Assembly (NCBI GenBank): GCA_030524745.1
Contig: JAUNGC010000011.1
Span: forward strand, 1 to 64,000
From: Eubacteriales bacterium
GTDB lineage: Bacteria; Bacillota; Clostridia; Lachnospirales; Lachnospiraceae
Direction of reading: 5' to 3'
DNA length: 64,000 nt
The notes under the pieces: generated by a model
What the model was told of the DNA's origin: nothing
Databases searched by the model: none
What the model saw: the letters and a program-made list of their open reading frames with translations, nothing else
Program-made: the position numbers and the translations under genes
Shown here: one piece after another, positions 1 to 64,000 of the stretch
Layout of the letters: every line of letters starts with the position of its first letter
Position numbering within the stretch: the first letter of the stretch is position 1

Positions 1-60
1 CTTTTGAGCCTATTTTTTTGACTCAGTTTTTTTCATAGATTACTTGACACTACCGAAAAA

Positions 61-83
61 GTTGTAACTATCTTGATTACAAC
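61..83. promoter_or_regulatory. Operator-like palindrome 1 upstream of the Rrf2 regulator
   Basis: Perfect inverted repeat GTTGTAA-N9-TTACAAC. It is the most distal of three sites with the same 7-9-7 geometry in front of the regulator at 212. It lies just downstream of a TTGACA hexamer (44-49), which could serve another transcript, but no convincing -10 follows. Confidence 0.6.
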
Positions 84-102
84 TAGAGCATAACATTTTC
101 TG

Positions 103-125
103 GATGTAATGTCAAGACTTACAAC
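103..125. promoter_or_regulatory. Operator-like palindrome 2 upstream of the Rrf2 regulator
   Basis: GATGTAA-N9-TTACAAC, one mismatch between arms. Its centre is 42 bp from site 1 and 47 bp from site 3, roughly four and four and a half helical turns, so dimers bound at the sites might interact (inference). Confidence 0.6.
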
Positions 126-149
126 GAAAATTTTTGAAACTTTTTTGGA

Positions 150-172
150 GATGTAATTGTTGACGTTACATC
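150..172. promoter_or_regulatory. Operator-like palindrome 3, overlapping the -35 box
   Basis: Perfect GATGTAA-N9-TTACATC. The right half begins immediately after the TTGACG -35 hexamer (160-165), and the -35 lies in the spacer and right side of the palindrome. A protein bound here should block RNA polymerase. Autorepression by the Rrf2 protein is the likely reading, as is common in this family. Confidence 0.65.
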
Positions 173-188
173 TTGTCTCGCTTATAAT
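160..188 (+). promoter_or_regulatory. Sigma-A promoter of the Rrf2 gene
   Basis: TTGACG (160-165), 17-bp spacer, TATAAT (183-188). Transcription should begin near 195, leaving a short leader with the AGGTG ribosome site at 201-205. Confidence 0.75.
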
Positions 189-211
189 AGAAGTCATGTG
201 AGGTGAACGAT

Positions 212-640
212 ATGCAATTTTCTTCAAGGCTTCCGATTGCAGTACACATATTGCTGGCAATCGTGGAATTTGAGGGCAAGGAAAAGACAACATCCACGTT
301 TCTTGCCGGAAGTGTAAATGTAAATCCCGTCATTATACGTAATACTCTGGGACAGTTGAAAGCTGCCGGGCTTGTTACAGTAAAGGCCGGAGAAGGAGGC
401 GCGTCCCTTGCGAAAGAGCCAAAGGACATTACTTTAATGGACATTTTTGATGCCGTTGAGAAAGAGGAAGCCCTATTCCACTTTCATGAAAATCCCAATC
501 CGGAGTGTCCTGTTGGAAAGAATGTTCATGCTGTATTGGATAATAAACTCTTCGCTATACAGGAGGCTATGCGGGGAAAGATGGAATCCATTACTTTGCA
601 GGATTTAATCGACGATATGAACGACATACTCAAGCGATAG
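212..640 (+). CDS. Rrf2 family transcriptional regulator (YwnA-like)
   Basis: A 142-residue Rrf2-type winged-helix regulator. The N-terminus (FSSRLPIAVHILLAI) is the typical first helix of the family, followed by the recognition-helix region with VNPVIIRNTLGQLKAAGLV and a GEGGASLAK wing. Only one cysteine (in PECPVGK) is present, so the three-cysteine Fe-S cluster of IscR/NsrR is absent, which resembles the YwnA branch. The ATG at 212 is chosen because AGGTG lies 6 nt upstream; the in-frame GTG at 203 is inside that ribosome site. Three palindromes with identical geometry lie upstream, the nearest over the -35, suggesting autoregulation. The ligand or signal is unknown. The gene is convergent with the methyltransferase fusion downstream. 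Confidence 0.85.
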   Translation: MQFSSRLPIAVHILLAIVEFEGKEKTTSTFLAGSVNVNPVIIRNTLGQLKAAGLVTVKAGEGGASLAKEPKDITLMDIFDAVEKEEALFHFHENPNPECPVGKNVHAVLDNKLFAIQEAMRGKMESITLQDLIDDMNDILKR

Positions 641-678
641 TTTTTACTATATTGGGAAACGATAATGCGCCGTCCGTA

Positions 679-1488
679 TTATTGCATCCTTTCCGCAATC
701 AGAATATCCATACAATGCTGATGGGGGATTCCGCTGCTGTTGCAGTTGAAAATGACTTCTTGCGTCGTATGCAATTTCCAATCATGGTAGAGCATAAAGA
801 GTTCTCCGGAATTCCAGCGAAAACTATTGGCGTCTTTATCCGGCGGAACTTCCACAAACGGTTTCTCTACAAATACATTGATTGCGTGTATGCCGCTTTT
901 GTTTGTGTATTCTTTCAGGTTTTCTGTTATCTCTTTTCTGATTTCCGGTTTCATAAAGTGAAATACTCCGCTGCTGAAAATAATGTCATAGTATTCGGTT
1001 GCCCGAAAGTCGGTTATATCAGCTTTAAAAAAGTTTACATAGGTATTACATTTTTCAGCAAGCCTTTTTCCCTTTTCGATTCCCGCTTCGGATAAATCGA
1101 ATGCCGTTACAAGATAACCGTTTCGGGCAAGAAAGACGGCGTCTTTCCCCTCTCCGCAGCCAATATCCAACACTTTTAACGGTTTCACCGGCGGCCGCAA
1201 TTTCATGATTTCATAACATAAATCGTTAGGGGTTATTCCCCAATAATAATCCGCCGCGTCATATCGCTTATCATAATCGGAAAGCACAAAAGACTGATAT
1301 CCCAAAAGGGAATCGATACTTGTGTTCAACACACTTGCAATCATAGGGAGCATTTCCATTTCCGGATAATTCGTTCCGTTCTCCCATTTTGATACTGCCT
1401 GAAAAGAAACATTTAACTGATCCGCCAGAGTTTGTTGCGTATAGCCTAAAGCCTTTCTTTTCTTCATAATGATTGATCCGATATTCAT
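679..1488 (-). CDS. XRE helix-turn-helix / class I SAM methyltransferase fusion
   Basis: 269 residues. Residues about 1-65 are a lambda-repressor-type HTH (MKKRKALGYTQQTLADQLNVSFQAVSKWENG), and residues about 80-269 are a class I methyltransferase with the SAM-binding motif VLDIGCGEGKDAVFLA and a downstream acidic strand (AFDLS). The C-terminal part resembles TehB/type-11 methyltransferases. Such HTH-methyltransferase fusions are common in Firmicutes and their substrates are mostly unknown. The start has a good site (AGGAGAGG) about 5 nt upstream. It stands alone on the minus strand. A TATAGT-like -10 is visible in the minus-strand sequence upstream, but I could not fix a clear -35. Confidence 0.8.
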   Translation of the reverse strand: MNIGSIIMKKRKALGYTQQTLADQLNVSFQAVSKWENGTNYPEMEMLPMIASVLNTSIDSLLGYQSFVLSDYDKRYDAADYYWGITPNDLCYEIMKLRPPVKPLKVLDIGCGEGKDAVFLARNGYLVTAFDLSEAGIEKGKRLAEKCNTYVNFFKADITDFRATEYYDIIFSSGVFHFMKPEIRKEITENLKEYTNKSGIHAINVFVEKPFVEVPPDKDANSFRWNSGELFMLYHDWKLHTTQEVIFNCNSSGIPHQHCMDILIAERMQ

Positions 1489-1701
1489 GTAAACCTCTCC
1501 TTCTCTCTTTTGTTTCCATTCTACTATAAAAAATCGAAAAAACCATAACCGTGTCGGTTAGTTCATCATGGGAATTCAACCGGCAGTAGAAAAAATGTAA
1601 AAATAAGGAAGGTCTGTCCTTTTTTGCGGTTTTATATTATACTATCTGATAAAGAACGAAGCGAACGATATGCTTTATTATTTTGAGAGGAAGCAGTAAT
1701 T

Positions 1702-3012
1702 TTGGAGCAGGAGAAAAAACAGGAGAAAACAAGCCGCCTGGCGGCTGAAATTTTACAGCTTGCGCGGGATTCCGTTCTGGTGCAGTTGCGTTTTCTGGAT
1801 GTGGCGCTTTCCCGGTTGCGTCCGGCAGAGCGGGCGGGCATCAATGCGGTGGCGACGGACGGGGCATCCTTTTTTTACGATCCCGTCTATGTGCTGCGAA
1901 GGTACCGGGATGAGCCGGGGTACGGGGCCAGAATTTATCTGCATGTGCTTTTGCACTGCATTTTTTATCACAGTTTTCAATATGGCAGGCTGGAGGAAGG
2001 ACTCTGGGATCTGGCGGCGGATATCGCGGTGGAAAACACGATTCTGGAAATGGGACTGAATTTTGCGAAGATGCAGACCGACGTGGACGCGCAGGCTTAT
2101 TTACAGCGGCTGAAAACGGAGATCGGGGCGCTGACGGCGGAGCGGATTTATCATTACTTCAAACAAAATCCGCCGGACGAAGACGAACTGGAAGAGATGC
2201 GCTGGCTTTTTGTGCGGGACAGCCATGAACTGTGGAAGCCGGCGCAGGAGGAAGAACTGGTCATCACCCAGGAGATGTGGAAGAAGATCAGCGAGCGGGT
2301 GAAGGCGGATTTGAAGAGTTTTTCCAAAGGAAAGACGAATTCGGAAAGTCTGGAAAAGAATCTGGCGGAGGCCACGCGGGATCGCTATGATTATGCAAAG
2401 CTTTTAGAGCGTTTTACGGTGATGGGCGAGGACGTGCAGGTCAACGAGGATGAATTTGATTATATTTATTATACTTACGGGCTTTCCCGTTACGGCAACA
2501 TGCCGCTGATTGAGCCGCTGGAATACAGGGACGCGAAAAAAGTCAAGGAATTTGTCATTGCGCTGGATACGTCGGCTTCCTGCCGGGGATCGGTACTGCA
2601 GGGATTTTTGCGGAAAACCTATTCGGTTCTGAAAGGAACGGAGCATTTTTTCCAGAAAATCAACGTGCATATCATACAGTGTGACAGCGAGATCCGTTCC
2701 GATGTGAAGATCACCTGTGAAGAGGATTTTGACGCATTCTTAAAAAATGAAAAACTGCAGGGCTTTGGTTCCACGGATTTCCGGCCGGTCTTTGAATATG
2801 TGGACAATTTGCTGGCCGAAGGGGAATTTGAGAATTTAAAAGGGCTGATTTATTTTACCGACGGATACGGCGTATATCCGCAGCGCATGCCGGATTACGA
2901 TGTGATTTTTGCCTTTTTGCAGGACGACGATCAATTGAAGGCCGTGCCGCCCTGGGCGATCAAAGTGATTTTAAATGAGGATGAACTGGAAGAAAACGAA
3001 GGTCCGGCCTGA
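1702..3012 (+). CDS. VWA-like / DUF2201 putative metallopeptidase-type protein
   Basis: 436 residues, cytoplasmic. The N-terminal half matches the DUF2201 'putative metallopeptidase' domain, but the expected HExxH is HVLLH at residues 81-85, followed by H90; the catalytic glutamate is missing, so peptidase activity is doubtful. The C-terminal half is a von Willebrand A-like domain with a MIDAS-type DTSAS near residue 289 and a TDG near 390. It precedes a MoxR-type ATPase, the usual partnership in which the AAA+ ring remodels targets bound by the VWA protein. The TTG start at 1702 is used because GAGAGGAAG lies upstream and no ATG is available before the conserved region. A TATACT -10 (1638-1643) is present without a strong -35. 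Confidence 0.75.
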   Translation: MEQEKKQEKTSRLAAEILQLARDSVLVQLRFLDVALSRLRPAERAGINAVATDGASFFYDPVYVLRRYRDEPGYGARIYLHVLLHCIFYHSFQYGRLEEGLWDLAADIAVENTILEMGLNFAKMQTDVDAQAYLQRLKTEIGALTAERIYHYFKQNPPDEDELEEMRWLFVRDSHELWKPAQEEELVITQEMWKKISERVKADLKSFSKGKTNSESLEKNLAEATRDRYDYAKLLERFTVMGEDVQVNEDEFDYIYYTYGLSRYGNMPLIEPLEYRDAKKVKEFVIALDTSASCRGSVLQGFLRKTYSVLKGTEHFFQKINVHIIQCDSEIRSDVKITCEEDFDAFLKNEKLQGFGSTDFRPVFEYVDNLLAEGEFENLKGLIYFTDGYGVYPQRMPDYDVIFAFLQDDDQLKAVPPWAIKVILNEDELEENEGPA

Positions 3013-3064
3013 CCGATACCGGCCGTAAGAGGACCGGAAGCAAAAAATGAGGAGTGAATAGCAG

Positions 3065-4588
3065 ATGAATATTACGCAGGCAAAAGAATATATCAAGGAT
3101 TCCATCAGAATATATCTGAAAAAAGACGAATACGGGGACTACAGAGTGCCGATCGTGCGGCAGCGCCCGATTTTTCTGCTGGGAGCGCCGGGCATCGGAA
3201 AAACGGCGATCATGGAGCAGGTCGCACAGGAACTGGGGATCGCGCTGGTTTCCTATTCCATGACGCATCATACCAGACAGTCGGCGCTGGGACTGCCCTT
3301 CATCCGGCATAAGGTTTATGACGGGAAGGAAACGGATATTTCGGAATATACGATGAGCGAAATTATCGCGTCCATTTATGATGTGATGGAGGAGAGCGGC
3401 ATTCGGGAGGGAATTTTGTTTCTGGATGAAATCAACTGTGTTTCCGAGACGCTTTCTCCTTCCATGCTGCAGTTTTTGCAGTATAAGACCTTCGGGCGGC
3501 ATCAGGTGCCAGAGGGCTGGGCGATTGTGACGGCCGGAAATCCGCCGGAATATAACAAATCTGTGCGGGAATTTGACGTGGTGACCTATGACCGCGTGCG
3601 CGTGCTGGAGGTGGAAGAGGATTACGAAGCCTGGAAGAGTTATGCGCAGGAAAAAGGAATTCACAATGCGGTGACGAATTTTCTGGATTTGAAAAAAGAA
3701 TATTTTTACCGGATCGAAACGACCGTGAAGGGGCGTTCCTATGTGACGGCAAGGGGCTGGGAAGATCTTGCCAGCATTTTGACGCTGTATGAGGAAGAAG
3801 GGCTGCCCGTGGATGAAACGCTGGTGGGTCAGTATCTGCGCAATGACAGAATTGTCAAGGAATTTACCGCATATTATGATCTGTATCAGAAGTATAAAAA
3901 GGACTATCATGTGGAAGAAATTCTGTCGGGAACGCACAGCCGGGACGCGGTGAAAAAGGCGGGAGAAGCAGCGTTTGACGAAAGGCTGTCGCTGCTTGGC
4001 ATGCTGATGGATAAGGTGCAGGGAGAGATTCGCAGCGTGATGGAAACTTCCGCTTATCTTTCCGATGTGATCCGCCCCTTAAAGGCGGTGCGCGCAGCGT
4101 TGGAAAAACAGCCTCAAAGCGGTGCGGACGCCGTTCTTTCGATGCTCGGGGCGCAGGAGGAAGGCCGCAGGAAACTGATGGATTCCATGCAGAAGGCCAA
4201 TTCTTTGTCTGCGGCGGATAAGAGAAAACATAAGGCTGTCATCCGCTTTTTACAGAAGGCCCAGAAGGACATTGCGGCGGAAACTTCAAAAAGCGGCCAG
4301 GATGCTTTTTTAACGGCGAAGAAGAACTTCGACGCTCAGGTGGCGGATATGAAGGCGGAAACGCTCCGCGTACAGGACCGCCTGCATCACTTATTTGTCT
4401 TCGTGGAGGAAGCCTTTGCGGGCGGAAATGAAATGCTGATTCTGGTGACGGAACTGACGGTCAATGACAGCAGTTCCCGGTTTATCGCCTCTTTTGGAAG
4501 TCCGGATTACCAGAAGCATAACGAAGAATTGATGCTTTCCGCGCGTCAGGGGAATCTGCAAAAGGAAATCGAGAGTCTGGATCTGTAA
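3065..4588 (+). CDS. MoxR-type AAA+ ATPase
   Basis: 507 residues. Walker A GAPGIGKTA at residues about 39-47, Walker B LFLDEIN near 118-124, and sensor-1 region VTAGNPPEYN near 160; this is the MoxR/RavA class of AAA+ ATPases. The long C-terminal part (about 300-507) is helical and charged. Preceded by a VWA-like protein and followed after 33 nt by a leucine-rich-repeat protein, so the three probably form one operon. By analogy with RavA-ViaA the pair may act as a chaperone or assembly machine, but the substrate cannot be read from the sequence. Confidence 0.85.
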   Translation: MNITQAKEYIKDSIRIYLKKDEYGDYRVPIVRQRPIFLLGAPGIGKTAIMEQVAQELGIALVSYSMTHHTRQSALGLPFIRHKVYDGKETDISEYTMSEIIASIYDVMEESGIREGILFLDEINCVSETLSPSMLQFLQYKTFGRHQVPEGWAIVTAGNPPEYNKSVREFDVVTYDRVRVLEVEEDYEAWKSYAQEKGIHNAVTNFLDLKKEYFYRIETTVKGRSYVTARGWEDLASILTLYEEEGLPVDETLVGQYLRNDRIVKEFTAYYDLYQKYKKDYHVEEILSGTHSRDAVKKAGEAAFDERLSLLGMLMDKVQGEIRSVMETSAYLSDVIRPLKAVRAALEKQPQSGADAVLSMLGAQEEGRRKLMDSMQKANSLSAADKRKHKAVIRFLQKAQKDIAAETSKSGQDAFLTAKKNFDAQVADMKAETLRVQDRLHHLFVFVEEAFAGGNEMLILVTELTVNDSSSRFIASFGSPDYQKHNEELMLSARQGNLQKEIESLDL

Positions 4589-4621
4589 AAAAAGGTCAGG
4601 ATTCCAAAAGGAGTGATGCGG

Positions 4622-5587
4622 ATGCAGAATGAAAAACTGGAAGTGAAGGGCGGCCGGCTGGTTTATGAAAGAGGCCGGGGGAAGGTGACAATCACCGGAC
4701 TGGAAGGAAATATGGTCCGTCTGACCGTGCCGGAGCAGATAGAGGGAATGCCGGTGACGGAAGTTTATAAAAAAGCTTTCTTCAACTGCCGATATCTGCG
4801 CTGTCTGACGCTGCCTGATACTTTGGAAAAAATAGATAACTGGGCCTTTGCCCACTGTCAGCAGTTGGAACGTGTGGAACTTCCCTGGCGCAGAATGAGT
4901 CTGGGGAAGGACCTGTTTATCGGAAGCGAGCGGCTGAGAAAAATTGTGCTGCGGCCGGTGGAGGAAACGGCGGGCCTGATGACGGGAGCGGCCGGCGGCG
5001 GCCCGGAAGCGGGCGGGTGCGTTCTCTGTAACGGGGCGGAAATTTCCCGGCTTCTGGCCGTGGCGGCGACAAAAATGGAAGATCCCCATTTGTTCTGCAT
5101 TGAAGAGGCGGGAACGCAGGAATGGCTGAAACGATGGGACGCCCGCATGCTGGTTCTCATGCATGAGGACGATAACGACGGCTATGATAAGCAGGTGCTG
5201 GCCGGGGAAGAGGATTATGAAAGGACGGATCAGGTGCGCTTCCGGAATCTGAAACGTCAGGCAAAGGTGCGGCTTGCCCTGCTGCGCCTGTTAAATCCCT
5301 GCGGCCTGCCGCCGGAAACGCAGAAAGAACTGGAAGAGTATTTGCGGGCGCATACGAAGGGATGCCGTTTCGAGGAAACCTGGGAGGTCGTATGCAAAGA
5401 GTACGGAGACGATCAGGAGTATTATGAATTGTTCGCCGCTCTGGGCTGTGTGACGGAGGATAACTTTGACGGCATTTTGCAGGACATCGGGGAGGAACAT
5501 ACCGAAATGAAAGCCTACCTGATGCGGTATAAAGAGCAGCATCTGGGGCACAGGGACTTTTTTGACGGACTGTCGCTGGATTTTTGA
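4622..5587 (+). CDS. Leucine-rich-repeat (LRR_5/BspA-like) protein, third gene of the MoxR operon
   Basis: 321 residues. Residues about 25-120 contain LRR_5-type repeats (for example VPEQIEGMPVTEVYKKAFFNC and LTLPDTLEKIDNWAFAHC). The remainder is acidic, helical and unassigned. No signal peptide, so it is probably cytoplasmic and may be the specificity or substrate partner of the ATPase-VWA pair (inference from position). The start is ATG 4622, with AAGGAG 8 nt upstream; the GTG at 4613 lies in the ribosome site and ATG 4616 is too close. Confidence 0.65.
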   Translation: MQNEKLEVKGGRLVYERGRGKVTITGLEGNMVRLTVPEQIEGMPVTEVYKKAFFNCRYLRCLTLPDTLEKIDNWAFAHCQQLERVELPWRRMSLGKDLFIGSERLRKIVLRPVEETAGLMTGAAGGGPEAGGCVLCNGAEISRLLAVAATKMEDPHLFCIEEAGTQEWLKRWDARMLVLMHEDDNDGYDKQVLAGEEDYERTDQVRFRNLKRQAKVRLALLRLLNPCGLPPETQKELEEYLRAHTKGCRFEETWEVVCKEYGDDQEYYELFAALGCVTEDNFDGILQDIGEEHTEMKAYLMRYKEQHLGHRDFFDGLSLDF

Positions 5588-5608
5588 CGGGGAAAGGAAG
5601 AAAAGAGC

Positions 5609-6058
5609 ATGAATGAAAAATATGAACTTCTGGCCGCGCAGATGGAAGCGGCCCTGGAAAAGGAATGGCCCGGGGTGAGCAACTTAAGCAACGCGGCAGC
5701 CGTCTTATATCAGGGAATGGACAGGATCAACTGGGCCGGCTTTTACCTGCTCAAAGACGGCGTGCTGTGGCTGGGGCCTTTTCAGGGAAAACCCGCCTGC
5801 GTCAGAATCGAGGCGGGGAAAGGCGTCTGCGGCACGGCCGTGTCGGAAGACCGGACGCAGTTGGTGGCGGATGTGCACCGGTTTTTCGGACATATCGCCT
5901 GCGACGCGGCTTCCCGTTCGGAGATTGTTGTACCTTTGCGAAAAGGAGAAACGATCATCGGCGTGCTGGATATCGACAGCCCGGAGTTGGAAAGGTTTAG
6001 CGCAGAGGATCAGGAAGGGCTGGAATATCTTGCAAAACTGATTGAAAACGTGCTGTAG
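5609..6058 (+). CDS. msrC: Free methionine-R-sulfoxide reductase, GAF-domain (fRMsr)
   Basis: 149 residues, a single GAF domain. It reduces free L-methionine-R-sulfoxide in the cytoplasm. Three cysteines C64, C74 and C98 have exactly the 10 and 24 spacing of the catalytic cysteines C84, C94 and C118 of the E. coli enzyme. The motif NWAGFYLL and the C-terminal GVLDIDSPELERFSAEDQ are family hallmarks. Follows the LRR gene by about 20 nt with GGAAAGGAAG before the start, so it may share its transcript. Confidence 0.9.
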   Translation: MNEKYELLAAQMEAALEKEWPGVSNLSNAAAVLYQGMDRINWAGFYLLKDGVLWLGPFQGKPACVRIEAGKGVCGTAVSEDRTQLVADVHRFFGHIACDAASRSEIVVPLRKGETIIGVLDIDSPELERFSAEDQEGLEYLAKLIENVL

Positions 6059-6116
6059 CGAAACGTGCTGCCACGCAAACATACTGTGACGAAACATGCT
6101 GCGGCGAAACATGCGG
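6058..6116 (+). repeat. Short degenerate tandem repeats between msrC and nth
   Basis: About four imperfect copies of a unit like CGAAACATGCTGC (GCGAAACGTGCTGC, ACGCAAACATACTG, ACGAAACATGCTGC, GCGAAACATGCGGC), each 13-16 nt. No gene lies here. Probably slippage-derived; no function seen. Confidence 0.5.
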
Positions 6117-6162
6117 CATGAAAATATGTCGCGGCAGACGGGAAAGGGAAACGGAGACCGGG

Positions 6163-6792
6163 ATGAGCGTAACAAATGAGAATTTGCAGAAAGAACTGCA
6201 ATGGCTGGATGAAACCTACGGCGTTACAAAAGAGAATTTTTATCATCATGCGCCCTGGCAGCTTCTGGTGGCGATCATGCTGAGCGCCCAGAGCACGGAT
6301 AAGCAGGTGGACGAAGCGATCCCTGCGCTGTTCGATCATTTTCGTACGGCAAAGTCCGTGGCGGAGGCGGATATTGAAGAAATTGAGTCTTATATCAAAT
6401 CCGTGGGGCTGTATAAAAACAAGGCCCGCAATATGAAAAAGTGCTGCACGCAGATTGTGGAGGAATTTGGCGGAGAGGTGCCAAAGACGATTGAGGAACT
6501 TCTCACTCTTGCCGGCGTGGGCAGAAAGACCGCGACGCTGTTTCTGGCGGATGCTTACGGGATACCGGGCGTGACGGTGGATACCCATGTGTTCCGCATT
6601 TCTAAGCGTCTGGGCTGGGCGAAGGGGAAAAATCCCGTCGAGGTGGAACAGGAGTTGATGAAGGCGCTGCCCGAAGAACACTGGAACCGGATCAATTTTC
6701 AACTGATCTATCACGGGAGAAGCATCTGCACAGCCAGGAAAGCCAACTGCGGCGCCTGCGCGCTGGCGCAGTATTGTGAGAAAATGATCTGA
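6163..6792 (+). CDS. nth: Endonuclease III (DNA glycosylase/AP lyase)
   Basis: 209 residues. Removes oxidised pyrimidines and cleaves at the abasic site. The helix-hairpin-helix LAGVGRKTA carries catalytic K122, and D140 follows in GVTVDTHVFR. The C-terminal iron-sulfur loop has C189, C196, C199 and C205 (C-x6-C-x2-C-x5-C). ATG 6163 is chosen over the upstream in-frame ATG 6118 because it begins the family's usual N-terminus and has GGAG upstream. Cytoplasmic; regulation not visible. Confidence 0.95.
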   Translation: MSVTNENLQKELQWLDETYGVTKENFYHHAPWQLLVAIMLSAQSTDKQVDEAIPALFDHFRTAKSVAEADIEEIESYIKSVGLYKNKARNMKKCCTQIVEEFGGEVPKTIEELLTLAGVGRKTATLFLADAYGIPGVTVDTHVFRISKRLGWAKGKNPVEVEQELMKALPEEHWNRINFQLIYHGRSICTARKANCGACALAQYCEKMI

Positions 6793-6797
6793 TAGAA

Positions 6798-6820
6798 AGC
6801 TGCGCTTTTCCAGCGCAGCT
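6798..6820 (+). other. Short hairpin after nth
   Basis: AGCTGCGC / GCGCAGCT, a perfect 8-bp stem with a 7-nt loop that begins right after the nth stop. No U-run follows, so it is more likely an RNA-stabilising or attenuating stem than a terminator. Confidence 0.4.
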
Positions 6821-6848
6821 GGTGCGAAAGCGGAAAGGAAATCGGACG

Positions 6849-7067
6849 ATGAATGAAGAGGAAATGATTGCGGATATTTTAAAGCATCTGGACAGCGAAA
6901 CGAAGCTGGGGGCGGCGCGCATGAGCGTGGAGATGGGCGCCGGACAGGCCGGAAGCAAGGAAGTTTCCCACAAATGCTGTAATGCTTACGGAAGACCAGC
7001 CAGCGAAACGGTGGGGCTTCTGGATATGTACACGGATATCAGCGCGCCGAAGATGGATGAGGAATAA
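6849..7067 (+). CDS. Small protein of unknown function (72 aa)
   Basis: 72 residues, acidic at both ends, with a central SHKCCNAYG that gives adjacent cysteines and one histidine, a possible metal or redox site. No membrane segment or signal peptide. GGAAAGGAAA precedes the ATG with normal spacing and codon use matches the neighbours, so I consider it real. It is downstream of nth (about 56 nt) and probably cotranscribed. I do not recognise the family. Confidence 0.6.
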   Translation: MNEEEMIADILKHLDSETKLGAARMSVEMGAGQAGSKEVSHKCCNAYGRPASETVGLLDMYTDISAPKMDEE

Positions 7068-7080
7068 CGGTAATTATTCC

Positions 7081-7109
7081 TTGTGAAAATGGCTGTGAGC
7101 GGGTATAAT
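7081..7109 (+). promoter_or_regulatory. Promoter of the pseB operon and left edge of the glycan locus
   Basis: TTGTGA (7081-7086), 17-bp spacer, TATAAT (7104-7109). Leaves an approximately 80-nt leader before pseB with GGAGG at 7183-7187. Confidence 0.65.
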
Positions 7110-7196
7110 AAGATCGATATGTTGCCGTGCGAAGTTTAAAAGACGGCAAATAGCGGAGATTTTTGAAAACTGGAAGTAAAACGGAGGCATGGATAC

Positions 7197-8195
7197 ATGT
7201 TGTTGGACGACAAGACAATATTGATTACCGGAGGTACGGGATCTTTCGGCAAGTGTTTTACAAAATATGTAATGGAGCATTATCATCCGAAGAAGGTCAT
7301 CATCTACTCCAGGGATGAGTTCAAGCAGTGGATGATGCAGAACGAATTTAAAGAATATGAGGACAGGCTCCGGTTTTTCATCGGGGATGTGCGGGATTCG
7401 GAACGTCTGCGCCGCGCTTTTGACGGCGTGGATTATGTGATTCATGCGGCGGCATTAAAGCAGGTGCCTGCATGTGAGTATAACCCCAATGAAGCGATCA
7501 AGACCAATATCCACGGCGCGATGAATATTATTGAAGCGGCGCTGGACACCAATGTGAAGAAGGTGGTTGCGCTGTCCACTGACAAGGCGGTCAATCCGGT
7601 GAACCTTTACGGCGGCACGAAGCTTGTGAGCGATAAGCTGTTTGTGGCGGCGAATGCCTATGTGGGCAAGAAGGATGTGAATTTCTCCATTGTCAGATAT
7701 GGAAATGTGGCGGGAAGCCGCGGTTCTGTCATTCCGCTGTTTCAAAGTCTCATTCAGGGCGGCGCCACGGAACTTCCGATCACGGATCTGCGCATGACCC
7801 GTTTCTGGATCAGCCTGGAACAGGGGGTGGAACTGGTGATTAAGGCGCTGGAGGAAGCGAAGGGCGGAGAAACCTTCATCAGCAAGATTCCTTCCTTTAA
7901 GATCACGGATCTGGCGGAAGCGATGCTGCCGGGCTGCAAAATCAAAGAGACCGGAATCCGGCCCGGCGAAAAGCTGCATGAGATCATGGTCACCACAGAG
8001 GATTCCTTCACGACCTACGAATATGAGAAGCACTTCATCGTATATCCGCAGATGACCTGGAACAACAAGCAGCAGCCGGATATGAGCGGGCGGAAAGTGG
8101 ATGAAGGATTTTCCTACAGCTCCGGCAACAACACAGAATGGCTGTCCGTGGAGGACATCCGCGCTCTGTTGAAGGGGTTGAATCTGGAAAAATAA
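7197..8195 (+). CDS. pseB: UDP-GlcNAc 4,6-dehydratase (inverting), first step of pseudaminic acid synthesis
   Basis: 332 residues, a short-chain dehydrogenase/reductase. Converts UDP-GlcNAc to the 4-keto-6-deoxy-L-arabino sugar in the cytoplasm. The NAD(P) motif ITGGTGSFG is at residues 10-18, HAAALKQVP at about 82, and the catalytic STDKAVNPVNLYGGTK follows; GNVAGSRGSV and ITDLRMTRFWI are strongly PseB-like. GGAGG lies 9 nt before the ATG. A GT2 gene follows after 33 nt. The later steps pseF-I-G are on the opposite strand nearby; PseC and PseH partners are not adjacent. Confidence 0.93.
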   Translation: MLLDDKTILITGGTGSFGKCFTKYVMEHYHPKKVIIYSRDEFKQWMMQNEFKEYEDRLRFFIGDVRDSERLRRAFDGVDYVIHAAALKQVPACEYNPNEAIKTNIHGAMNIIEAALDTNVKKVVALSTDKAVNPVNLYGGTKLVSDKLFVAANAYVGKKDVNFSIVRYGNVAGSRGSVIPLFQSLIQGGATELPITDLRMTRFWISLEQGVELVIKALEEAKGGETFISKIPSFKITDLAEAMLPGCKIKETGIRPGEKLHEIMVTTEDSFTTYEYEKHFIVYPQMTWNNKQQPDMSGRKVDEGFSYSSGNNTEWLSVEDIRALLKGLNLEK

Positions 8196-8228
8196 AGAAC
8201 CGTAGTGGTCGGCAAAGCGGGGGCCGAA

Positions 8229-9260
8229 ATGAGATTGAGTATTATTGTGCCGGTCTATAATATGGCGGCGGACGGCAAGCTGGAATATTGTCTGGAATCG
8301 CTTGTGCACCAGACGTTGAAGGAATATGAAATCATTGCGGTGGACGATGCGTCCACGGACAACTCACTTGAAATTCTGCGGAAATATGAAGCGGAATATC
8401 CGGACCGTTTCCGGGCGGTTCATTCGGAAGAAAATAAACGGCAGGGCGGTGCGAAAAACATCGGGTTATCTCTGGCGCAGGGCGAATGGATCGGCTTTAT
8501 CGACAGCGACGACTGGATCACACCGGACATGTATGAGAAGCTTTTAAAAAAAGCGGAAGAAACGGGCGCGGATATGGTGGGCTGCGATTATCATCTGACC
8601 GATGAGCACAGCATGAAAATCGGCCGGGTGGTATCCAATGGCAGACCGGAGCAGTGCGGCGTGCTGACAGAGGAGAAGTACCGCTCCCTGATTCTGGACA
8701 GCGGGAGTCTGGTGGTGAAGGTATACCGCCGGGAAATTTTTATGGAGCACGAGATTCGCTTTCCGGAGCATATTTTCTATGAGGACAATGCGATCGGCGC
8801 GGCGGTGATGCTGCAGGCAAAGCATTATGAATATATACCGGAGCCGATGTACTACTATTATCAGCACAGCGCTTCCACGGTGCATACGATCACCCGGCAG
8901 CGTTGTGAGGACCGGATGGAAGCGGGACGCGGCATCGTGCGGGAAGCGAAGCGGCTGGGCTATCTGGAACAATACCGCCCGGAAGTCTGCTTTGAATTTA
9001 CGCAACTCTTTTTTGTGAATACGCTGTTTTCCTATATGGTCGGCAGAGGGCATAAGTCTTATCGATTCGTGAAAGAAATGGGAGACGAGATGCGCGAAAC
9101 CTTCCCGGAATTTATGGAAAATCCCTATTACCGGGAGAGGGTGCATGCGGAGGAAAAAAAGCTGATCGCCATGCAGCAGAAGTCCACGCTGTTATTTCTG
9201 GCTTATTATAAGGCGCTGTGGACGTATCGGAATTTCCGGAAGAAGCTTGCGGGGAAATGA
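8229..9260 (+). CDS. Glycosyltransferase family 2
   Basis: 343 residues, GT-A fold. N-terminal LSIIVPVYNM, ease-of-recognition DDASTDNSLEIL, and the metal-binding GFIDSDDWI (DXD-type) near residue 95. No membrane segment; probably a peripheral cytoplasmic enzyme adding a sugar to a lipid-linked acceptor. The ATG at 8229 is used because it begins the conserved strand with a purine-rich site upstream; an in-frame GTG at 8205 would add eight residues. Donor and acceptor are unknown; adjacency to pseB suggests the same glycan. Confidence 0.85.
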   Translation: MRLSIIVPVYNMAADGKLEYCLESLVHQTLKEYEIIAVDDASTDNSLEILRKYEAEYPDRFRAVHSEENKRQGGAKNIGLSLAQGEWIGFIDSDDWITPDMYEKLLKKAEETGADMVGCDYHLTDEHSMKIGRVVSNGRPEQCGVLTEEKYRSLILDSGSLVVKVYRREIFMEHEIRFPEHIFYEDNAIGAAVMLQAKHYEYIPEPMYYYYQHSASTVHTITRQRCEDRMEAGRGIVREAKRLGYLEQYRPEVCFEFTQLFFVNTLFSYMVGRGHKSYRFVKEMGDEMRETFPEFMENPYYRERVHAEEKKLIAMQQKSTLLFLAYYKALWTYRNFRKKLAGK

Positions 9261-9268
9261 AAGAAATA

Positions 9269-9330
9269 TACCCTCAGTGTACAAGGGAACATACGGTTCG
9301 AGGCGTGTGTCCCCTTGTACACTGAGGGTA
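9269..9330. repeat. Dispersed palindrome, full copy 1
   Basis: Arms TACCCTCAGTGTACAAGGG (9269-9287) and its exact complement (9312-9330), with a 24-nt loop. The loop ends CGTGTGTC, identical to the whole loop of the copy at 19210-19255; copy 1 has 16 extra nt. Not a canonical terminator, since no U-run follows on the plus strand. Confidence 0.75.
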
Positions 9331-9353
9331 AAAAACAGATATGATAATCTTGT

Positions 9354-9398
9354 AAAAACCGTTGCCGGACAACAGGAAACAGTCCGACAGCGGTTTTT
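9354..9398. terminator. Bidirectional Rho-independent terminator between the GT2 gene and pseG
   Basis: 17-bp stem (9354-9370 with 9382-9398, two mismatched or wobble positions) bounded by A5 on the left and T5 on the right, so it works for both converging transcripts. Loop of 11 nt. Confidence 0.85.
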
Positions 9399-9427
9399 AT
9401 TTGCGGTATACTGAAGATACAGTTGCG

Positions 9428-10486
9428 TTATGCCGGAGGCGGAGACAACAGTTCCGCTGCGATCCGGTCGGCTCCGGCGCCGTCGATCGCCATGCGCATC
9501 CTGACAGACTGCTCTTTCCGAAGGGCGGGATTTTGGGCCAGCGCGAGCAGTTTTTCATATGCCCGGTCAAAAAAACCGGAGTCGGTCCGGATGTCTCCGG
9601 CCCAGGGGATCAGCCCGGCCTGATCGAAGGCCTGCGCGCCGGGAATCTGGTTGTCCGCCATGCTGAAGCTGACGGCGGGAACGCCCACTGCACAGAGTTC
9701 GTAGAGGGTGGTGCCGCCTGCGGAAAATGCAAGATCGCATTCCGACATCAGCGCCGCCATCTCGGTCACATTTTCATGGAGAAGAATCCGCTCTTCCTGT
9801 TTCGATAAAGCTTCCAGTTCGGCCCGGTGCGCATGCATCGGCCCGGTCAGAATATGGATGCAGACGTCCTGAAAGTCATCGGAGGCAAGCAGCACTGCCG
9901 CAAGGCTTCCGGCAATGTTGAAGGGATCCGTGCCCCCGGTGGAGACAAACAGATCTTTTACTTCATTCCATACATGGTAGGGGCACCGGGAGAACTGCTC
10001 CCGAAGGGGCGTGTATGCGCCGCCCGCAAAAACCGTTCCCGCTTTTTGATAAAATCCGGTATCCACGATCATATCGTAATTTATAACCAGATCCACCGGA
10101 TAATCGAAAGCCTGCAGATCGTCCATATAGGCCACCCGGCATAATTGCTTCATGGCGGAAAGATAGCGTTCGGTAACGAAATAGGAGTCCACCAGCAAAT
10201 AGGAAACGCTATGAGAAGAAAGGACCTTCTGCATAGTGGAGATTTCCCGTTCCGGATCCTGATAATCGGTTTGTAAATGTATGATCGGAAAAGCGCGTTC
10301 CGCCTTCTCTTCCAAAGTCATCATGCTCTGTAAAAGGGAGACGGACGTTTCATCGGAGAGCAGAAAAACCGGCGCCGCATTTTGCGCGCGCAGCGCCCGG
10401 GCGATGGTAAGACAGCGCATGAGATGACCGGTAGCGATCGTCTCGTTGCCGTCCGTGCGGAGATAAACTAATTGACGAGATTCCAT
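9428..10486 (-). CDS. pseG: UDP-2,4-diacetamido-2,4,6-trideoxy-beta-L-altropyranose hydrolase
   Basis: 352 residues, GT-B-like nucleotide-sugar hydrolase. Releases the free diamino-sugar from UDP in the pseudaminic-acid pathway. N-terminal YLRTDGNETIATGHLMRCLTI carries the family's GH(L/I)MR catalytic-histidine region; the C-terminal FSAGGTTLYELCAVGVPAV is the UDP-binding part. Its start overlaps the end of pseI by 19 nt, indicating translational coupling. Third gene of pseF-pseI-pseG. Confidence 0.9.
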   Translation of the reverse strand: MESRQLVYLRTDGNETIATGHLMRCLTIARALRAQNAAPVFLLSDETSVSLLQSMMTLEEKAERAFPIIHLQTDYQDPEREISTMQKVLSSHSVSYLLVDSYFVTERYLSAMKQLCRVAYMDDLQAFDYPVDLVINYDMIVDTGFYQKAGTVFAGGAYTPLREQFSRCPYHVWNEVKDLFVSTGGTDPFNIAGSLAAVLLASDDFQDVCIHILTGPMHAHRAELEALSKQEERILLHENVTEMAALMSECDLAFSAGGTTLYELCAVGVPAVSFSMADNQIPGAQAFDQAGLIPWAGDIRTDSGFFDRAYEKLLALAQNPALRKEQSVRMRMAIDGAGADRIAAELLSPPPA

Positions 10487-11520
10487 GACAGAGGCGTCCC
10501 CTTTCTGATGGCGCAGGCGGCTTTTCTGCCCAGAATTTCTTCGTAATACATGGGATGCAGGCCGCAGCCGGGACGGATGGACCGCACATTTTCAGCGGTG
10601 AAGACTTCGCCCGGGGCAACATCCTTTACGACAAAAAGGGAACGGGAATCCTTGCGCTCCAGCTTCTGTACATCCATCAGACGGTAAGAGGAAGACCCCA
10701 GCGCTTTTTCCAGAATGCGGATGTTGTCCACCATTTCCTTAAATTCGGCCGGTTCCATGGAAAATGCGCCGTCAGGGCCGCCGTCGCTGCGGCGCAGCGT
10801 CAGGTGCTTTTCCACCATTTTTGCGCCCAGCGCGACCGCGCCGACCGCGACGGTTGTGCCCATGCTGTGATCGGAAAGTCCCGTCAGACAGCCGAAGGTC
10901 TGCTGCAGCGTGGGAATGACGCGCAGATTGATGTCCTCATAGGGGGTGGGATAAGCGGAGACGCATTTTAAAAGAATGACGTCCTCGTTTCCCTCTTCTT
11001 TGCAGACCGTAAACGCCCGCTCGATATCTTCCAGCCGGGCGATACCGGTAGCGAAAATCATGGGTTTATGAAGCTTTGCGGCTCTGCGGATCAGCGGAAT
11101 ATCGTTGATCTCATAGGACGCAAACTTAAAGGCCGGCATATCGAGTTCCGCCATAAAATCCACCGCGGTGAAATCAAAAGGGGAGGAAAAGCAGATCAGC
11201 CCCAGCTTTTTCGCTTCTTCCATCAGCCTGGGATGCCATTCCCAGGGGGTACTGGCTTCTTCATAGAGCTGATGCAGGGTAGTGCCGTCCCAGAGCGTGC
11301 CGCTTCTGTTCTGAAACGCTTCCGCGTCGCTGTCTAAGGTAATCGTATCGGCGGTATAGGTCTGCAGCTTGATGGCGTCAGCCCCCGCTTCTTTTGCGGC
11401 GTGCAGAATGCGCACGGCGCGGTCATAGTCCTGTAAATGATTGGCGGACATTTCCGCCACGATAAAGGTCGGCGAGTCGGCGGCGATCCGCCTGCCGCCC
11501 AGATAAATTTCCTGATTCAT
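10468..11520 (-). CDS. pseI: Pseudaminic acid synthase (NeuB family)
   Basis: 350 residues. Condenses the free 6-deoxy-diacetamido-altrose with phosphoenolpyruvate. NeuB TIM-barrel at about 20-270 (FIVAEMSANH, GADAIKLQTYTADTIT, GLSDHSMGTTVAVGAVALGAKMVEKH) and a C-terminal SAF/antifreeze-like domain at about 285-350. EKHLTL and DGAFSMEP are typical of PseI. The ATG at 11520 is supported by homology; a longer reading frame upstream overlaps pseF and is rejected. Begins 5 nt after the pseF stop. Confidence 0.92.
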   Translation of the reverse strand: MNQEIYLGGRRIAADSPTFIVAEMSANHLQDYDRAVRILHAAKEAGADAIKLQTYTADTITLDSDAEAFQNRSGTLWDGTTLHQLYEEASTPWEWHPRLMEEAKKLGLICFSSPFDFTAVDFMAELDMPAFKFASYEINDIPLIRRAAKLHKPMIFATGIARLEDIERAFTVCKEEGNEDVILLKCVSAYPTPYEDINLRVIPTLQQTFGCLTGLSDHSMGTTVAVGAVALGAKMVEKHLTLRRSDGGPDGAFSMEPAEFKEMVDNIRILEKALGSSSYRLMDVQKLERKDSRSLFVVKDVAPGEVFTAENVRSIRPGCGLHPMYYEEILGRKAACAIRKGTPLSWNLVN

Positions 11521-11525
11521 ATTGT

Positions 11526-12218
11526 TCAATGTTCCTTTTCTGTCATTTTCTGATATTTCACTTCCGCGATCGCCCAGTCTTCCAGAGTATCGATGTCCTG
11601 TACTTCCATTTCCGGCAAAATCAGGGGGACCATATTCGGCGTATCTGTGGTGCCTTCCCGGAAAAAAGCCTCGGTGCGGCAGGCGTAAAACTGGCCGCAG
11701 TCGTGGTAGATTTTTTCCAGATCCTGACTGCGCGCCGCAGCATATTCCGGCCATTTATAGCCGATATGTCCCTGACTGTCCAGACGCAGACCCCGCTGTA
11801 CGGGATAGGAAAAAGGAACCACGGGCATGACGGATTCCGCGTTCTGAAGCATTTCCACGGCGGTTTTCAGTTTGGCGGCAGTCACAAAAGGAGCGGTGGG
11901 ATAGATACAGCAAAAAGTATCGAAGGTTTTTCCAATTGCCTGATAAGCTTCCAGCACTTCCCGGATCACGTCGTCGGTGGAGGCATAATCGTTTGCCGCC
12001 GCCGCGCTGCGCAGAAAGGGTACCGAGGCCCCGGCGTCCGTTGCAATCTGTGCGATTTCGGTATCGTCGGTGGAAACCATGACTTCCGTAAAAATACCGG
12101 AAGAAAGAGCCGCTTCTATGGAATAACAGATGATTGGTTTTCCGCAGAAAGGCCGGATATTTTTCCGGGGAATCCGTTTACTTCCGCCGCGAGCGGTGAT
12201 GATGGCAAGTGATGACAT
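11526..12218 (-). CDS. pseF: Pseudaminic acid cytidylyltransferase (CMP-Pse synthase)
   Basis: 230 residues. Activates pseudaminic acid with CTP. The N-terminal IITARGGSKRIPRKNIRPF is the nucleotide-binding signature of CMP-sugar synthases; SYPVQRGL and the C-terminal IDTLEDWAIAE match the PseF/NeuA family. AGGAGG lies 6 nt upstream of the ATG. First gene of the pseF-pseI-pseG operon, with its own promoter at 12268-12297. Confidence 0.92.
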   Translation of the reverse strand: MSSLAIITARGGSKRIPRKNIRPFCGKPIICYSIEAALSSGIFTEVMVSTDDTEIAQIATDAGASVPFLRSAAAANDYASTDDVIREVLEAYQAIGKTFDTFCCIYPTAPFVTAAKLKTAVEMLQNAESVMPVVPFSYPVQRGLRLDSQGHIGYKWPEYAAARSQDLEKIYHDCGQFYACRTEAFFREGTTDTPNMVPLILPEMEVQDIDTLEDWAIAEVKYQKMTEKEH

Positions 12219-12267
12219 GGCATACCTCCTGATCCTTCCGGCAATTTGATTGTCCGGATTTTGCTAT

Positions 12268-12297
12268 AGTATATCACAGATAGATTGGGAAAGACAA
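12268..12297 (-). promoter_or_regulatory. Promoter of pseF-pseI-pseG
   Basis: Minus strand: TTGTCT (12297-12292), 18-bp spacer, TATACT (12273-12268). Leads directly to the AGGAGG site of pseF. Confidence 0.65.
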
Positions 12298-12323
12298 ATA
12301 CTTGTAAAAAAATACCTGTGTAT

Positions 12324-12343
12324 CCCCTTGTACACGGAGGGTA
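12324..12343. repeat. Dispersed palindrome, half copy
   Basis: CCCCTTGTACACGGAGGGTA matches the right arm of the palindromes at 9312-9330 and 19237-19255 with one substitution. The left arm is absent. Lies between the divergent pseF and response-regulator promoters. Confidence 0.6.
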
Positions 12344-12353
12344 TAGTTCTGCC

Positions 12354-12383
12354 TTGTAAAGGGCGGCCCTCGTGGTGTAAGAT
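12354..12383 (+). promoter_or_regulatory. Possible promoter of the two-component system
   Basis: TTGTAA (12354-12359), 18-bp spacer, TAAGAT (12378-12383). Moderate match only. Confidence 0.4.
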
Positions 12384-12399
12384 AAGGACAGATGATTTT

Positions 12400-12409
12400 G
12401 GGGGGGGGG
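12400..12409 (+). promoter_or_regulatory. Run of ten G at the ribosome site of the response regulator
   Basis: G10 ends 7 nt before the ATG at 12417 and is the only purine-rich ribosome site. Slippage here would alter spacing or strength of the site, or of the promoter-to-start distance, without changing the protein frame. Confidence 0.6.
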
Positions 12410-12416
12410 AACGGTC

Positions 12417-13142
12417 ATGAAAATAGCAATATGTGAGGATGAAGTTTTCTGGCAGGAGCAGCTTGAAGAAATGGTTCGCCGATGGGCGAAGGAGAAAAGG
12501 GAGCCGCTTTGTCTGCGCAGCTTCCCGGACAGCGAAAGCTTTCTGTTTGCTTTTTCAGAGGAAAAGGACTGGGATGTGCTCTTGCTGGACATCGAAATGG
12601 GAAAGAAAAGCGGGATGGAACTGGCGGAAAAAGTCCGTCGGGAGAACGAAGAGGTGGGAATCATTTTTGCCACCGGATACGCGGAATATATGGGGCGCGG
12701 TTACGATGTGGGGGCGCTGCAGTATTTGTTGAAGCCTGTGGAAGAAAAGAAATTGTTTGCCTGTCTGGACAAAATGCTGCGCCGTCAGGAAAGAGAAGGA
12801 AAAAAGCTGGCTTTTGAGACGACGGACCAGAGAAAACTCAGCCTGTCTGCGGCTGACATCTGGTATCTGGAAGCCTTTCGGCACAGATGTCTTTTATATA
12901 CAAAGGACCAAAGTTACGAACTGAAAATGAGCATGACGGAGGCGGAACGCATTCTGGGAGAGGAAGCGGGCTTTATCAAATGCCACCGTTCTTATCTGCT
13001 GAATCTGCGCCGTGTGAGGGAAATTTACCGGGAGGAACTTGTGCTGGACGACGGACGGAAGGTTCCGGCAAGCCGCCGGGCCTGGCAGAAGGTGAACGCT
13101 GCCTTTCTGCGTTTTTACAGCGATTGCGGGCCTGTGTCATAA
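12417..13142 (+). CDS. LytTR-family response regulator (AgrA/LytR type)
   Basis: 241 residues. Receiver domain at about 1-120 (acidic pocket CEDE, phospho-acceptor in VLLLDIEMG near residue 60, conserved lysine in LLKPV), then a LytTR DNA-binding domain at about 135-235 (RKLSLSAADIWYLEAFRHRCLLYT, FIKCHRSYLLNLRRVREI). Directly upstream of a GHKL sensor kinase, a standard AgrA/AgrC-like pair; the ABC exporter downstream is a plausible target. Translation initiates after a G10 run, which may make its level variable. Confidence 0.9.
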   Translation: MKIAICEDEVFWQEQLEEMVRRWAKEKREPLCLRSFPDSESFLFAFSEEKDWDVLLLDIEMGKKSGMELAEKVRRENEEVGIIFATGYAEYMGRGYDVGALQYLLKPVEEKKLFACLDKMLRRQEREGKKLAFETTDQRKLSLSAADIWYLEAFRHRCLLYTKDQSYELKMSMTEAERILGEEAGFIKCHRSYLLNLRRVREIYREELVLDDGRKVPASRRAWQKVNAAFLRFYSDCGPVS

Positions 13143-13181
13143 GAGGACGGCAGAAGGAAAGCAGGCGGGGAGGATGAGAAA

Positions 13182-13910
13182 ATGGGATGGATTTGGGCGG
13201 TGGCTTTGCTGCTTGTATGCAATGTTTTGTGCTGGTATTTTTTTACCCGCAGATATATGGGAAAGCGCGTGGCACGGTTTGAACAGGAACTGGTCAACCG
13301 GCATTATGTGGAAGTAGAGACCATGTACCGGAAAATGCGCGGCTGGCGGCATGATTACCACAATCATATCCAGGCGCTGAAGGTTTGCTTAAGTCAGCAG
13401 GAATACGGACAGATGAAGGAATTTCTGGATCAGGTGGATGTGTCTCTTTCGGAAGTGGACCGGGTCGTCAAAACCGGAAATGTGATGCTGGATGCCATTG
13501 TGAACAGCAAAATTGCGTTGATGAAAGAAAAGGGGATTGCCGTGGATTGTACGGCCTATGTGCCGGCGCAGATGGCGGTAAAGGCCATCGATTTGTGCGT
13601 GCTTTTGGGAAATCTGCTGGATAATGCTCTGGAGGCGTGTCAGAAAATGGGAAAAGAAGAGGATCGTTTTATTCGTATTTATATGGACGTTATCAAGGGA
13701 CAGCTTTATCTGTGCATTACCAATTCCATGGAAGGAAAGGCGCGCGCAAAGGGCGGCGTATATTTGTCCGATAAGGCGGGCGCGCATGGCTTCGGAATGG
13801 AAAGCATAGACCGGATTGTGAAGCAGTATGGCGGTTACATCAGGCGAGGCTCCGAAGAGGGCGTGTTTGCGGCGGAAGTGATGCTGCCGCTGGGAGAAGC
13901 GTCCGGTTAA
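13182..13910 (+). CDS. GHKL-type sensor histidine kinase (AgrC-like, short sensor)
   Basis: 242 residues. One N-terminal membrane helix (about 3-20), a linker helix, a DHp segment with WRHDYHNHIQALKV (phospho-acceptor histidine near residue 57), then a GHKL ATPase with N-box NLLDNALEAC and G-box HGFGMESIDRIV. The sensor is far shorter than the six-helix AgrC sensor, so it is unlikely by itself to bind an extracellular peptide; it might sense the membrane or the neighbouring ABC exporter (inference). GGGGAGG precedes the start. Followed by a terminator. Confidence 0.85.
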   Translation: MGWIWAVALLLVCNVLCWYFFTRRYMGKRVARFEQELVNRHYVEVETMYRKMRGWRHDYHNHIQALKVCLSQQEYGQMKEFLDQVDVSLSEVDRVVKTGNVMLDAIVNSKIALMKEKGIAVDCTAYVPAQMAVKAIDLCVLLGNLLDNALEACQKMGKEEDRFIRIYMDVIKGQLYLCITNSMEGKARAKGGVYLSDKAGAHGFGMESIDRIVKQYGGYIRRGSEEGVFAAEVMLPLGEASG

Positions 13911-13933
13911 CGGTCATAGGGCGAACAGGAATG

Positions 13934-13982
13934 CCGTTCGTGCATCCAGAGCGACCTCTGGTGCGCAAACGGTCCTTTTTTT
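13934..13982 (+). terminator. Rho-independent terminator after the sensor kinase
   Basis: Stem CCAGAG/CTCTGG extended by GCA/TGC and by CCGTT/AACGG, loop CGAC, followed by T7. Confidence 0.75.
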
Positions 13983-14028
13983 ATCCTATCATGTTACACT
14001 TGAATCGTGCATCAGCCAGTGCATATGA

Positions 14029-14146
14029 CGGGCAGGGTATTTGGATAGGATTGCCGGATGGAGTTCACCCCTCCTGATCGGAGTAAGAAAAGCCGACCTG
14101 CCCGCCGTATGGTATGATGACGCGTTTGGCGAAAAGCCGCTTTTTT
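14029..14146 (+). ncRNA. Structured leader candidate before the ABC exporter
   Basis: CGGGCAGG (14029-14036) pairs perfectly with CCTGCCCG (14097-14104), closing 60 nt that contain a CTCC-TGATC-GGAG stem-loop. A weak GGC-GAAAA-GCC hairpin followed by T6 (14128-14146) lies between it and the exporter gene. The arrangement of closed multi-part fold, then terminator-like hairpin, then gene resembles a riboswitch or attenuator. I do not recognise a known aptamer class, and the second hairpin is weak. Confidence 0.35.
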
Positions 14147-14181
14147 AGCAGCAAAATATTGAGCCGTAGTCAGGGGGAAGT

Positions 14182-15996
14182 ATGGGAAAGAAAAAATATG
14201 GTTTTGTCGGGAATATGCGTTTTCATTTCGGAAATATGCTGCGGTGGTATCCGGGGATGTTTGCGGCGGGATTTTTGCTCATCGTGCCGGAGGTAGCGGG
14301 GCCTTTGGGAAACGTGACGCTGGCGCGGGTGTTTGCGGCAGGGCTGGAGGAAAAATGGGAACTTCCGCTGTATCTGGGAAGCCTGATTGCGGTGAGCGCC
14401 CTTCTGTTTGTATGTACGCTTTTGCAGGCGGGGCTTTCCGGATATGTGGAAGGCCAAAAAAGGCTCTACATTTACCGCTATGAATTTTTGGTGGCGCAGA
14501 AGAAAATGACGGCGGATTATGAACTTCTGGAATCCAAAAGTTTTCAGGAACTGGCAAAGAAGGTGAAAGGGGAACTTTGGTACGGCGGCGGCTTTTATGA
14601 AAAAATGGGGGAGATCGACAAATTTCTCTGCGGCATATCCGGCTGTGTAATTTTCGGGGTTCTGCTGGCGGCTCAAAATCCATGGATTTTACTGTTTTTG
14701 ATCCTTTCTGCCATTTTAAACTATACGTTCTTTTCCCTGTGCAGAAAGGCGGAGTATCGGCGCAAGGATTTAAAAGCTGCCGCCTGGCGGGAAATGGGAT
14801 ATGTGCAGGAAAAGAGCGGCGATATTTCGGCGGGAAAGGATATCCGGCTTTACCGGATGGCCGACTGGTTTTTGTCCATTTATGAGGAAGCCTTTGACCG
14901 TCACAAAAAAGCGGACCGGGAAATCTGGAACAGGTACGGCGCTTCCAATCTGGTGAACGCCACGCTGGTCTTTTTGCGGGATATTCTGGTCTATGGTTAT
15001 CTGATCGTACAGATTTGTCAGGGAAGGCTATCGGCGGCGGATTTTGTGTATTTTACCGGACTGGTGGTTTCTTTGTCGGACTGGCTTTGGAAAACGGTGG
15101 GCGGGCTGCACGAACTGGGCGGGGCAAGCTTTTGCATCACCTGTATCCGGGAGTTTTTAGACCAGCCCGACCGGACAGAAACCGGCAGGGCAGGACTGGC
15201 AAAAGAAATGGAGGGGAAACCGGTTACGGTGGAATTTCGCCATGTCTTCTACCGTTATCCGGGCGCGCAGGCGGATACGATCCGGGACCTGAATCTGATG
15301 CTTGAGGCAGGAGAAAAGCTGGCCATGGTGGGGTTAAACGGTGCCGGAAAAACCACGTTTGTAAAGTTACTGTGTCGTCTTTATCATCCCACGCAAGGGG
15401 AGATTTTAATAAACGGCATCCCGGTTGAGGAATTTACGAGAGAGGAATACTTTTCCCTGCTGTCGGTATTGTTCCAGAACAGCACGTTTCTGCCGGTCAG
15501 CGTGGACGAAAATACGGCGTCCCTGACGGAAGGAGAACTGGACCCAAAGCGCCTTGAATGGGCTTACCGCGTGTCAGGCATCGGGGGAAAACTGGAAAAG
15601 CTGGAGAAAAAAGGGAAGACTCACATGCTGCGGGAGGTCTGGGATGACGCGGTGGATTTTTCCGGCGGAGAACGGCAGCGACTGCTGTTGGCGCGGGCGG
15701 TTTATCAGACCTCCTCGCTGCTGATTCTGGATGAACCTACGGCGGCGCTGGACCCGATCGCGGAGCATGAGATGTACCTGCGCTACAGCGCTCTGGCGGA
15801 GGGGCGGACCTGCGTTTTTATCTCTCACCGGCTGGCCAGCACGAAGTTTTGCGACAGGATTGTGCTGTTGCAGGACGGGCGGATCGCGGAGGAAGGCACC
15901 CATGAGGAACTTCTTGCGTTGGGCGGGAGTTACAGCCGGCTGTTCGCGGTACAGAGAGAATACTACAGTCAGAAGCGGGAGGAGCGGGAAACATGA
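14182..15996 (+). CDS. ABC transporter permease/ATPase, subunit 1 of a heterodimeric exporter
   Basis: 604 residues, half-transporter. About six membrane helices at 15-300, then an ATPase with Walker A GLNGAGKTTF (about 386-395), Q-loop LFQNS, signature FSGGERQRLLLARA, Walker B LLILDEPTAALD and switch ISHRLAS; all catalytic residues are intact. No N-terminal peptidase domain. The stop overlaps the next gene's ATG (ATGA), so the two subunits are coupled. Likely a heterodimer in the inner membrane; lantibiotic-type or lipid/drug exporters share this layout and the substrate cannot be told from the sequence. Downstream of a two-component system and a structured leader. Confidence 0.88.
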   Translation: MGKKKYGFVGNMRFHFGNMLRWYPGMFAAGFLLIVPEVAGPLGNVTLARVFAAGLEEKWELPLYLGSLIAVSALLFVCTLLQAGLSGYVEGQKRLYIYRYEFLVAQKKMTADYELLESKSFQELAKKVKGELWYGGGFYEKMGEIDKFLCGISGCVIFGVLLAAQNPWILLFLILSAILNYTFFSLCRKAEYRRKDLKAAAWREMGYVQEKSGDISAGKDIRLYRMADWFLSIYEEAFDRHKKADREIWNRYGASNLVNATLVFLRDILVYGYLIVQICQGRLSAADFVYFTGLVVSLSDWLWKTVGGLHELGGASFCITCIREFLDQPDRTETGRAGLAKEMEGKPVTVEFRHVFYRYPGAQADTIRDLNLMLEAGEKLAMVGLNGAGKTTFVKLLCRLYHPTQGEILINGIPVEEFTREEYFSLLSVLFQNSTFLPVSVDENTASLTEGELDPKRLEWAYRVSGIGGKLEKLEKKGKTHMLREVWDDAVDFSGGERQRLLLARAVYQTSSLLILDEPTAALDPIAEHEMYLRYSALAEGRTCVFISHRLASTKFCDRIVLLQDGRIAEEGTHEELLALGGSYSRLFAVQREYYSQKREERET

Positions 15997-17792
15997 AAAA
16001 AAGCGATTGGAACATTTTTTTACAGGCGCTTGGTCGCTATGCAAAGAGGGACGTCTGGCTGCTTCCGGTGGTGATTGCCACTAATATTTTAAAGGCGGTG
16101 CAGCCTTTTCTGACAATTTTGTTATCCTCTGCGCTGCTGGACTGGATTTTAGAAGGACGAAAGATGGAAGAACTGCTGCGGATCGCGCTGGGAGGGCTGG
16201 GCGCAATCTGGGCCGTTTCCCTGCTCTATGAGTATCTGACGCAAAAAAGGAGCGAAAAATGGCTGCATGCCTGGGATACCCTGGATCAGTGTATGGTGGA
16301 AAAAAGCCTGCGGATAGACTATGCGTTTCTGGATGACAGCGACGCGCAGTTTTTACTGCGCAAGCAGGAGGAATATTCTTATCTTAGGGGGAATCTTTAT
16401 AACCGGCTGTTTTCCATTGTGGAAGCGTTCAGCTATGGGGTGACGACACTGATCATCGCCTTTGTGCTGGCGGCAAAGCTTTTGTTTATCAGGGCGGACG
16501 GCGTGGCCTTCGTGACGGCGCTGGTGGCCGTGACGTTTCTGACAAAGCGCCTGGCGGACCGGAAGTTAGCAAAACGGCAGAATGAGATAACGGACGAATG
16601 GCTGCTTTTTAGCCGCGCTTCTTCTTTTTACTATAACAACTTTCTGGACGGTTATGAAAACGGAAAGGATATTCGGATTTTCGGACAAAAAAGGCTGATT
16701 CAAAAGGAAATAAGCGATACGATGCGGCAAATGGAGAGACTGACGCAAATCCTGTTTCGCCTCGGGTTTGGGTACGACTGCGTGACGCAGGGGATCGCCG
16801 CCGCCACAGGCTGCCTGATTTATCTGTTTGCCGGTTTCTGGGCGTATGCCGGAGCCGTTTCCCTGGGAAATGCAGCGAAATATGTCAACAGTATTTCCCG
16901 CTTCTCGAAAGCGTTTATGGATCTTGTGGAGGTGTTGGGGGATATTCGGGAACTGGGTCCCTACATGCGGGATTTTGAAGCCTATCAGAATCTGGAAAAG
17001 GGGCGTCTTGCGGGAACGATCCCCGTGGAAAAACGCCGGGACAACAAATTTCTGCTGGAATTTCGGAATGTCTCCTTCCGGTATCCCAACGCTTCGGAAT
17101 ATGCGCTCAAAAATATCAATTTAAAAATGGAAGTCGGGGAACGGATGGCGGTGGTGGGCCGAAACGGCTCCGGCAAGAGCACTTTTATCAAGCTGCTGTG
17201 CCGTCTCTACGATCCGACGGAAGGGGAGATCCGGTTAAACGGCATCGATATCCGCAAGTACGACGAAGCGGAATATCTGGCGATTCTGTCGGTGGTTTTT
17301 CAGGACTATCATATTTTCGACCTGAAGGTGGGGGAAAATCTGGCGGCATCCCGGACCGTGGACGAAGCGCGGGCAAAAGACGCCATGGAGCGGGCAGGGC
17401 TTTCCGGTTTTTGGAAAAAACTGCCTGAGGGCATCCATACTTATGTGGGAAAAAGCTTCAGCCCAGGAGGCATCGAAGTTTCCGGCGGGGAACGCCAGAA
17501 ACTCGCCATTGCCAGAGCGATTTATCACAGCGCGCCCTTCGTCATCATGGACGAGCCCACCGCGGCGCTGGACCCGGTGGCGGAATATGAGGTGTACGCC
17601 GGTTTTGATAAAATGGTGGGCAGCAGGACGGCGATTTACATTTCCCACAGGCTGGCATCCTGCCGGTTCTGCAACGATATTCTCGTCTTTGAAGAAGGAC
17701 GGGTGGTGCAGCGGGGCAGTCATGCAAACTTAATTGCGCAGGACGGACTTTATGCGCAGTTGTGGAATGCGCAGGCGCAATACTACCGGTAG
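15993..17792 (+). CDS. ABC transporter permease/ATPase, subunit 2 of a heterodimeric exporter
   Basis: 599 residues. Membrane domain at about 20-310, ATPase with Walker A GRNGSGKSTF (about 389), Q-loop VFQDYH, signature VSGGERQKLAIARA and Walker B FVIMDEPTAALD. As in subunit 1 the Walker B glutamate is present, so both ATP sites could be active, unlike degenerate heterodimers. Starts inside the stop codon of subunit 1. Confidence 0.88.
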   Translation: MKKSDWNIFLQALGRYAKRDVWLLPVVIATNILKAVQPFLTILLSSALLDWILEGRKMEELLRIALGGLGAIWAVSLLYEYLTQKRSEKWLHAWDTLDQCMVEKSLRIDYAFLDDSDAQFLLRKQEEYSYLRGNLYNRLFSIVEAFSYGVTTLIIAFVLAAKLLFIRADGVAFVTALVAVTFLTKRLADRKLAKRQNEITDEWLLFSRASSFYYNNFLDGYENGKDIRIFGQKRLIQKEISDTMRQMERLTQILFRLGFGYDCVTQGIAAATGCLIYLFAGFWAYAGAVSLGNAAKYVNSISRFSKAFMDLVEVLGDIRELGPYMRDFEAYQNLEKGRLAGTIPVEKRRDNKFLLEFRNVSFRYPNASEYALKNINLKMEVGERMAVVGRNGSGKSTFIKLLCRLYDPTEGEIRLNGIDIRKYDEAEYLAILSVVFQDYHIFDLKVGENLAASRTVDEARAKDAMERAGLSGFWKKLPEGIHTYVGKSFSPGGIEVSGGERQKLAIARAIYHSAPFVIMDEPTAALDPVAEYEVYAGFDKMVGSRTAIYISHRLASCRFCNDILVFEEGRVVQRGSHANLIAQDGLYAQLWNAQAQYYR

Positions 17793-17795
17793 GCT

Positions 17796-17905
17796 TTGCC
17801 GCGCCGGGGGGGCGGACCGCAGGCCCATTGCAGCGCGCCGGGCCTGGCATCCATCTTCGCCATTCCAATATCCGAAGCGGGAAATTCCACACATTTGAAA
17901 GGTGG
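17796..17905. repeat. Half copy of the long-hairpin element (copy C)
   Basis: Contains GCCATTCCAATATCCGAAGC followed by GGGAAATTCC (17859-17888), matching the left core box of the full copies at 28998-29367 and 60747-61031. Upstream, CAGGCCC (17819-17825) pairs with GGGCCTG (17840-17846). The complementary right core box is missing, so this is a truncated or solo arm. Confidence 0.65.
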
Positions 17906-17916
17906 GAGTCAACCCG

Positions 17917-17952
17917 TTGAATTTCAGGATAACATTTGCTATAATTTATCCT
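17917..17952 (+). promoter_or_regulatory. Promoter with palindrome across the -10, upstream of the unknown membrane protein
   Basis: TTGAAT (17917-17922), 17-bp spacer, TATAAT (17940-17945). AGGATAA (17926-17932) and TTATCCT (17946-17952) form a perfect inverted repeat flanking the -10, a good position for an operator. Confidence 0.6.
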
Positions 17953-18068
17953 GTCTCTTTGTCGCGTAAGGAAACAGCGTGGTTCAGGCTTCTGCGGATA
18001 TTCTGCGTGCGACAGAGGAAGCGGACAAATTTACGATAGGAAACTATCTGCTTATGGAGGATGGGAGA

Positions 18069-19079
18069 ATGGGAATGAATGAATTTCCGACGTTAAAGCT
18101 ACCGCCGAAGGATTACAGCATGGAGGATGCTTTTTTTGACAAGCGGGAGAAGGGCAGTTTTGCCAACAGGCTCTGTACGGTGATGAAAGAATACAGCGAG
18201 AGCAATAAGGCGTCGTATTCCTATAAGGAAAGCGACGGAATACGCGAGAAAAAGGAAAAAATATGTTCCGCTGTTAACAGGCACTACAATGATATGCGCT
18301 GCCGGATCGATCAGGAAATGCAGGCGTATCTGCTGGAACATGACGGGAATGTCGATTCCTGGGACGATTCGACCGACGACCTCATTTCCAAGGCTGAGGA
18401 CTGTTTGTTTGTATTTGATTATTTCGGAGAGGATTACAAAATTTTGCATTCCGGTGAAGCAAAGAGAAAATCTTCCCGGCTGGTATACCGGAATCAATAC
18501 CAGTTTCCGGGCACGGAGCCGTACAATTCTGCGGAGAGGAGAAGACGGGTACTCGAAACGGACGTCCGAAAGGCAAGAGAGGCAGGCGACGGCGGATTTG
18601 TCCGGCTTCTGTGCCTGGCGGGCATGATTTATTTGATGGTTGGGATGCTCGCGATCCTGGGCGATCTGCTGTTTCATCTGGGGAGCGTCACGATCGATTT
18701 GCTCTATGAGAAAAACTCCACCCTTGGCATTCTTGTGAGTATTCCGTATACCGTGTATTCTCTGATCGTGGGTATATTCGGCGAATTCGGCAAGATGGAA
18801 ATTTTCTTTATCGTGATCCTCCTGGGGGCGTGCCTGTTTGGATTTCTCTATCTTCTCGACTATTTCAAAACGTGCAGCAAAAATGCCAAAGCCCTGAAAA
18901 AAGCCAAAAAGGCTCTGGATTCCCTGATAAAAAGCGACGAATACAGGCAGACCGTGTCAGAGAACGACAGACTTCGCAGACAGAATGAAGAACTGGCGGA
19001 ACAATGGCACCGGGCGTGGTATGCCTGGGTCTGCAGCATAAAAAAATCGGCTGCGGAGGCAACTGATAACGATGTATAA
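18069..19079 (+). CDS. Membrane protein of unknown function with C-terminal coiled coil
   Basis: 336 residues. Residues about 1-170 are soluble and charged; about 180-290 hold three hydrophobic segments (GMIYLMVGMLAILGDLLF, ILVSIPYTVYSLIVGI and IFFIVILLGACLFGFLYLL); the last 70 residues are a lysine/alanine-rich coiled coil. GGAGG lies 8 nt before ATG 18069; an in-frame GTG at 17979 with a weaker AAGGAAA site would give 366 residues and cannot be excluded. I do not recognise the family. It sits alone behind its own promoter. Confidence 0.65.
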   Translation: MGMNEFPTLKLPPKDYSMEDAFFDKREKGSFANRLCTVMKEYSESNKASYSYKESDGIREKKEKICSAVNRHYNDMRCRIDQEMQAYLLEHDGNVDSWDDSTDDLISKAEDCLFVFDYFGEDYKILHSGEAKRKSSRLVYRNQYQFPGTEPYNSAERRRRVLETDVRKAREAGDGGFVRLLCLAGMIYLMVGMLAILGDLLFHLGSVTIDLLYEKNSTLGILVSIPYTVYSLIVGIFGEFGKMEIFFIVILLGACLFGFLYLLDYFKTCSKNAKALKKAKKALDSLIKSDEYRQTVSENDRLRRQNEELAEQWHRAWYAWVCSIKKSAAEATDNDV

Positions 19080-19209
19080 ATACATAAGGGATTTGATCTG
19101 GGCGGGATAAGAGGGATGGCCAGATAGATGCACCGGATACTGAAACAAGTTGGTTCAAAGGAAACCTGCAGTTGGCTTGTCACTGATATCAATGTCAATT
19201 AAAAACAAT

Positions 19210-19255
19210 TACCCTCAGTGTACAAGGGCGTGTGTCCCCTTGTACACTGAGGGTA
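19210..19255. repeat. Dispersed palindrome, full copy 2
   Basis: TACCCTCAGTGTACAAGGG, loop CGTGTGTC, and the exact complement (19237-19255): a perfect 19-bp stem with an 8-nt loop. Same arms as 9269-9330. Confidence 0.8.
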
Positions 19256-19279
19256 AGGAAAACGGATGAGGAACGGAAA

Positions 19280-19708
19280 ATGGGAAATTGGAGTGCGGAA
19301 GCGGAAAAGATTTTGGTGGAGCGTTTCGGAAAGGACAGTATCATTGCGCTGGCGACAGCAGAGGACGGACTGCCGCATGTCCGCAGCGTGGACGGATTTT
19401 ATGAGGACGGAGCTTTTTATGTGATTACATATGCGCTTTCCAACAAGATGAAGCAGATAGCGAAAAATCCGGAGGTGGCGATCTGCGGAGAATGGTTTAG
19501 CGCCCATGGAAAAGGGATTGATCTGGGCTGGTTTGGAAAGAATGAAAACCGGGACATGGCGCAGAAGCTGAGAAAAGCCTTCGCGCTTTGGATCGATAAC
19601 GGACACAATAATTTTGAGGATGAAAATACCCGTATCCTTTGCATACGCCTGACCGACGGCGTTCTCTACTCCAACGGAACGCGCTATGACATCGACTTTA
19701 CCATATAG
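19280..19708 (+). CDS. PNPOx-fold (flavin-binding split-barrel) protein
   Basis: 142 residues. Resembles the pyridoxamine 5'-phosphate oxidase-like group: SIIALATAEDGLPHVRSVDGFYEDGAFYVIT forms the first barrel strands, SNKMKQIAKNPEVAICGEWF the next. These small proteins bind FMN or F420-like cofactors; the reaction is not predictable. ATG 19280 is chosen since GAGGAACGGAAA precedes it; the longer frame from 19232 begins within the palindrome. Its ribosome site lies only about 10 nt beyond that palindrome. Confidence 0.8.
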   Translation: MGNWSAEAEKILVERFGKDSIIALATAEDGLPHVRSVDGFYEDGAFYVITYALSNKMKQIAKNPEVAICGEWFSAHGKGIDLGWFGKNENRDMAQKLRKAFALWIDNGHNNFEDENTRILCIRLTDGVLYSNGTRYDIDFTI

Positions 19709-19735
19709 AAAAGGATGAAAGACAGACTATTTTTC

Positions 19736-19994
19736 CGGGCGCAGCGTCCTGAAAGCAAGGCGAGTGCATCATTTGTCCGAGGGCCTGTGATTACCTCGCC
19801 CCAAGCGGCGCCTGTGTCATTTCCCAGACCGTTAAAAACGCGTCAGCACTTGGGCTGCGTTCTGTGCAGCCCTATGTACTGCTACGCGTTTTTCGAGCGA
19901 AAGCGTGTCTGGAAATGACACAGGCGCCGCTTGGGGCGGGCAACCACAGCCCCCGGGCAAACGACGCCCCACCTTGTTTTCAGGACACTGCGCC
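19736..19994. repeat. 259-bp quasi-palindrome (element D)
   Basis: The whole gap between the PNPOx gene and the GT52 gene folds on itself. 19736-19823 is complementary to 19910-19994 with scattered mismatches; 19796-19823 and 19910-19937 are a perfect 28-bp match. The centre holds a GGGCTGC/GCAGCCC hairpin and AAAAACGCG/CGCGTTTTT arms. No gene fits. Sequence differs from copies A-C. Confidence 0.75.
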
Positions 19995-20024
19995 CTTGCA
20001 TTGTTGTATGGGTGTGTGGTAAAA
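19995..20024 (+). promoter_or_regulatory. Probable promoter of the GT52-flippase run
   Basis: TTGCAT (19995-20000), 18-bp spacer, TAAAAT (20019-20024), starting directly at the edge of the quasi-palindrome. Confidence 0.5.
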
Positions 20025-20080
20025 TATAACGATATTGCAGGAGCCGCCATGCGGCACCCTGAAAACGTAGAGAGGTTCAA

Positions 20081-21151
20081 ATGAAGGATCGGATTTATGT
20101 CTGCCATACTTATTATCATGTATATGTGACCTGCTTAAAGGAACTGACCTTACCGAAGTCCATGCAGGGCGGGGCGACGCTGGTTTTGAGCACCATGTCC
20201 AACGACTTCGGCAATTTGAAGGAGCGGGCGCAGAACAGCGGACTGTTTGAAGAAGTGCTGATGTTTGAAGAAAAAGAAGAACATTTTTTCCCGGAACTGC
20301 AAAAGTATCACATGGATTACGGCAATCTGATCGCCAATCTGTTTTCCCGGATCCGGTATACCAAGCTGTATGGAAAGCTGCAGGAGCCTTATGTTCCGGT
20401 GGATTTTAAGAAATATAAGGATATTTACGTGTTCTGTGATTCTGATCCGATCGGCTATTATCTGAATTATAAGCGAATTAAATATCATGCGGTGGAGGAC
20501 GGGCTGGACTGTATCTGTTACTATGACACGGCCAGATACGACAACCGGGGACATTTTAAGCTGAAAGCGTTTCTGGCAAGGCGGAATCTGATTTTTATTC
20601 AGAACGGATACAGTAAATACTGCGTCGATATGGAAGTGAACAATACCGCGATTTTGAAATATCCCTGCTCCAAATATATTGAACAGCCCCGCGAGGTGCT
20701 GGTGCGGCGGCTGACCCAGGCGGACAAAAATGTGATCCTGCGGGTATTTTTGGAGGATATGGAGGGACTTCTGGATCAGCTTGCGACGGGAGAGCATCAC
20801 GAGAAAAAGGTGCTGGTGCTGACGGAGCCGCTGTGCAGCCCTGATGTGCGGGAGCGGCTTTTTCGGGATCTGGTGGAACAATATGGGAAGGACGCGCTGG
20901 TGCTCATCAAGCCCCATCCCAGGGATGTGCTGGATTATGAAAAGATTTTCCCGCAGCATATTGTTCTGGACGGAAAGTTTCCGATGGAGATTCTGAACTT
21001 TATCGAGGGGCTGGAATTTGAAAAGGTAGTTTCCGTGTATACGGTGCCGGATTCCATTCATTTCGCAAAAGAAAAGATTTTCCTTGGCGACGATTTCATG
21101 GATCAGTATGAAAAGCCGGAGGAACACCGGTTCAACGAGCAGATTTATTAA
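20081..21151 (+). CDS. GT52-like (sialyltransferase-type) glycosyltransferase
   Basis: 356 residues. The N-terminus CHTYYHVYVT, the IKPHPRD motif near 285 and the YTVPDSIHFAKEK segment near 328 fit bacterial sialyltransferase-type GT-B enzymes (GT52 and relatives). Such enzymes use CMP-nonulosonic acids. As the window makes CMP-pseudaminic acid, this is the best candidate to transfer it (inference). AGAGG precedes the ATG. No membrane segment. The exact family should be confirmed by a profile search. Confidence 0.7.
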   Translation: MKDRIYVCHTYYHVYVTCLKELTLPKSMQGGATLVLSTMSNDFGNLKERAQNSGLFEEVLMFEEKEEHFFPELQKYHMDYGNLIANLFSRIRYTKLYGKLQEPYVPVDFKKYKDIYVFCDSDPIGYYLNYKRIKYHAVEDGLDCICYYDTARYDNRGHFKLKAFLARRNLIFIQNGYSKYCVDMEVNNTAILKYPCSKYIEQPREVLVRRLTQADKNVILRVFLEDMEGLLDQLATGEHHEKKVLVLTEPLCSPDVRERLFRDLVEQYGKDALVLIKPHPRDVLDYEKIFPQHIVLDGKFPMEILNFIEGLEFEKVVSVYTVPDSIHFAKEKIFLGDDFMDQYEKPEEHRFNEQIY

Positions 21152-21223
21152 AGTGCAAAAACAGGCCGGAAGGCGGAAGCTTTCGGCGGGTGAAAATGCT
21201 GCAGAGAGGAATTTTGACGGATT

Positions 21224-22975
21224 ATGAAGAAAATCTGGAAAAAAATGATGGTTCTGATGAACCGGAAGCAGAAGCTGAAAATGGTGCAGATCGTAATCAT
21301 GATGATTATCGGGGCGGTGCTGGAAACGGCGAGCATCGGTCTGGTGGTTCCGGCGATTCAGCTGATACTGGATCCCAAATGCGTGGAGGGAGACGGCATT
21401 GTTGCCGGAATCTACAGAGGAATGCATTTTTCCAGCCCGATGCAGTTTACGGTGGTCATTTTGTGCCTGATCGTCCTGGGCTTTGTGCTCAAAAATGTGT
21501 TTTTGTATTTCCAGAATGTGATACAGCTCAGATTTGTTTATACGAATCAGTTTGAAACCTCCCAGCGCATGATGATTAATTTCATGAAGCGCCCCTATGA
21601 ATATTACCTGAATGCGGACACGTCCGTTATTCAGCGCATGATTACGTCTGACGTCAACAATATGTACGGGCTGGTGCTGGCCTGCCTGCAGCTGATGAGC
21701 GAAGTGATTATTTTCGTGCTGCTGGCCGTGACGCTGACGACGCTGGCGCCTCAGATGATTCTGACGGTGGCGGGGCTGCTGATTGTGACGCTTCTGATAA
21801 TCAAGTGCGTATTGAAGCCGATCATGTACCGGGCGGGCATTGAAAATCAGGACTATTACAGCGGCCTGTATAAGTGGATTGAAGAGTCCGTCATGGGGAT
21901 CAAGGAAATCAAGATCGCCAATAAGGAAAACTATTTTATTGTGGAATACGGCAAATGCGGACAGGGCTATGTCAACGCCGTGCAGAAATATAACATCTAT
22001 AACGCGACGCCGCGTCTGCTGATCGAGACGGTATGTATGGCGGGCCTGATTTTATACCTGGTGGTGATGATACTGACGGGGGAAGACGTCAGCAGTATGG
22101 CGGCCCAGTTGGGCGCGTTCGGCGTGGCGGCGATGCGTCTTCTGCCTTCCGCCAACCGAATCAACAATTATCTGACCCAGATATCTTATTTTGAGCCGTT
22201 CTTCATGGGCGTGTCCGACAATCTGCAGGAAGAGATCCATGATGAAAATATGGTCTATGATATGGAGGCATACCGCAGGAAGAAAAATGTGGAAAAGCTT
22301 CCGGTGCAGGGAAAAATCGTTCTGGACGATATTGTTTATAAATATCCCAACACCGACGTGCTGATTTTTGACCATGCGCACATGGAGATTCCGGTAGGCG
22401 CTTCCGTGGGAATTGTGGGGACAAGCGGCGCGGGAAAAACCACGATTGTGGATATCATGCTGGGACTTCTGGAAATCCAGCAGGGACATATCCTGGCGGA
22501 CGGCGTGGAAGTGCGGGAGCATTATGAGGGCTGGCTGAAAAATATCGGTTATATTCCCCAGACGATTTTCATGATCGACTCCACGATCCGCAAAAATGTG
22601 GCGTTCGGCTATGCGGATGAAGATATCGAGGATGAAAAGGTATGGGAAGCGCTCAAAAAGGCGCGGCTGGATGAGTTTGTGCGGGGACTGCCCGAAGGCC
22701 TGGATACAGGGATCGGGGAAAGAGGAATCCGTCTGTCCGGCGGGCAGCGTCAGAGAATCGGTATTGCGAGAGCGCTGTTTGAGGATCCGGAAGTGCTGGT
22801 GTTAGACGAGGCCACAAGCGCGCTGGATAACGAGACGGAAGGCGCGATCATGGAGTCCATCAACAGCCTGCACGGTCACAAGACGCTGGTGATTATCGCC
22901 CATCGTCTGCAGACCATTGAAAAATGCGATATGGTGTATCGCGTGGAAAACGGGGAGATCACAAGAGAACGCTGA
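21224..22975 (+). CDS. PglK-like ABC flippase for lipid-linked oligosaccharide
   Basis: 583 residues, half-transporter acting as homodimer. Six membrane helices at about 15-310, with the long PglK-type helices (GAVLETASIGLVVPAIQLIL is typical); ATPase with Walker A GTSGAGKTT (about 398), YIPQ Q-loop, signature LSGGQRQRIGIARA and Walker B VLVLDEATSALD. PglK relatives flip undecaprenyl-diphosphate oligosaccharides across the membrane. The PglF/PglE/PglC-like genes further right support the same role here. I see no Wzx in the window, so this may be the only flippase. Confidence 0.8.
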   Translation: MKKIWKKMMVLMNRKQKLKMVQIVIMMIIGAVLETASIGLVVPAIQLILDPKCVEGDGIVAGIYRGMHFSSPMQFTVVILCLIVLGFVLKNVFLYFQNVIQLRFVYTNQFETSQRMMINFMKRPYEYYLNADTSVIQRMITSDVNNMYGLVLACLQLMSEVIIFVLLAVTLTTLAPQMILTVAGLLIVTLLIIKCVLKPIMYRAGIENQDYYSGLYKWIEESVMGIKEIKIANKENYFIVEYGKCGQGYVNAVQKYNIYNATPRLLIETVCMAGLILYLVVMILTGEDVSSMAAQLGAFGVAAMRLLPSANRINNYLTQISYFEPFFMGVSDNLQEEIHDENMVYDMEAYRRKKNVEKLPVQGKIVLDDIVYKYPNTDVLIFDHAHMEIPVGASVGIVGTSGAGKTTIVDIMLGLLEIQQGHILADGVEVREHYEGWLKNIGYIPQTIFMIDSTIRKNVAFGYADEDIEDEKVWEALKKARLDEFVRGLPEGLDTGIGERGIRLSGGQRQRIGIARALFEDPEVLVLDEATSALDNETEGAIMESINSLHGHKTLVIIAHRLQTIEKCDMVYRVENGEITRER

Positions 22976-23043
22976 ACCTGCCGCGTACAGGCGCAGATAT
23001 GGCGGATTGCCGGAAACAGGGAACGACAGGGAAAGGAGCAGGG

Positions 23044-24147
23044 ATGAGCAAAAGCGGGCGGCAGGCAAATTTTGAATTACTGCGGATTGTTGCCATGTTC
23101 ATGGTGGTGGTCATGCACTATCTTGCGAACACCATCGAACCTGCAGCGGACGGCGCGTCCCGGATATCGGGTCCGGATGTGGTGTATGTGGTTCTGGAAT
23201 CGCTCTGTATCGTGGCGGTCAACGTTTATGTGCTCATCAGCGGCTACTTTCTTTCTGAAACGGCGTTTTCCTGGAAGCGTCCGGTGCGCGTGATCGCGCA
23301 GACGCTGTTTTACACGGTGTTGATTCCGCTTATACTGGCGGTTTTCGGGGCGCTTTCCTTTTCGGAGGTTTTCAATATTTATCATATCTGGAACTGCATT
23401 TTTCCAGTGCAGTCCGGTCATTACTGGTTTGTGACCGCCTATGTGGTGCTGATGCTGTTTACGCCGGTCTTGAATGCGGCCGTGCAGAAACTGGAAAAAA
23501 GGCAGTTTTTGCAGGTGCTGGCGGCGCTGCTTTTGTTTTTCTGCATCGGGAAAACGATCAGCCCCCTGCAGTTTGCCACGGACCGGTACGGCTACGATTT
23601 CGGCTGGTTTATGGTGCTCTATCTGATCGGCGGCTATATCCGCAGATACGGGAGCGGATTTTTGAAAAATGCCGGCAGGGGTTGGGCGGTCTATTTGGGT
23701 TCCGCAGCGGGGATTGCCGCTGTAGAGTTTTTGCTCATGTTTCTTTGCCAGAAAGGAGTCGGTCTGGTTTATTACAGGAGCGTACCCTTTCATTATAATT
23801 TCCTGTTCTGTCTGACCGGGGCGCTGGGATTGTTTTCCGCCTTTTTGCATATGGAGATGAAAGAAGGGAAAGCGGCCGGGATGATCCGGTTTATCAGTCC
23901 GGCGGTGTTCGGCGTTTATCTGATTCATGAACAGACGGACGTGGCGGGCCGGTGGTTTGGCTGGGTGAACGGGCTGACCGGAAAAATCGGCGCGGGTTTT
24001 GCGCAGCAGATGGCGGACGGAAGAGCCGTAACGCCGGTTGGACGGTATCTGCTGCTTCTGGCGCTGCAGACGTTGATCGTGTTTATAGTCTGTATTGTGA
24101 TAGATAAAGTGCGGGGATTTTTCGTTTCCCGGATCAAAAAATTGTAA
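23044..24147 (+). CDS. Acyltransferase family 3 (sugar O-acetyltransferase) membrane protein
   Basis: 367 residues with about ten membrane helices. The start RQANFELLRIVAMFMVVVMHYLANT carries the R-x10-H pattern of family-3 acyltransferases, which O-acetylate surface polysaccharides. AAAGGAG lies 6 nt upstream of ATG 23044; the longer frame from 22924 overlaps the flippase gene and is rejected. Confidence 0.85.
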   Translation: MSKSGRQANFELLRIVAMFMVVVMHYLANTIEPAADGASRISGPDVVYVVLESLCIVAVNVYVLISGYFLSETAFSWKRPVRVIAQTLFYTVLIPLILAVFGALSFSEVFNIYHIWNCIFPVQSGHYWFVTAYVVLMLFTPVLNAAVQKLEKRQFLQVLAALLLFFCIGKTISPLQFATDRYGYDFGWFMVLYLIGGYIRRYGSGFLKNAGRGWAVYLGSAAGIAAVEFLLMFLCQKGVGLVYYRSVPFHYNFLFCLTGALGLFSAFLHMEMKEGKAAGMIRFISPAVFGVYLIHEQTDVAGRWFGWVNGLTGKIGAGFAQQMADGRAVTPVGRYLLLLALQTLIVFIVCIVIDKVRGFFVSRIKKL

Positions 24148-24177
24148 TGCCGTTTACGCGGCGGGATGAGAGGAAAA

Positions 24178-25896
24178 ATGAAGGATCAAACGAAGAGAGT
24201 CTTTGCAAACTGGATATTCCCGCTTGTGCTGCTTGTGTATCCGCTCTTAAAGATCAATCAGGGAATCGATCTGACGGATTCCTGCTACGGGCTTGTGAAT
24301 TTCCGTTTTTTCCCTCATGCGGGACAGGAGTGGACCGTGGCAACCTATCTGGCCAACGTGCTGGGGGCGTTATTGATGCGCCTGCCTTTTGGGGATACGC
24401 TGATCGGCATTCGTTTTTATACCGGGCTTTTGGTGAGCGCCATGGCGCTGCTTGCCTATTATTTCTTAAGGGGAAAAATGCCGGCCTGGCTCGCTTTTAC
24501 GGGAGAGGCGATTGCGGTCAGTCTGTGCTGGATTCCCACCACGAGTTTGTATAATTATCTGACATTTTTCCTGTTTTTATGCGGCAGCGTGACGCTGTAC
24601 CGGGGGTTGGTATGGCAGCGGCGTATGCTGATGGCGCTGGCAGGCGTTTTCCTGGGGCTGAGCGTGCTGACGAGACTGCCCAATATTCTGGAATGCGGAC
24701 TGGTCATCGCAGTCGTTTATTATGGTATTCTGAAAAAAAAGCAGACGAAGGAAGTCCGGAAGGATATCGGGGCCTGCGTCGGCGGATTTCTGGCAGCGTT
24801 TCTGGCCGGATTTCTCGCAATTTGCCTGCAGTTTGGCGTCGGCGCTTACGGCGAGATGCTGGCGGGGCTGTCCGGATACAGTTCTACGGATGAGACCTAT
24901 TCGGTATTTTCCATGATCGCTTCCGTGCTGGGCGCCTATGGAGCGGCTTTTAAGTGGGTGCTGCTGCTTCTGACGGCGGCCGCAATGGGCTGGGTGATGT
25001 TTCTGATCGCGCCGGGCCGTTTGGAAAAGGCGAAAATGGTTTTGTATGTCTGCATGCTTCCTGTGCTTCTGCGGCTGCTGTGGGGCAGGGGCATGTTCAA
25101 CTTCCAGTATGCTTTTTACTGGAGCGTGTTTGAGTGGTGTATGGTATTCTTGTATGCGGCTGTGGGTTTCTGCATCTGGGCGCTGGTCAATCCGCTGATA
25201 TTCAGGCGGGACAAACTGCTTGCCCTGATCGTGTTACTTATCATTCTCATTACGCCGATCGGCAGCAACAATGAAACCTATCCGAACATGAATAATCTGT
25301 TTCTGGTTGCGCCGGTGACCTTGTGGTTCGGCTATCGGATCTGGCTTGCGCTGCGTCCGAAAAAGGCGGCGTTCCCCTTGCGGGCGATGTTTGTGTTTGT
25401 GGCGGGCTTTTTCCTGATTCAGAGCCTTGGCTTCGGCGTCCGGGCGGTTTTTCGGGACAGCATCGAAGGGCAGAAGCGGGACAGTCTGGTTACCGGAAAT
25501 AAAAAGTTGGCCGGCGTGAAAACCAATGCCCAAAATGCCGCCGCGCTGCAGGACGTGGTGGATTTCATAAATGACAGCGGTCTGGGGGAGGGATACCGGA
25601 CCCTGATTACCTTCGGCGATGTGCCGGGCTTTGGATGGATTTTTGATATGCCTTCCGAATTGTCCCACGACTGGCCGGATATGAATACTTATCCGGTGGA
25701 AACGATGCGGCGGGACCTGGAAAATGTCCTGTATACGGATCATGATCTCCCGATCGTGATTGTCAATTACGCCAATGTGGATTTTGAGGAAGAACAGGAA
25801 GCGGCCAAGTGGCAGCTTTTACAGGAATTTATGGAACTTTATGGCTATGAAGCGCGAATGGACAACGGCGTCTATCAGATTTATTTTTACAGGTAG
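24178..25896 (+). CDS. Polytopic membrane protein, GT-C-like
   Basis: 572 residues with about ten to eleven membrane helices and a C-terminal soluble domain of about 120 residues. The N-terminal loop GIDLTDSCYGLVNFRFFP has acidic and aromatic residues after helix 1, the usual place of the catalytic loop of GT-C glycosyltransferases. Its family is not recognised. ATG 24178 is preferred over 24166 because GAGAGG lies just upstream. Part of the same run as its neighbours. Confidence 0.65.
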   Translation: MKDQTKRVFANWIFPLVLLVYPLLKINQGIDLTDSCYGLVNFRFFPHAGQEWTVATYLANVLGALLMRLPFGDTLIGIRFYTGLLVSAMALLAYYFLRGKMPAWLAFTGEAIAVSLCWIPTTSLYNYLTFFLFLCGSVTLYRGLVWQRRMLMALAGVFLGLSVLTRLPNILECGLVIAVVYYGILKKKQTKEVRKDIGACVGGFLAAFLAGFLAICLQFGVGAYGEMLAGLSGYSSTDETYSVFSMIASVLGAYGAAFKWVLLLLTAAAMGWVMFLIAPGRLEKAKMVLYVCMLPVLLRLLWGRGMFNFQYAFYWSVFEWCMVFLYAAVGFCIWALVNPLIFRRDKLLALIVLLIILITPIGSNNETYPNMNNLFLVAPVTLWFGYRIWLALRPKKAAFPLRAMFVFVAGFFLIQSLGFGVRAVFRDSIEGQKRDSLVTGNKKLAGVKTNAQNAAALQDVVDFINDSGLGEGYRTLITFGDVPGFGWIFDMPSELSHDWPDMNTYPVETMRRDLENVLYTDHDLPIVIVNYANVDFEEEQEAAKWQLLQEFMELYGYEARMDNGVYQIYFYR

Positions 25897-25947
25897 TTCA
25901 AATGAGCAGCCTGAGGCGTGGAAAGCTTCAGAAAGTGAGGATGTAAA

Positions 25948-27114
25948 ATGAGCGAGAACAAATTACCTTTTACCGGACATGAGAAAATCAGATTTAACGT
26001 GCCGCCCTGTACCGGAAAAGAATTTGAATATATCCGTCAGGCGGTGCAGAATCAGAAAATCTGCGGAGACGGAGAGTTTACAAAAAAGGCGAGCCGGTGG
26101 TTTGAAGAGCGGACCGGAGCGGCGAAGTGCCTGATGACCACGTCCTGCACCCATGCGACGGAACTGGCGGCGCTTTTGTGCGATATCAAACCCGGCGATG
26201 AGGTCATCATGCCTTCCTTCACTTTCGTTTCCACGGCGGACGCCTTTGTGCTGCGGGGAGCGACTCCGGTGTTCGTGGATATCCGTCCGGATACGCTCAA
26301 CATCGACGAGACCCTGATCGAAGCGGCGATTACCGAAAAAACCCGGGCCATCGTGCCGGTTCATTATGCGGGAGTGGCCTGCGAAATGGATACGATTATG
26401 GATATCGCAAAGCGGCATCATTTACTGGTGATCGAAGACGCGGCGCAGGGCGTGATGGCTTCCTACAAAGGAAAAGCGCTGGGAACCATCGGCGATTTCG
26501 GCTGTTACAGTTTTCATGAGACGAAAAACTACAGCATGGGCGAGGGCGGCGCGCTTTTGATTCAGGACCCCGCTTATATTGAACGGGCGGAGATTTTCCG
26601 GGAAAAGGGAACCGACCGCAGCAAATATTTCCGGGGGCAGGTGGATAAGTACCGCTGGCAGGACTTCGGTTCCAGCTATCTGCCCAGCGAACTGAATGTG
26701 GCCTATCTGTATGCCCAGCTGGAAATGGCGGAGGAAATCAACGAATACCGCCTGGCGCGCTGGGAGGAATACCGGGAACTGCTCACCCCCCTGGCGGAAG
26801 AAGGGAAAATCGAACTTCCCTGTGTGCCCGAAGGATGCGTGCATAATGCGCATATGTTCTATATTAAGACGGCGGATGAGGCGGAGCGCGCGGCGCTGAT
26901 CGATTTTCTGAAGGCGGACGATATTCTGGCGGTTTATCATTATGTGCCGCTGCATTCCGCGCCGGCGGGCTTAAAGTACGGCAGATTTTCGGGAGAGGAT
27001 GTGTATACCACAAAAGAAAGCGAGCGCCTGCTGCGCCTGCCCATGTACTATGGACTTAAGGCGGAGGAAGTGGCGCTGGTGGCCGGGAAGGTAAAAGAAT
27101 TTTATGGCAGATAA
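25948..27114 (+). CDS. wecE: dTDP-4-amino-4,6-dideoxygalactose transaminase (WecE/RffA type)
   Basis: 388 residues, PLP fold-type I sugar aminotransferase. Converts a dTDP-4-keto-6-deoxy-hexose to the 4-amino sugar using glutamate. Long stretches match WecE: FNVPP, KICGDGEFTKK, PGDEVIMPSFTFVSTADAFV, VPVHYAGVACEMDTI, VIEDAAQGVM, and SFHETKNYSMGEGG with the PLP lysine near 193; the end TTKESERLLRLP also fits. No dTDP-glucose synthase or dehydratase is in the window, so the substrate must come from elsewhere. A GNAT gene and a formyltransferase in the locus could modify the new amine. Confidence 0.88.
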   Translation: MSENKLPFTGHEKIRFNVPPCTGKEFEYIRQAVQNQKICGDGEFTKKASRWFEERTGAAKCLMTTSCTHATELAALLCDIKPGDEVIMPSFTFVSTADAFVLRGATPVFVDIRPDTLNIDETLIEAAITEKTRAIVPVHYAGVACEMDTIMDIAKRHHLLVIEDAAQGVMASYKGKALGTIGDFGCYSFHETKNYSMGEGGALLIQDPAYIERAEIFREKGTDRSKYFRGQVDKYRWQDFGSSYLPSELNVAYLYAQLEMAEEINEYRLARWEEYRELLTPLAEEGKIELPCVPEGCVHNAHMFYIKTADEAERAALIDFLKADDILAVYHYVPLHSAPAGLKYGRFSGEDVYTTKESERLLRLPMYYGLKAEEVALVAGKVKEFYGR

Positions 27115-28975
27115 CAGGTTTGGACGGCGCTCTTTTTCGGGGGGCCGTCTTTTGGAAAAATGCAGGAAGCTTTCAGACAGGCAGCGAAGCGGTCTGTTGT
27201 GGGCTTTGGGGATGACCGCATTGCTGTTTGCGGCGATTGCGGTACGGTTCGACTTTTATTATGACTTAAACGACGATGTGCTGATAAAAGATATTCTGTC
27301 AGGCGTTTATTCCGGAACGCCGGACGGGCATACGATGCAGCTTCTGTATCCGCTGGGATTTCTTTTGAGCCTGTTGTACCGGGGCCTTTCCATTCCGGTG
27401 TTCGGCGTTTTTCTGGTGCTATGTCAGTTCGGAAGCATTTTTTTGATCGGATACCGGACTGCCCTGCGGTGTGAAAAATGGCAGGAGAAGGCGCTTTTTC
27501 TGGCGGCGGAAGGCTTCTTCTGGTTTGCGGCCTTTGGGTGGCATCTGGTATTTATACAGTATACGGTCACGGCGGGAATGCTGGCGGGGGCGGCGATTTT
27601 CTGGTTTCTGACGTCGGACGGACAGGGACAGGGCGCGGCGGGTTTTATGAAGAAGAATCTGCCCGCGCTGGTATTGTACTGGACGGCTTTTTGCCTGCGG
27701 TCGGAAATGGCCCTTTTGCTGCTGCCGCTGGCGGGCGTGGCGGGCCTTTGCAAATGGGGGCGGGAAAGTAAGGTTTTTACAAAGGAAAATGTGTGTAAAT
27801 ATCCGGCGGTCTTTGGCGCGCTGGCGCTGGGACTTGTTCTCTGCTTGGGGTTGGACAATCTTGCATACAGCGCGGCCGACTGGACGGCGTTCCGGCAGTT
27901 TTTTGACGAGCGGACGGAGCTGTATGATTACCAGAAGGATTTTATAGACAACTATGAGGACAATGCGGAAGCTTATGAAGCGCTGGGCGTGACAAAAGCG
28001 CAGCATGCGCTGCTGGCCAATTATAACTTCGGCGCAGATGATTCCATAGATGAAAGTCTGTTTGCAAAGCTGAAAGAGGCGGCGGTATTGCGCCCGGAAT
28101 CCGGCGGCTTTTTCAAAAAGAGCCTGGCGGAAGGGCTTTGGAGCCTGCGCGTGATACACTGGCTGGGGAGTCAGGATTTCCCGTACAATTTCGTCTTTCT
28201 CATCTGCGGCGTGCTGGCGCTTTCGCTGTGGTTTGGAAAAGGGCGGAAATATCTGCTCTGGCAGGTGCCGCTGTGTTTTGCGGCGGGAGCGGCGCTCTGG
28301 ATGTTTCTCCTGCTTCGGGACCGTCTGGCGGACCGGGTGTTTCATCCGCTGTATCTGGGGCAGATTTTGGTTTTTGCCGGACTTCTGTTGTTAGAGAGGG
28401 AGAACGACCGGAGCGGAAAGGAATCAAAGGAGGAAGACAGCCCGGCGAAAATGGAAAAATTGCCGGTTGCGCCCGGGCATTTGACGGCGGGGGCGGCGGC
28501 TGTCTTGGTGCTTTGCGCCTGCCTGATCCAGACCCCGAAAACCTGGGCTTTCGTTTCGGCGGAATATGCCCGCAGAGAAGAGGTCAACCGGACCTGGGAG
28601 ACGGTGATGGATTACTGCAGCGCCCATCCGGAGCGGCTGTATCTGGAAGACGTCTATTCCACGGTGGATTACAGCGAAAAAATTACGGTGGACCGGAACA
28701 AGCCGTTTAATTATGACATTTTGGGCGGCTGGCTGGTAAAAAGTCCACTGACGAAGGAAAAACTGTCTGCCTTTGGGTTCTCCACCATGGGAGAAGCGGT
28801 GGCGGCGGGCGGCAACGTCAGCCTGCTCGATGAAGAGGGCAGCGGTATGGAATGGCTGACCGATTATTTTGCGGAGAAAGAAATACCGGTCAGAGTGGTG
28901 AAGACCGGGACGATTGCGGACGGTGTGGAAGTGTATCAGGTGGTGCCAAAAGACAGCGGGGAGCGTCTGGAGTAA
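27104..28975 (+). CDS. Large polytopic membrane protein, GT-C-like, unknown
   Basis: 623 residues with about ten to twelve membrane helices. After helix 1 comes DFYYDLNDDVLIKDILSG, an acidic loop as in GT-C enzymes. The C-terminal 130 residues are outside the membrane. The start overlaps the aminotransferase gene by 11 nt, so it is translationally coupled. I do not recognise the family; a transferase or ligase in glycan assembly is only an inference. The next 550 nt hold no gene but a long-hairpin element. Confidence 0.65.
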   Translation: MADNRFGRRSFSGGRLLEKCRKLSDRQRSGLLWALGMTALLFAAIAVRFDFYYDLNDDVLIKDILSGVYSGTPDGHTMQLLYPLGFLLSLLYRGLSIPVFGVFLVLCQFGSIFLIGYRTALRCEKWQEKALFLAAEGFFWFAAFGWHLVFIQYTVTAGMLAGAAIFWFLTSDGQGQGAAGFMKKNLPALVLYWTAFCLRSEMALLLLPLAGVAGLCKWGRESKVFTKENVCKYPAVFGALALGLVLCLGLDNLAYSAADWTAFRQFFDERTELYDYQKDFIDNYEDNAEAYEALGVTKAQHALLANYNFGADDSIDESLFAKLKEAAVLRPESGGFFKKSLAEGLWSLRVIHWLGSQDFPYNFVFLICGVLALSLWFGKGRKYLLWQVPLCFAAGAALWMFLLLRDRLADRVFHPLYLGQILVFAGLLLLERENDRSGKESKEEDSPAKMEKLPVAPGHLTAGAAAVLVLCACLIQTPKTWAFVSAEYARREEVNRTWETVMDYCSAHPERLYLEDVYSTVDYSEKITVDRNKPFNYDILGGWLVKSPLTKEKLSAFGFSTMGEAVAAGGNVSLLDEEGSGMEWLTDYFAEKEIPVRVVKTGTIADGVEVYQVVPKDSGERLE

Positions 28976-28997
28976 GGCGAGGCCTGTCCGTTCTCAT

Positions 28998-29367
28998 CTG
29001 CCTGTTGTTTTGGCTCTGCCCCGGCTCCGTCTGTCCGGCCCGCCGCCCGCCCTGCCCTGTTCTCCGGGGGCGCGCAGGCATTTTCGCCATTCCGATATCC
29101 GAAACGGGAAATTCCGGCCGGAGTTTCGCCCCGTTCCAAACTGCCGCATGACATGCAAACTCGCAGCGAAATGAGGCTTCTGTCAGAATCCTCATTTCGC
29201 TGCTCAAACAGTGCATGCCATGCGGCAGGAACGTTTCTCAACTCCGGGGAATTTCACCGTTCGGATATCAGTCATGGTCTCAAATGTCTGCGCGCCCCCG
29301 GAGAACAGGGCAGGGCGGGCGGCGGGCCGGACAGGCGGAGCCGGGGCAGAGCCGATGCGCCAGGCAG
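28998..29367 (+). repeat. Long-hairpin element, full copy A
   Basis: 29012-29080 pairs with 29285-29353 almost perfectly over about 70 bp; the mismatches I find are G-U wobbles if the plus strand is the RNA. An inner core pairs the left box GCCATTCCGATATCCGAAAC (29087-29106) with the right box around 29248-29275, and the tip is a perfect 14-bp stem (29163-29176 with 29190-29203). The outer ends continue imperfectly to 28998 and 29367. No gene, no start with a ribosome site. Confidence 0.8.
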
Positions 29368-29468
29368 GAGGGAACGGGCTCAGAGGCAGGATAGGGTGAA
29401 CAGGGAAGTAATGGTTTGGCCAAGGCAGGGCAATTTGCAAAAATGCAGCGGTAGAAGACAGGCGGGGC

Positions 29469-29497
29469 TTGTTCAATGTTTTATGGAATAGTATAAT
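29469..29497 (+). promoter_or_regulatory. Promoter of the HD-hydrolase gene
   Basis: TTGTTC (29469-29474), 17-bp spacer, TATAAT (29492-29497). Confidence 0.6.
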
Positions 29498-29528
29498 GAA
29501 GAAATAATGAAAGGGGAAAGTGATAGAT

Positions 29529-30101
29529 ATGTTGCCGGGAAGAGAAGAAGCGGAAGCGCTGTTGAAAGAAGCCGAACAGTGTAATCCGGGGCCGTGGGGA
29601 GATCACAGCCGCGTGGCGGGAAGGTGCGCGGAAAAAATCGCGGCGGCCTGCGAGGGGATGGACTCTGAGAAAGCATATGTGCTCGGCCTGCTACACGATA
29701 TCGGCAGGAAATTCGGCGTAAGCCAGCTGCGGCATATCTATGACGGGTATCATTATATGACCGAACTGGGCTATGATGAAGTGGCCCGGGTTTGTCTCAC
29801 CCACTCTTTTTGCATTCAGAATATTCATGATTATGTCGGCAAATTTGATATTTCCGAAGAAAAGGTAAAAGAACTGGAAGCTGCTCTGGCACAAGTAAAA
29901 TATGATGATTATGACCTGCTGATTCAGGTGTGCGACAGCCTTGCGGGCACGGAGGGCGTGATGGATATGGAAGACCGCATGGCGGATGTCAAACGCCGGT
30001 ACGGCGCGTTTCCACAGGAAAAATGGGATAAGAATCTGGAATTGAAAAGCATGTTTGAGAAACGAATGGGGAAAAACATCTATGAGATTGTGAGAGGTTG
30101 A
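29529..30101 (+). CDS. HD-domain phosphohydrolase
   Basis: 190 residues. HD metal-binding motifs: H in GDHSRVAG, LLHDIG (HD pair), LTHSF and a later D in QVCDSLAG. Members hydrolyse nucleotides or other phosphate esters; the substrate is not predictable. ATG 29529 is chosen because GAAAGGGGAAAG lies upstream. Two nt separate it from the next gene. Its link to glycan synthesis is unclear. Confidence 0.8.
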   Translation: MLPGREEAEALLKEAEQCNPGPWGDHSRVAGRCAEKIAAACEGMDSEKAYVLGLLHDIGRKFGVSQLRHIYDGYHYMTELGYDEVARVCLTHSFCIQNIHDYVGKFDISEEKVKELEAALAQVKYDDYDLLIQVCDSLAGTEGVMDMEDRMADVKRRYGAFPQEKWDKNLELKSMFEKRMGKNIYEIVRG

Positions 30102-30103
30102 GT

Positions 30104-31735
30104 ATGGGTATTTACTTAAATCCGGATAACGAAAAGTTTTTTCAGGCCGTCAATTCGGAAATTTATGTGGATAAGACGGGGCTGATCGGTTACACCAACA
30201 AAGTGCTGCGCACGATGAAAAAATATGTCTGTGTCAGCCGCCCGCGTCGCTTTGGCAAGTCCATGGCGGCCGATATGCTGACCGCTTATTATAGCAGGGG
30301 ATGCGATTCCGCTGAACTTTTTGCGGGATTGCAGATTTGCGGTGAAGATAGCTTTGAAAAGCATCTGAACCGGTATGATGTGTTGTTTTTCAATATGCAG
30401 GAATTTCTGAGCCGAAGCAGGAGTATGGACGAACTGATTGAACGGTTAAAACGTTTGGTCATCAGAGAACTGCGCAGAGAATATCCGGATGTTGACTATT
30501 TTGACGCTGATGATTTGATTCAAAGCATGCAGGATGTTTATCAGGATACCAGACGTCCTTTTGTCATCATCATTGATGAATGGGACTGTATTTTCCGGGA
30601 GTATCGGGAGAGGAAGGAAGCGCAGGCACAGTATCTGGATTTCTTGCGGGACTTTTTGAAGGATAAAAGCTACATTTATCTGGTGTATATGACCGGAATT
30701 CTGCCCATTAAGAAATATGGGACGCATTCCGCACTGAATATGTTTACGGAATATTCCATGCTGGATGCGGGCCCGTTGGCGGCTTATGTGGGTTTTACGG
30801 AAGAAGAAGTGGAAAAGCTTTGTCAACGGTATCATATGGATATGGGGGAAATGAAAAGCTGGTACGACGGATATTTATTTGAAGAGGTGGGCTCGGTCTA
30901 CAGTCCGCGTTCCGTGGTGAGCAGTCTGGAGTCTGGAAAATTCAACAGTTACTGGAATCAGACGGAGACTTTTGAAGCGCTGCGCATGTATATTGATATG
31001 AATTTTGACGGGTTGAAGGATGATGTGCTGCGCATGATGGTGGGGGAAAGCGTTCCGGTCAACACGGGAAGCTTTGCCAATGATATGGTCACCTTCCATT
31101 CGGAGGATGATGTGCTGACGCTGCTCGTTCATTTGGGCTATCTGGGGTATGATTTTGAACGGAAATGTGTATTTATCCCCAACAATGAGATTAAAGGGGA
31201 ATATGTGAATGCTGTTTCCGTATCCCAGTGGGGGGATGTGTCCAAAGCCCTGAAAAATTCCGCCGACACGCTGGAAGCGATCTGGAATCGAAGAACTTCT
31301 CAGGTGGTGGAAGGAATTGAGCAGGCGCATTTTGAAACTTCCCACATCCAGTATAATGATGAGAATGCCCTGAGTTATACGATTTCCCTGGCGCTATATG
31401 CAGCCCGTAATTTTTATACGGTTTACCGGGAATTGCCGACGGGAAAAGGCTTTGCGGATATGGTTTATGTTCCGAAGAAGAAATTTCCGGATAAACCCGC
31501 TCTGGTTGTGGAACTGAAGTGGGATAAGAGCGCGGAAGGCGCGATTGGGCAGATTAAGAAGAAACAATATTGTAAGAGTCTGGAAGAATATCAGGGAAAT
31601 TTGCTGCTGGTAGGCATCAACTATGACAGAGAAACCAGAGAGCACACCTGCATTATTGAGGAATTTCGGAAAGAGTCAAAAGTGTGTGGGAACAGGCCGA
31701 TGGGCTGTGCATGGGATCAGGAGAGCGGATTATGA
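30104..31735 (+). CDS. AAA-ATPase / PD-(D/E)XK nuclease-like protein
   Basis: 543 residues. N-terminal AAA-ATPase-like domain (FFQAVNSEIYVDKTGLI and the Walker A region SRPRRFGKS at about 46, Walker B IIIDEWD near 166), C-terminal PD-(D/E)XK nuclease-like domain (the segment KGFADMVYVPKK followed by ALVVELKWDK has the D...ExK catalytic pattern near 455-475). The family is widespread, often multicopy and mobile, in gut Firmicutes and Bacteroidetes; function unknown. GAGAGG 6 nt before ATG 30104. Confidence 0.85.
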   Translation: MGIYLNPDNEKFFQAVNSEIYVDKTGLIGYTNKVLRTMKKYVCVSRPRRFGKSMAADMLTAYYSRGCDSAELFAGLQICGEDSFEKHLNRYDVLFFNMQEFLSRSRSMDELIERLKRLVIRELRREYPDVDYFDADDLIQSMQDVYQDTRRPFVIIIDEWDCIFREYRERKEAQAQYLDFLRDFLKDKSYIYLVYMTGILPIKKYGTHSALNMFTEYSMLDAGPLAAYVGFTEEEVEKLCQRYHMDMGEMKSWYDGYLFEEVGSVYSPRSVVSSLESGKFNSYWNQTETFEALRMYIDMNFDGLKDDVLRMMVGESVPVNTGSFANDMVTFHSEDDVLTLLVHLGYLGYDFERKCVFIPNNEIKGEYVNAVSVSQWGDVSKALKNSADTLEAIWNRRTSQVVEGIEQAHFETSHIQYNDENALSYTISLALYAARNFYTVYRELPTGKGFADMVYVPKKKFPDKPALVVELKWDKSAEGAIGQIKKKQYCKSLEEYQGNLLLVGINYDRETREHTCIIEEFRKESKVCGNRPMGCAWDQESGL

Positions 31736-32304
31736 CAGAAACGGGAAAAAATCAGGGTGCGGCAATAAGCTGCCAGCCTGAACGGATAGAAGGACAGCGG
31801 ATTTATCTGCGCCCTATCACGATGGAAGATACGGAACGGATTGTAGCTTGGCGCAATGAAGAACGGGTGAGACGCAACTTCATCTATCAGCAGCCTTTCA
31901 CGAAAGAGGGGCATGAAAACTGGATGCGCACAAAGGTGGCTTCCGGCGAGGCGCTGCAGTTCATCATTTGTGAAAAAGAGAGCGGCAGACCGGTGGGAAG
32001 CGTATATTTCAGAGATATGGATTCCTTGAATAAAAAGGCGGAATACGGTATTTTTATCGGAGAGGCGGACAGCGCCGGAAAGGGAATCGGCACGGAAGCG
32101 GCGAAGCTGGCCGTGGCTTACGCCAGGGATCGGTTAAAGCTGCATAAGCTGATGCTTCGGGTGTTTGCGGACAATCAGGCGGCGGTGAAAAGTTATCGGA
32201 ACGCGGGGTTTTTGCAGGAAGCCTATTTAAAGGATGAGGTTTTGCAGAACGGACAATATCGGGATCTGCTTTTAATGGCGGTTCTTTTTGAAGAAAACAG
32301 GTGA
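31732..32304 (+). CDS. GNAT N-acetyltransferase (RimJ/PseH-like)
   Basis: 190 residues. GNAT fold: acetyl-CoA loop AGKGIGTEAAKLAVAYA near 125, followed by LHKLMLRVFADNQAAVKSYRNAGF typical of the RimJ/RimL branch. PseH and other nucleotide-sugar N-acetyltransferases belong to this branch, and WRNEERVRRNF plus HENW near the N-terminus fit. It could acetylate the amine made by the aminotransferases (PseH, PglD-equivalent or a 4-amino sugar); I cannot tell which. ATG 31732 overlaps the previous stop (ATGA). Confidence 0.75.
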   Translation: MTETGKNQGAAISCQPERIEGQRIYLRPITMEDTERIVAWRNEERVRRNFIYQQPFTKEGHENWMRTKVASGEALQFIICEKESGRPVGSVYFRDMDSLNKKAEYGIFIGEADSAGKGIGTEAAKLAVAYARDRLKLHKLMLRVFADNQAAVKSYRNAGFLQEAYLKDEVLQNGQYRDLLLMAVLFEENR

Positions 32305-32310
32305 CGGCAA

Positions 32311-33270
32311 ATGAGTAAAAAAACAGTGAGTTTTGTGATTCCCTGCTACCGGTCGGCGGAGACGATCGGGGGCGTGGTGGAGGAAATTGAAGCGGCTATG
32401 GCGGCGATGACGGCATATGACTATGAAATTATTCTGGTCAACGACTGTTCGCCGGACGATACCTTTGCGGTGATCCGGAAACTGTGCCGGGAGAACGGGC
32501 GCATAACCGGCGTAAATCTGGCGCGGAATTTCGGGCAGCATGCGGCGCTGATGGCGGGATTTCATCAGGTGAAGGGCGACATTTTGGTCTGTCTGGATGA
32601 CGACGGCCAGACGCCTGCCGACGAGGTGGGCAAGCTGCTTGACGGGCTGGAAAACGGAGCCGATGTGGTTTATGCGAAGTATGAGCATAAGCATCATAAC
32701 AAATTCCGGAATTTCGGCAGCAGGGTCAACGACTGGATGCTGTGTTTTATGCTGGGAAAACCGAAAAATCTTTTCATTTCCAGCTATTTTGCCGCGCAGC
32801 GCTTTGTTCTGGAGGAAATGCTTCGTTATGAAAATGCCTTTCCCTATGTGATCGGCCTGGTGCTGCGGGCTACGAAAAATATTGAAAACGTGGTGGTGGA
32901 GCATCGGGACAGAAAAGCGGGAGAGTCGGGATATACCTTCGGTAAGCTTCTGACTTTGTGGTTTAATGGGTTTACCTCTTTTTCGGAAAAACCGCTGCGG
33001 ATCGCCACGCTGGCGGGCGTGGGCTGCGCGGGGATCGGCTTTTTGTACGGGATTTATACGGTAATCAAGAAATTTGTGGTGCCGGATGTGCCGGTGGGCT
33101 TTTCTGCGCTGATGTCCGCCGTCATGTTTATCGGCGGCATGCTGATGCTGATGCTGGGCATGATCGGGGAATATATCGGAAGAATGTACATCTGCATGAA
33201 CAGCGCGCCGCAGTTTGTGGTGAGGGAGATCGTCGGTGGAGAGAAGGAACAAGACGGGGAAACAAAATAG
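32311..33270 (+). CDS. GT2 polyprenyl-phosphate glycosyltransferase (GtrB/ArnC-like)
   Basis: 319 residues. GT-A domain with VSFVIPCYRSAETI, VNDCSPDDTF, LARNFGQHAALMAGF and CLDDDGQTP (DXD), then two C-terminal membrane helices (about 232-255 and 265-290). Such enzymes load a sugar on undecaprenyl phosphate for a GT-C transferase working outside the membrane; the GT-C-like genes around it fit that model. Overlaps the next gene by 35 nt. Confidence 0.88.
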   Translation: MSKKTVSFVIPCYRSAETIGGVVEEIEAAMAAMTAYDYEIILVNDCSPDDTFAVIRKLCRENGRITGVNLARNFGQHAALMAGFHQVKGDILVCLDDDGQTPADEVGKLLDGLENGADVVYAKYEHKHHNKFRNFGSRVNDWMLCFMLGKPKNLFISSYFAAQRFVLEEMLRYENAFPYVIGLVLRATKNIENVVVEHRDRKAGESGYTFGKLLTLWFNGFTSFSEKPLRIATLAGVGCAGIGFLYGIYTVIKKFVVPDVPVGFSALMSAVMFIGGMLMLMLGMIGEYIGRMYICMNSAPQFVVREIVGGEKEQDGETK

Positions 33271-34903
33271 AGCCAAAGGGCGGTTCTTTTTGGCGCGGAC
33301 ATGGATCTGCGCGCTGGCAGGAGGTCTTTTCCTGGGCGTGACATATCAGTGGGGCAGGCAGTTGGATACGGCGGGAAATGTGAATTTTACGGCTCCCGCG
33401 ACCTGGATTGGTACATTGGGGATCGCTGTCGTGGCAACGCCGCTTCTGGCATGGGGATTTACGGCGCTGCAAAAAAGGCTGACAGATGGAACAAAGAAGG
33501 AAAAAGAAAATGGGGACGGCAGCTTTTCCCGGCGCGGATGGCTCTTTTTGGCATTGGGGCTGTTCCTTTTCTGGATTCCGGTTTTTCTGGCAGTTTATCC
33601 CGGCTTTTTTGCCTATGACGCCACGGACGAACTGCAGGAAGTGTTGAGCGGCAGCTATGTGACGAGACATCCTCTTCTGCATGTGCTGATTTTGGGGAAG
33701 ACGGTGGCAGGCGTGGAAAGGCTGACCGACAGCTATAATTTCGGGATCGCTGCCTATGTGCTGATACAGATGGCGGCGATGGCGCTTCTTTTGTCCTGGG
33801 TGCTGGAAAGCTTAAAGGAACTTGGAGCCGGAAAGCTTTTGCGCCGGTTTGGCTTTGTGTTTTTTTCGCTGTTTCCGGTCATTCCCATGTATGTGTTGTG
33901 TACCAGTAAGGATATCTGGTATACGGCGGGAATGCTGGCTTTGCTGGTGCTGCTGTGTAAAATGGAAAAGGATAAGGCCGGATTTGACGGCAAAGCGGGA
34001 AAATGGATCGGAATGGGCGCGGCGCTTTTTGTGATGGCGATTTTCCGCAACAACGGTTTTTATGTTTTTCTGGTGATGATTCCGGCGCTGCTTGTTTTAG
34101 CCGGAAAGAAATGTTGGAAAAAAATGGCGGTGACGATCGCGCTCGTGCTGGCCGTTTATTTTGGAACAAACGGCGTTCTGGACGCCGCTTTAAAACCTGT
34201 GAGCACCGATGTGCAGGAAACGCTGACCGTGCCGATTCAGCAGCTTGCGCGGACGTGGAAATACAGTCCGGAACTTTTTTCGCAGGAGGACAGGGAAGCG
34301 CTGTTTGAAATTTTGCCCGAAGAGGTGCTCGCCCGGTATAATCCCAAACTTTCCGATCTGGTGAAAATTGATTTCGGGACGCAGGCTTATCAGGAAAATC
34401 CGGGGCGTTACCGGTCTTTGTGGCTGAAAACCGGTCTGAAAGCGCCGTTTACGTATCTGAACGCCTGGCTGATGACGTCCTATGGTTTCTGGTATCCTTT
34501 TACCGTAATCGACGTTTATAACGGTTCCCGTTATTATACGGAAAGTTCTTATTTCAGTTGTGAAACGGAACCGCCGGGATGGCGGCACAGCTTCTTTGAG
34601 CCGTTGGAAAAGGTATATGAGGAAATTTCCTGGGGCAGCCGGGTTCACCGGATTCCGGTGCTGTCGTGGCTCTTTTCACCCGGTTTTTTGTGCTGGATCT
34701 ATGTGCTGGCCGGGCTGTTTTTTGCTGCGTCGGGCCAATGGAGGAAGCTTTTTGTGCTGGCTCCCGTCTACTTAAACTGGATGACCGTATTGCTGGGGCC
34801 CACCTATCTGGTGCGGTATGTGCTGATCTTCTGGTTTGCGCTGCCGGCGCTTTTGTTTTTAGGTTGTCATCAAAATACAAATGTGCTATACTTCAAAAGA
34901 TAA
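33236..34903 (+). CDS. DUF6020-like polytopic membrane protein
   Basis: 555 residues with about eleven to twelve helices. The segment AVYPGFFAYDATDELQEVL followed by RHPLLHVL is characteristic of the DUF6020 group, GT-C-like proteins in glycan loci. The GTG start lies inside the previous gene with AGGGAG upstream. It likely accepts the polyprenyl-phosphate sugar made by the neighbouring GT2 (inference). Confidence 0.7.
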   Translation: MERRNKTGKQNRAKGRFFLARTWICALAGGLFLGVTYQWGRQLDTAGNVNFTAPATWIGTLGIAVVATPLLAWGFTALQKRLTDGTKKEKENGDGSFSRRGWLFLALGLFLFWIPVFLAVYPGFFAYDATDELQEVLSGSYVTRHPLLHVLILGKTVAGVERLTDSYNFGIAAYVLIQMAAMALLLSWVLESLKELGAGKLLRRFGFVFFSLFPVIPMYVLCTSKDIWYTAGMLALLVLLCKMEKDKAGFDGKAGKWIGMGAALFVMAIFRNNGFYVFLVMIPALLVLAGKKCWKKMAVTIALVLAVYFGTNGVLDAALKPVSTDVQETLTVPIQQLARTWKYSPELFSQEDREALFEILPEEVLARYNPKLSDLVKIDFGTQAYQENPGRYRSLWLKTGLKAPFTYLNAWLMTSYGFWYPFTVIDVYNGSRYYTESSYFSCETEPPGWRHSFFEPLEKVYEEISWGSRVHRIPVLSWLFSPGFLCWIYVLAGLFFAASGQWRKLFVLAPVYLNWMTVLLGPTYLVRYVLIFWFALPALLFLGCHQNTNVLYFKR

Positions 34904-34957
34904 TGTAAAGAGTGGGGCAGTCTGTCCGTTACAGGGCGTTGTCCCGGAAAGGGTTCT

Positions 34958-37450
34958 ATGAACCGCAGAATCAGGACGCAGCATGCAATCGTTTATATCG
35001 TGTTGTTTTATCTGGCCGCAGCAATCCTTTTGCTGGGGCCTGGCGGCGTTTTGAAAAAGGACAGGCTACTTAAGGGAAACGAGCGGATCGTCGGTACGGC
35101 GACCGTGCGCCTGGACCAGCAGATTCAGCAGGTGTTTATCTGCGAAGGAACCTATCTGAAATATCTGGACCTGTATGTCACTTCTCCGGAATCGGCGGGA
35201 AAGAATTACCGCCTGCTGGTTTATGACGAACTAAATCAGCGGCTGATCAATCGGGAGGTCTGTATGCCGGAGACGGAGATTCCGGGCTTTCTGCGGATTC
35301 CTCTGGGGATTGAAACCGTGCCGGGAAGGGCCTATGTGTGGCAGCTTCAGGGGACGGATACGCCCATGGATCTGGCTTTTGAAAACACCGGGGAGACAGG
35401 ACTGGTCGTCTTTGGCAATTATTACATCCTGGAAAACGGCGAGGTGTCGGAGCAGGAGACGCAGAATATCGTCATGCGCCTGACTTATACGGACAGTCCT
35501 TCCGCAAAAAAGATGGCGGCTCTCTATACGGTTTTGATTCTTGGCGCTGCTTTTATCATCGGAACTGCCGGATATATGGGGAGCAAACGGCGAAAACGGA
35601 AAGAAGAAGTGACATTTCAGTGGGTTGCCAGACTGACGGCCGGGCTTGCGCTTTTGGGCGGCACGATTTATCTGATCTATATCACTTTTGTACAGAATGT
35701 ATTTGGCGGAAAAACGGAAGATAAGGTCGTCTATGCGTTGGGAATCGGTGTTGCGGCGCTGTTTTTCGCCTGGGTTATATTTGCAAAGCGGCCGGAGAAA
35801 AAAGAGATACCGCTGGCAGAACTGGTGAAAAAATCCGGGATGGACTGGTTGCAGGCGGCAGCTTTTGCCGGCGTTCTCTGGGGTTGTATTCATTTCATGA
35901 ACGCACAGTACCAGATCTGGCAGGATCTGGCCTATCGGGAAGTGTTGATCTGGTCTTTCCTGGTGCTTTTGACGATGGGAAGCGCAAGACAGGTCTTTCA
36001 TAAAGGAAGCGCGATATGGATCGCTCTGTCCGGCCTTTTGGGGACCGGATATTATATGTTCCAGAAATCGCAGCTTGCGCAGGAGCAGGCGCAGACCCGG
36101 CTTTTGCTTCTTCGGGATGACATTCTGATTGTCATGACGGCGGGGCTTGTAGCGTTGGCTCTGGTGAAAAAAATAAAGCAGAAAAGTTTTGCTTTTGGAA
36201 CGGTGAACCGTCTTTATGCAGGAACGCTTGCAGTTTTTCTGATTTTATTAGTCGCGTTCCGCAATACGAGGGGATGGCCGGTTTATTTGGCGTTGATTTT
36301 CGGTTTGTTTTATCTTTTTTATATCGGATGGGAGAACAGAGAACGGTTGCTTGCAAATTTCTGCGGCGGCGTTATGCTGAATTTTGCGCTGGCCTGTGTG
36401 TTTGCGCTGGCGCGAAGACCGTTTCGCGCATGGGTTTATTCCCGCTATAATTTTGTTTTCCATACCGTTACCATTACTGCGACGTATCTGACGCTTGTCG
36501 TCTGCGCGCTGACCGTGCGTCTGCTTTGGAAACTGAAGGAAGGGAAGAGGCTGACGGATTTATGGGGGACGGCGCTTCTCTACGGATTATCGGTGTCCTT
36601 TTTGTTTCTGACGCTGTCCCGCACCGGATATTTGGCGGTGATCGTGATGACGGCGGTGATGGCGCCCTTTGTGACGCTCGTCTGCGGGCGTCAGGGGTTT
36701 GGCGCTCTCCTGAAGAATCTGATCTGTATGGCGGCGGCGGTCCTTTTGTGTCTGCCGGCGGCTTACACCGGCGTGCGCATTCTGCCGGCCATTTATAATG
36801 ACCCCTATATTTTTGAAGTGGAGGAATCAGGGGCTGCAATTCACCGGGACGATCCGAAGGATTCCACCGGGTATATGTCGGTATCTTACTTTAAGTATGT
36901 AATGGAAAATAAGCTGTTTGCGGCGGCGGTCTCTGACCGGGAGAAATTGGAGCAGTTTATGCTTTGCTTCAACGATGGCCTTTTTGTCAGAAGCGGCGGC
37001 GTGTTGCTGGCTTCTAATGAGGATTTGGGACTGCAAGAGGATTTTTCCAATGGCCGTTTTGAAATATTCCAATGCTATATCAAAGAATGGAATCTGACGG
37101 GTCACGATGAAATGGGCGTGACGCTTCCGGACGGCTCTGTCAGCGTGCATGCGCATAATACCTATTTGCAGGTTATTCATGACCACGGGCTTATCACCGG
37201 CATAGCATATCTTGTGTTTGGCCTCGTCAGCGCGTGCATGATGTTTGTGTTTGCAATAAGGAAATCCCGGGAAAATGCATATGCGGCGCTGCCCCTTGCA
37301 ATTTTTATCGGTTTTGCCATAGCCAGCCTGGTGGAGTGGCTGTTTCATCCCTGTAATCCGCTGGGATACTCCACGATGGTGATTTTTGCGCCTCTTCTGT
37401 GCTTTTTACCGGGTGAGGGCGAGGATGCAAAAAAGAAACAGTCTGTTTAA
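34958..37450 (+). CDS. O-antigen ligase/polymerase-like protein with extra N-terminal domain
   Basis: 830 residues. One N-terminal helix, an extracytoplasmic beta-rich domain at about 35-175, then about twelve helices. The C-terminal loop VHAHNTYLQVIHDHGLITGIAYLVFGL is the Wzy/WaaL signature with the HxHN histidine region. It may polymerise or ligate the lipid-linked glycan outside. Larger than standard Wzy proteins (about 400-450), mainly because of the N-terminal domain. GGAAAGG precedes the ATG. Confidence 0.8.
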   Translation: MNRRIRTQHAIVYIVLFYLAAAILLLGPGGVLKKDRLLKGNERIVGTATVRLDQQIQQVFICEGTYLKYLDLYVTSPESAGKNYRLLVYDELNQRLINREVCMPETEIPGFLRIPLGIETVPGRAYVWQLQGTDTPMDLAFENTGETGLVVFGNYYILENGEVSEQETQNIVMRLTYTDSPSAKKMAALYTVLILGAAFIIGTAGYMGSKRRKRKEEVTFQWVARLTAGLALLGGTIYLIYITFVQNVFGGKTEDKVVYALGIGVAALFFAWVIFAKRPEKKEIPLAELVKKSGMDWLQAAAFAGVLWGCIHFMNAQYQIWQDLAYREVLIWSFLVLLTMGSARQVFHKGSAIWIALSGLLGTGYYMFQKSQLAQEQAQTRLLLLRDDILIVMTAGLVALALVKKIKQKSFAFGTVNRLYAGTLAVFLILLVAFRNTRGWPVYLALIFGLFYLFYIGWENRERLLANFCGGVMLNFALACVFALARRPFRAWVYSRYNFVFHTVTITATYLTLVVCALTVRLLWKLKEGKRLTDLWGTALLYGLSVSFLFLTLSRTGYLAVIVMTAVMAPFVTLVCGRQGFGALLKNLICMAAAVLLCLPAAYTGVRILPAIYNDPYIFEVEESGAAIHRDDPKDSTGYMSVSYFKYVMENKLFAAAVSDREKLEQFMLCFNDGLFVRSGGVLLASNEDLGLQEDFSNGRFEIFQCYIKEWNLTGHDEMGVTLPDGSVSVHAHNTYLQVIHDHGLITGIAYLVFGLVSACMMFVFAIRKSRENAYAALPLAIFIGFAIASLVEWLFHPCNPLGYSTMVIFAPLLCFLPGEGEDAKKKQSV

Positions 37451-37498
37451 CGGCTGTAAGAAACGTTAAAAATACGAAGAAAGCGAATAGACCACGAA

Positions 37499-39370
37499 AT
37501 GAAAGAGGACAAGAAGAAAAGATTTAATTATCAATTATTGTATCGGAGAACGGCTTTGATCGTCTATGACGTCATCAGCGTGATTGCGGCCAGTTTCCTG
37601 GCGGTTCTGATCCGCTACGATTTTAAAATGGGCGAAGTGATGCCGGAATTTCTGGTTGCCATCCGGAATTACCTGGGAATCAATATTTTATTGACGCTTC
37701 TTATTTTCTATTTTTTCAGGCTTTATCACAGCCTGTGGGCTTTTGCGGGGGAAACGGAACTGCAGAATCTTGTGATGGCCTGCCTGGTGGCCAGCGTTGT
37801 GACCGGAATCGGAATTAATTTCTTTAAAGTTTCGACAAAGGCGGTGCCGGACAGTTATTATTTCACCTATTTTTTCTTCCTTCTTATGTGTGTGTTTGCC
37901 AGCCGTTTTTCCTATCGCTTTCTGCGCAGCAGAAAGCATAAGATGCAGAACCGGAAAAACAGCATTTCGGTCATGATTATCGGCGCGGGAGATGCCGGCA
38001 ATACGATTATTAAGGAAATTGTAAGCAGTAACTTTTCTACCATGGTCATTCGCTGCATTATAGATGACGACAGAAATAAGTGGGGACGTTTTATTCAGGG
38101 CATCAAAGTGGTAGGCGGCAGGGAGAAAATTATCGAGTCTGCGGATCTGTACGGAATTGATGAAATTTTCCTGGCGATTCCTTCCGCTTCCCCGACCCAG
38201 ATCAGGGAAATTCTGGAAATCTGTAAAGAAACAAACTGTAAGCTGCGTTCGCTGCCGGGGCTTTATCAGCTTGTAAACGGGGAAGTGAATGTGAGCAAGC
38301 TGCGGGATGTGGAGGTGGAAGATCTGCTGGGGCGCGAGCCGATTCGCGTGGACCTGGATTCCATTCTCGGCTATGTGCAGAACAAAGTGGTGCTTGTGAC
38401 GGGCGGCGGCGGTTCTATCGGCAGCGAGTTGTGCAGGCAGGTGGCGACGCATAAGCCGAAGCAGTTGATTCTCTTTGATATTTATGAAAATAGTGCGTAC
38501 GATATACAGCAGGAGTTAAAGGAAAAGTATCCGGAACTGAATCTTGTGGTGCTCATCGGCAGTGTCCGCAACACGAACCGGATCAATTCGGTTTTTGAAA
38601 AATATCATCCGGATATCGTTTACCATGCGGCGGCTCATAAACATGTGCCGTTGATGGAGGACAGCCCGAACGAAGCGGTGAAAAACAACGTTTTCGGTAC
38701 CTGGAAGACCGCCATGGCGGCAGCGCAGAACAACACGAAAAAGTTCGTTATGATTTCCACGGATAAGGCTGTCAATCCCACCAACATCATGGGCGCCAGC
38801 AAGCGGATCTGTGAGATGATCGTTCAGACTTTCAACCGTCATTATGATACGGAATTTGTGGCGGTGCGTTTCGGCAACGTTCTGGGCAGCAACGGGAGCG
38901 TGATTCCGCTGTTCAAGAAGCAGATCGCTGCTGGAGGTCCCGTGACCGTCACCCATCCGGATATCATCCGGTATTTCATGACGATTCCGGAGGCGGTTTC
39001 CCTGGTGCTGCAGGCCGGTGCCTACGCCAAGGGCGGCGAAATTTTTGTGCTGGATATGGGAGAGCCGGTGAAAATTCTGGATCTGGCCAAAAACCTGATC
39101 CGCCTGTCCGGTTATAAGGTGGACGAGGATATCAAAATCGTATTTACAGGACTGCGCCCCGGTGAAAAACTCTATGAAGAACTTCTGATGAAAGAAGAGG
39201 GACTGCAGGATACGGATAATAAGCTGATTCATATCGGAAGGCCGATTGAACTGGACGAGAGAAAGTTTTTTGTCCAGTTAAAAAATCTGGAAGAGGCTTC
39301 TAAAAATGAATGCAATGATATCAGGCCGATGATTCAGGAGATCGTGCCGACCTACCACTATAAACGGTAG
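37499..39370 (+). CDS. UDP-GlcNAc 4,6-dehydratase, PglF/EpsC-like, membrane-anchored
   Basis: 623 residues. Four N-terminal helices (about 15-120), a CoA-binding-like Rossmann domain (IIGAGDAGNT, about 160), then a catalytic SDR domain (VTGGGGSIGSELCRQ, about 300; STDKAVNPTNIMGASKR, about 425). Methionine replaces the usual tyrosine before GASK, as is normal in PglF-type retaining dehydratases. Produces UDP-4-keto-6-deoxy-GlcNAc for bacillosamine-type sugars. No strong ribosome site precedes the ATG. Confidence 0.9.
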   Translation: MKEDKKKRFNYQLLYRRTALIVYDVISVIAASFLAVLIRYDFKMGEVMPEFLVAIRNYLGINILLTLLIFYFFRLYHSLWAFAGETELQNLVMACLVASVVTGIGINFFKVSTKAVPDSYYFTYFFFLLMCVFASRFSYRFLRSRKHKMQNRKNSISVMIIGAGDAGNTIIKEIVSSNFSTMVIRCIIDDDRNKWGRFIQGIKVVGGREKIIESADLYGIDEIFLAIPSASPTQIREILEICKETNCKLRSLPGLYQLVNGEVNVSKLRDVEVEDLLGREPIRVDLDSILGYVQNKVVLVTGGGGSIGSELCRQVATHKPKQLILFDIYENSAYDIQQELKEKYPELNLVVLIGSVRNTNRINSVFEKYHPDIVYHAAAHKHVPLMEDSPNEAVKNNVFGTWKTAMAAAQNNTKKFVMISTDKAVNPTNIMGASKRICEMIVQTFNRHYDTEFVAVRFGNVLGSNGSVIPLFKKQIAAGGPVTVTHPDIIRYFMTIPEAVSLVLQAGAYAKGGEIFVLDMGEPVKILDLAKNLIRLSGYKVDEDIKIVFTGLRPGEKLYEELLMKEEGLQDTDNKLIHIGRPIELDERKFFVQLKNLEEASKNECNDIRPMIQEIVPTYHYKR

Positions 39371-39446
39371 GCGGGCGGGATTTTACAGGACGCGTCCCGG
39401 CGCGGCATGCGTTGCGCAGGGACGCTGGCTGTGAAATTCCGCCTGC
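39371..39446 (+). other. 76-nt hairpin after the PglF-like gene
   Basis: 39371-39388 pairs with 39429-39446 over 18 positions; all three imperfect ones are G-U wobbles in the plus-strand RNA. Inner stem CGTCCC/GGGACG. No U-run follows, so it is not a classical terminator. The right arm contains GTGAAATTCC, also seen in the complement of the long-hairpin core. Confidence 0.55.
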
Positions 39447-39504
39447 GGCAGAAGGGATTTGATGCGGCCGGGGAGAAAAGGGCAGGCGGCAGGGAGGAAA
39501 GTGT

Positions 39505-39900
39505 ATGATGAAGATTCATCATATTGGGTATTTGGTGAAGAAGATAAAGAAGGCGCAGGACGCGTTCGAGGCGTTAGGGTATGTGGCTGAGGGAAGCGTA
39601 GTGCATGATGAGATCCGGAAGGTGGATATTCTTTTTCTGGAAAAGGATGGTTACCGGGTGGAGTTGGTCAGCCCTTATGCGGCGGATTCCGTTGTGGCGG
39701 GACTGATCAAAACTTATAAAAATTCGCCTTATCATATCTGCTATGAGGCGGAAGATTTTGCGGCGGATATCGCCTGGCTGGAAGGAAACGGGTATATCAG
39801 AATGGATGAACCGACGGCTGCGCCTGCCATTGAAGGCCGGAAGGTGACCTTTTTTATGAATCCGGCGCTTGGAATGATTGAATTATTAGAAGGAAAATAA
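39505..39900 (+). CDS. VOC (glyoxalase/methylmalonyl-CoA epimerase-like) family protein
   Basis: 131 residues, two beta-alpha-beta-beta-beta modules. KIHHIGYLVKKI (metal-site H near residue 5), VELVSP, YHICYEAED (H near 76) and MIELLEG (final E) give the usual H/E/H/E metal set. These proteins often lie in secondary-metabolite and glycan loci; the reaction is unknown. GGAGG lies 8 nt upstream. Confidence 0.8.
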   Translation: MMKIHHIGYLVKKIKKAQDAFEALGYVAEGSVVHDEIRKVDILFLEKDGYRVELVSPYAADSVVAGLIKTYKNSPYHICYEAEDFAADIAWLEGNGYIRMDEPTAAPAIEGRKVTFFMNPALGMIELLEGK

Positions 39901-39937
39901 GCCGGAAAGCTTTGCAAGAGGCAATTTGGGTGGTAAA

Positions 39938-40145
39938 ATGAGGAAGACCGTGGAACAGACAGGAATTAAACCGCAGGTAATAGAAGAAATGCGGGCGATC
40001 GCCCGGAAATATGACGCGTATCTATGACGGAGCGGCTGCCCGGAGACTGGTCCGGACGATTCCGGAAAGCTATATTCCTGCATTTTTGCATATGCAGGAA
40101 GGAATTTTACAATATTATAAGCAAGAGGAAGTAGAACAGATTTAA
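39938..40145 (+). pseudogene. Remnant of a small protein, frameshifted
   Basis: ATG 39938 opens a 28-codon frame ending ...IEEMRAIARKYDAYL before TGA. Another frame from about 40018 reads YDGAAARRLVRTIPESYIPAFLHMQEGILQ and ends at TAA 40145. The first piece resembles the N-terminus of minimal nucleotidyltransferases (RAIARKYD); the second looks like a real C-terminus. Together they suggest a deletion and frameshift in one gene. Low certainty. Confidence 0.4.
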
Positions 40146-40206
40146 GCAGGCCTGCGCATAGACCGCACAGACCATATGAGAATGGAAAGGCAGGTTTTCA
40201 TAGATT

Positions 40207-41337
40207 ATGGAAAGAAAGAGGATTTACCTGTCGTCTCCCACGATGCATGGGGATGAACAAAGAATGGTACAGGAGGCGTTCGATACGAACTGGATCTCGC
40301 CCCTTGGGCCGAACGTGAACGGGTTTGAGAAGGAGATGGCGGATTATGTCGGCTGCGGTTATGCCGCTGCGCTCTCTTCGGGAACGGCCGCATTGCATCT
40401 GGCGACAATATTGGCCGGCGTAAAAGAGGGCGATATTGTCTTTGCACAGTCCTTTACGTTTTCAGCGAGCGTAAATCCGGCCTGCTATGAAAAAGCAATT
40501 CCGGTCTTTATCGATTCGGAAAAAGATACCTGGAATATGGACCCCGAAGCGCTGAAACGCGCTTTTGAAAAGTATCCCCATCCGGCTGCGGTTATCGCGG
40601 TACATTTGTACGGAACGCCGGCCAAGATAGATGAGATCAGGGCGATCTGTGAAAAACATCAGGTCCCGCTGATTGAAGACGCCGCGGAGTCTCTGGGCAG
40701 CACCTTTAAAGGGCAGATGACGGGAACTTTCGGAGATTTTGGCGTTTATTCCTTTAACGGCAATAAAATTATCACTACTTCCGGCGGCGGCATGCTGGTA
40801 TCAGAGAACGAGACGGCGATTGCGCGGGCGCGTTTTCTGTCAACCCAGGCCCGGGATCCGGAAAAGTATTATCAGCATTCCACCATTGGCTATAACTACC
40901 GGATGTCCAATGTGGTGGCGGGAATCGGACGCGGCCAGCTTTTGCATCTGGAAGAGCATAAGGCCATAAAACAGAAAATTTACCGGCAATATGAAGCGGC
41001 GTTTGCCGATATTCCGGAAATAAAAATGAATCCTATGAATCCTGACGGGGATGCCAATAACTGGCTTTCCTGCATTACGATAGCGCCGGATTGCGATGTG
41101 ACGCCTGCAAAAATCATGGACGCACTGGCGGAATACAATATTGAGTCCAGATTTATCTGGAAACCGATGCACTTGCAGCCTGTATTTGCAAATTGTGACT
41201 TTATTCAGGTAAAAGAGGGAATCAGCGTTTCGGAAGATATCTTTAACAGAGGTTTGTGTCTTTCCAGCGATATTAAAAATACGGCGGAAGATATGGAACT
41301 GATTATTTCCATTATCCGCAGACAATTTGGAAGATAA
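40207..41337 (+). CDS. DegT-family sugar aminotransferase, PglE/EpsN-like
   Basis: 376 residues, PLP fold-type I. RIYLSSPTMHGDEQRMVQEAFDTNWISPLGPNVNGFE is characteristic of EpsN/PglE; the PLP lysine is in YSFNGNKIITTSGGGML near 187. Makes UDP-4-amino-4,6-dideoxy-GlcNAc from the product of the PglF-like enzyme. It is followed by the PglC-like phosphosugar transferase; a PglD/EpsM hexapeptide acetyltransferase is missing from the window. Confidence 0.88.
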   Translation: MERKRIYLSSPTMHGDEQRMVQEAFDTNWISPLGPNVNGFEKEMADYVGCGYAAALSSGTAALHLATILAGVKEGDIVFAQSFTFSASVNPACYEKAIPVFIDSEKDTWNMDPEALKRAFEKYPHPAAVIAVHLYGTPAKIDEIRAICEKHQVPLIEDAAESLGSTFKGQMTGTFGDFGVYSFNGNKIITTSGGGMLVSENETAIARARFLSTQARDPEKYYQHSTIGYNYRMSNVVAGIGRGQLLHLEEHKAIKQKIYRQYEAAFADIPEIKMNPMNPDGDANNWLSCITIAPDCDVTPAKIMDALAEYNIESRFIWKPMHLQPVFANCDFIQVKEGISVSEDIFNRGLCLSSDIKNTAEDMELIISIIRRQFGR

Positions 41338-41389
41338 CAGAAAACGTGCTGCGTGAGTTTTGCGTTGTCATGGATGAGGAGAAAGCCCC

Positions 41390-42034
41390 ATGTATAAGAA
41401 GTACATCAAACGGTTTCTGGATATTGTATTATCTCTGTGTATTCTGATTGTGCTGAGTCCGCTTTTGTTGGTATTGGCCGTTTTCGTGCGCGTGAAACTG
41501 GGCAGTCCGGTATTATTCCGGCAAAAGCGTCCCGGTCTGGGGGAAAGGATATTTACGTTATATAAATTCCGCACGATGACCGATGCGCGGGACGAAAACG
41601 GCGATCTGCTGCCGGATAAGGAGCGCCTGACTTCCTTTGGAAAGTTTCTGCGCGCCACAAGTCTGGACGAGCTTCCGGAATTTTTCAATATATTGAAAGG
41701 CGATATGAGTTTTATCGGTCCCAGACCGTTATTGGTGAGTTATTTGCCTTATTATACGGAAGAGGAGTCGCTGCGGCATACGGTCCGGCCCGGTCTGACG
41801 GGGCTGGCGCAGGTGAGCGGCCGGAATTTTCTGGATTGGGACAAAAGGCTTGAAAAAGATGTGGAATATGTGAAGGGTCTTTCCTTTGGAATGGATATGA
41901 AGGTGCTTTTTCTGACCGTGAAGGTGGTTTTTGCAAAGTCGGATGTGGCGGAGGATACGAACCAGGCGGAAGGAAATTTTGCGCAGATCCGTAAAGAACG
42001 GCTGGAACGGACCGGAAACTTAAAGACGCTGTAA
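41390..42034 (+). CDS. Undecaprenyl-phosphate phosphosugar transferase, PglC/EpsL-like
   Basis: 214 residues, monotopic phosphoglycosyl transferase. N-terminal re-entrant helix (RFLDIVLSLCILIVLSPLLL), then KRPGLGERIFTLYKFRTM, TSLDELPEFFNILKGDMSFIGPRPL (catalytic D-E pair) and RPGLTGLAQVSGR. It transfers the first phosphosugar, probably diacetylbacillosamine or a relative, to undecaprenyl phosphate. GAGGAG precedes the ATG. Confidence 0.93.
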   Translation: MYKKYIKRFLDIVLSLCILIVLSPLLLVLAVFVRVKLGSPVLFRQKRPGLGERIFTLYKFRTMTDARDENGDLLPDKERLTSFGKFLRATSLDELPEFFNILKGDMSFIGPRPLLVSYLPYYTEEESLRHTVRPGLTGLAQVSGRNFLDWDKRLEKDVEYVKGLSFGMDMKVLFLTVKVVFAKSDVAEDTNQAEGNFAQIRKERLERTGNLKTL

Positions 42035-42070
42035 TGGTCCGGCCGCAGGCTGGACTGCGAGGAGGAAGTT

Positions 42071-43051
42071 GTGGTTAATATTTTGATTCTGAGCGCGGGG
42101 ACCCGCGATAAAGTGGTACAGTATTTCAAAAAAGAACTTGCCGGGCGGGGAAAAGTGATTGCGACGGACTGCAGCGCTCTTGCGCCCGCTATTTATGAAG
42201 CGGATGAATATGTGATCGTTCCGCGCATTACCGAACCCGGATATCTGGAAAAGATTCTTTCAATTTGTAAAGAAAAGCAGATTACGGGCGTGTTTTCCCT
42301 GATCGATCCGGAACTGAGCCTGCTTGCCCTGCACCGGGACGAATTTTTGGCAGTCGGCACGACGCCCATTATTTCCGGGACAGAGCAGGTGGAAACCTGT
42401 TTTGATAAGTACCGCATGTTTGAAAAACTGACGGAACTGGGAATTCCTACGGGAAAATGCTTTATGGATCAGGAGGCCTTTTTCGCGGCGGTGGAGAGCG
42501 GGCAGATGCGCTATCCCGTTTTCTTAAAGCCGGTATGCGGCAGCGCCAGCATCAATATCAATAAGGTGAGTTGCCGGGAAGAGGTTGAACTGTTATGTAA
42601 ACTCAATGACGATCTGATGATTCAGGAATATATGGACGGGCAGGAATACGGCGCGGACGTCTATATCGATCTGATCAGCAAAGAAGTCATTTCTATTTTT
42701 GTAAAAAAGAAAATTAAGATGAGGGCCGGAGAGACGGACAAGGCTGTTTCGGTCAGGGATGAAGAATTGTTCGGCCTTATTAAAGAGTTTGTGGAGAAGA
42801 TGGGCTTTTTGGGCATCATCGATATCGATATTTTCCGGATTGACGGCGTCTGGTACATTTCGGAGGTCAATCCGCGTTTCGGGGGTGGTTATCCCCACGC
42901 TTATGCCTGCGGCGTCAACGTGCCTGCCATGATCGTCAACAATCTGGAGGGCAGGGCGAATGCGCCTGCCATCGGAGCCTATAAGACCGGAATCGCCATG
43001 ATGAAATATAATGAAATCATGATAAAGGAAGAGATGGAAGGCTGTGAATGA
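42071..43051 (+). CDS. ATP-grasp ligase of the glycan locus
   Basis: 326 residues. N-terminal Rossmann-like pre-ATP-grasp domain (ILILSAGTRDKVVQYFK), then an ATP-grasp fold: YPVFLKPVCGSAS, MIQEYMDGQEYGADVYID, and metal-binding IIDIDIFRIDGVWYISEVNPRFGGGY. Such ligases join a carboxylate to an amine and may add an amino acid to a sugar amine or uronic acid here (inference). GTG start with GGAGG 6 nt before. The stop overlaps the next ATG. Confidence 0.8.
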   Translation: MVNILILSAGTRDKVVQYFKKELAGRGKVIATDCSALAPAIYEADEYVIVPRITEPGYLEKILSICKEKQITGVFSLIDPELSLLALHRDEFLAVGTTPIISGTEQVETCFDKYRMFEKLTELGIPTGKCFMDQEAFFAAVESGQMRYPVFLKPVCGSASININKVSCREEVELLCKLNDDLMIQEYMDGQEYGADVYIDLISKEVISIFVKKKIKMRAGETDKAVSVRDEELFGLIKEFVEKMGFLGIIDIDIFRIDGVWYISEVNPRFGGGYPHAYACGVNVPAMIVNNLEGRANAPAIGAYKTGIAMMKYNEIMIKEEMEGCE

Positions 43052-44187
43052 CCATGAGTAAGTCATTGAAGGATTCGAAACAGGCGATTCTGGTGCTGGG
43101 CAACAGCGATTCGGGTTTATATGATTTCCGCAAGGAAGTGCTGGGGGCGCTGATGGATCGGGGCTTTGCAGTTCATGTTTCCGTACCCGATACAGGATAT
43201 GTGGGAAAAATCCGGGCGCTGGGCTGCGTCTGTCATGATACGGTGATGGAACGGCGCGGCATGAATCCGTTAAAGGACCTGAAACTTTTTTCCTTTTACC
43301 TGCGTCTGATAAAAGAGATCAAACCTGCGGCGGTTTTTACTTATACGATCAAGCCCAATATTTACGGCGGCATGGCATGCAGGATGAAAAAAGTGCCGTA
43401 TCTGGTCAATATTACCGGACTCGGCACCACGCTGGAACACGAAGGCGTTTTACAGAGGATGATCGTGCTCCTGTACCGGACAAGTTTAAAAAAGGCCGGC
43501 TGTATCTTTTTCCAGAACAGGCAAAACCGGGATTTTATGCAGGAAAAGGGCTGCGTTGCGGAGGATGCGGCAACGAAAGTGATTTCCGGATCGGGCGTGA
43601 ACCTGAAGGAATATACGCCAAAGCCTTATCCGAAGGACAAACAGGTGCGGTTCGTTTCCGTCATGCGGATCATGAAGGACAAAGGAATCGGGGAACTGCT
43701 GGAGACGGCGGAAACGATTCACCGGGAATATCCGGATACGTTGTTTGAAATTCTGGGGGCCTATGAAGAAGAAAGCCGCAGCTTATATGAACCGCGGATA
43801 GAGGACTTGCAATCCCGGGGGATTGTGCGTTATTATGGATACCGGGATGATGTGCCGGACTTTTATGCGCATTGTCAGGCGGTGATCCATCCTTCCTGGC
43901 ATGAAGGCATGTCCAACGTGCTGCAGGAGGCGGCTGCCACAGGCCGTCCGGTGATCGCCGGCAATATAAGCGGCTGTAAGGAAATTTTTGAGGACGGCGT
44001 TTCCGGCATCGCCTTTTCGCCAAAGAACGCGGAGAGCCTCACGAACGCTGTCCGGGCGTTTCTCTCTTTATCCGATGAGGACCGCGCGTCCATGGGCCAA
44101 AAAGCGAGGGCGCATGTGGAAGCATATTTTGACCGGGAAAAAGTGGTGCAGGCTTATCTGGATACACTTTTTGAACTGATAAAATAA
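43048..44187 (+). CDS. GT4 glycosyltransferase, PglA/EpsD-like
   Basis: 379 residues, GT-B fold. KIRALGCVCHDTVMERRGMNPLKDLK, FTYTIKPNIYGGMACR and LVNITGLGTTLE are typical of PglA-type enzymes that add HexNAc to lipid-linked bacillosamine; nucleotide motif HPSWHEGMSNVLQEAAATGRPVI near 290. Fits as second sugar addition after the PglC-like step. Translationally coupled (ATGA) to the ATP-grasp gene. Confidence 0.85.
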   Translation: MTMSKSLKDSKQAILVLGNSDSGLYDFRKEVLGALMDRGFAVHVSVPDTGYVGKIRALGCVCHDTVMERRGMNPLKDLKLFSFYLRLIKEIKPAAVFTYTIKPNIYGGMACRMKKVPYLVNITGLGTTLEHEGVLQRMIVLLYRTSLKKAGCIFFQNRQNRDFMQEKGCVAEDAATKVISGSGVNLKEYTPKPYPKDKQVRFVSVMRIMKDKGIGELLETAETIHREYPDTLFEILGAYEEESRSLYEPRIEDLQSRGIVRYYGYRDDVPDFYAHCQAVIHPSWHEGMSNVLQEAAATGRPVIAGNISGCKEIFEDGVSGIAFSPKNAESLTNAVRAFLSLSDEDRASMGQKARAHVEAYFDREKVVQAYLDTLFELIK

Positions 44188-44240
44188 AGAGCAATATGAG
44201 GAAATAGCTGCCTGGCGCGGCGGAAACGGAGCACAATATT

Positions 44241-45557
44241 ATGGGATTATATGAAAAAATTCTGGCGGGCGAAGAAAAACTGTCCTTAGTCGGACTTGGC
44301 TATGTGGGCATGCCGATTGCGGTGGCTTTTGCCAGAAAGATCAAGGTAATCGGTTACGATCTGAACGAACAGAAGATTGAACTGTACAAATCCGGCGTGG
44401 ACCCTACGCTGGAGGTGGGCAACGAGACGATCAAAAATACGACGGTGGAATTCACCGCCGATGAGACAAAACTTCGGGAAGCGAAGTTCCACATTGTGGC
44501 GGTTCCTACGCCGGTCAATGACGATCACACTCCCGACCTGACTCCCGTGGAGGGCGCGAGCCGCATTCTGGGCCGCAACCTGACGAAGGGAAGCATTGTC
44601 GTGTTTGAGTCCACCGTTTATCCGGGCGTGACAGAAGACGTCTGCGTGCCGATTCTGGAAAAGGAATCCGGCTTAAAATGCGGCGTGGATTTCAAGATCG
44701 GTTATTCTCCGGAAAGAATCAATCCCGGCGATAAGGTGCACCGCCTGGAAACCATCGTGAAGATCGTTTCCGGCATGGATGAAGAAACGCTGGATACCGT
44801 TGCGAAGGTCTATGAACTGGTGGTGGAAGCGGGCGTTTACCGTGCGGAATCCATCAAAGTGGCGGAGGCTGCGAAGGTCATTGAGAACAGCCAGCGGGAT
44901 ATCAATATCGCATTTATGAACGAACTTTCCATCATTTTCAATAAGATGGGCATCGATACCAGAAGCGTACTGGAAGCGGCGGGGACGAAATGGAATTTCT
45001 TGAAGTTTTTCCCCGGTCTGGTGGGCGGACACTGCATCGGCGTGGATCCCTATTATCTGACCTATAAGGCGGAGCAGATGGGCTATCATTCTCAGGTCAT
45101 TCTTGCAGGCCGCCGGATCAATGACGACATGGGCAAATATGTGGCGGAAAATGTGGTGAAGAACCTGATTAAGGCCGATGTGGCGGTGAAGACCGCAAAA
45201 GTGGCGATTCTGGGCTTTACCTTCAAGGAGAACTGTCCGGATACGAGAAATACAAAGGTCATTGATATCGTGAAGGAACTGCGGGAATACGGCATCGATC
45301 CGGTGATCGTGGACGAAACGGCGGACCGGGATGAGGCGAGACGGCTCTATGGCGTGGAACTCTCCGACAGGAGCGCGATCGCGGATGTGGATGCGCTGAT
45401 CATTGCCGTAGCGCACAAGGAATTCTCAGGGCTTGACCGGGCGGCGATCGACGCCTGCTTTAATCCGTCCAATGAAAAGAAAGTGTTAGTCGATGTAAAA
45501 GGCATTCTGGACAGAAAGACCTATCTGAATGAGGATTACATTTACTGGAGATTATAA
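44241..45557 (+). CDS. UDP-N-acetylhexosamine 6-dehydrogenase (TviB/WbpO-like)
   Basis: 438 residues, UDP-glucose/GDP-mannose dehydrogenase family. NAD motif LVGLGYVGMPIAVAFA, VAVPTPV, FESTVYPG, the catalytic cysteine in LVGGHCIGVDPYYL near 265, and KVAILGFTFKENCPDTRNTK. Oxidises C6 to the uronic acid. With the WbpP/TviC-like epimerase at 48240 it most likely makes UDP-GalNAcA from UDP-GlcNAc; the exact sugar is inferred. Confidence 0.9.
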   Translation: MGLYEKILAGEEKLSLVGLGYVGMPIAVAFARKIKVIGYDLNEQKIELYKSGVDPTLEVGNETIKNTTVEFTADETKLREAKFHIVAVPTPVNDDHTPDLTPVEGASRILGRNLTKGSIVVFESTVYPGVTEDVCVPILEKESGLKCGVDFKIGYSPERINPGDKVHRLETIVKIVSGMDEETLDTVAKVYELVVEAGVYRAESIKVAEAAKVIENSQRDINIAFMNELSIIFNKMGIDTRSVLEAAGTKWNFLKFFPGLVGGHCIGVDPYYLTYKAEQMGYHSQVILAGRRINDDMGKYVAENVVKNLIKADVAVKTAKVAILGFTFKENCPDTRNTKVIDIVKELREYGIDPVIVDETADRDEARRLYGVELSDRSAIADVDALIIAVAHKEFSGLDRAAIDACFNPSNEKKVLVDVKGILDRKTYLNEDYIYWRL

Positions 45558-45569
45558 GCGGAGAAACCG

Positions 45570-46913
45570 ATGACTGAAAAGAAAAAGCGCGTTTCTCTCC
45601 TATATTTGGCCCCGGTCCTGTTTTTTGCGGGACTGTGGCTGATGGGAGAAACGGGTATTTATAATGACAGCAATCAATATATTGCCATGCATATCCACAG
45701 GGAACCGCTCTATCCGTTCTTCCTGTGGATTTTCCGCACTTTACTGGGAGAAGAAAATTATCTGGAAACAGTCCGCTTCCTGCAGAATGCGATCGCGGCC
45801 TTTTCCGTAATCTGGCTGACGGCGTGCCTGCGCAGATATTTTTCCCTGAAAAGTATCATGACGCTGCTTGTCTGCCTTGTGCAGCTTGCGCCCCATGTGA
45901 TTACACCGTTATTTTCGGCCAGCGGCCTGGTGCTGTCCAACGGCATTGTCAGCGAGGCGCTGGTTCTGCCCTTATTTTATCTGTTTACAGCCGAGTGCCT
46001 GAAAATGGTATTCGATAAAAGCAAAAAGGCGGCGGCATGGAGCCTGGTCCTTGCGCTGCTTCTGTCTCTGACGAGAGGACAGATGATGTTTGCCGTTTTG
46101 TTGTGGATGGTGATGGCGCTGGCGGCGCTGCTTGAAAAAAAACAGTGGAAAAAGACAGGAATTGTACTGCTTTGCGTCGTTCTGGCGTTTGGTTTAAGAA
46201 GTTTCCTCGTAAAAAGCTATAATCTGGCATTCAACGGCTATTTTATCAATAACACCTTCGGAGAAGTGGGAATGCTCGCCAATGTGCTGTATGCGGCGGA
46301 CCGCAGCGACGGAGAACGAATAGAAGATGAAATGGTGAGGGAGTATTTTTATCTCTCCTATGATCTGGCGCAGGAGCAGCAGGCCAATTATCAGTATGCG
46401 CCGGAGGGCTTTTTGAACCGCGCCGCCCATCTGGAACAGTATCACGACATGCTGAAATTTGATCTGATCGAAGAACCCTGGAGAGCGCGGCATGACAGCG
46501 AAGGATTTCTGGATTACATTCCGGAGAATGTGGAATCCGACCGGATGGCGGGAATTATCATAAAAAGTCTTCTTCCTGCCGTTTTTTGGCGCTGGTTCTA
46601 TGATTACATGGCTCTGTCGGTCTACGGGCTGATCCGTTCCGTTGCAGTGGTCCATCCTCTGCTTAACTGGTACGCGCTGTTTGTCTATATTTTTGTGATT
46701 CTGCTGGCGGTTTATACATTTTGGAAAGACAGAAATTCAAAGGCCGTCCGGGTAGCTGCGTTTGCCCTTCTGACGGTGGCGGCTAACGTCTACGCGACCT
46801 CCCTGATCATCATGTGCCTGTCCCGCTACATGATCTACGGCCTTCCGGTCTTTTACATCGCCGCCCTGCTTTTATTATATGAGAACAAAAAATCTTTCTG
46901 CAAAAAGATATGA
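45570..46913 (+). CDS. Polytopic membrane protein, GT-C-like, unknown
   Basis: 447 residues with about nine to ten helices. After helix 1 comes GIYNDSNQYIAMHIHREPLYPFFL, with acidic and histidine residues as in GT-C transferases. Codon use fits the locus. Starts 12 nt after the dehydrogenase with GGAG upstream. Followed by a terminator. Confidence 0.65.
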   Translation: MTEKKKRVSLLYLAPVLFFAGLWLMGETGIYNDSNQYIAMHIHREPLYPFFLWIFRTLLGEENYLETVRFLQNAIAAFSVIWLTACLRRYFSLKSIMTLLVCLVQLAPHVITPLFSASGLVLSNGIVSEALVLPLFYLFTAECLKMVFDKSKKAAAWSLVLALLLSLTRGQMMFAVLLWMVMALAALLEKKQWKKTGIVLLCVVLAFGLRSFLVKSYNLAFNGYFINNTFGEVGMLANVLYAADRSDGERIEDEMVREYFYLSYDLAQEQQANYQYAPEGFLNRAAHLEQYHDMLKFDLIEEPWRARHDSEGFLDYIPENVESDRMAGIIIKSLLPAVFWRWFYDYMALSVYGLIRSVAVVHPLLNWYALFVYIFVILLAVYTFWKDRNSKAVRVAAFALLTVAANVYATSLIIMCLSRYMIYGLPVFYIAALLLLYENKKSFCKKI

Positions 46914-46944
46914 GTTCGACGTGGGAAATTTTTTCGTAGAAACA

Positions 46945-47012
46945 GCCGCTGCGCCCAAGCCCAGGCGGCAGCCAGAGTCCCGGGCGCAGCGGCGTCCGCC
47001 CGCAATTTTTTT
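46945..47012 (+). terminator. Terminator after the GT-C-like gene
   Basis: Perfect 12-bp stem GCCGCTGCGCCC (46945-46956) with GGGCGCAGCGGC (46982-46993), then a T7 run ending at 47012 about 10 nt further. It marks the end of the 37.5-46.9 kb transcript. Confidence 0.7.
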
Positions 47013-47030
47013 AAGATTCTATGAAGTGAG

Positions 47031-47059
47031 TTGTCTTGAAAGAAAAAAAAGATTATACT
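47031..47059 (+). promoter_or_regulatory. Promoter of the SGNH lipoprotein gene
   Basis: TTGTCT (47031-47036), 17-bp spacer, TATACT (47054-47059). Confidence 0.55.
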
Positions 47060-47108
47060 GAGAGCAGTACAGGTAAAGGCCGTTTATGCGGCAGAATGAG
47101 AGGAAAAT

Positions 47109-48167
47109 ATGAAAAAGTTATCAAAACTGGCGTGCAGTCTGGGACTGACTGCTGTGGTTTTGGCCGGCACGATTTTAGCCGGCTGCGCGGAGACCACAAA
47201 TTATACGGAAGAAATTAAACAATATCAGGCGAAACTGGAAGAATTGGAGGCGGAGAACGCCGAACTGAGAGCGCAGTTGGGTATTGTGGAAACGGAAACA
47301 CCGGAGGAAACGGAACAGGAAACCGGCGCGCAGGAAACGGAAACGCAGGGGCAGGTAAGTGAGAACGATCAAACGCAGAACTCCGGAGAAGAGGCCGCCG
47401 CAGAGGATACGGAAGAGGATCTGGTCAGAATTCTCGTGCTGGGCGACAGTATCTGGGGAAATTACCGGGATGACACCGGCGTGGCGGCAAGAGTGGAGCA
47501 TTATATGGAACAACTCGGCCGTCCGGCGAAAGTATATAATGCGGCAATCGGCGGAACGAGAGCGACGATTGATCCGCAGGATAATGAATGGGAATACGGC
47601 CCCGCAAGCGAAAGTTCTCTGGGCAAGATGACTTCCATTCTGAGCGGGAATACGGATGTGGAACTTTTACAGGGAAAGGCAGCTTATGATGAAATGAAGG
47701 CTGCTCTGCAAGTGAAGGATCAGATTGATTATGTGATTATTGCATACGGAATGAATGATTTCCTTTCCCAGGTGCCGATCAACGATTCGGACCGTCCCTG
47801 GACAGGCTATGGAACTGCGTTGGTGAAAGGCGTAGGCGAAGTGGAGCGGGAATGTCCGAACGCGCAGATTATGATTGTAACGCCTACCTATGCGTCTTAT
47901 TTTTCCATTCCGGTACAGAATATGGGCGAGAAAGCGCTTTATAATTATGCAAGCGTAGCCTGCGATGTGGCGAAAGGGAAAAATACGCTTTGTGTGGATG
48001 CGTATAATAATATGGGAATTGACGCTTATAATGCCGATGAATATCTGGAAGACGGCGTGCATCTGAATGAAAAAGGCAGAGATCTTTACGCCCGCAACGT
48101 GGTATCCTGTCTGGTGGGCGGCGTAAAAGGCGTTGTTTCCGGCAATAACATTCTTGATTTCGACTGA
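47109..48167 (+). CDS. SGNH/GDSL hydrolase lipoprotein
   Basis: 352 residues. Signal peptide with lipobox LAGC at residues 24-27, so lipid-anchored outside. A coiled coil (about 33-62) and a Thr/Glu/Gln-rich linker (60-100) lead to the SGNH domain: VLGDSIWGNYRDD (catalytic Ser), YGMNDFLS (Asn block) and EDGVHLNEKG (Asp-x-x-His). Likely an esterase or acyltransferase on the cell-surface glycan. Its leader shares a hairpin-plus-ribosome-site segment with 24149-24177. Confidence 0.85.
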   Translation: MKKLSKLACSLGLTAVVLAGTILAGCAETTNYTEEIKQYQAKLEELEAENAELRAQLGIVETETPEETEQETGAQETETQGQVSENDQTQNSGEEAAAEDTEEDLVRILVLGDSIWGNYRDDTGVAARVEHYMEQLGRPAKVYNAAIGGTRATIDPQDNEWEYGPASESSLGKMTSILSGNTDVELLQGKAAYDEMKAALQVKDQIDYVIIAYGMNDFLSQVPINDSDRPWTGYGTALVKGVGEVERECPNAQIMIVTPTYASYFSIPVQNMGEKALYNYASVACDVAKGKNTLCVDAYNNMGIDAYNADEYLEDGVHLNEKGRDLYARNVVSCLVGGVKGVVSGNNILDFD

Positions 48168-48239
48168 TGAAAGGGAAAGAACAATAAAAGCGCGATAAGA
48201 AAGAGAGGAGGGGGCTGTTACAAAACGGCCTTTGGAAAA

Positions 48240-49214
48240 ATGGGATATAAAAATCTTGTATTTGACAAAGAAAGCGTATTTTTGGTGACGGGAGGAGCAG
48301 GATTTATCGGTTCCAATCTGTGCGAAGCGCTTCTGGAAATGGGATACAAAGTCCGCTGTCTCGATGATCTTTCCACCGGAAATCCGGCGCATGTGGAAAT
48401 GTTTGCGGACAATCCGAATTATACGTTCATCAAAGGGGATATCAAGGATTTTGATACCTGCTTAAAGGCCTGCGAAGGCGTGGATTATGTGCTCAATCAG
48501 GCGGCGTGGGGCAGCGTTCCCAGAAGCATTGAGATGCCCGTTTTCTATGCGCAGACCAATATCCTTGGAACCCTGAACATGATGGAGGCGGCAAGACAGT
48601 GTAAAGTAAAAAAATTCGTCTACGCTTCCAGTTCTTCCGTGTACGGAGATCATCCGGGACTTCCCAAAAAGGAGGGCGTGGAAGGAAATGTGCTTTCTCC
48701 CTATGCGCTGACGAAGAAAACGGATGAAGAATACGGCAAACTTTACAAATCCCTGTATGGGCTGGATACCTACGGTATGCGTTACTTCAACGTGTTTGGA
48801 CGCAGACAAAATCCGGAAGGCATGTATGCGGCGGTCATTCCGAAATTTTTAAAGCTGCTGCTTCACGATGAAGCGCCCGTAATCAACGGCGACGGAAAAC
48901 AGTCCAGGGATTTCACCTATATTGACAATGTCATCGAGGCGAATCTGAAGGCATGTCTGGCTCCCAGTGAAGCGGCGGGCAAGGCGTTCAATATCGGTTC
49001 CGGCGGAAGAGTTTTTCTGATCGATCTGTATCATACGCTCTGCGACGCGCTGGGGAAAAAAGTGGAGCCGGTTTTCGGACCTCCCAGAGCGGGCGATATC
49101 CGGGACTCCAATGCGGATATCACAAGGGCCAGAGAACTTTTGGGCTATGATCCCGAATACGATTTTGAGAAGGGGATTAAACTGGCGATTGACTGGTATA
49201 AAGAAAATCTGTAA
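48240..49214 (+). CDS. UDP-GlcNAc/GlcNAcA 4-epimerase (WbpP/TviC-like)
   Basis: 324 residues, extended SDR. VTGGAGFIGSNL, VLNQAAWGSVPRSI, SSSSVYGDHPGLPK, SPYALTKK (catalytic Y and K) and RYFNVFGRRQNPEGMYAAVIPK closely match WbpP and TviC. Interconverts GlcNAc and GalNAc configuration of UDP sugars; pairs with the dehydrogenase at 44241. The best ribosome site (GAGGAGG) is about 25 nt away, so the start relies on homology. Confidence 0.9.
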   Translation: MGYKNLVFDKESVFLVTGGAGFIGSNLCEALLEMGYKVRCLDDLSTGNPAHVEMFADNPNYTFIKGDIKDFDTCLKACEGVDYVLNQAAWGSVPRSIEMPVFYAQTNILGTLNMMEAARQCKVKKFVYASSSSVYGDHPGLPKKEGVEGNVLSPYALTKKTDEEYGKLYKSLYGLDTYGMRYFNVFGRRQNPEGMYAAVIPKFLKLLLHDEAPVINGDGKQSRDFTYIDNVIEANLKACLAPSEAAGKAFNIGSGGRVFLIDLYHTLCDALGKKVEPVFGPPRAGDIRDSNADITRARELLGYDPEYDFEKGIKLAIDWYKENL

Positions 49215-49269
49215 AATGGAGGCAAGATGGCGAACCGAAGCGTGAACTGTTTTGCGTCACATGGAGACT

Positions 49270-49305
49270 GCCGTCCTGTGCGCGTTTTTCGCAGGGCGGC
49301 TTTTT
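49270..49305 (+). terminator. Rho-independent terminator after the epimerase
   Basis: GCCGTCCTGTGCG pairs with CGCAGGGCGGC (one bulge), followed by T5. Confidence 0.7.
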
Positions 49306-49385
49306 GAATATGACGGGCGTTTATTTCCGGCCGGAAAAAATTTTGAAAAATCATGCCGCAGCGGATCGGGAAGGGAGAATAAATA

Positions 49386-50327
49386 ATGCATTACAAATTG
49401 GTGGTTTTCGGGGTGAAGGATACGTCCGCTGAGATTGTATCGTATATTCAGAATCATCTGTGCCCGGTGGATCTGGTGGTGACCATCCATCCGGAAGTAT
49501 TATCGAAAAATCAGGTTTCAGGTTATAAAGGCTTGTCCTATCTGACGGACGAGTATGGCATTGAAGTGTATGAGGCCCGCTCTTATGGATTAAAGGATGA
49601 AGCGACGGCCCGCTTTTTTGCGGAGAATACGTTTGATCTGGGAATTTCGATGGGATGGCAGCGTCTGATTCCGCCGTCCGTGTTGGATCGTTTTGAGACG
49701 GGGGTATTCGGCTTTCACGGCAACTGCGGCTATCTGCCCTTCGGCAGAGGACGCTCTCCACTGAACTGGTCCATCATCAAGGGAGACAGCCGTTTTATTT
49801 TAAACATGTTTCAGTATGATGAAAAAGCGGACAGCCCGAATGTGTTTGCCAATGAAATGTGCGCGATCACGCCCTATGATACGGTCCGCACAATGCAGTA
49901 TAAGAATATGATGGTGAGCAAGCGGCTGATTGCGAAGCTGATCGAAGCCCATCAGGAAGGAAAGGTCCGGGTGCGCCGGGAGTCCAGAGATTTTGACAGT
50001 TGGTACGAAAAGAGGACGGCGGCGGATGGTAAGATTGATTTCCATGACCGGACCCGGGATATTTACAATCTGGTGCGCGGTGTGACGAGGCCGTTTCCCG
50101 GGGCTTTCTGCTTTTGCGAGGGCAGCAGGGTGACGGTATGGAGCGCCCACCCTTTTGATGAAATGCTGGATTTTTCCATGTATGCGCCCGGAGAGATCAT
50201 GGATATTTTTGACGGCAGGCTCATCGTGCGCACGGTGGACGGTTCTCTGTTGATTGAGGAATATGAGTGCGAAAAGAAACTGACGGCGGGCATGGTGCTG
50301 ACCGGAGAAGAACCCGATATACGCTGA
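49386..50327 (+). CDS. Formyltransferase-family protein (sugar N-formyltransferase-like)
   Basis: 313 residues. Fmt/ArnA-type fold: FGFHGNCGYLPFGRGRSPLNWSII (about 107-130) matches the formyl-THF motif, and KADSPNVF keeps the conserved Asp. The Asn of the N-x-H pair is Gly here (G-F-H), so the usual Asn-His-Asp triad is incomplete. The locus makes 4-amino sugars, so N-formylation is the likely role, but activity needs testing. GAAGGGAG precedes the ATG. Confidence 0.75.
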   Translation: MHYKLVVFGVKDTSAEIVSYIQNHLCPVDLVVTIHPEVLSKNQVSGYKGLSYLTDEYGIEVYEARSYGLKDEATARFFAENTFDLGISMGWQRLIPPSVLDRFETGVFGFHGNCGYLPFGRGRSPLNWSIIKGDSRFILNMFQYDEKADSPNVFANEMCAITPYDTVRTMQYKNMMVSKRLIAKLIEAHQEGKVRVRRESRDFDSWYEKRTAADGKIDFHDRTRDIYNLVRGVTRPFPGAFCFCEGSRVTVWSAHPFDEMLDFSMYAPGEIMDIFDGRLIVRTVDGSLLIEEYECEKKLTAGMVLTGEEPDIR

Positions 50328-50376
50328 AGGCAGGGACGGCAGACAGAGGAAAAAGATTGGAAGGAGCGGTGCCGGA

Positions 50377-51129
50377 ATGAAGATTACGGTGAGAATGGAT
50401 GATATTACGCCGGATATGGACTGGAAAAGCTTTGACGCTTTCTGCGCGCTGTTTGAAAAATATGGAATCCGGCCGCTGCTGGGCATCGTTCCGGCAAACG
50501 CGGACCCGAAGCTTCAGATCGGCATGCCGGATCCGCTTTTTTATGAAAAAATGAAGTCGTTGCAGGCAAAGGGCTATGTGCTGGCCATGCACGGCTGTCA
50601 TCATGTTTATGCCACACAAAAAGGCGGCGTATTTCCCTTAAACGCGCAGTCGGAATTTGCGGGAAGACCGGAGGAGGAACAGAGAAAGCTGCTGACAAAG
50701 GGAAAGGCGCTGTTAGAGGAGCAGGGAATTCAGACCGGTATTTTTATGGCGCCAGGGCATACCTTTGACCGCACCACGGTAAAAATTTTGCGGGAACTGG
50801 GATTTTCTCATATTACGGACGGATTTGGAAAGGCGCCTTATGTGCGGGACGGGATGACGTATCTTCCGATTGCTTTTCTGCGCCGGTTATGTTTTTCCGA
50901 TAAGGAAGGAATCACGACGATTGTGATTCATGCCAATCACAGCACAAAACAGGAATTGGAAAATTATGAGGAAATGTTTCGCCAAAACCGGGAGCGGTTT
51001 GTGCCTTATGCCGCATTTCTGGAGCAAAAGGCGGTCAGACAGAGCGTACCGGCGCGGGCTTTGGAATATATGATGGCGCTTGGAAAGCAGTGGGCGGCAA
51101 GGGCAAAGCGCAGGATGGAGTGGATATGA
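50377..51129 (+). CDS. Polysaccharide deacetylase-like (DUF2334) protein
   Basis: 250 residues. NodB-like barrel: RMDDITPDMDW (metal Asp pair), AMHGCHHVY (H-x3-H-like metal motif), IFMAPGHTFDRTT and IVIHANHST. No signal peptide, so it may act on a cytoplasmic or membrane-bound intermediate. The stop overlaps the next start (ATGA). Confidence 0.75.
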   Translation: MKITVRMDDITPDMDWKSFDAFCALFEKYGIRPLLGIVPANADPKLQIGMPDPLFYEKMKSLQAKGYVLAMHGCHHVYATQKGGVFPLNAQSEFAGRPEEEQRKLLTKGKALLEEQGIQTGIFMAPGHTFDRTTVKILRELGFSHITDGFGKAPYVRDGMTYLPIAFLRRLCFSDKEGITTIVIHANHSTKQELENYEEMFRQNRERFVPYAAFLEQKAVRQSVPARALEYMMALGKQWAARAKRRMEWI

Positions 51130-52262
51130 AGGAACCGATTCGGGTATTACAGGTACTGGGCGGCACCGGCCTGGGCGGTGCGGAAAGCCGCGTCATGGAT
51201 TTATACCGCAGCGTGGACCGGACGCAGGTGCAGTTTGACTTTGCCGTACACAATGCGAAAAGAGATCATTTTGATGATGAGATAGAGAAGCTGGGGGGCC
51301 ATATTTACCGTATGCCCCGTTTCCGGCTTTATAACTGGCCCGCATACCGCGGCGCATGGAAACGGCTGTTTATGGAGCATCCGGATTATGTGTGCGTACA
51401 CGGGCATATGACCAGCACCGGTTCCATTTATCTGCCTGTGGCAAAAAAGGCGGGCGTTGCGCGGACCGTAGCCCATGCCAGAAGCGCGGGCACGGACGCC
51501 GGATGGAAGGGCAGACTGACCCGTCTGATGAGACGGAACTTGTGGAAGAAAACGGATTACTGCTTCGCCTGCTCTGCGCTCGCGGGGGAAGCGGTATTTG
51601 GAAAAAGGGCATGCGAAAAGGGAATAGTGCATGTCATACCCAACGCCATTGCGGTGGAAAAATTTGTCTATGACCCTGAAAAAAGGGAGGAAATGCGCGG
51701 CAGGCTTCACGTGCAGGAACGTTTTGCAGTCGGCCATGTGGGGAGGTTCAACCCCATGAAAAACCACCCCTTTTTGCTGGAAATATTTGCGCAGATTAAG
51801 AAGGAAAAAGAAAATGCGGTTCTCCTTTTGCTGGGAGAAGGCGGCGGCATGAATGCGGCAAAGGAAAAAGCGCGTCAGCTTGGGATTGCGGATTGCGTGT
51901 ATTTTCTGGGAAATCAGGAAAATGTGGCGGACTATTATCAGGCGATGGACTTTCTTGTTTTTCCGTCTTTGTATGAAGGGATGCCGGGCACGGTGCTGGA
52001 GGCGCAGGCGGCGGGACTTCCCTGTCTGATTGCGGACACGATCACGCCGGAAGTGCAGGTGACAGAACTGGTACAGACCATGAGCCTGAATGCTTCCGCA
52101 CAGGAGTGGGCGCGCAACGTAACCGGGAGGGTGCAGAAAGCATCCGAAACCGGACAGCTGCGCTGCAGCAGGGCGGAGGATTTGAAAAAGGCTGGCTTTG
52201 ACGTGAAGGAGCAGGCCCGGCGGATGACAGCATTCTACGAGAAGGGGGAACCCTTATGGTGA
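51126..52262 (+). CDS. GT4 glycosyltransferase (EpsF-like)
   Basis: 378 residues, GT-B. IRVLQVLGGTGLGGAESRVMDLY is the usual N-terminal loop, VGHVGRFNPMKNH starts the second domain and FPSLYEGMPGTVLEAQAAGLPCL is the donor-binding E-x7-E. ATG 51126 overlaps the previous stop. The following gene overlaps it by 7 nt. Acceptor and sugar unknown. Confidence 0.88.
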   Translation: MKEPIRVLQVLGGTGLGGAESRVMDLYRSVDRTQVQFDFAVHNAKRDHFDDEIEKLGGHIYRMPRFRLYNWPAYRGAWKRLFMEHPDYVCVHGHMTSTGSIYLPVAKKAGVARTVAHARSAGTDAGWKGRLTRLMRRNLWKKTDYCFACSALAGEAVFGKRACEKGIVHVIPNAIAVEKFVYDPEKREEMRGRLHVQERFAVGHVGRFNPMKNHPFLLEIFAQIKKEKENAVLLLLGEGGGMNAAKEKARQLGIADCVYFLGNQENVADYYQAMDFLVFPSLYEGMPGTVLEAQAAGLPCLIADTITPEVQVTELVQTMSLNASAQEWARNVTGRVQKASETGQLRCSRAEDLKKAGFDVKEQARRMTAFYEKGEPLW

Positions 52263-53416
52263 AGAAGAAAATGCTGCTGGTGGTGCCCATGCTGCATCAG
52301 GGCGGCTTTGAACGGGTGTGCGTGCGCACCGCACGCATTCTGAAACCCCGGTTTGATGTGACGATTGCGATGTTTTGCGATGCGGATATCGCCTATGATA
52401 TCACCGGACTAAAAGTGGTGAACCTGGACGTTCCGGCGGCCGAAAACAGGCTGCGGAAAATATGCAATGTGGGAAAACGGATTGTCCGGTTAAAAAAACT
52501 GAAAAAGCAGCTTCGGCCGGATATCAGTTACAGCTTCGGACCGACGGCCAATCTGATCAATGTGCTGACGCCTGTCTGCGGCAAAATCTGGACAGGAATC
52601 CGCAGCTATATGGACATGGATAACGACAGAAAACTCCGGCTGTTCTGCGGGCGCTCCGATCGCGTGATCTGCTGTTCGGAGGTGATTGCGGACCAGTTGC
52701 GGCGGCGGTTTGGGGCGGAAAATGCGGAAGTGCTTTACAATCCTTATGACAGCGTGCAGATCGCAGAAAATGCGGAGAAAAAGGTCCCGGGCATGCCGGA
52801 CTTTACGGGGAAAAAGGTGATGGTCAGCATGGGCCGTGAGGACGACTGCAAGGAATTCTGGCATTTGATCAAGTGCCTGGCATTGATCAAAGACGAGGTG
52901 CCGGACGCATATCTGTGCATCGTGGGAGAGGGAAGCTTCCACGAGTATAAGATATTGGCGGATCGTCTTGGAATCGCAGACAGAGTATGGTTTGCGGGAT
53001 TGCAGAAAAACCCGTTTCCATGGCTGAAAAACAGCACGTTGTATGTAGGCGTATCCAGCATGGAGGGATTCCCCAACGCTTTGGTGGAGGCGATGAGTTG
53101 CGGTTTGCCCGCGGTGTTTTCCAACTGCAGGAGCGGACCGGCGGAAATTTTGTCGGACCGGTTTGCGGACGTGGCGGACCGGCAGGAAGTGCTGGAAGAA
53201 AAATACGGCATTTTGATTCCGGTCATGGACGATCAGAAAAATCTGGACCCGGCGGCCGTCACCGAAGAAGAACGAAAGCTGGCGGCGCTTTTAAAGGAAC
53301 TGCTGTGCGACGAAGAAAAGCTGGCGCGCATGAGCGCCGCGGCGAAGGAGCGGGCGCTGCAGTTTCATGACGGCGCATATGCGGAAAAGATCAGGCAAAT
53401 TGCGGCTGATCTTTAG
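52256..53416 (+). CDS. GT4 glycosyltransferase
   Basis: 386 residues, GT-B. LLVVPMLHQGGFERVCVRTARIL at the start; VSMGREDDCKEFWHLIKCL and VGVSSMEGFPNALVEAMSCGLPAVF (E-x7-E) in the C-terminal domain. Overlaps the previous GT4 by 7 nt, so the two are coupled. Last gene before glnA. Confidence 0.87.
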   Translation: MVKKKMLLVVPMLHQGGFERVCVRTARILKPRFDVTIAMFCDADIAYDITGLKVVNLDVPAAENRLRKICNVGKRIVRLKKLKKQLRPDISYSFGPTANLINVLTPVCGKIWTGIRSYMDMDNDRKLRLFCGRSDRVICCSEVIADQLRRRFGAENAEVLYNPYDSVQIAENAEKKVPGMPDFTGKKVMVSMGREDDCKEFWHLIKCLALIKDEVPDAYLCIVGEGSFHEYKILADRLGIADRVWFAGLQKNPFPWLKNSTLYVGVSSMEGFPNALVEAMSCGLPAVFSNCRSGPAEILSDRFADVADRQEVLEEKYGILIPVMDDQKNLDPAAVTEEERKLAALLKELLCDEEKLARMSAAAKERALQFHDGAYAEKIRQIAADL

Positions 53417-53483
53417 AGAATCATTTCACATCGGTCATATCCCAACGAATGCAAATCGCGGACAGGGCGCGATTTCGTGAGGA

Positions 53484-53509
53484 TTGAACATAAATTTATT
53501 ACTGTTCAA
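53484..53509 (+). promoter_or_regulatory. Inverted repeat in the glnA leader
   Basis: TTGAACA / TGTTCAA, perfect 7-bp arms with a 12-nt A/T-rich spacer, ending 5 nt before the AAAGGGG ribosome site of glnA. Could be an operator or an RNA stem masking the ribosome site. Confidence 0.4.
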
Positions 53510-53526
53510 AGAAAGGGGATAAGAAA

Positions 53527-54957
53527 ATGAACAGAAGTGAAACAATCAGAAAACTGTGCGAGGAAAAGCAGATCCGCATGATCGATTTCAAAATGACGGA
53601 TATCGACGGACGCTGGAGACACATTACGATTCCGGTGGAGAGGTTCAATGAAGATACCTTCCGCTACGGCATCGGATTTGACGGGTCGAATTATGGGTAT
53701 GCGCCCATCGAAAAGAGCGATATGGTATTTTTGCCCGACCCGGACACCGCATTTGTGGATCCTTTTGCCAGCGTGCCGACGCTGACCATGTGCGGAAATG
53801 TCTGCACGATCGGAAAAGGGGAGAACAAGCCTTTTGACCAGTATCCGAAAAACGTGAGCCTGCGGGCCGTCGAGTATATGAAGGAGTCCGGGATCGCGGA
53901 CAGAATGATAATCGGGCCCGAATTTGAATTTTATCTGTTTGATAATGCCCGGTTTGAGGTGACGCCTAAGCAGTGCGCTTACCGGATCGACACGAAGCAG
54001 GCGGATTGGAACTGCAGCCTGGATGTGCCGGGAAACAATGGTTATGAAGTGCCCTATAAGGGCGGTTATCATATCGCTGCGCCGCAGGATGTAGGCTATG
54101 ATCTGCGCAGCAAAATGTGTATGATGATGGAAGAATGGGGCGTGAAGGTGAAATACCATCATCATGAGGTGGGCGGTCCCGGCCAGATGGAAATTGAAGT
54201 GGAACTGGCGGATATGCCCCAGATGGCGGATAACACGATGATTACGAAATACATCATCAAGAATATGGCTGCACAGGGAGGAAAAACGGCGACTTTCCTG
54301 CCCAAGCCCATTTATCAGGAGGCGGGAAGCGGCATGCATGTCCATATGCTTCTGATGAAGGACGGCGAGCCTCTTTTCTATGATGAAAACGGATACTCCG
54401 GACTGAGTAAAACCGCGCATTACTTTATGGGCGGACTGCTCAAACATATCGCATCTTTGTGCGCGTTTACGAATCCTTCCACGAACTCCTTTAAACGGCT
54501 GGTGCCGGGATTTGAAGCGCCGGTGACGATCGGCTATGCCACCTCCAACCGCAGCGCGGTCATCCGAATTCCCGCATATGCGAAGTCGCCGGAGACGAAG
54601 CGTTTTGAACTGCGCAATCCGGACGGAACGGCCAACCCCTATTATGCTTACGCGGCAATCCTGATGGCAGGGCTGGACGGCATTGAAAATAAGATCGACC
54701 CGGAGGCAAACGGCTGGGGACCTTACGACTTCAATCTCTATACATTGCCGGAAGAAGAACTGAAGAAGATCAAGGGACTGCCGAAGACATTGGATGAAGC
54801 GCTGGATGCGCTGGAAGCCGACCATGATTACCTGACTAAGGGCGGCGTATTCCCGCAGCGTCTCATCGATATCTGGGTGGCTCGTAAACGGGCGGAACTG
54901 AAGAAAATCGAGCAGATACCCACGCCGGCGGAGTTTAAAATGTACTACGATCTGTAG
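53527..54957 (+). CDS. glnA: Glutamine synthetase
   Basis: 476 residues, GS type I fold. Motifs: GFDGSNYGY near the N-terminal beta-grasp, GPEFEFYLF (metal Glu), GQMEIE, GSGMHVHMLL (ATP/metal), NPSTNSFKRLVPGFEAPV and RNPDGTANPYYAYAAILMAG. The DGSN (not DGSS) loop and PAYAKSPETKRFELR are seen in a Clostridia branch. Makes glutamine, the amide donor for AsnB at 57174 and for hexosamine synthesis. AAAGGGG precedes the ATG. Its position in a glycan locus is unusual; it may be the ordinary glnA or a second copy. Confidence 0.92.
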   Translation: MNRSETIRKLCEEKQIRMIDFKMTDIDGRWRHITIPVERFNEDTFRYGIGFDGSNYGYAPIEKSDMVFLPDPDTAFVDPFASVPTLTMCGNVCTIGKGENKPFDQYPKNVSLRAVEYMKESGIADRMIIGPEFEFYLFDNARFEVTPKQCAYRIDTKQADWNCSLDVPGNNGYEVPYKGGYHIAAPQDVGYDLRSKMCMMMEEWGVKVKYHHHEVGGPGQMEIEVELADMPQMADNTMITKYIIKNMAAQGGKTATFLPKPIYQEAGSGMHVHMLLMKDGEPLFYDENGYSGLSKTAHYFMGGLLKHIASLCAFTNPSTNSFKRLVPGFEAPVTIGYATSNRSAVIRIPAYAKSPETKRFELRNPDGTANPYYAYAAILMAGLDGIENKIDPEANGWGPYDFNLYTLPEEELKKIKGLPKTLDEALDALEADHDYLTKGGVFPQRLIDIWVARKRAELKKIEQIPTPAEFKMYYDL

Positions 54958-55007
54958 GAAAGCTTGCCTGCAAATGGCAGATGTGGTAAACTAAATCGTT
55001 AGCAGGG

Positions 55008-55041
55008 TGCCGGGCAGAAGCCTAATCGCTTCTGCCCGGCA
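55008..55041 (+). terminator. Strong hairpin after glnA
   Basis: Perfect 14-bp stem TGCCGGGCAGAAGC / GCTTCTGCCCGGCA with a 6-nt loop. Only a broken T-rich tail (TCTGATCT) follows, so termination may be partial. Confidence 0.55.
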
Positions 55042-55103
55042 TCTGATCTATGACAATAGAAAGCATCTGCGTATGCTTTTCGCTGTTGAAAAGGAGAACG
55101 GGA

Positions 55104-56204
55104 ATGCAGAAAATTGCCTTTCATTTGAACAGCCTGCAGCAGGGCGGTGCGGAGCGTGTTGTGACCAATCTCGCCAATCAGTTTGTACAGGCGGGTTATG
55201 AGGTTTTGATCGCAACGGAATGGTACGGAGAGAAAGAGTTTGTTCCCGACGAAAGGGTGAAGCGGGTACATGTGGGGCTTCTTGAAAAAGATGAAAAGAA
55301 GTCCAGAATTTCCAAAATCCTGCTGCGCATCCGGTATTTAAGAAAATTCATCAAAAAAGAGCGGCCGGATGTGCTGATCGCCTTCACGCATACGGTGAAT
55401 TACCGGGCGCTGATGGCGGGCATGGGAACCGGCGTGCCTGTGGTGATTTCGGTGCGCACCGACCCGGTGGGGCATTATGATAAGAGGGCGGATAAGATAC
55501 AGATTCCCCTGCTTTTTCCCAGGGCGGCGGGGTGCGTGTTCCAGACCGAGGGCGCAAAGGCCTTTTTTGCCCCTTATCTGCAGGACAATTCCAGAATTAT
55601 TTTAAATCCGCTCCATCCCAAATATATCGGCACTCCTGTGCCCAAAAAGAGAACGAAAGCTGTGGTGCAGTCCGGACGTCTGGTGGACTTTAAAAATCAG
55701 CCCATGCTGATCAAAGCTTTCATAGAGGTCCACAAAAAGCATCCCGACTACACTTTAAAAATATACGGACCTGATTCCAAAGACGGAACGAAGGAAATTC
55801 TGGAAGGGATCATTAAGGAAAATCATGCGGAGGATTATGTGAAGCTGATGGGGGGCAGCGACAGTCTGGAAAAGGAACTGGCGGACGCTGCCGTCTATGC
55901 GTTTTCCTCCGACTGGGAGGGCCTTCCCAACGCGCTGATGGAGGCGATGGCATTAGGGCTGCCCATTGTGGCGACGGACTGCCCCTGCGGCGGACCCCGC
56001 ACGCTGATCAGAGACGGCGTGGACGGGCTGCTGATTCCCATTAAAAATCAGGAGGCGCTGGAAGAGGGCATCAACCGGCTGATTGAAGACCCTGTGCTTG
56101 CCGAAAGGCTGGGGACGGAAGCGAGAAAAATCGCCGAAAGAGCCAACGGACAGGCTGTTTTTGAACAGTGGCGGGATTTCCTGGAAGAATGCTGCCAAAG
56201 ATGA
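55104..56204 (+). CDS. GT4 glycosyltransferase
   Basis: 366 residues, GT-B. KIAFHLNSLQQGGAERVVTNLANQFV at the start and FSSDWEGLPNALMEAMALGLPIVATDCPCGGPRTLI in the donor site. Similar in layout to the GT4 at 59605 (CPCGGP loop shared). AAGGAG lies 7 nt before ATG 55104; the in-frame ATG 55050 would overlap the hairpin tail. Confidence 0.88.
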   Translation: MQKIAFHLNSLQQGGAERVVTNLANQFVQAGYEVLIATEWYGEKEFVPDERVKRVHVGLLEKDEKKSRISKILLRIRYLRKFIKKERPDVLIAFTHTVNYRALMAGMGTGVPVVISVRTDPVGHYDKRADKIQIPLLFPRAAGCVFQTEGAKAFFAPYLQDNSRIILNPLHPKYIGTPVPKKRTKAVVQSGRLVDFKNQPMLIKAFIEVHKKHPDYTLKIYGPDSKDGTKEILEGIIKENHAEDYVKLMGGSDSLEKELADAAVYAFSSDWEGLPNALMEAMALGLPIVATDCPCGGPRTLIRDGVDGLLIPIKNQEALEEGINRLIEDPVLAERLGTEARKIAERANGQAVFEQWRDFLEECCQR

Positions 56205-56306
56205 GCGGACAGGATATCCGTATGGCAGCAGGACGGCCGTCATTTCGCGGAAACGCATGAGGTTGAAGAAAAACAGGCCGCGGCGCGCGGCAGAATGGAG
56301 AAAATT

Positions 56307-57095
56307 ATGTTTTCTTACGATGATTATAAAGAAATAATCCGCATTATCCAGTCCACCGGACGGGCGATGGGCTACGAGGAAGCGCTGAGACGGGATGAAT
56401 TTGTCATCATGCGTCACGATGTGGAATACAGCGTGGAGCGGGCCTACGAGCTTTCCAAAGTGGAAAGCAGCATGGATTTTTGTTCCACCTGGTTTTTTCA
56501 GTGGACCAACAATTCCTACAATATTCTTTCCAGATGCCATCAGGACATGATCCGGGACATGAAGGAAAGGGGACATCACATCGGCCTGCATTTTGCATTG
56601 AACGGTCTGACCGATATGCGGGAAGTGCGCAGACAGATCGCAAAGGAAATGCGCATTCTGTCCGATATGTTCGGCTATGAGATCACCCAGTTTTCCGTGC
56701 ACAGGCCTTCGGCGGCGGTGCTGGCGGAAAACATCAAACTCCCCAATATTCTGAACGCCTATCAGGACGATTTCTTTACCTTCGCGCCGAACATTACGCC
56801 CGATACGCCGCTGAAAGTGAAATACATGTCCGACGCGAATCATATCTGGCGCTACGGCTATCCGGATGAAGAAAATATCACGGGCTTTGCCAAAGTGCAG
56901 ATTCTGACCCATCCTTTTGCGTGGAGCGAAAAAGGCTACGACAACCGGGATAATTACGCGGCTCTGGTACAGGAAAAATATCAGGAAATGATTGAAAGCA
57001 TCGATAATGAATGTAAGGACTTCTGCGAGTATAAAGAGGAGTTTTTGGGAGCGAAGCTGGTTGCCCCGAATGAGGCGGACCGGCGGAAGAACTGA
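56307..57095 (+). CDS. Polysaccharide deacetylase-fold protein
   Basis: 262 residues. NodB-like features: EFVIMRHDVEYSVERAY (metal Asp), RGHHIGLHFAL (metal His pair) and FSVHRPSAAVL. No signal peptide. The ATG at 56307 is preferred because GGAG lies 6 nt upstream; the ATG at 56295 lacks a site. Not the usual secreted CE4 enzyme; may deacetylate a lipid-linked intermediate inside the cell. Confidence 0.7.
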   Translation: MFSYDDYKEIIRIIQSTGRAMGYEEALRRDEFVIMRHDVEYSVERAYELSKVESSMDFCSTWFFQWTNNSYNILSRCHQDMIRDMKERGHHIGLHFALNGLTDMREVRRQIAKEMRILSDMFGYEITQFSVHRPSAAVLAENIKLPNILNAYQDDFFTFAPNITPDTPLKVKYMSDANHIWRYGYPDEENITGFAKVQILTHPFAWSEKGYDNRDNYAALVQEKYQEMIESIDNECKDFCEYKEEFLGAKLVAPNEADRRKN

Positions 57096-57173
57096 CCGCT
57101 GTTGTTTAAGCCTGCGCCTCGCGCTTGCCGCGCAGCGTGAAGAAACCATGATTCGGAAAGGAGCCGACGGCCT

Positions 57174-59108
57174 ATGTGTGGAATTTGCGGATTTCTTACC
57201 AAAAGAGAAATATCCCCGGCGCAGTTAAAGCGCATGAATGATACGATGTATCATCGCGGGCCGGACGATCACGGCGAAGAAATTTATCCCTGGAAGGGCG
57301 GATATTCGCTGGGACTTGCCCAGCGCAGGCTTTCCATTCTGGATCTGTCGCCCCTGGGGCATCAGCCGATGCACGCGCCTGACCGGAGCGTCAGCGTTGT
57401 GTACAACGGGGAAATTTATAACTTTCGGGAACTCAAAAAAGAACTTTCGGACTATCCATTTAAGTCCAATTGTGATACCGAAGTGATTCTTGCGGCCTAT
57501 CTGAAATGGGGAGTTTCCTGCGTGGAACGTTTTAACGGCATGTTTGCGATTGCGCTGGCGGACAGAAGGCAGGAACGGTTTTACCTGATCCGGGACAGGA
57601 TCGGAAAAAAGCCGCTTTATTACTGGGCGGAAGAAGGGCATCTGGTTTTTGCGTCGGAGTTAAAGCCGATTCTGGCCTGTCCGGATTTCTCCAAAACGAT
57701 CCGGAAGGACGTGTTGTCCCGCTATTTATATCAGCAATACATCAATGCGCCGGATACTGTTTTTGAAAAGGTGTACAAGCTGGAGCCGGGCGCGGTGCTG
57801 ACCTGGGAGAACGGGCGCATTTTCACCCGGAAATATTGGGATATCAAAAATGTTTACCATAAAATGAGCGAAAACCCCGTGACGGATTACGGAGAAGCAA
57901 AGGAGCAATTAAAGCGCCTGCTGCAAAAATCCGTGGCATCCCGCATGATCGCGGACGTAGAGTTGGGAACTTTTTTGAGCGGCGGTTACGATTCCTCCCT
58001 GATGACGGCAATCGCGCAGGAACAGTCGGAAAAACCGGTCAAAACCTTTTCCATCGGTTTTCATGAAAAACGCTATAATGAAGCGGGCTATGCAAAGCGG
58101 GTGGCCGACTGCCTGGGAACCGATCATACGGAGGCCTATATCTCGGAAAAAGAGATGTTTGAACTGGTGGAAAGTATCCCCCGTTATTTTGACGAACCCA
58201 TGGCGGACAGTTCCCAGATTCCTACCATGCTGGTGAGCGCTCTTGCCAGAAAAAAGGTGACGGTTGCCCTGTCCGGGGACGGCGGAGACGAATTCTTCTG
58301 CGGCTATAACGTCTATGAAAAGGTGGCGCAGGCACAAAAGCTGGATTGGACGGGCGGCATGCTGAACGGCCTCTTAACGCTTCCCGGTCTGAAACAGATC
58401 CATGCTGCGGACAGGCTGCCCTTTAAGGTAAGGGTTATCGCCCAGAACCGGAATAAGGAGAGCAAAACCCAGTTCGGCGCGGGCAATTATGTGCTGCGGG
58501 CACAGAAAATGGTGGCGCAAAAGGAAGGGAATCTGCCCTGCTGTTATGAAACGGAAAGCAGTTATGGGGTGGAGAACTGGCAGGTGCGCCGCATGCTTCT
58601 GGACATGGATACCTATCTGCCCGGCGATATTTTGTGCAAGGTGGACCGGGCTTCCATGAAATATTCGCTGGAATCCCGCTGTCCGATTCTGGATACGGAT
58701 GTGATGGAGTATTCCTTCCGCATCCCGCATGCTTTTAAATTTTATCAGGGAGAAAAAAAGCATATTCTGAAAGATATCGCTTATGAATATATTCCGAAGG
58801 AACTGCTGGACAGACCCAAGGTGGGATTTGGCGTTCCGCTGGATCAGTGGCTGAGAGGGCCGCTCAAAGAACAGCTTCTTTCTTACAGCGACAGCGGTTT
58901 TTTGAAAGAGCAGGGGCTGTTCGACGCGGAGTATGTGCGGGAAATGATCCGCGCTTATCTGCTGACCGGAGACGGCGGAGCGGGAAGTGGAGCAAACTAC
59001 TCCGGCCTTGTCTGGTCTTTCTTCGTCTTCCAGCAGTGGTATGCGGAAGTCTTTGCGCCGACGGGGCGCGCGCCCATGTCCTCGCCGGATGCGCTTGCGC
59101 TCGGATAA
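57174..59108 (+). CDS. asnB: Asparagine synthase (glutamine-hydrolysing)
   Basis: 644 residues. N-terminal Ntn glutaminase with catalytic Cys2 (MCGICGF), then an ATP pyrophosphatase domain with LSGGYDSSLMTAIA (about 267-280). In glycan loci such enzymes may amidate uronic acids; this fits the GalNAcA-type pathway here, yet a plain asparagine synthetase cannot be excluded. The C-terminal domain keeps CKVDRASMKYSLESRCPILD. GGAG precedes the ATG. Confidence 0.9.
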   Translation: MCGICGFLTKREISPAQLKRMNDTMYHRGPDDHGEEIYPWKGGYSLGLAQRRLSILDLSPLGHQPMHAPDRSVSVVYNGEIYNFRELKKELSDYPFKSNCDTEVILAAYLKWGVSCVERFNGMFAIALADRRQERFYLIRDRIGKKPLYYWAEEGHLVFASELKPILACPDFSKTIRKDVLSRYLYQQYINAPDTVFEKVYKLEPGAVLTWENGRIFTRKYWDIKNVYHKMSENPVTDYGEAKEQLKRLLQKSVASRMIADVELGTFLSGGYDSSLMTAIAQEQSEKPVKTFSIGFHEKRYNEAGYAKRVADCLGTDHTEAYISEKEMFELVESIPRYFDEPMADSSQIPTMLVSALARKKVTVALSGDGGDEFFCGYNVYEKVAQAQKLDWTGGMLNGLLTLPGLKQIHAADRLPFKVRVIAQNRNKESKTQFGAGNYVLRAQKMVAQKEGNLPCCYETESSYGVENWQVRRMLLDMDTYLPGDILCKVDRASMKYSLESRCPILDTDVMEYSFRIPHAFKFYQGEKKHILKDIAYEYIPKELLDRPKVGFGVPLDQWLRGPLKEQLLSYSDSGFLKEQGLFDAEYVREMIRAYLLTGDGGAGSGANYSGLVWSFFVFQQWYAEVFAPTGRAPMSSPDALALG

Positions 59109-59147
59109 CGATGATTAGCTGAAAGTTTGACAGGAGAGGAAACAGAG

Positions 59148-59528
59148 ATGACAGATAAGTCGATAGAATTTGACTTTGGGAAGGACTTTCTTTTTTCCCT
59201 GAAGACTATAGTTGTCACCGAAGAGGATATCAAAGATCTCAAAAGCGGTAATTTGAAAGAGCCCAAGGATAAATACCGCGGATGCGATGTAAAGGTGTTC
59301 ACGGACGGAAAATATCCAAGGGTCCTTCGGCTCAGTAAAGATATTCCTGTTTTCGATTCAGGTGACAGAGAATATGATTCCTGGTATGATCTTTACCTGG
59401 TGCAGGAGAAAAACGGAAATATTTACGCGGTCTACTGTACCGGCGGGTATCGCATCGCCAAAATCAAAGGTTATGCAAAGGTATATAAATATCCGGAAGA
59501 TCTGAGGCAATACTTCATAGAAACCTGA
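59148..59528 (+). CDS. Small protein of unknown function (126 aa)
   Basis: 126 residues, charged, beta-rich by eye, no signal or membrane segment. Notable stretches: LKEPKDKYRGCDVKVFTDGKYPRVLRLSKD and WYDLYLVQEKNGNIYAVYCTGGYRIAKI. AGGAGAGG precedes ATG 59148. I do not recognise the family. Confidence 0.6.
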   Translation: MTDKSIEFDFGKDFLFSLKTIVVTEEDIKDLKSGNLKEPKDKYRGCDVKVFTDGKYPRVLRLSKDIPVFDSGDREYDSWYDLYLVQEKNGNIYAVYCTGGYRIAKIKGYAKVYKYPEDLRQYFIET

Positions 59529-59604
59529 AACAGAAGCGAATCAGGACGTATCAAAAACAAGGATCGGAGTGAGGAAGACCGGTTGATACAGGGTGGAAAT
59601 GCGT

Positions 59605-60717
59605 ATGGAAAATGAGAAAAGACATATTGCTTTTTATATTGGCTCTTTGAAAAAAGGGGGCGCTGAGCGGGTTTTTGTGAATCTGGCAGATTATTTCCGG
59701 GGACGCGGGTACCGGGTGACGATGGTAACCCAGTATCGGAAGGAGAATGAGTATGAACTGCCGGAGGGCGTAGATCGTGTGATTTCGGATATTGCGAAGG
59801 AAGAAGAGGGCGGCAGGATTGTAAATGTGTTTCGCCGTTACCGGAAGCTGCGCCGTATTTTTAAAGAACTTCAGGCTGATGTGGTGCTGTCCACCATAGG
59901 AAAGAATAATTTTATGGCGCTTTTGGCCAATGCCTTTTTGCCGACGAAAGTGGTGGTTTCTGTGGTGGCGGAGCCGACGGAGGAGTATCCGAACCGGAGC
60001 ATGCGGCTGCTGGCAAAGACGTTGTTTTATTTTGCGGACGGCATCGTGATGCAGACCACGGACGCGGTGGCTTTTTTTGGGAAGCGTCTGCAGAAGAAGT
60101 GTGTGATTCTGAAAAATTCTTTAAATCCTGTATTTGTGCGGCCGCGCTTCGCGGGAGAACGGCGGCAGGACATTGTGGCGGTGGGACGTGTGGATGAGAA
60201 CAAAAACCACCGCATGGCGATCCGGGCTTTTGCGCAGATTGCGGAGCGCTTCCCGAAGAGCCGCCTGATTATTTACGGGGAAGGGGAACTGCGGCAGAAA
60301 CTGCTGGCGGAAATAGAGGAAATGGGGCTTACAGGCAGGATTCTCATGCCGGGGGCCGTGACCGATGTGCCGGACCGGATCGAGAAAGCGTATGCGTTTG
60401 TGCTGACTTCTGATACGGAAGGCATGCCCAATACGCTGATTGAAGCGATGGCTTTGGGCCTGGCCTGTGTTTCCACGGATTGTCCCTGCGGCGGGCCAAA
60501 GGATCTGATTGCGGACGGTCAGAACGGTTTTCTGGTGCCGGTGAAGGATGATAAAATGCTGGCAGAGCGGCTGGCCGATTTGCTGGAAAATCCGCAGAAG
60601 GTGGAAAAAATGGGCCAAGCGGCTGCAAAGCTTCAGGAAGAGTACCGCCCGGATAAAGTGAACGCGGAGTGGGAAGCTTACTTTACCGGAATCGTCGGGA
60701 AAAAGTGGGGGGGATAA
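59605..60717 (+). CDS. GT4 glycosyltransferase
   Basis: 370 residues, GT-B. HIAFYIGSLKKGGAERVFVNLADYF at the start, VAVGRVDENKNHRMAIRAF and LTSDTEGMPNTLIEAMALGLACVSTDCPCGGPKDLI in the second half. Likely paralogue of the GT4 at 55104. ATG 59605 is used since GGTGG lies 8 nt upstream; upstream ATG/GTG codons are too close to it. A long-hairpin element follows. Confidence 0.87.
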   Translation: MENEKRHIAFYIGSLKKGGAERVFVNLADYFRGRGYRVTMVTQYRKENEYELPEGVDRVISDIAKEEEGGRIVNVFRRYRKLRRIFKELQADVVLSTIGKNNFMALLANAFLPTKVVVSVVAEPTEEYPNRSMRLLAKTLFYFADGIVMQTTDAVAFFGKRLQKKCVILKNSLNPVFVRPRFAGERRQDIVAVGRVDENKNHRMAIRAFAQIAERFPKSRLIIYGEGELRQKLLAEIEEMGLTGRILMPGAVTDVPDRIEKAYAFVLTSDTEGMPNTLIEAMALGLACVSTDCPCGGPKDLIADGQNGFLVPVKDDKMLAERLADLLENPQKVEKMGQAAAKLQEEYRPDKVNAEWEAYFTGIVGKKWGG

Positions 60718-60746
60718 GCATCTTAACCCGCCGCCGCATTCCCGCT

Positions 60747-61031
60747 GTGCCGCGCCCGCTCCTGCCGCCCGGCCCTCTGCTCTGGGGCACAGGTATTTTT
60801 GCCATTCCGATATTCAAAATGGGAAATTCCAACCAAAGCGCCGGCTCGTTCCGGACTGCCGGCAGATGCGTAAACTCGCTGCGGATCTTCGATCCGCCGC
60901 TCAGACAGTACGCATCTGCTGGCAGGAACGCCCCGGCGCTTTGGGGAATTTCACCATTTTAAATATAAGTCATGGCTGCAAATACCTGTGCCCCAGAGCA
61001 GAGGGCCGGGCGGCAGGAGCGGGCGCGGCAC
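60747..61031 (+). repeat. Long-hairpin element, full copy B
   Basis: 60747-60798 and 60980-61031 are perfectly complementary over 52 bp. The core pairs the left box GCCATTCCGATATTCAAAAT (60801-60820) with the right box near 60944-60975, then CCAAAGCGCCGG/CCGGCGCTTTGG, GCAGATGCG/CGCATCTGC and a GCGGATC/GATCCGC tip. Same architecture as copy A. Most bases that differ between the copies have a matching change on the other arm. Confidence 0.8.
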
Positions 61032-61059
61032 CAGGAGCGACAGCGTAACCGTTCAGGCA

Positions 61060-61177
61060 GGTCTGCGCATTTACTGCGCAGACCGTGCGAAAGTGATGCA
61101 AGCGTGCAAAAAGCCCATCGCCGCAGGCGATTTTAATGGCTTTTTGCAGTAACAGTTCGGCGTAGCTGAACTGTTAC
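61060..61177 (+). other. Three consecutive hairpins
   Basis: Stem 1 GGTCTGCGCA/TGCGCAGACC (61060-61084), stem 2 GCAAAAAGCC/GGCTTTTTGC with inner CGCC/GGCG (61106-61147), stem 3 GTAACAGTTC/GAACTGTTAC (61149-61177), all with 10-bp arms. Stem 2 ends in U5 and could terminate. Directly follows copy B. Confidence 0.6.
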
Positions 61178-61237
61178 AATGCGGCGGTGGGTTGAGACGT
61201 TTATCCTGAAAAAGTGGGTGCATAATTGATGGATTCA

Positions 61238-61246
61238 TGTTATACT
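61238..61246 (+). promoter_or_regulatory. Extended -10 promoter of the ACP-MBOAT cassette
   Basis: TGTTATACT, a TGN-TATACT extended -10. No clear -35 at the standard distance. The start codon of the ACP gene is about 100 nt downstream. Confidence 0.5.
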
Positions 61247-61346
61247 AATAAGAAGTGTTTGGCGTTGCGGCTTGGCAGAGCCGGGTTGCGGCAACTTTTC
61301 TGAGTGGACAGGAACACCGTCTGCGGCGGTGGGAAAGGATTTTGGG

Positions 61347-61586
61347 ATGAGCAGAGAAGAGGTTTTTGAAAAATTAAACGAAGTTTTCCGTGATGTTTTC
61401 GATGATGAGAGCATCACTGTGAATGATACGACGACGGCGGACGATATTGAGGATTGGGATTCTCTGGAGCATATCAATCTGATGGCGGCTGTGGAGTCGG
61501 AGTTTGGAATCAAATTTTCCATGGGACAGATTATGACCATGAAGAATGTGGGGGAGATGGCAGATATCATTTTACAGAAAATCTGA
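61347..61586 (+). CDS. Acyl carrier protein (DltC-like)
   Basis: 79 residues. Acidic four-helix carrier with the phosphopantetheine serine S39 in DWDSLEHINLM. Followed after 19 nt by an MBOAT and then an SGNH protein, so it probably delivers an acyl thioester for transfer to a surface polymer. ATG 61347 is used because AAAGGA precedes it; the longer frame from 61272 begins in a G/C-rich leader. No ligase to load it (DltA) is in the window. Confidence 0.85.
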   Translation: MSREEVFEKLNEVFRDVFDDESITVNDTTTADDIEDWDSLEHINLMAAVESEFGIKFSMGQIMTMKNVGEMADIILQKI

Positions 61587-61605
61587 AACCGGGAGATAAG
61601 AAAGG

Positions 61606-63093
61606 ATGAGCATTACTTCCTTTTCCTTCCTGTGTTTTTTTGCGGCGGTTCTGTTTTTATATTATGTGATCCCGAAAAAAGCGCAGTGGAGTTTCCTGCT
61701 GTTTGTCAGCTTCGCCTTTTTTATGACGTCTTCTGAAGTGACGGAAAGCGGCGGCTGGTATGTGATTTTTTATCCGCTGGCAGCAGTGGCAGCAGTGTAT
61801 TTTGCAGCACGTTTGATGGACAGGACAAAAGAGCAGAAAAAAAGAAGGGCTGCTCTTATTTGTGCTGTCATTTTCTGTATCGGGCTTTTGTGCACGCTGA
61901 AGTTTTTCAGGCTGCCCCTTCTGGCGCCCATGGGGATTTCCTTTTATACGCTGACGCTGTTAGGATATTTGTTTGATGTATATTATGAGATCGGAAAGGT
62001 GCAGAATAATTACGGAAAGCTGGTTTTGTTCACCTGCTATTTTCCTACCATGGTTTCCGGCCCGATCCTGAAGTACGGCGAAATGGAAGAACAGCTTTAC
62101 AGCGGGCATAAGCTGGACTACCGCCGGGTGACCTTCGGCATGCAGCGCATGCTCTGGGGCTTTTTTAAGAAGCTGGTCATCTCGGAGCGGATGGCGGTGA
62201 TCGCCAATGAGATTTTCAACAATTATGAGAGTTATGCGGGATTTCCTGTCTGGATCGGGGCGATCGCTTTTACGTTCCAGCTTTATACCGATTTTGCGGG
62301 ATGTATGGATATCGTGCTGGGCATTTCCGAGTGCTTCGGCATCATCCTGCCGGAGAATTTCAACGCGCCGTTTCTGGCGAGAAATATTTCCGAATACTGG
62401 CGCAGGTGGCACATCACGCTGGGAACCTGGCTGAAGGAATATCTGTTTTATCCGTTGCTGCGCACGAAATTTTTCATGCAGCTTCCCAAAAAGCTGAAAG
62501 ATAAGGTGGGCAAAAAGCGGGCGAAGCAGATCACCACGTTTCTGGCCATGTTTCTTTTATGGTTTGCCATCGGTTACTGGCATGGGGGGACCTGGAATTT
62601 CATCATCGGTTCCGGTCTGCTGCACTGGTTCTACATCGTTTCCGGAGAACTGGCGGAGCCGCTGTTTGTGAAAATGCGGGCGTTTTTTCATATTAAGACG
62701 GAGAGCAGAGGGTTCATTTTGTTCCAGCGGCTGCGCACGTTTCTGCTGGTGGTGCTGGGGCTGATCTTTTTCAGAAGCAGCACGGTGTCGGATGCGCTGC
62801 GCATGATCGGCAGAGGGTTTTCCGCGTTTAATCCGCAGATTTTTGTGGACGGAACGCTCTTTTCCTTCGGGCTTGACTGGATTGAACTGACGATTGCAGT
62901 TGTTTCCCTGCTGATTTTTGAGTGGGTGACCATACAGCAGCAAAAGGGCTGGATGAGGGAACGGCTGGAGAAGACGAATATTGTGGTGCGCTGGATTGTG
63001 CTCTATGCGCTGCTCTTTTATGTGATTTTGCTGGGGCAGTATGGGCCGGGATATTCCGCGTCCGAGTTTATATACCAGAATTTCAAGGTGTGA
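61606..63093 (+). CDS. MBOAT O-acyltransferase (AlgI/DltB-like)
   Basis: 495 residues with about eleven helices. SEYWRRWHITLGTWLKEYLFYPL and the catalytic histidine in GYWHGGTWNFIIGSGLLHW near 325 define the AlgI/DltB branch. Passes acyl groups from the carrier or CoA across the membrane. Between an ACP and an SGNH protein, the usual three-part arrangement. Confidence 0.92.
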   Translation: MSITSFSFLCFFAAVLFLYYVIPKKAQWSFLLFVSFAFFMTSSEVTESGGWYVIFYPLAAVAAVYFAARLMDRTKEQKKRRAALICAVIFCIGLLCTLKFFRLPLLAPMGISFYTLTLLGYLFDVYYEIGKVQNNYGKLVLFTCYFPTMVSGPILKYGEMEEQLYSGHKLDYRRVTFGMQRMLWGFFKKLVISERMAVIANEIFNNYESYAGFPVWIGAIAFTFQLYTDFAGCMDIVLGISECFGIILPENFNAPFLARNISEYWRRWHITLGTWLKEYLFYPLLRTKFFMQLPKKLKDKVGKKRAKQITTFLAMFLLWFAIGYWHGGTWNFIIGSGLLHWFYIVSGELAEPLFVKMRAFFHIKTESRGFILFQRLRTFLLVVLGLIFFRSSTVSDALRMIGRGFSAFNPQIFVDGTLFSFGLDWIELTIAVVSLLIFEWVTIQQQKGWMRERLEKTNIVVRWIVLYALLFYVILLGQYGPGYSASEFIYQNFKV

Positions 63094-63095
63094 CG

Positions 63096-64000
63096 ATGAC
63101 GAAAAAACAGGCGGCAAAGGCGGTCATTTTTCTGGCCGGATTCATTTTCATATTGATTACGGTGACCTATATCATCCGCACGAACGGCGATGTGAAGGAT
63201 CGCTTTGTGGGATTTTATGCGGAAAAGGATAACACCATCGATGCGATCATGGTGGGCTCCAGTCCGGTTTATCCTTTTTACAGCGCGCCGAAGCTGTACG
63301 GGGAGCAGGGCATTGCGGCATATCCCCTTTCCACCAACAACCAGCGTCCCAAGGCGATCAAATATCTGCTGAAGGAAGCGCAAAAAACCCAGGATCCCTC
63401 CCTTTTTATTATCGAATTGCGCATGTTTACCATGCCGGACGAGGAGTGGGAGGACACGATGGTGTTCACCAGGGGCGTTACGGATAACCTGAAATATTCC
63501 TGGAACCGGGTGCAGGCGATCAACGCGCTGGTCAGCGATAAGAGCGAACGCTATACCTATTATTTCGATATTTTCAAATATCACTCCAACTGGAAGACGA
63601 TGGTCATGCCCAGCCAGCTTGCCTGTTGGCGTTATGAAAAGGCGCATCCGTTAAAGGGGCTGGAAATCAAATACGGGGTCGGCCCGACAGAGCGGGTGGA
63701 CCTGTCCGGGGTGACACAGGCGCAGGAGCCTGCCGCAGAACAGGTGGAAGTGCTCTATGATCTGCTTTCCTGGATTGAGGATTCGGGAAAAGACGCGCTG
63801 TTTCTGGTTTCTCCCTATGTGATGGAGGAAGCCGATAAAAAGCAGTACAATTATATCATTCCCATCATCGAAGAGGCGGGCTATCGGGTTTTGGACCTCA
63901 ACGATCATGTGGAGGAAATGGGACTGGATTTCGGGACGGATTTCTATGACTACGGAAGTCATGTGAATGCGCTGGGAGAGGCAAAATGTACGGCTTTTCT
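63096..64000 (+). CDS. SGNH acyltransferase-like protein (AlgJ/DltD-like), truncated by window end
   Basis: 301 codons visible, the frame continuing beyond 64000. One N-terminal membrane helix (about 8-25, AVIFLAGFIFILITVTYII) and an external domain with AIMVGSSPVYPF (the SGNH serine block, GSS rather than GDS, near 52) and YGSHVNALGEAK (terminal His block, near 288). In DltB/DltD and AlgI/AlgJ systems such proteins finish acyl transfer to the polymer. Starts 2 nt after the MBOAT stop. Confidence 0.8.
   Translation, partial: MTKKQAAKAVIFLAGFIFILITVTYIIRTNGDVKDRFVGFYAEKDNTIDAIMVGSSPVYPFYSAPKLYGEQGIAAYPLSTNNQRPKAIKYLLKEAQKTQDPSLFIIELRMFTMPDEEWEDTMVFTRGVTDNLKYSWNRVQAINALVSDKSERYTYYFDIFKYHSNWKTMVMPSQLACWRYEKAHPLKGLEIKYGVGPTERVDLSGVTQAQEPAAEQVEVLYDLLSWIEDSGKDALFLVSPYVMEEADKKQYNYIIPIIEEAGYRVLDLNDHVEEMGLDFGTDFYDYGSHVNALGEAKCTAF

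Follow-up and report, generated by a model that had tools for sequence, protein, structure and literature searches.

Giant hairpins with a conserved tip in a Lachnospiraceae genome: an apparently undescribed palindrome family and its possible spread as mobile DNA

The window analysed here is a stretch of 64,000 nucleotides from contig JAUNGC010000011.1 of a Lachnospiraceae genome. It carries two complete giant hairpins (copies A and B) and one half copy (C), all on the plus strand. Copy A (28988–29377) lies behind a co-oriented open reading frame (ORF; 27104–28975), with a gap of 12 nt to its stop codon, and its inverted arms (28988–29083 and 29282–29377) match over 96 nt at 90%. The conserved core of copy A (29081–29285) starts with TTTTCGCCATTCCGATATCC and ends with GATATCAGTCATGGTCTCAAAT, and its tip motif (29157–29214) consists of AAACTCGC, a variable apical stem-loop and then GCTCAAACAGTGC. 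Copy B (60747–61031) has perfect outer arms of 52 bp (52 nt, 100%), and its tip motif (60872–60911) consists of AAACTCGC, an apical stem-loop and then GCTCAGACAGTAC. Copy B and a cluster of small palindromes lie within a further 20-bp stem with two mismatches (60721–61197; 60721–60740 with 61178–61197), which is 3 nt away from the stop codon ending at 60717; we infer that this is a host stem-loop hosting nested elements. Copy C (17852–17888), after an ORF ending at 17792, consists of the left half of the core only.

The very long hairpins A and B had been described in an earlier note on this DNA, and folding against shuffled sequences bears them out. Copy A, folded over 28998–29367, reaches −313 kcal/mol (z = −27.5; equally good shuffles, 0 of 100), and copy B reaches −236 kcal/mol (z = −21.9; 0 of 200). 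The half copy is likewise confirmed by a 37-nt match at 92% identity, the boxes and asymmetric loops common to A and B were seen again in 25 aligned copies, and the phenomenon is larger than first described. Two further statements held in part. A and B were said to differ in both arms wherever they differ, which is the case at many positions and not at every one. The outer mismatches of A were said to be all wobbles; this is roughly true of A (8 wobbles, 3 other mismatches and 1 gap) and is reversed across the family. An Rfam search of the window gave no match at gathering score.

At least 28 complete hairpins, A and B among them, were found in the window's own genome, where BLAST returned 45 matches, several per copy. 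These hairpins are about 285–580 nt long, and those seen in other genomes of the family mostly about 100–550 nt. The whole core and tip are common to paralogues at unrelated loci, and neighbouring inverted pairs of copies occur (L097, L099). Outside the tip and a few asymmetric loops, the hairpin varies by locus and species yet is largely complementary. Of 397 family genomes, 22 (own genome counted) carry the tip motif, AAACTCGC-loop-GCTCARACAGTGC, and a backward-read control gave 2 hits in the same search. In the GTDB collection it was found in at least 119 stretches, with several other phyla represented. Among the 120 matches read, a list in which copies from one genome recur, 52 have a spacer of 3 nt, and about 0.2 would be expected at even base composition. 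Because the motif sits atop stems of only about 36–42 nt in several records of Desulfobulbaceae, Deltaproteobacteria and Nitrospirales (same extension method), "giant" is not a universal attribute. The census was made by BLAST and pattern searches; one query-based scoring, with at most 13 candidates per genome, missed copies in genomes G002, G003 and G007 that were later caught by pattern. A single copy (L017) had two Rfam matches at E ≤ 1, far under their gathering scores, and one query each against plasmid cargo and phage cargo gave no match. The copy census, the 25-copy alignment and the tip motif across phyla support the earlier claim that these hairpins, with their conserved boxes and bulges, form a family that has apparently not been described before.

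The copies examined are intergenic. By home-made ORF calls, on which the gene context rests, 12 of 25 copies in G000, 11 of 21 in G003 and 7 of 14 in G007 start at most 20 nt from the stop codon of a co-oriented upstream gene. In these genomes of the window's genus, orientation "++" exceeds "--" (14 vs 2, 11 vs 2 and 7 vs 3, respectively). The motif strand being mostly co-oriented with the upstream gene (14 to 2) suggests that transcription matters. Such positions would suit a structured RNA, an option raised in the earlier note: the hairpin would belong to the 3′ UTR of the upstream gene, its tip and bulges would bind a protein or shield the mRNA end, and selection on the RNA would keep the pairing. 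The conserved asymmetric loops of the core, and its strong covariation, with double-sided changes in 50 of 78 consensus pairs of the core alignment (25 copies), would suit it as well. However, G027 and G375 show no such bias in orientation (3 "++" and 6 "--" among 13), and the mismatches in the arms are unlike those of RNA. Opposed G-T and A-C number 105 and 166 in the own-genome hairpins, a tally in which L033 belongs to G004 and from which L002 and L019, missed by the regular expression, are absent. A second count from the same hairpin analysis gave 64 and 70, and recent single changes between sister species gave 59 and 78. Since terminator hairpins yielded too few mismatches as an RNA control (12 G-U, 8 A-C), 29 tRNAs of the same genome were used. 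Their acceptor and T stems, with the register guessed by best pairing, show 32 G-U against 2 A-C, plus 32 positions that are neither paired nor G-U nor A-C and probably reflect a wrong register. Because the arms show no G-U excess over A-C although the tRNAs do, a structured RNA is disfavoured, and the evidence points to DNA instead.

Comparisons between sister species also argue against selection on an RNA. In 15 orthologous comparisons, which span 13 sites and for which pairs and same/inverted labels were assigned by hand, 36 double changes were observed where about 3 would be expected by coincidence (350 gapped columns were set aside). These double changes are rich in transversions (15 of 36, against 26 of 163 single changes; p = 0.001) and come in bursts, with 20 of the 36 in two of the 15 comparisons (dispersion p = 5e-8) and 8 within 13 columns in the pair L193/L203. 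Clustered changes on both arms, the template-switch hallmark of corrected quasi-palindromes, are thus present. The element is inverted in place in 3 of the 15 comparisons, as seen in draft assemblies, where inverted repeats could be mis-oriented. The G003 counterpart of L212 lies at contig ends. A structured RNA is accordingly considered unlikely, and the comparisons favour MITE-like mobility and template-switch correction, both of which had been listed at the outset. Conversion between arms without conserved bulges or boxes had been named as an outcome that would speak against the family; conversion is seen, yet the boxes are conserved as well, so neither clause applies alone.

Several known systems resemble the element in part. 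Integron attC sites are long imperfect palindromes with poor sequence conservation and conserved extra-helical bases, and they are read as single-stranded hairpins. The element shares the long imperfect palindrome, the poorly conserved sequence and the conserved extra-helical bases, but no attC boxes were noticed in it. Rickettsia palindromic elements are about 100–150 bp long and often lie inside genes. They are palindromic and mobile with variable stems, as the element would be, whereas its copies examined in this work are longer and lie between genes. MITEs, ERIC sequences and Correia elements are non-coding, mostly intergenic, hairpin-forming and mobile. The element is likewise non-coding, mostly intergenic and hairpin-forming, and would be mobile as well (compare PMC10969869, PMC2759123). 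Unlike MITEs, it is constant at its centre alone and has no constant terminal inverted repeat. In the consulted part of a further source, which also names the Rickettsia elements, GTAG-tagged REP/BIME/REPIN and CGTC-tagged repeats are given as 20–40 bp, and the CGTC-tagged class as lacking a dedicated transposase (PMC3733652). According to that account, these repeats are dispersed, palindromic and mainly 3′ of coding regions in several phyla, with a conserved unpaired tag and variable stems, all of which the element shares; as with the CGTC class, no dedicated transposase was found for it, but it is far longer and bears its tag at the tip rather than at one end (PMC3733652). Neither "Clostridi" nor "Firmicutes" appears in the main text of that article. 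A systematic search for repeated stem-loop families, many of them intergenic, covered 40 genomes including Clostridium perfringens and C. tetani and has 92 family models (PMC2267715, in the part consulted). In these general traits the element is likewise repeated and intergenic, and "Lachnospir" does not occur in the main text of that paper.

REP-like habits (palindromic form, frequent position behind genes, neighbouring inverted pairs, a conserved tag with a variable stem) raise the possibility that the element is of the REP/REPIN type and is moved by a RAYT, a Y1 tyrosine transposase, encoded in trans. In both G027 and G375, one copy has a RAYT-like gene at a distance of about 2.7 kb. The tag, however, sits at the tip, and no GTAG foot was noticed in an unsystematic look. 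Y1 transposase genes occur in 15 of 30 genomes, and their distribution does not follow the carriers: they are absent from carriers G003 (21 copies), G134, G403, G166 and G096, and G000 has a fragment only. No RAYT-like ORF was found in 119 GTDB loci by blastp with four RAYT-like seeds (of seven seeds in all, one of which, L216, was a wrong-frame ORF). Missing from several carriers and adjoining no copy in the 119 loci, RAYT/Y1 is unsupported as mobiliser, and we regard this explanation as improbable. The search beside the copies revealed no transposase, nor did an all-against-all comparison of ORFs from the 119 loci give a telling recurrent family. Among the 14 clusters shown, the largest comprises 13 loci and presumably represents ABC transporters, those of 6 and 4 loci are ORFs in repeats of related Deltaproteobacteria, and the others comprise at most 4 loci.

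A check of related genomes for empty sites, which the earlier note had proposed for strains, revealed presence and absence at orthologous sites. At one site without the element, G007 has an apparent bidirectional terminator, the half-stems of which make up the outermost 23 bp of the hairpin in G002, and the more distant G005 (74% at that gene) has a terminator-like stem behind the same gene. At a second element-free site the sequence forms a short palindrome. In the target-site check, two element-free sites are palindromic and a third has an overlap of at most 3 bp, with terminators and empty-site junctions judged by eye. Whether such sites are original or derived is ambiguous, as deleting the centre of a palindrome would leave a similar remnant, and at one site half an arm is retained in G007. 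For copy A, the relatives read offer no comparable site, since different genes follow the orthologous upstream gene there. Neither constant termini nor a clear target-site duplication emerged among the sites and copies compared; the outer arms are locus-specific, lacking the constant ends typical of MITEs, and TTTATCCTG occurs near the ends in 5 of 25 copies only. That host-built terminators or insulators grew giant through repeated template switching, immobile as units, is highly doubtful: about half of the genus copies lie right behind a stop codon and the outermost arms at one site resemble a terminator, but paralogues at unrelated loci share the entire core and tip, orthologous sites differ in presence, and a T tract directly follows the stem in some copies only (by eye, unscored).

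On balance, and with modest confidence, A and B are best explained as copies of a non-autonomous, REP- or MITE-like mobile DNA palindrome whose arms are homogenised by template switching. The family is apparently a previously undescribed kind of mobile palindrome. One strand would be extruded, probably at replication, to form a DNA hairpin, and a putative protein would recognise the tip and the bulges. The same putative protein might insert the hairpin into loops that stem-loops of the host, for instance terminators behind genes, already offer, and template switching and recombination between arms could preserve their likeness and occasionally invert the element. A motif conserved across phyla atop otherwise unconserved hairpins calls for a recogniser, and we know of none. 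"Compensatory changes" in long hairpins are not necessarily the product of RNA selection, and the count of G-U against A-C discriminates.

A broader proposal is advanced tentatively. The tip motif C-AAACTCGC / GCTCARACAGTGC may mark a super-family of tagged prokaryotic palindromes across phyla, spreading as single-stranded DNA hairpins into existing loops, with hairpins nesting into palindromes of 300–500 nt that would last even where the genome encodes SbcD. Judged by a search for SbcD, palindrome tolerance is not generally explained by a loss of SbcCD. A match to SbcD was obtained in 28 of 30 genomes and was above cut-off in 25, including G000, G003, G007, G027 and G375; carriers G096 and G006 gave none, and G134 a sub-threshold match only. 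Long palindromes have mostly been studied as engineered ones. The sister-species series documents arm-to-arm homogenisation and in-place inversion in natural long palindromes, including those of SbcD-encoding genomes. As for the motif and the arms themselves, the tip motif is also present in one viral contig, and some low-GC copies contain GCTGCGTC in an arm.

The long palindromes of the window belong to a real family of dispersed, often giant palindromes that share a tip motif across phyla. The family has probably not been described so far. Its most likely nature is that of a mobile DNA element with REP/MITE-like behavior, not that of a structured RNA. Copies A (28988-29377) and B (60747-61031), described in the earlier note as single hairpins, were borne out as such, with stabilities far above those of shuffled sequence (z -27.5 and -21.9) and inverted arms of 96 nt at 90% in A and 52 nt at 100% in B. 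The half copy C, a left core half, was likewise recovered as a 37-nt match at 17852-17888. An Rfam search of the whole window reached no family threshold. When copy A was compared with its own genome by BLAST (63 contigs, 3.57 Mb; 40 of 53 candidates scored), at least 45 matches were obtained, several for each copy. Complete hairpins number at least 28, namely 25 that were extracted and three more (L041, L043 and L071).

The conserved core of these hairpins is 187-235 nt long. Its invariant boxes, which have a few variants, flank asymmetric loops on either side; in the consensus of the own-genome copies, CCATTCCGATAT lies opposite ATAT-AGTCATGG, CCAAACTG opposite CAGGAA and, at the tip, AAACTC opposite TCARACA. 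RNAalifold paired 78 core positions, 50 of which have at least one double change. The arms extend about 50-200 nt beyond the core in sequence that is locus-specific yet still mostly complementary. Near the outer end, TTTATCCTG occurs in 5 of 25 copies (L014, L018, L020, L021 and L022) and is possibly the terminal signature of one sub-family.

Of 397 Lachnospiraceae genomes, 22, the own genome among them, contain the tip motif, two conserved boxes around a variable apical stem-loop, against 2 matches for a backward-read control; one genome (G027) holds 32 occurrences. Among the folded loci listed, most tip motifs sit on hairpins about 100-490 nt long whose stems are unrelated; a few loci are shorter or interrupted by contig ends. 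A stricter motif identified at least 119 stretches in the GTDB collection. Among the matches listed, the taxa include Lachnospiraceae, Anaerococcus, Peptoniphilus, Tissierellia, Gastranaerophilales, Desulfobulbaceae, other Deltaproteobacteria, Nitrospirota, Rheinheimera, one Burkholderiales record and one Helicobacteraceae record; these labels come from 80 titled stretches, many metagenome-assembled, and single labels may be wrong. The spacer is 3 nt in 52 of 120 matches, which are not independent (several genomes are represented more than once), whereas with even base composition chance alone would give about 0.2. Part of the remaining matches may be chance, with about 7 expected over all spacers. 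A C able to pair with the G of GTGC is present in 119 of the 120. For several records of Desulfobulbaceae, Deltaproteobacteria and Nitrospirales, simple extension gave stems of just 36-42 nt.

No description of the family was found in the titles and abstract beginnings of literature on long hairpins or palindromic elements, terminator insertion or the tip sequence. The nearest described work concerns the GTAG/CGTC repeats, in a paper whose main text contains neither "Clostridi" nor "Firmicutes" (PMC3733652). A separate catalogue covers 92 stem-loop families from 40 genomes (PMC2267715).

How the arms stay alike was addressed in the window's genus, where related-type copies number 6 in G002, 21 in G003 and 14 in G007, with flanks mostly about 81-98% identical. 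Across 15 orthologous pairs covering 13 sites, counting columns without gaps, 163 columns had changed in one arm and 36 showed matched changes in both, where about 3 would be expected by coincidence. The double changes are bursty: two pairs hold 12 and 8 of the 36 (dispersion p 5e-8), and in L193/L203 eight fall inside 13 columns. They are also richer in transversions (15/36 versus 26/163 single changes, p 0.001). Both properties fit arm-to-arm copying of tracts better than stepwise compensation, and so favor the template-switch option raised in the earlier note. Changes confined to one arm are more frequent than double changes, so copying happens only occasionally and mismatched positions are tolerated. 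In draft assemblies, the element is inverted between the same flanks in 3 of 15 comparisons; in L054/L055, the inner 313 bp align on the plus strand (96%) and the surroundings on the minus strand (90%).

A structured RNA, also proposed in the note, would tolerate opposed G/U but not A/C. With every mismatch type scored alike, own-genome arms contain 3800 Watson-Crick pairs, 105 G-T, 166 A-C and 282 others; arms in other genomes contain 2394, 64, 70 and 246, respectively. Acceptor and T stems of 29 distinct own-genome tRNAs served as a control, with 32 G-U versus 2 A-C. Recent single-arm changes among sister species gave 59 G-U and 78 A-C. Plus-strand RNA is therefore not what keeps the arms alike, which disfavors the RNA; the note's MITE-like mobility is favored by the comparisons of orthologous sites. 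The A-C excess is slight, too small to implicate the other strand.

An RNA role could still account for the position of the element at gene ends. In the window's genus the motif strand usually has the orientation of the preceding gene, and the stop codon of that gene is at most 20 nt from the start of the hairpin in 12/25 copies of the own genome (G000), 11/21 of G003 and 7/14 of G007. Counts of the orientation classes '++' versus '--' are 14 to 2 in G000 (p 0.004), 11 to 2 in G003 (p 0.02) and 7 to 3 in G007 (p 0.34). The bias is absent in G027 and G375 (3 to 6 of 13), and G227 gave 3 to 2 of 7. Landing in terminators or selection against read-through damage could likewise produce this position.

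The observed facts are dispersal, presence or absence at orthologous sites, a tip and loops that are conserved, double changes in bursts and, in drafts, in-place inversion. A mobile DNA palindrome of this kind would extrude as a hairpin, its tip would be recognized by a protein, it would enter host stem-loops and template switching would act on it. A mobilizing enzyme was not found. A Y1 transposase is not supported as mobilizer, with genes in 15 of 30 genomes tested yet absent from several carriers. Beside the at least 119 GTDB loci, neither a RAYT-like ORF nor another informative gene family was seen repeatedly. In L232 (G027:C46) and L233 (G375:C3), a hairpin copy and a gene for a RAYT-like Y1 transposase are about 2.7 kb apart. 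In Rheinheimera sp. SA_1 (L286:97-1240), a 194-aa ORF lies between two motif hairpins of opposite orientation. The SbcD complex attacks long palindromes. SbcD is encoded in carriers G000, G003, G007, G027 and G375; carriers G096 and G006 gave no match in the search, and G134 just one below the cut-off.

Related sites lacking the element differ in what they retain. At the L054 site, between convergent genes, G007 carries nothing but GCCGGGAAAAATAAACCCG...CGGGCGGGTTTATTTTTCCCGGC; this looks like a terminator working in both directions, and its halves equal the outermost 23 bp of the G002 arms with one base changed; G005 has a different terminator-like stem immediately 3' of the same gene. At L193:1387-1643, G002 and G003 carry the element and G007 a bare CGCACG-A-CGTGCG. 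The remnants in G007 at the L054 and L193 sites could be products of centre deletion. At L203:6809-7201, G003 lacks both element and arms. Half an arm is retained in G007 at the L189 site, and this, like the possible centre deletion, counts against simple insertion.

Palindromes nested in palindromes are a recurring theme, with a handful of cases. Next to the site of G003's L190 copy, G002 has a different palindrome within a 32-bp perfect host stem (L258, G002:C144). A further stem of 20 bp with two mismatches (60721-60740/61178-61197), beginning 3 nt past a stop codon, encloses copy B and a row of small palindromes 3' of it (61058-61175); one of these, GTAACAGTTCGGCGTAGCTGAACTGTTAC, begins again next to copy L009. 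A smaller palindromic repeat, GTGTGTCCCCTTGTACACTGAGGGTA with its variants, is present in the window three times or more (9302-9344, 12315-12357 and 19227-19269), one occurrence being an inverted pair (9269-9330). Giant hairpins are themselves paired in opposite orientation, with about 100 bases or less between them, in L097, L099, L239 and L234.
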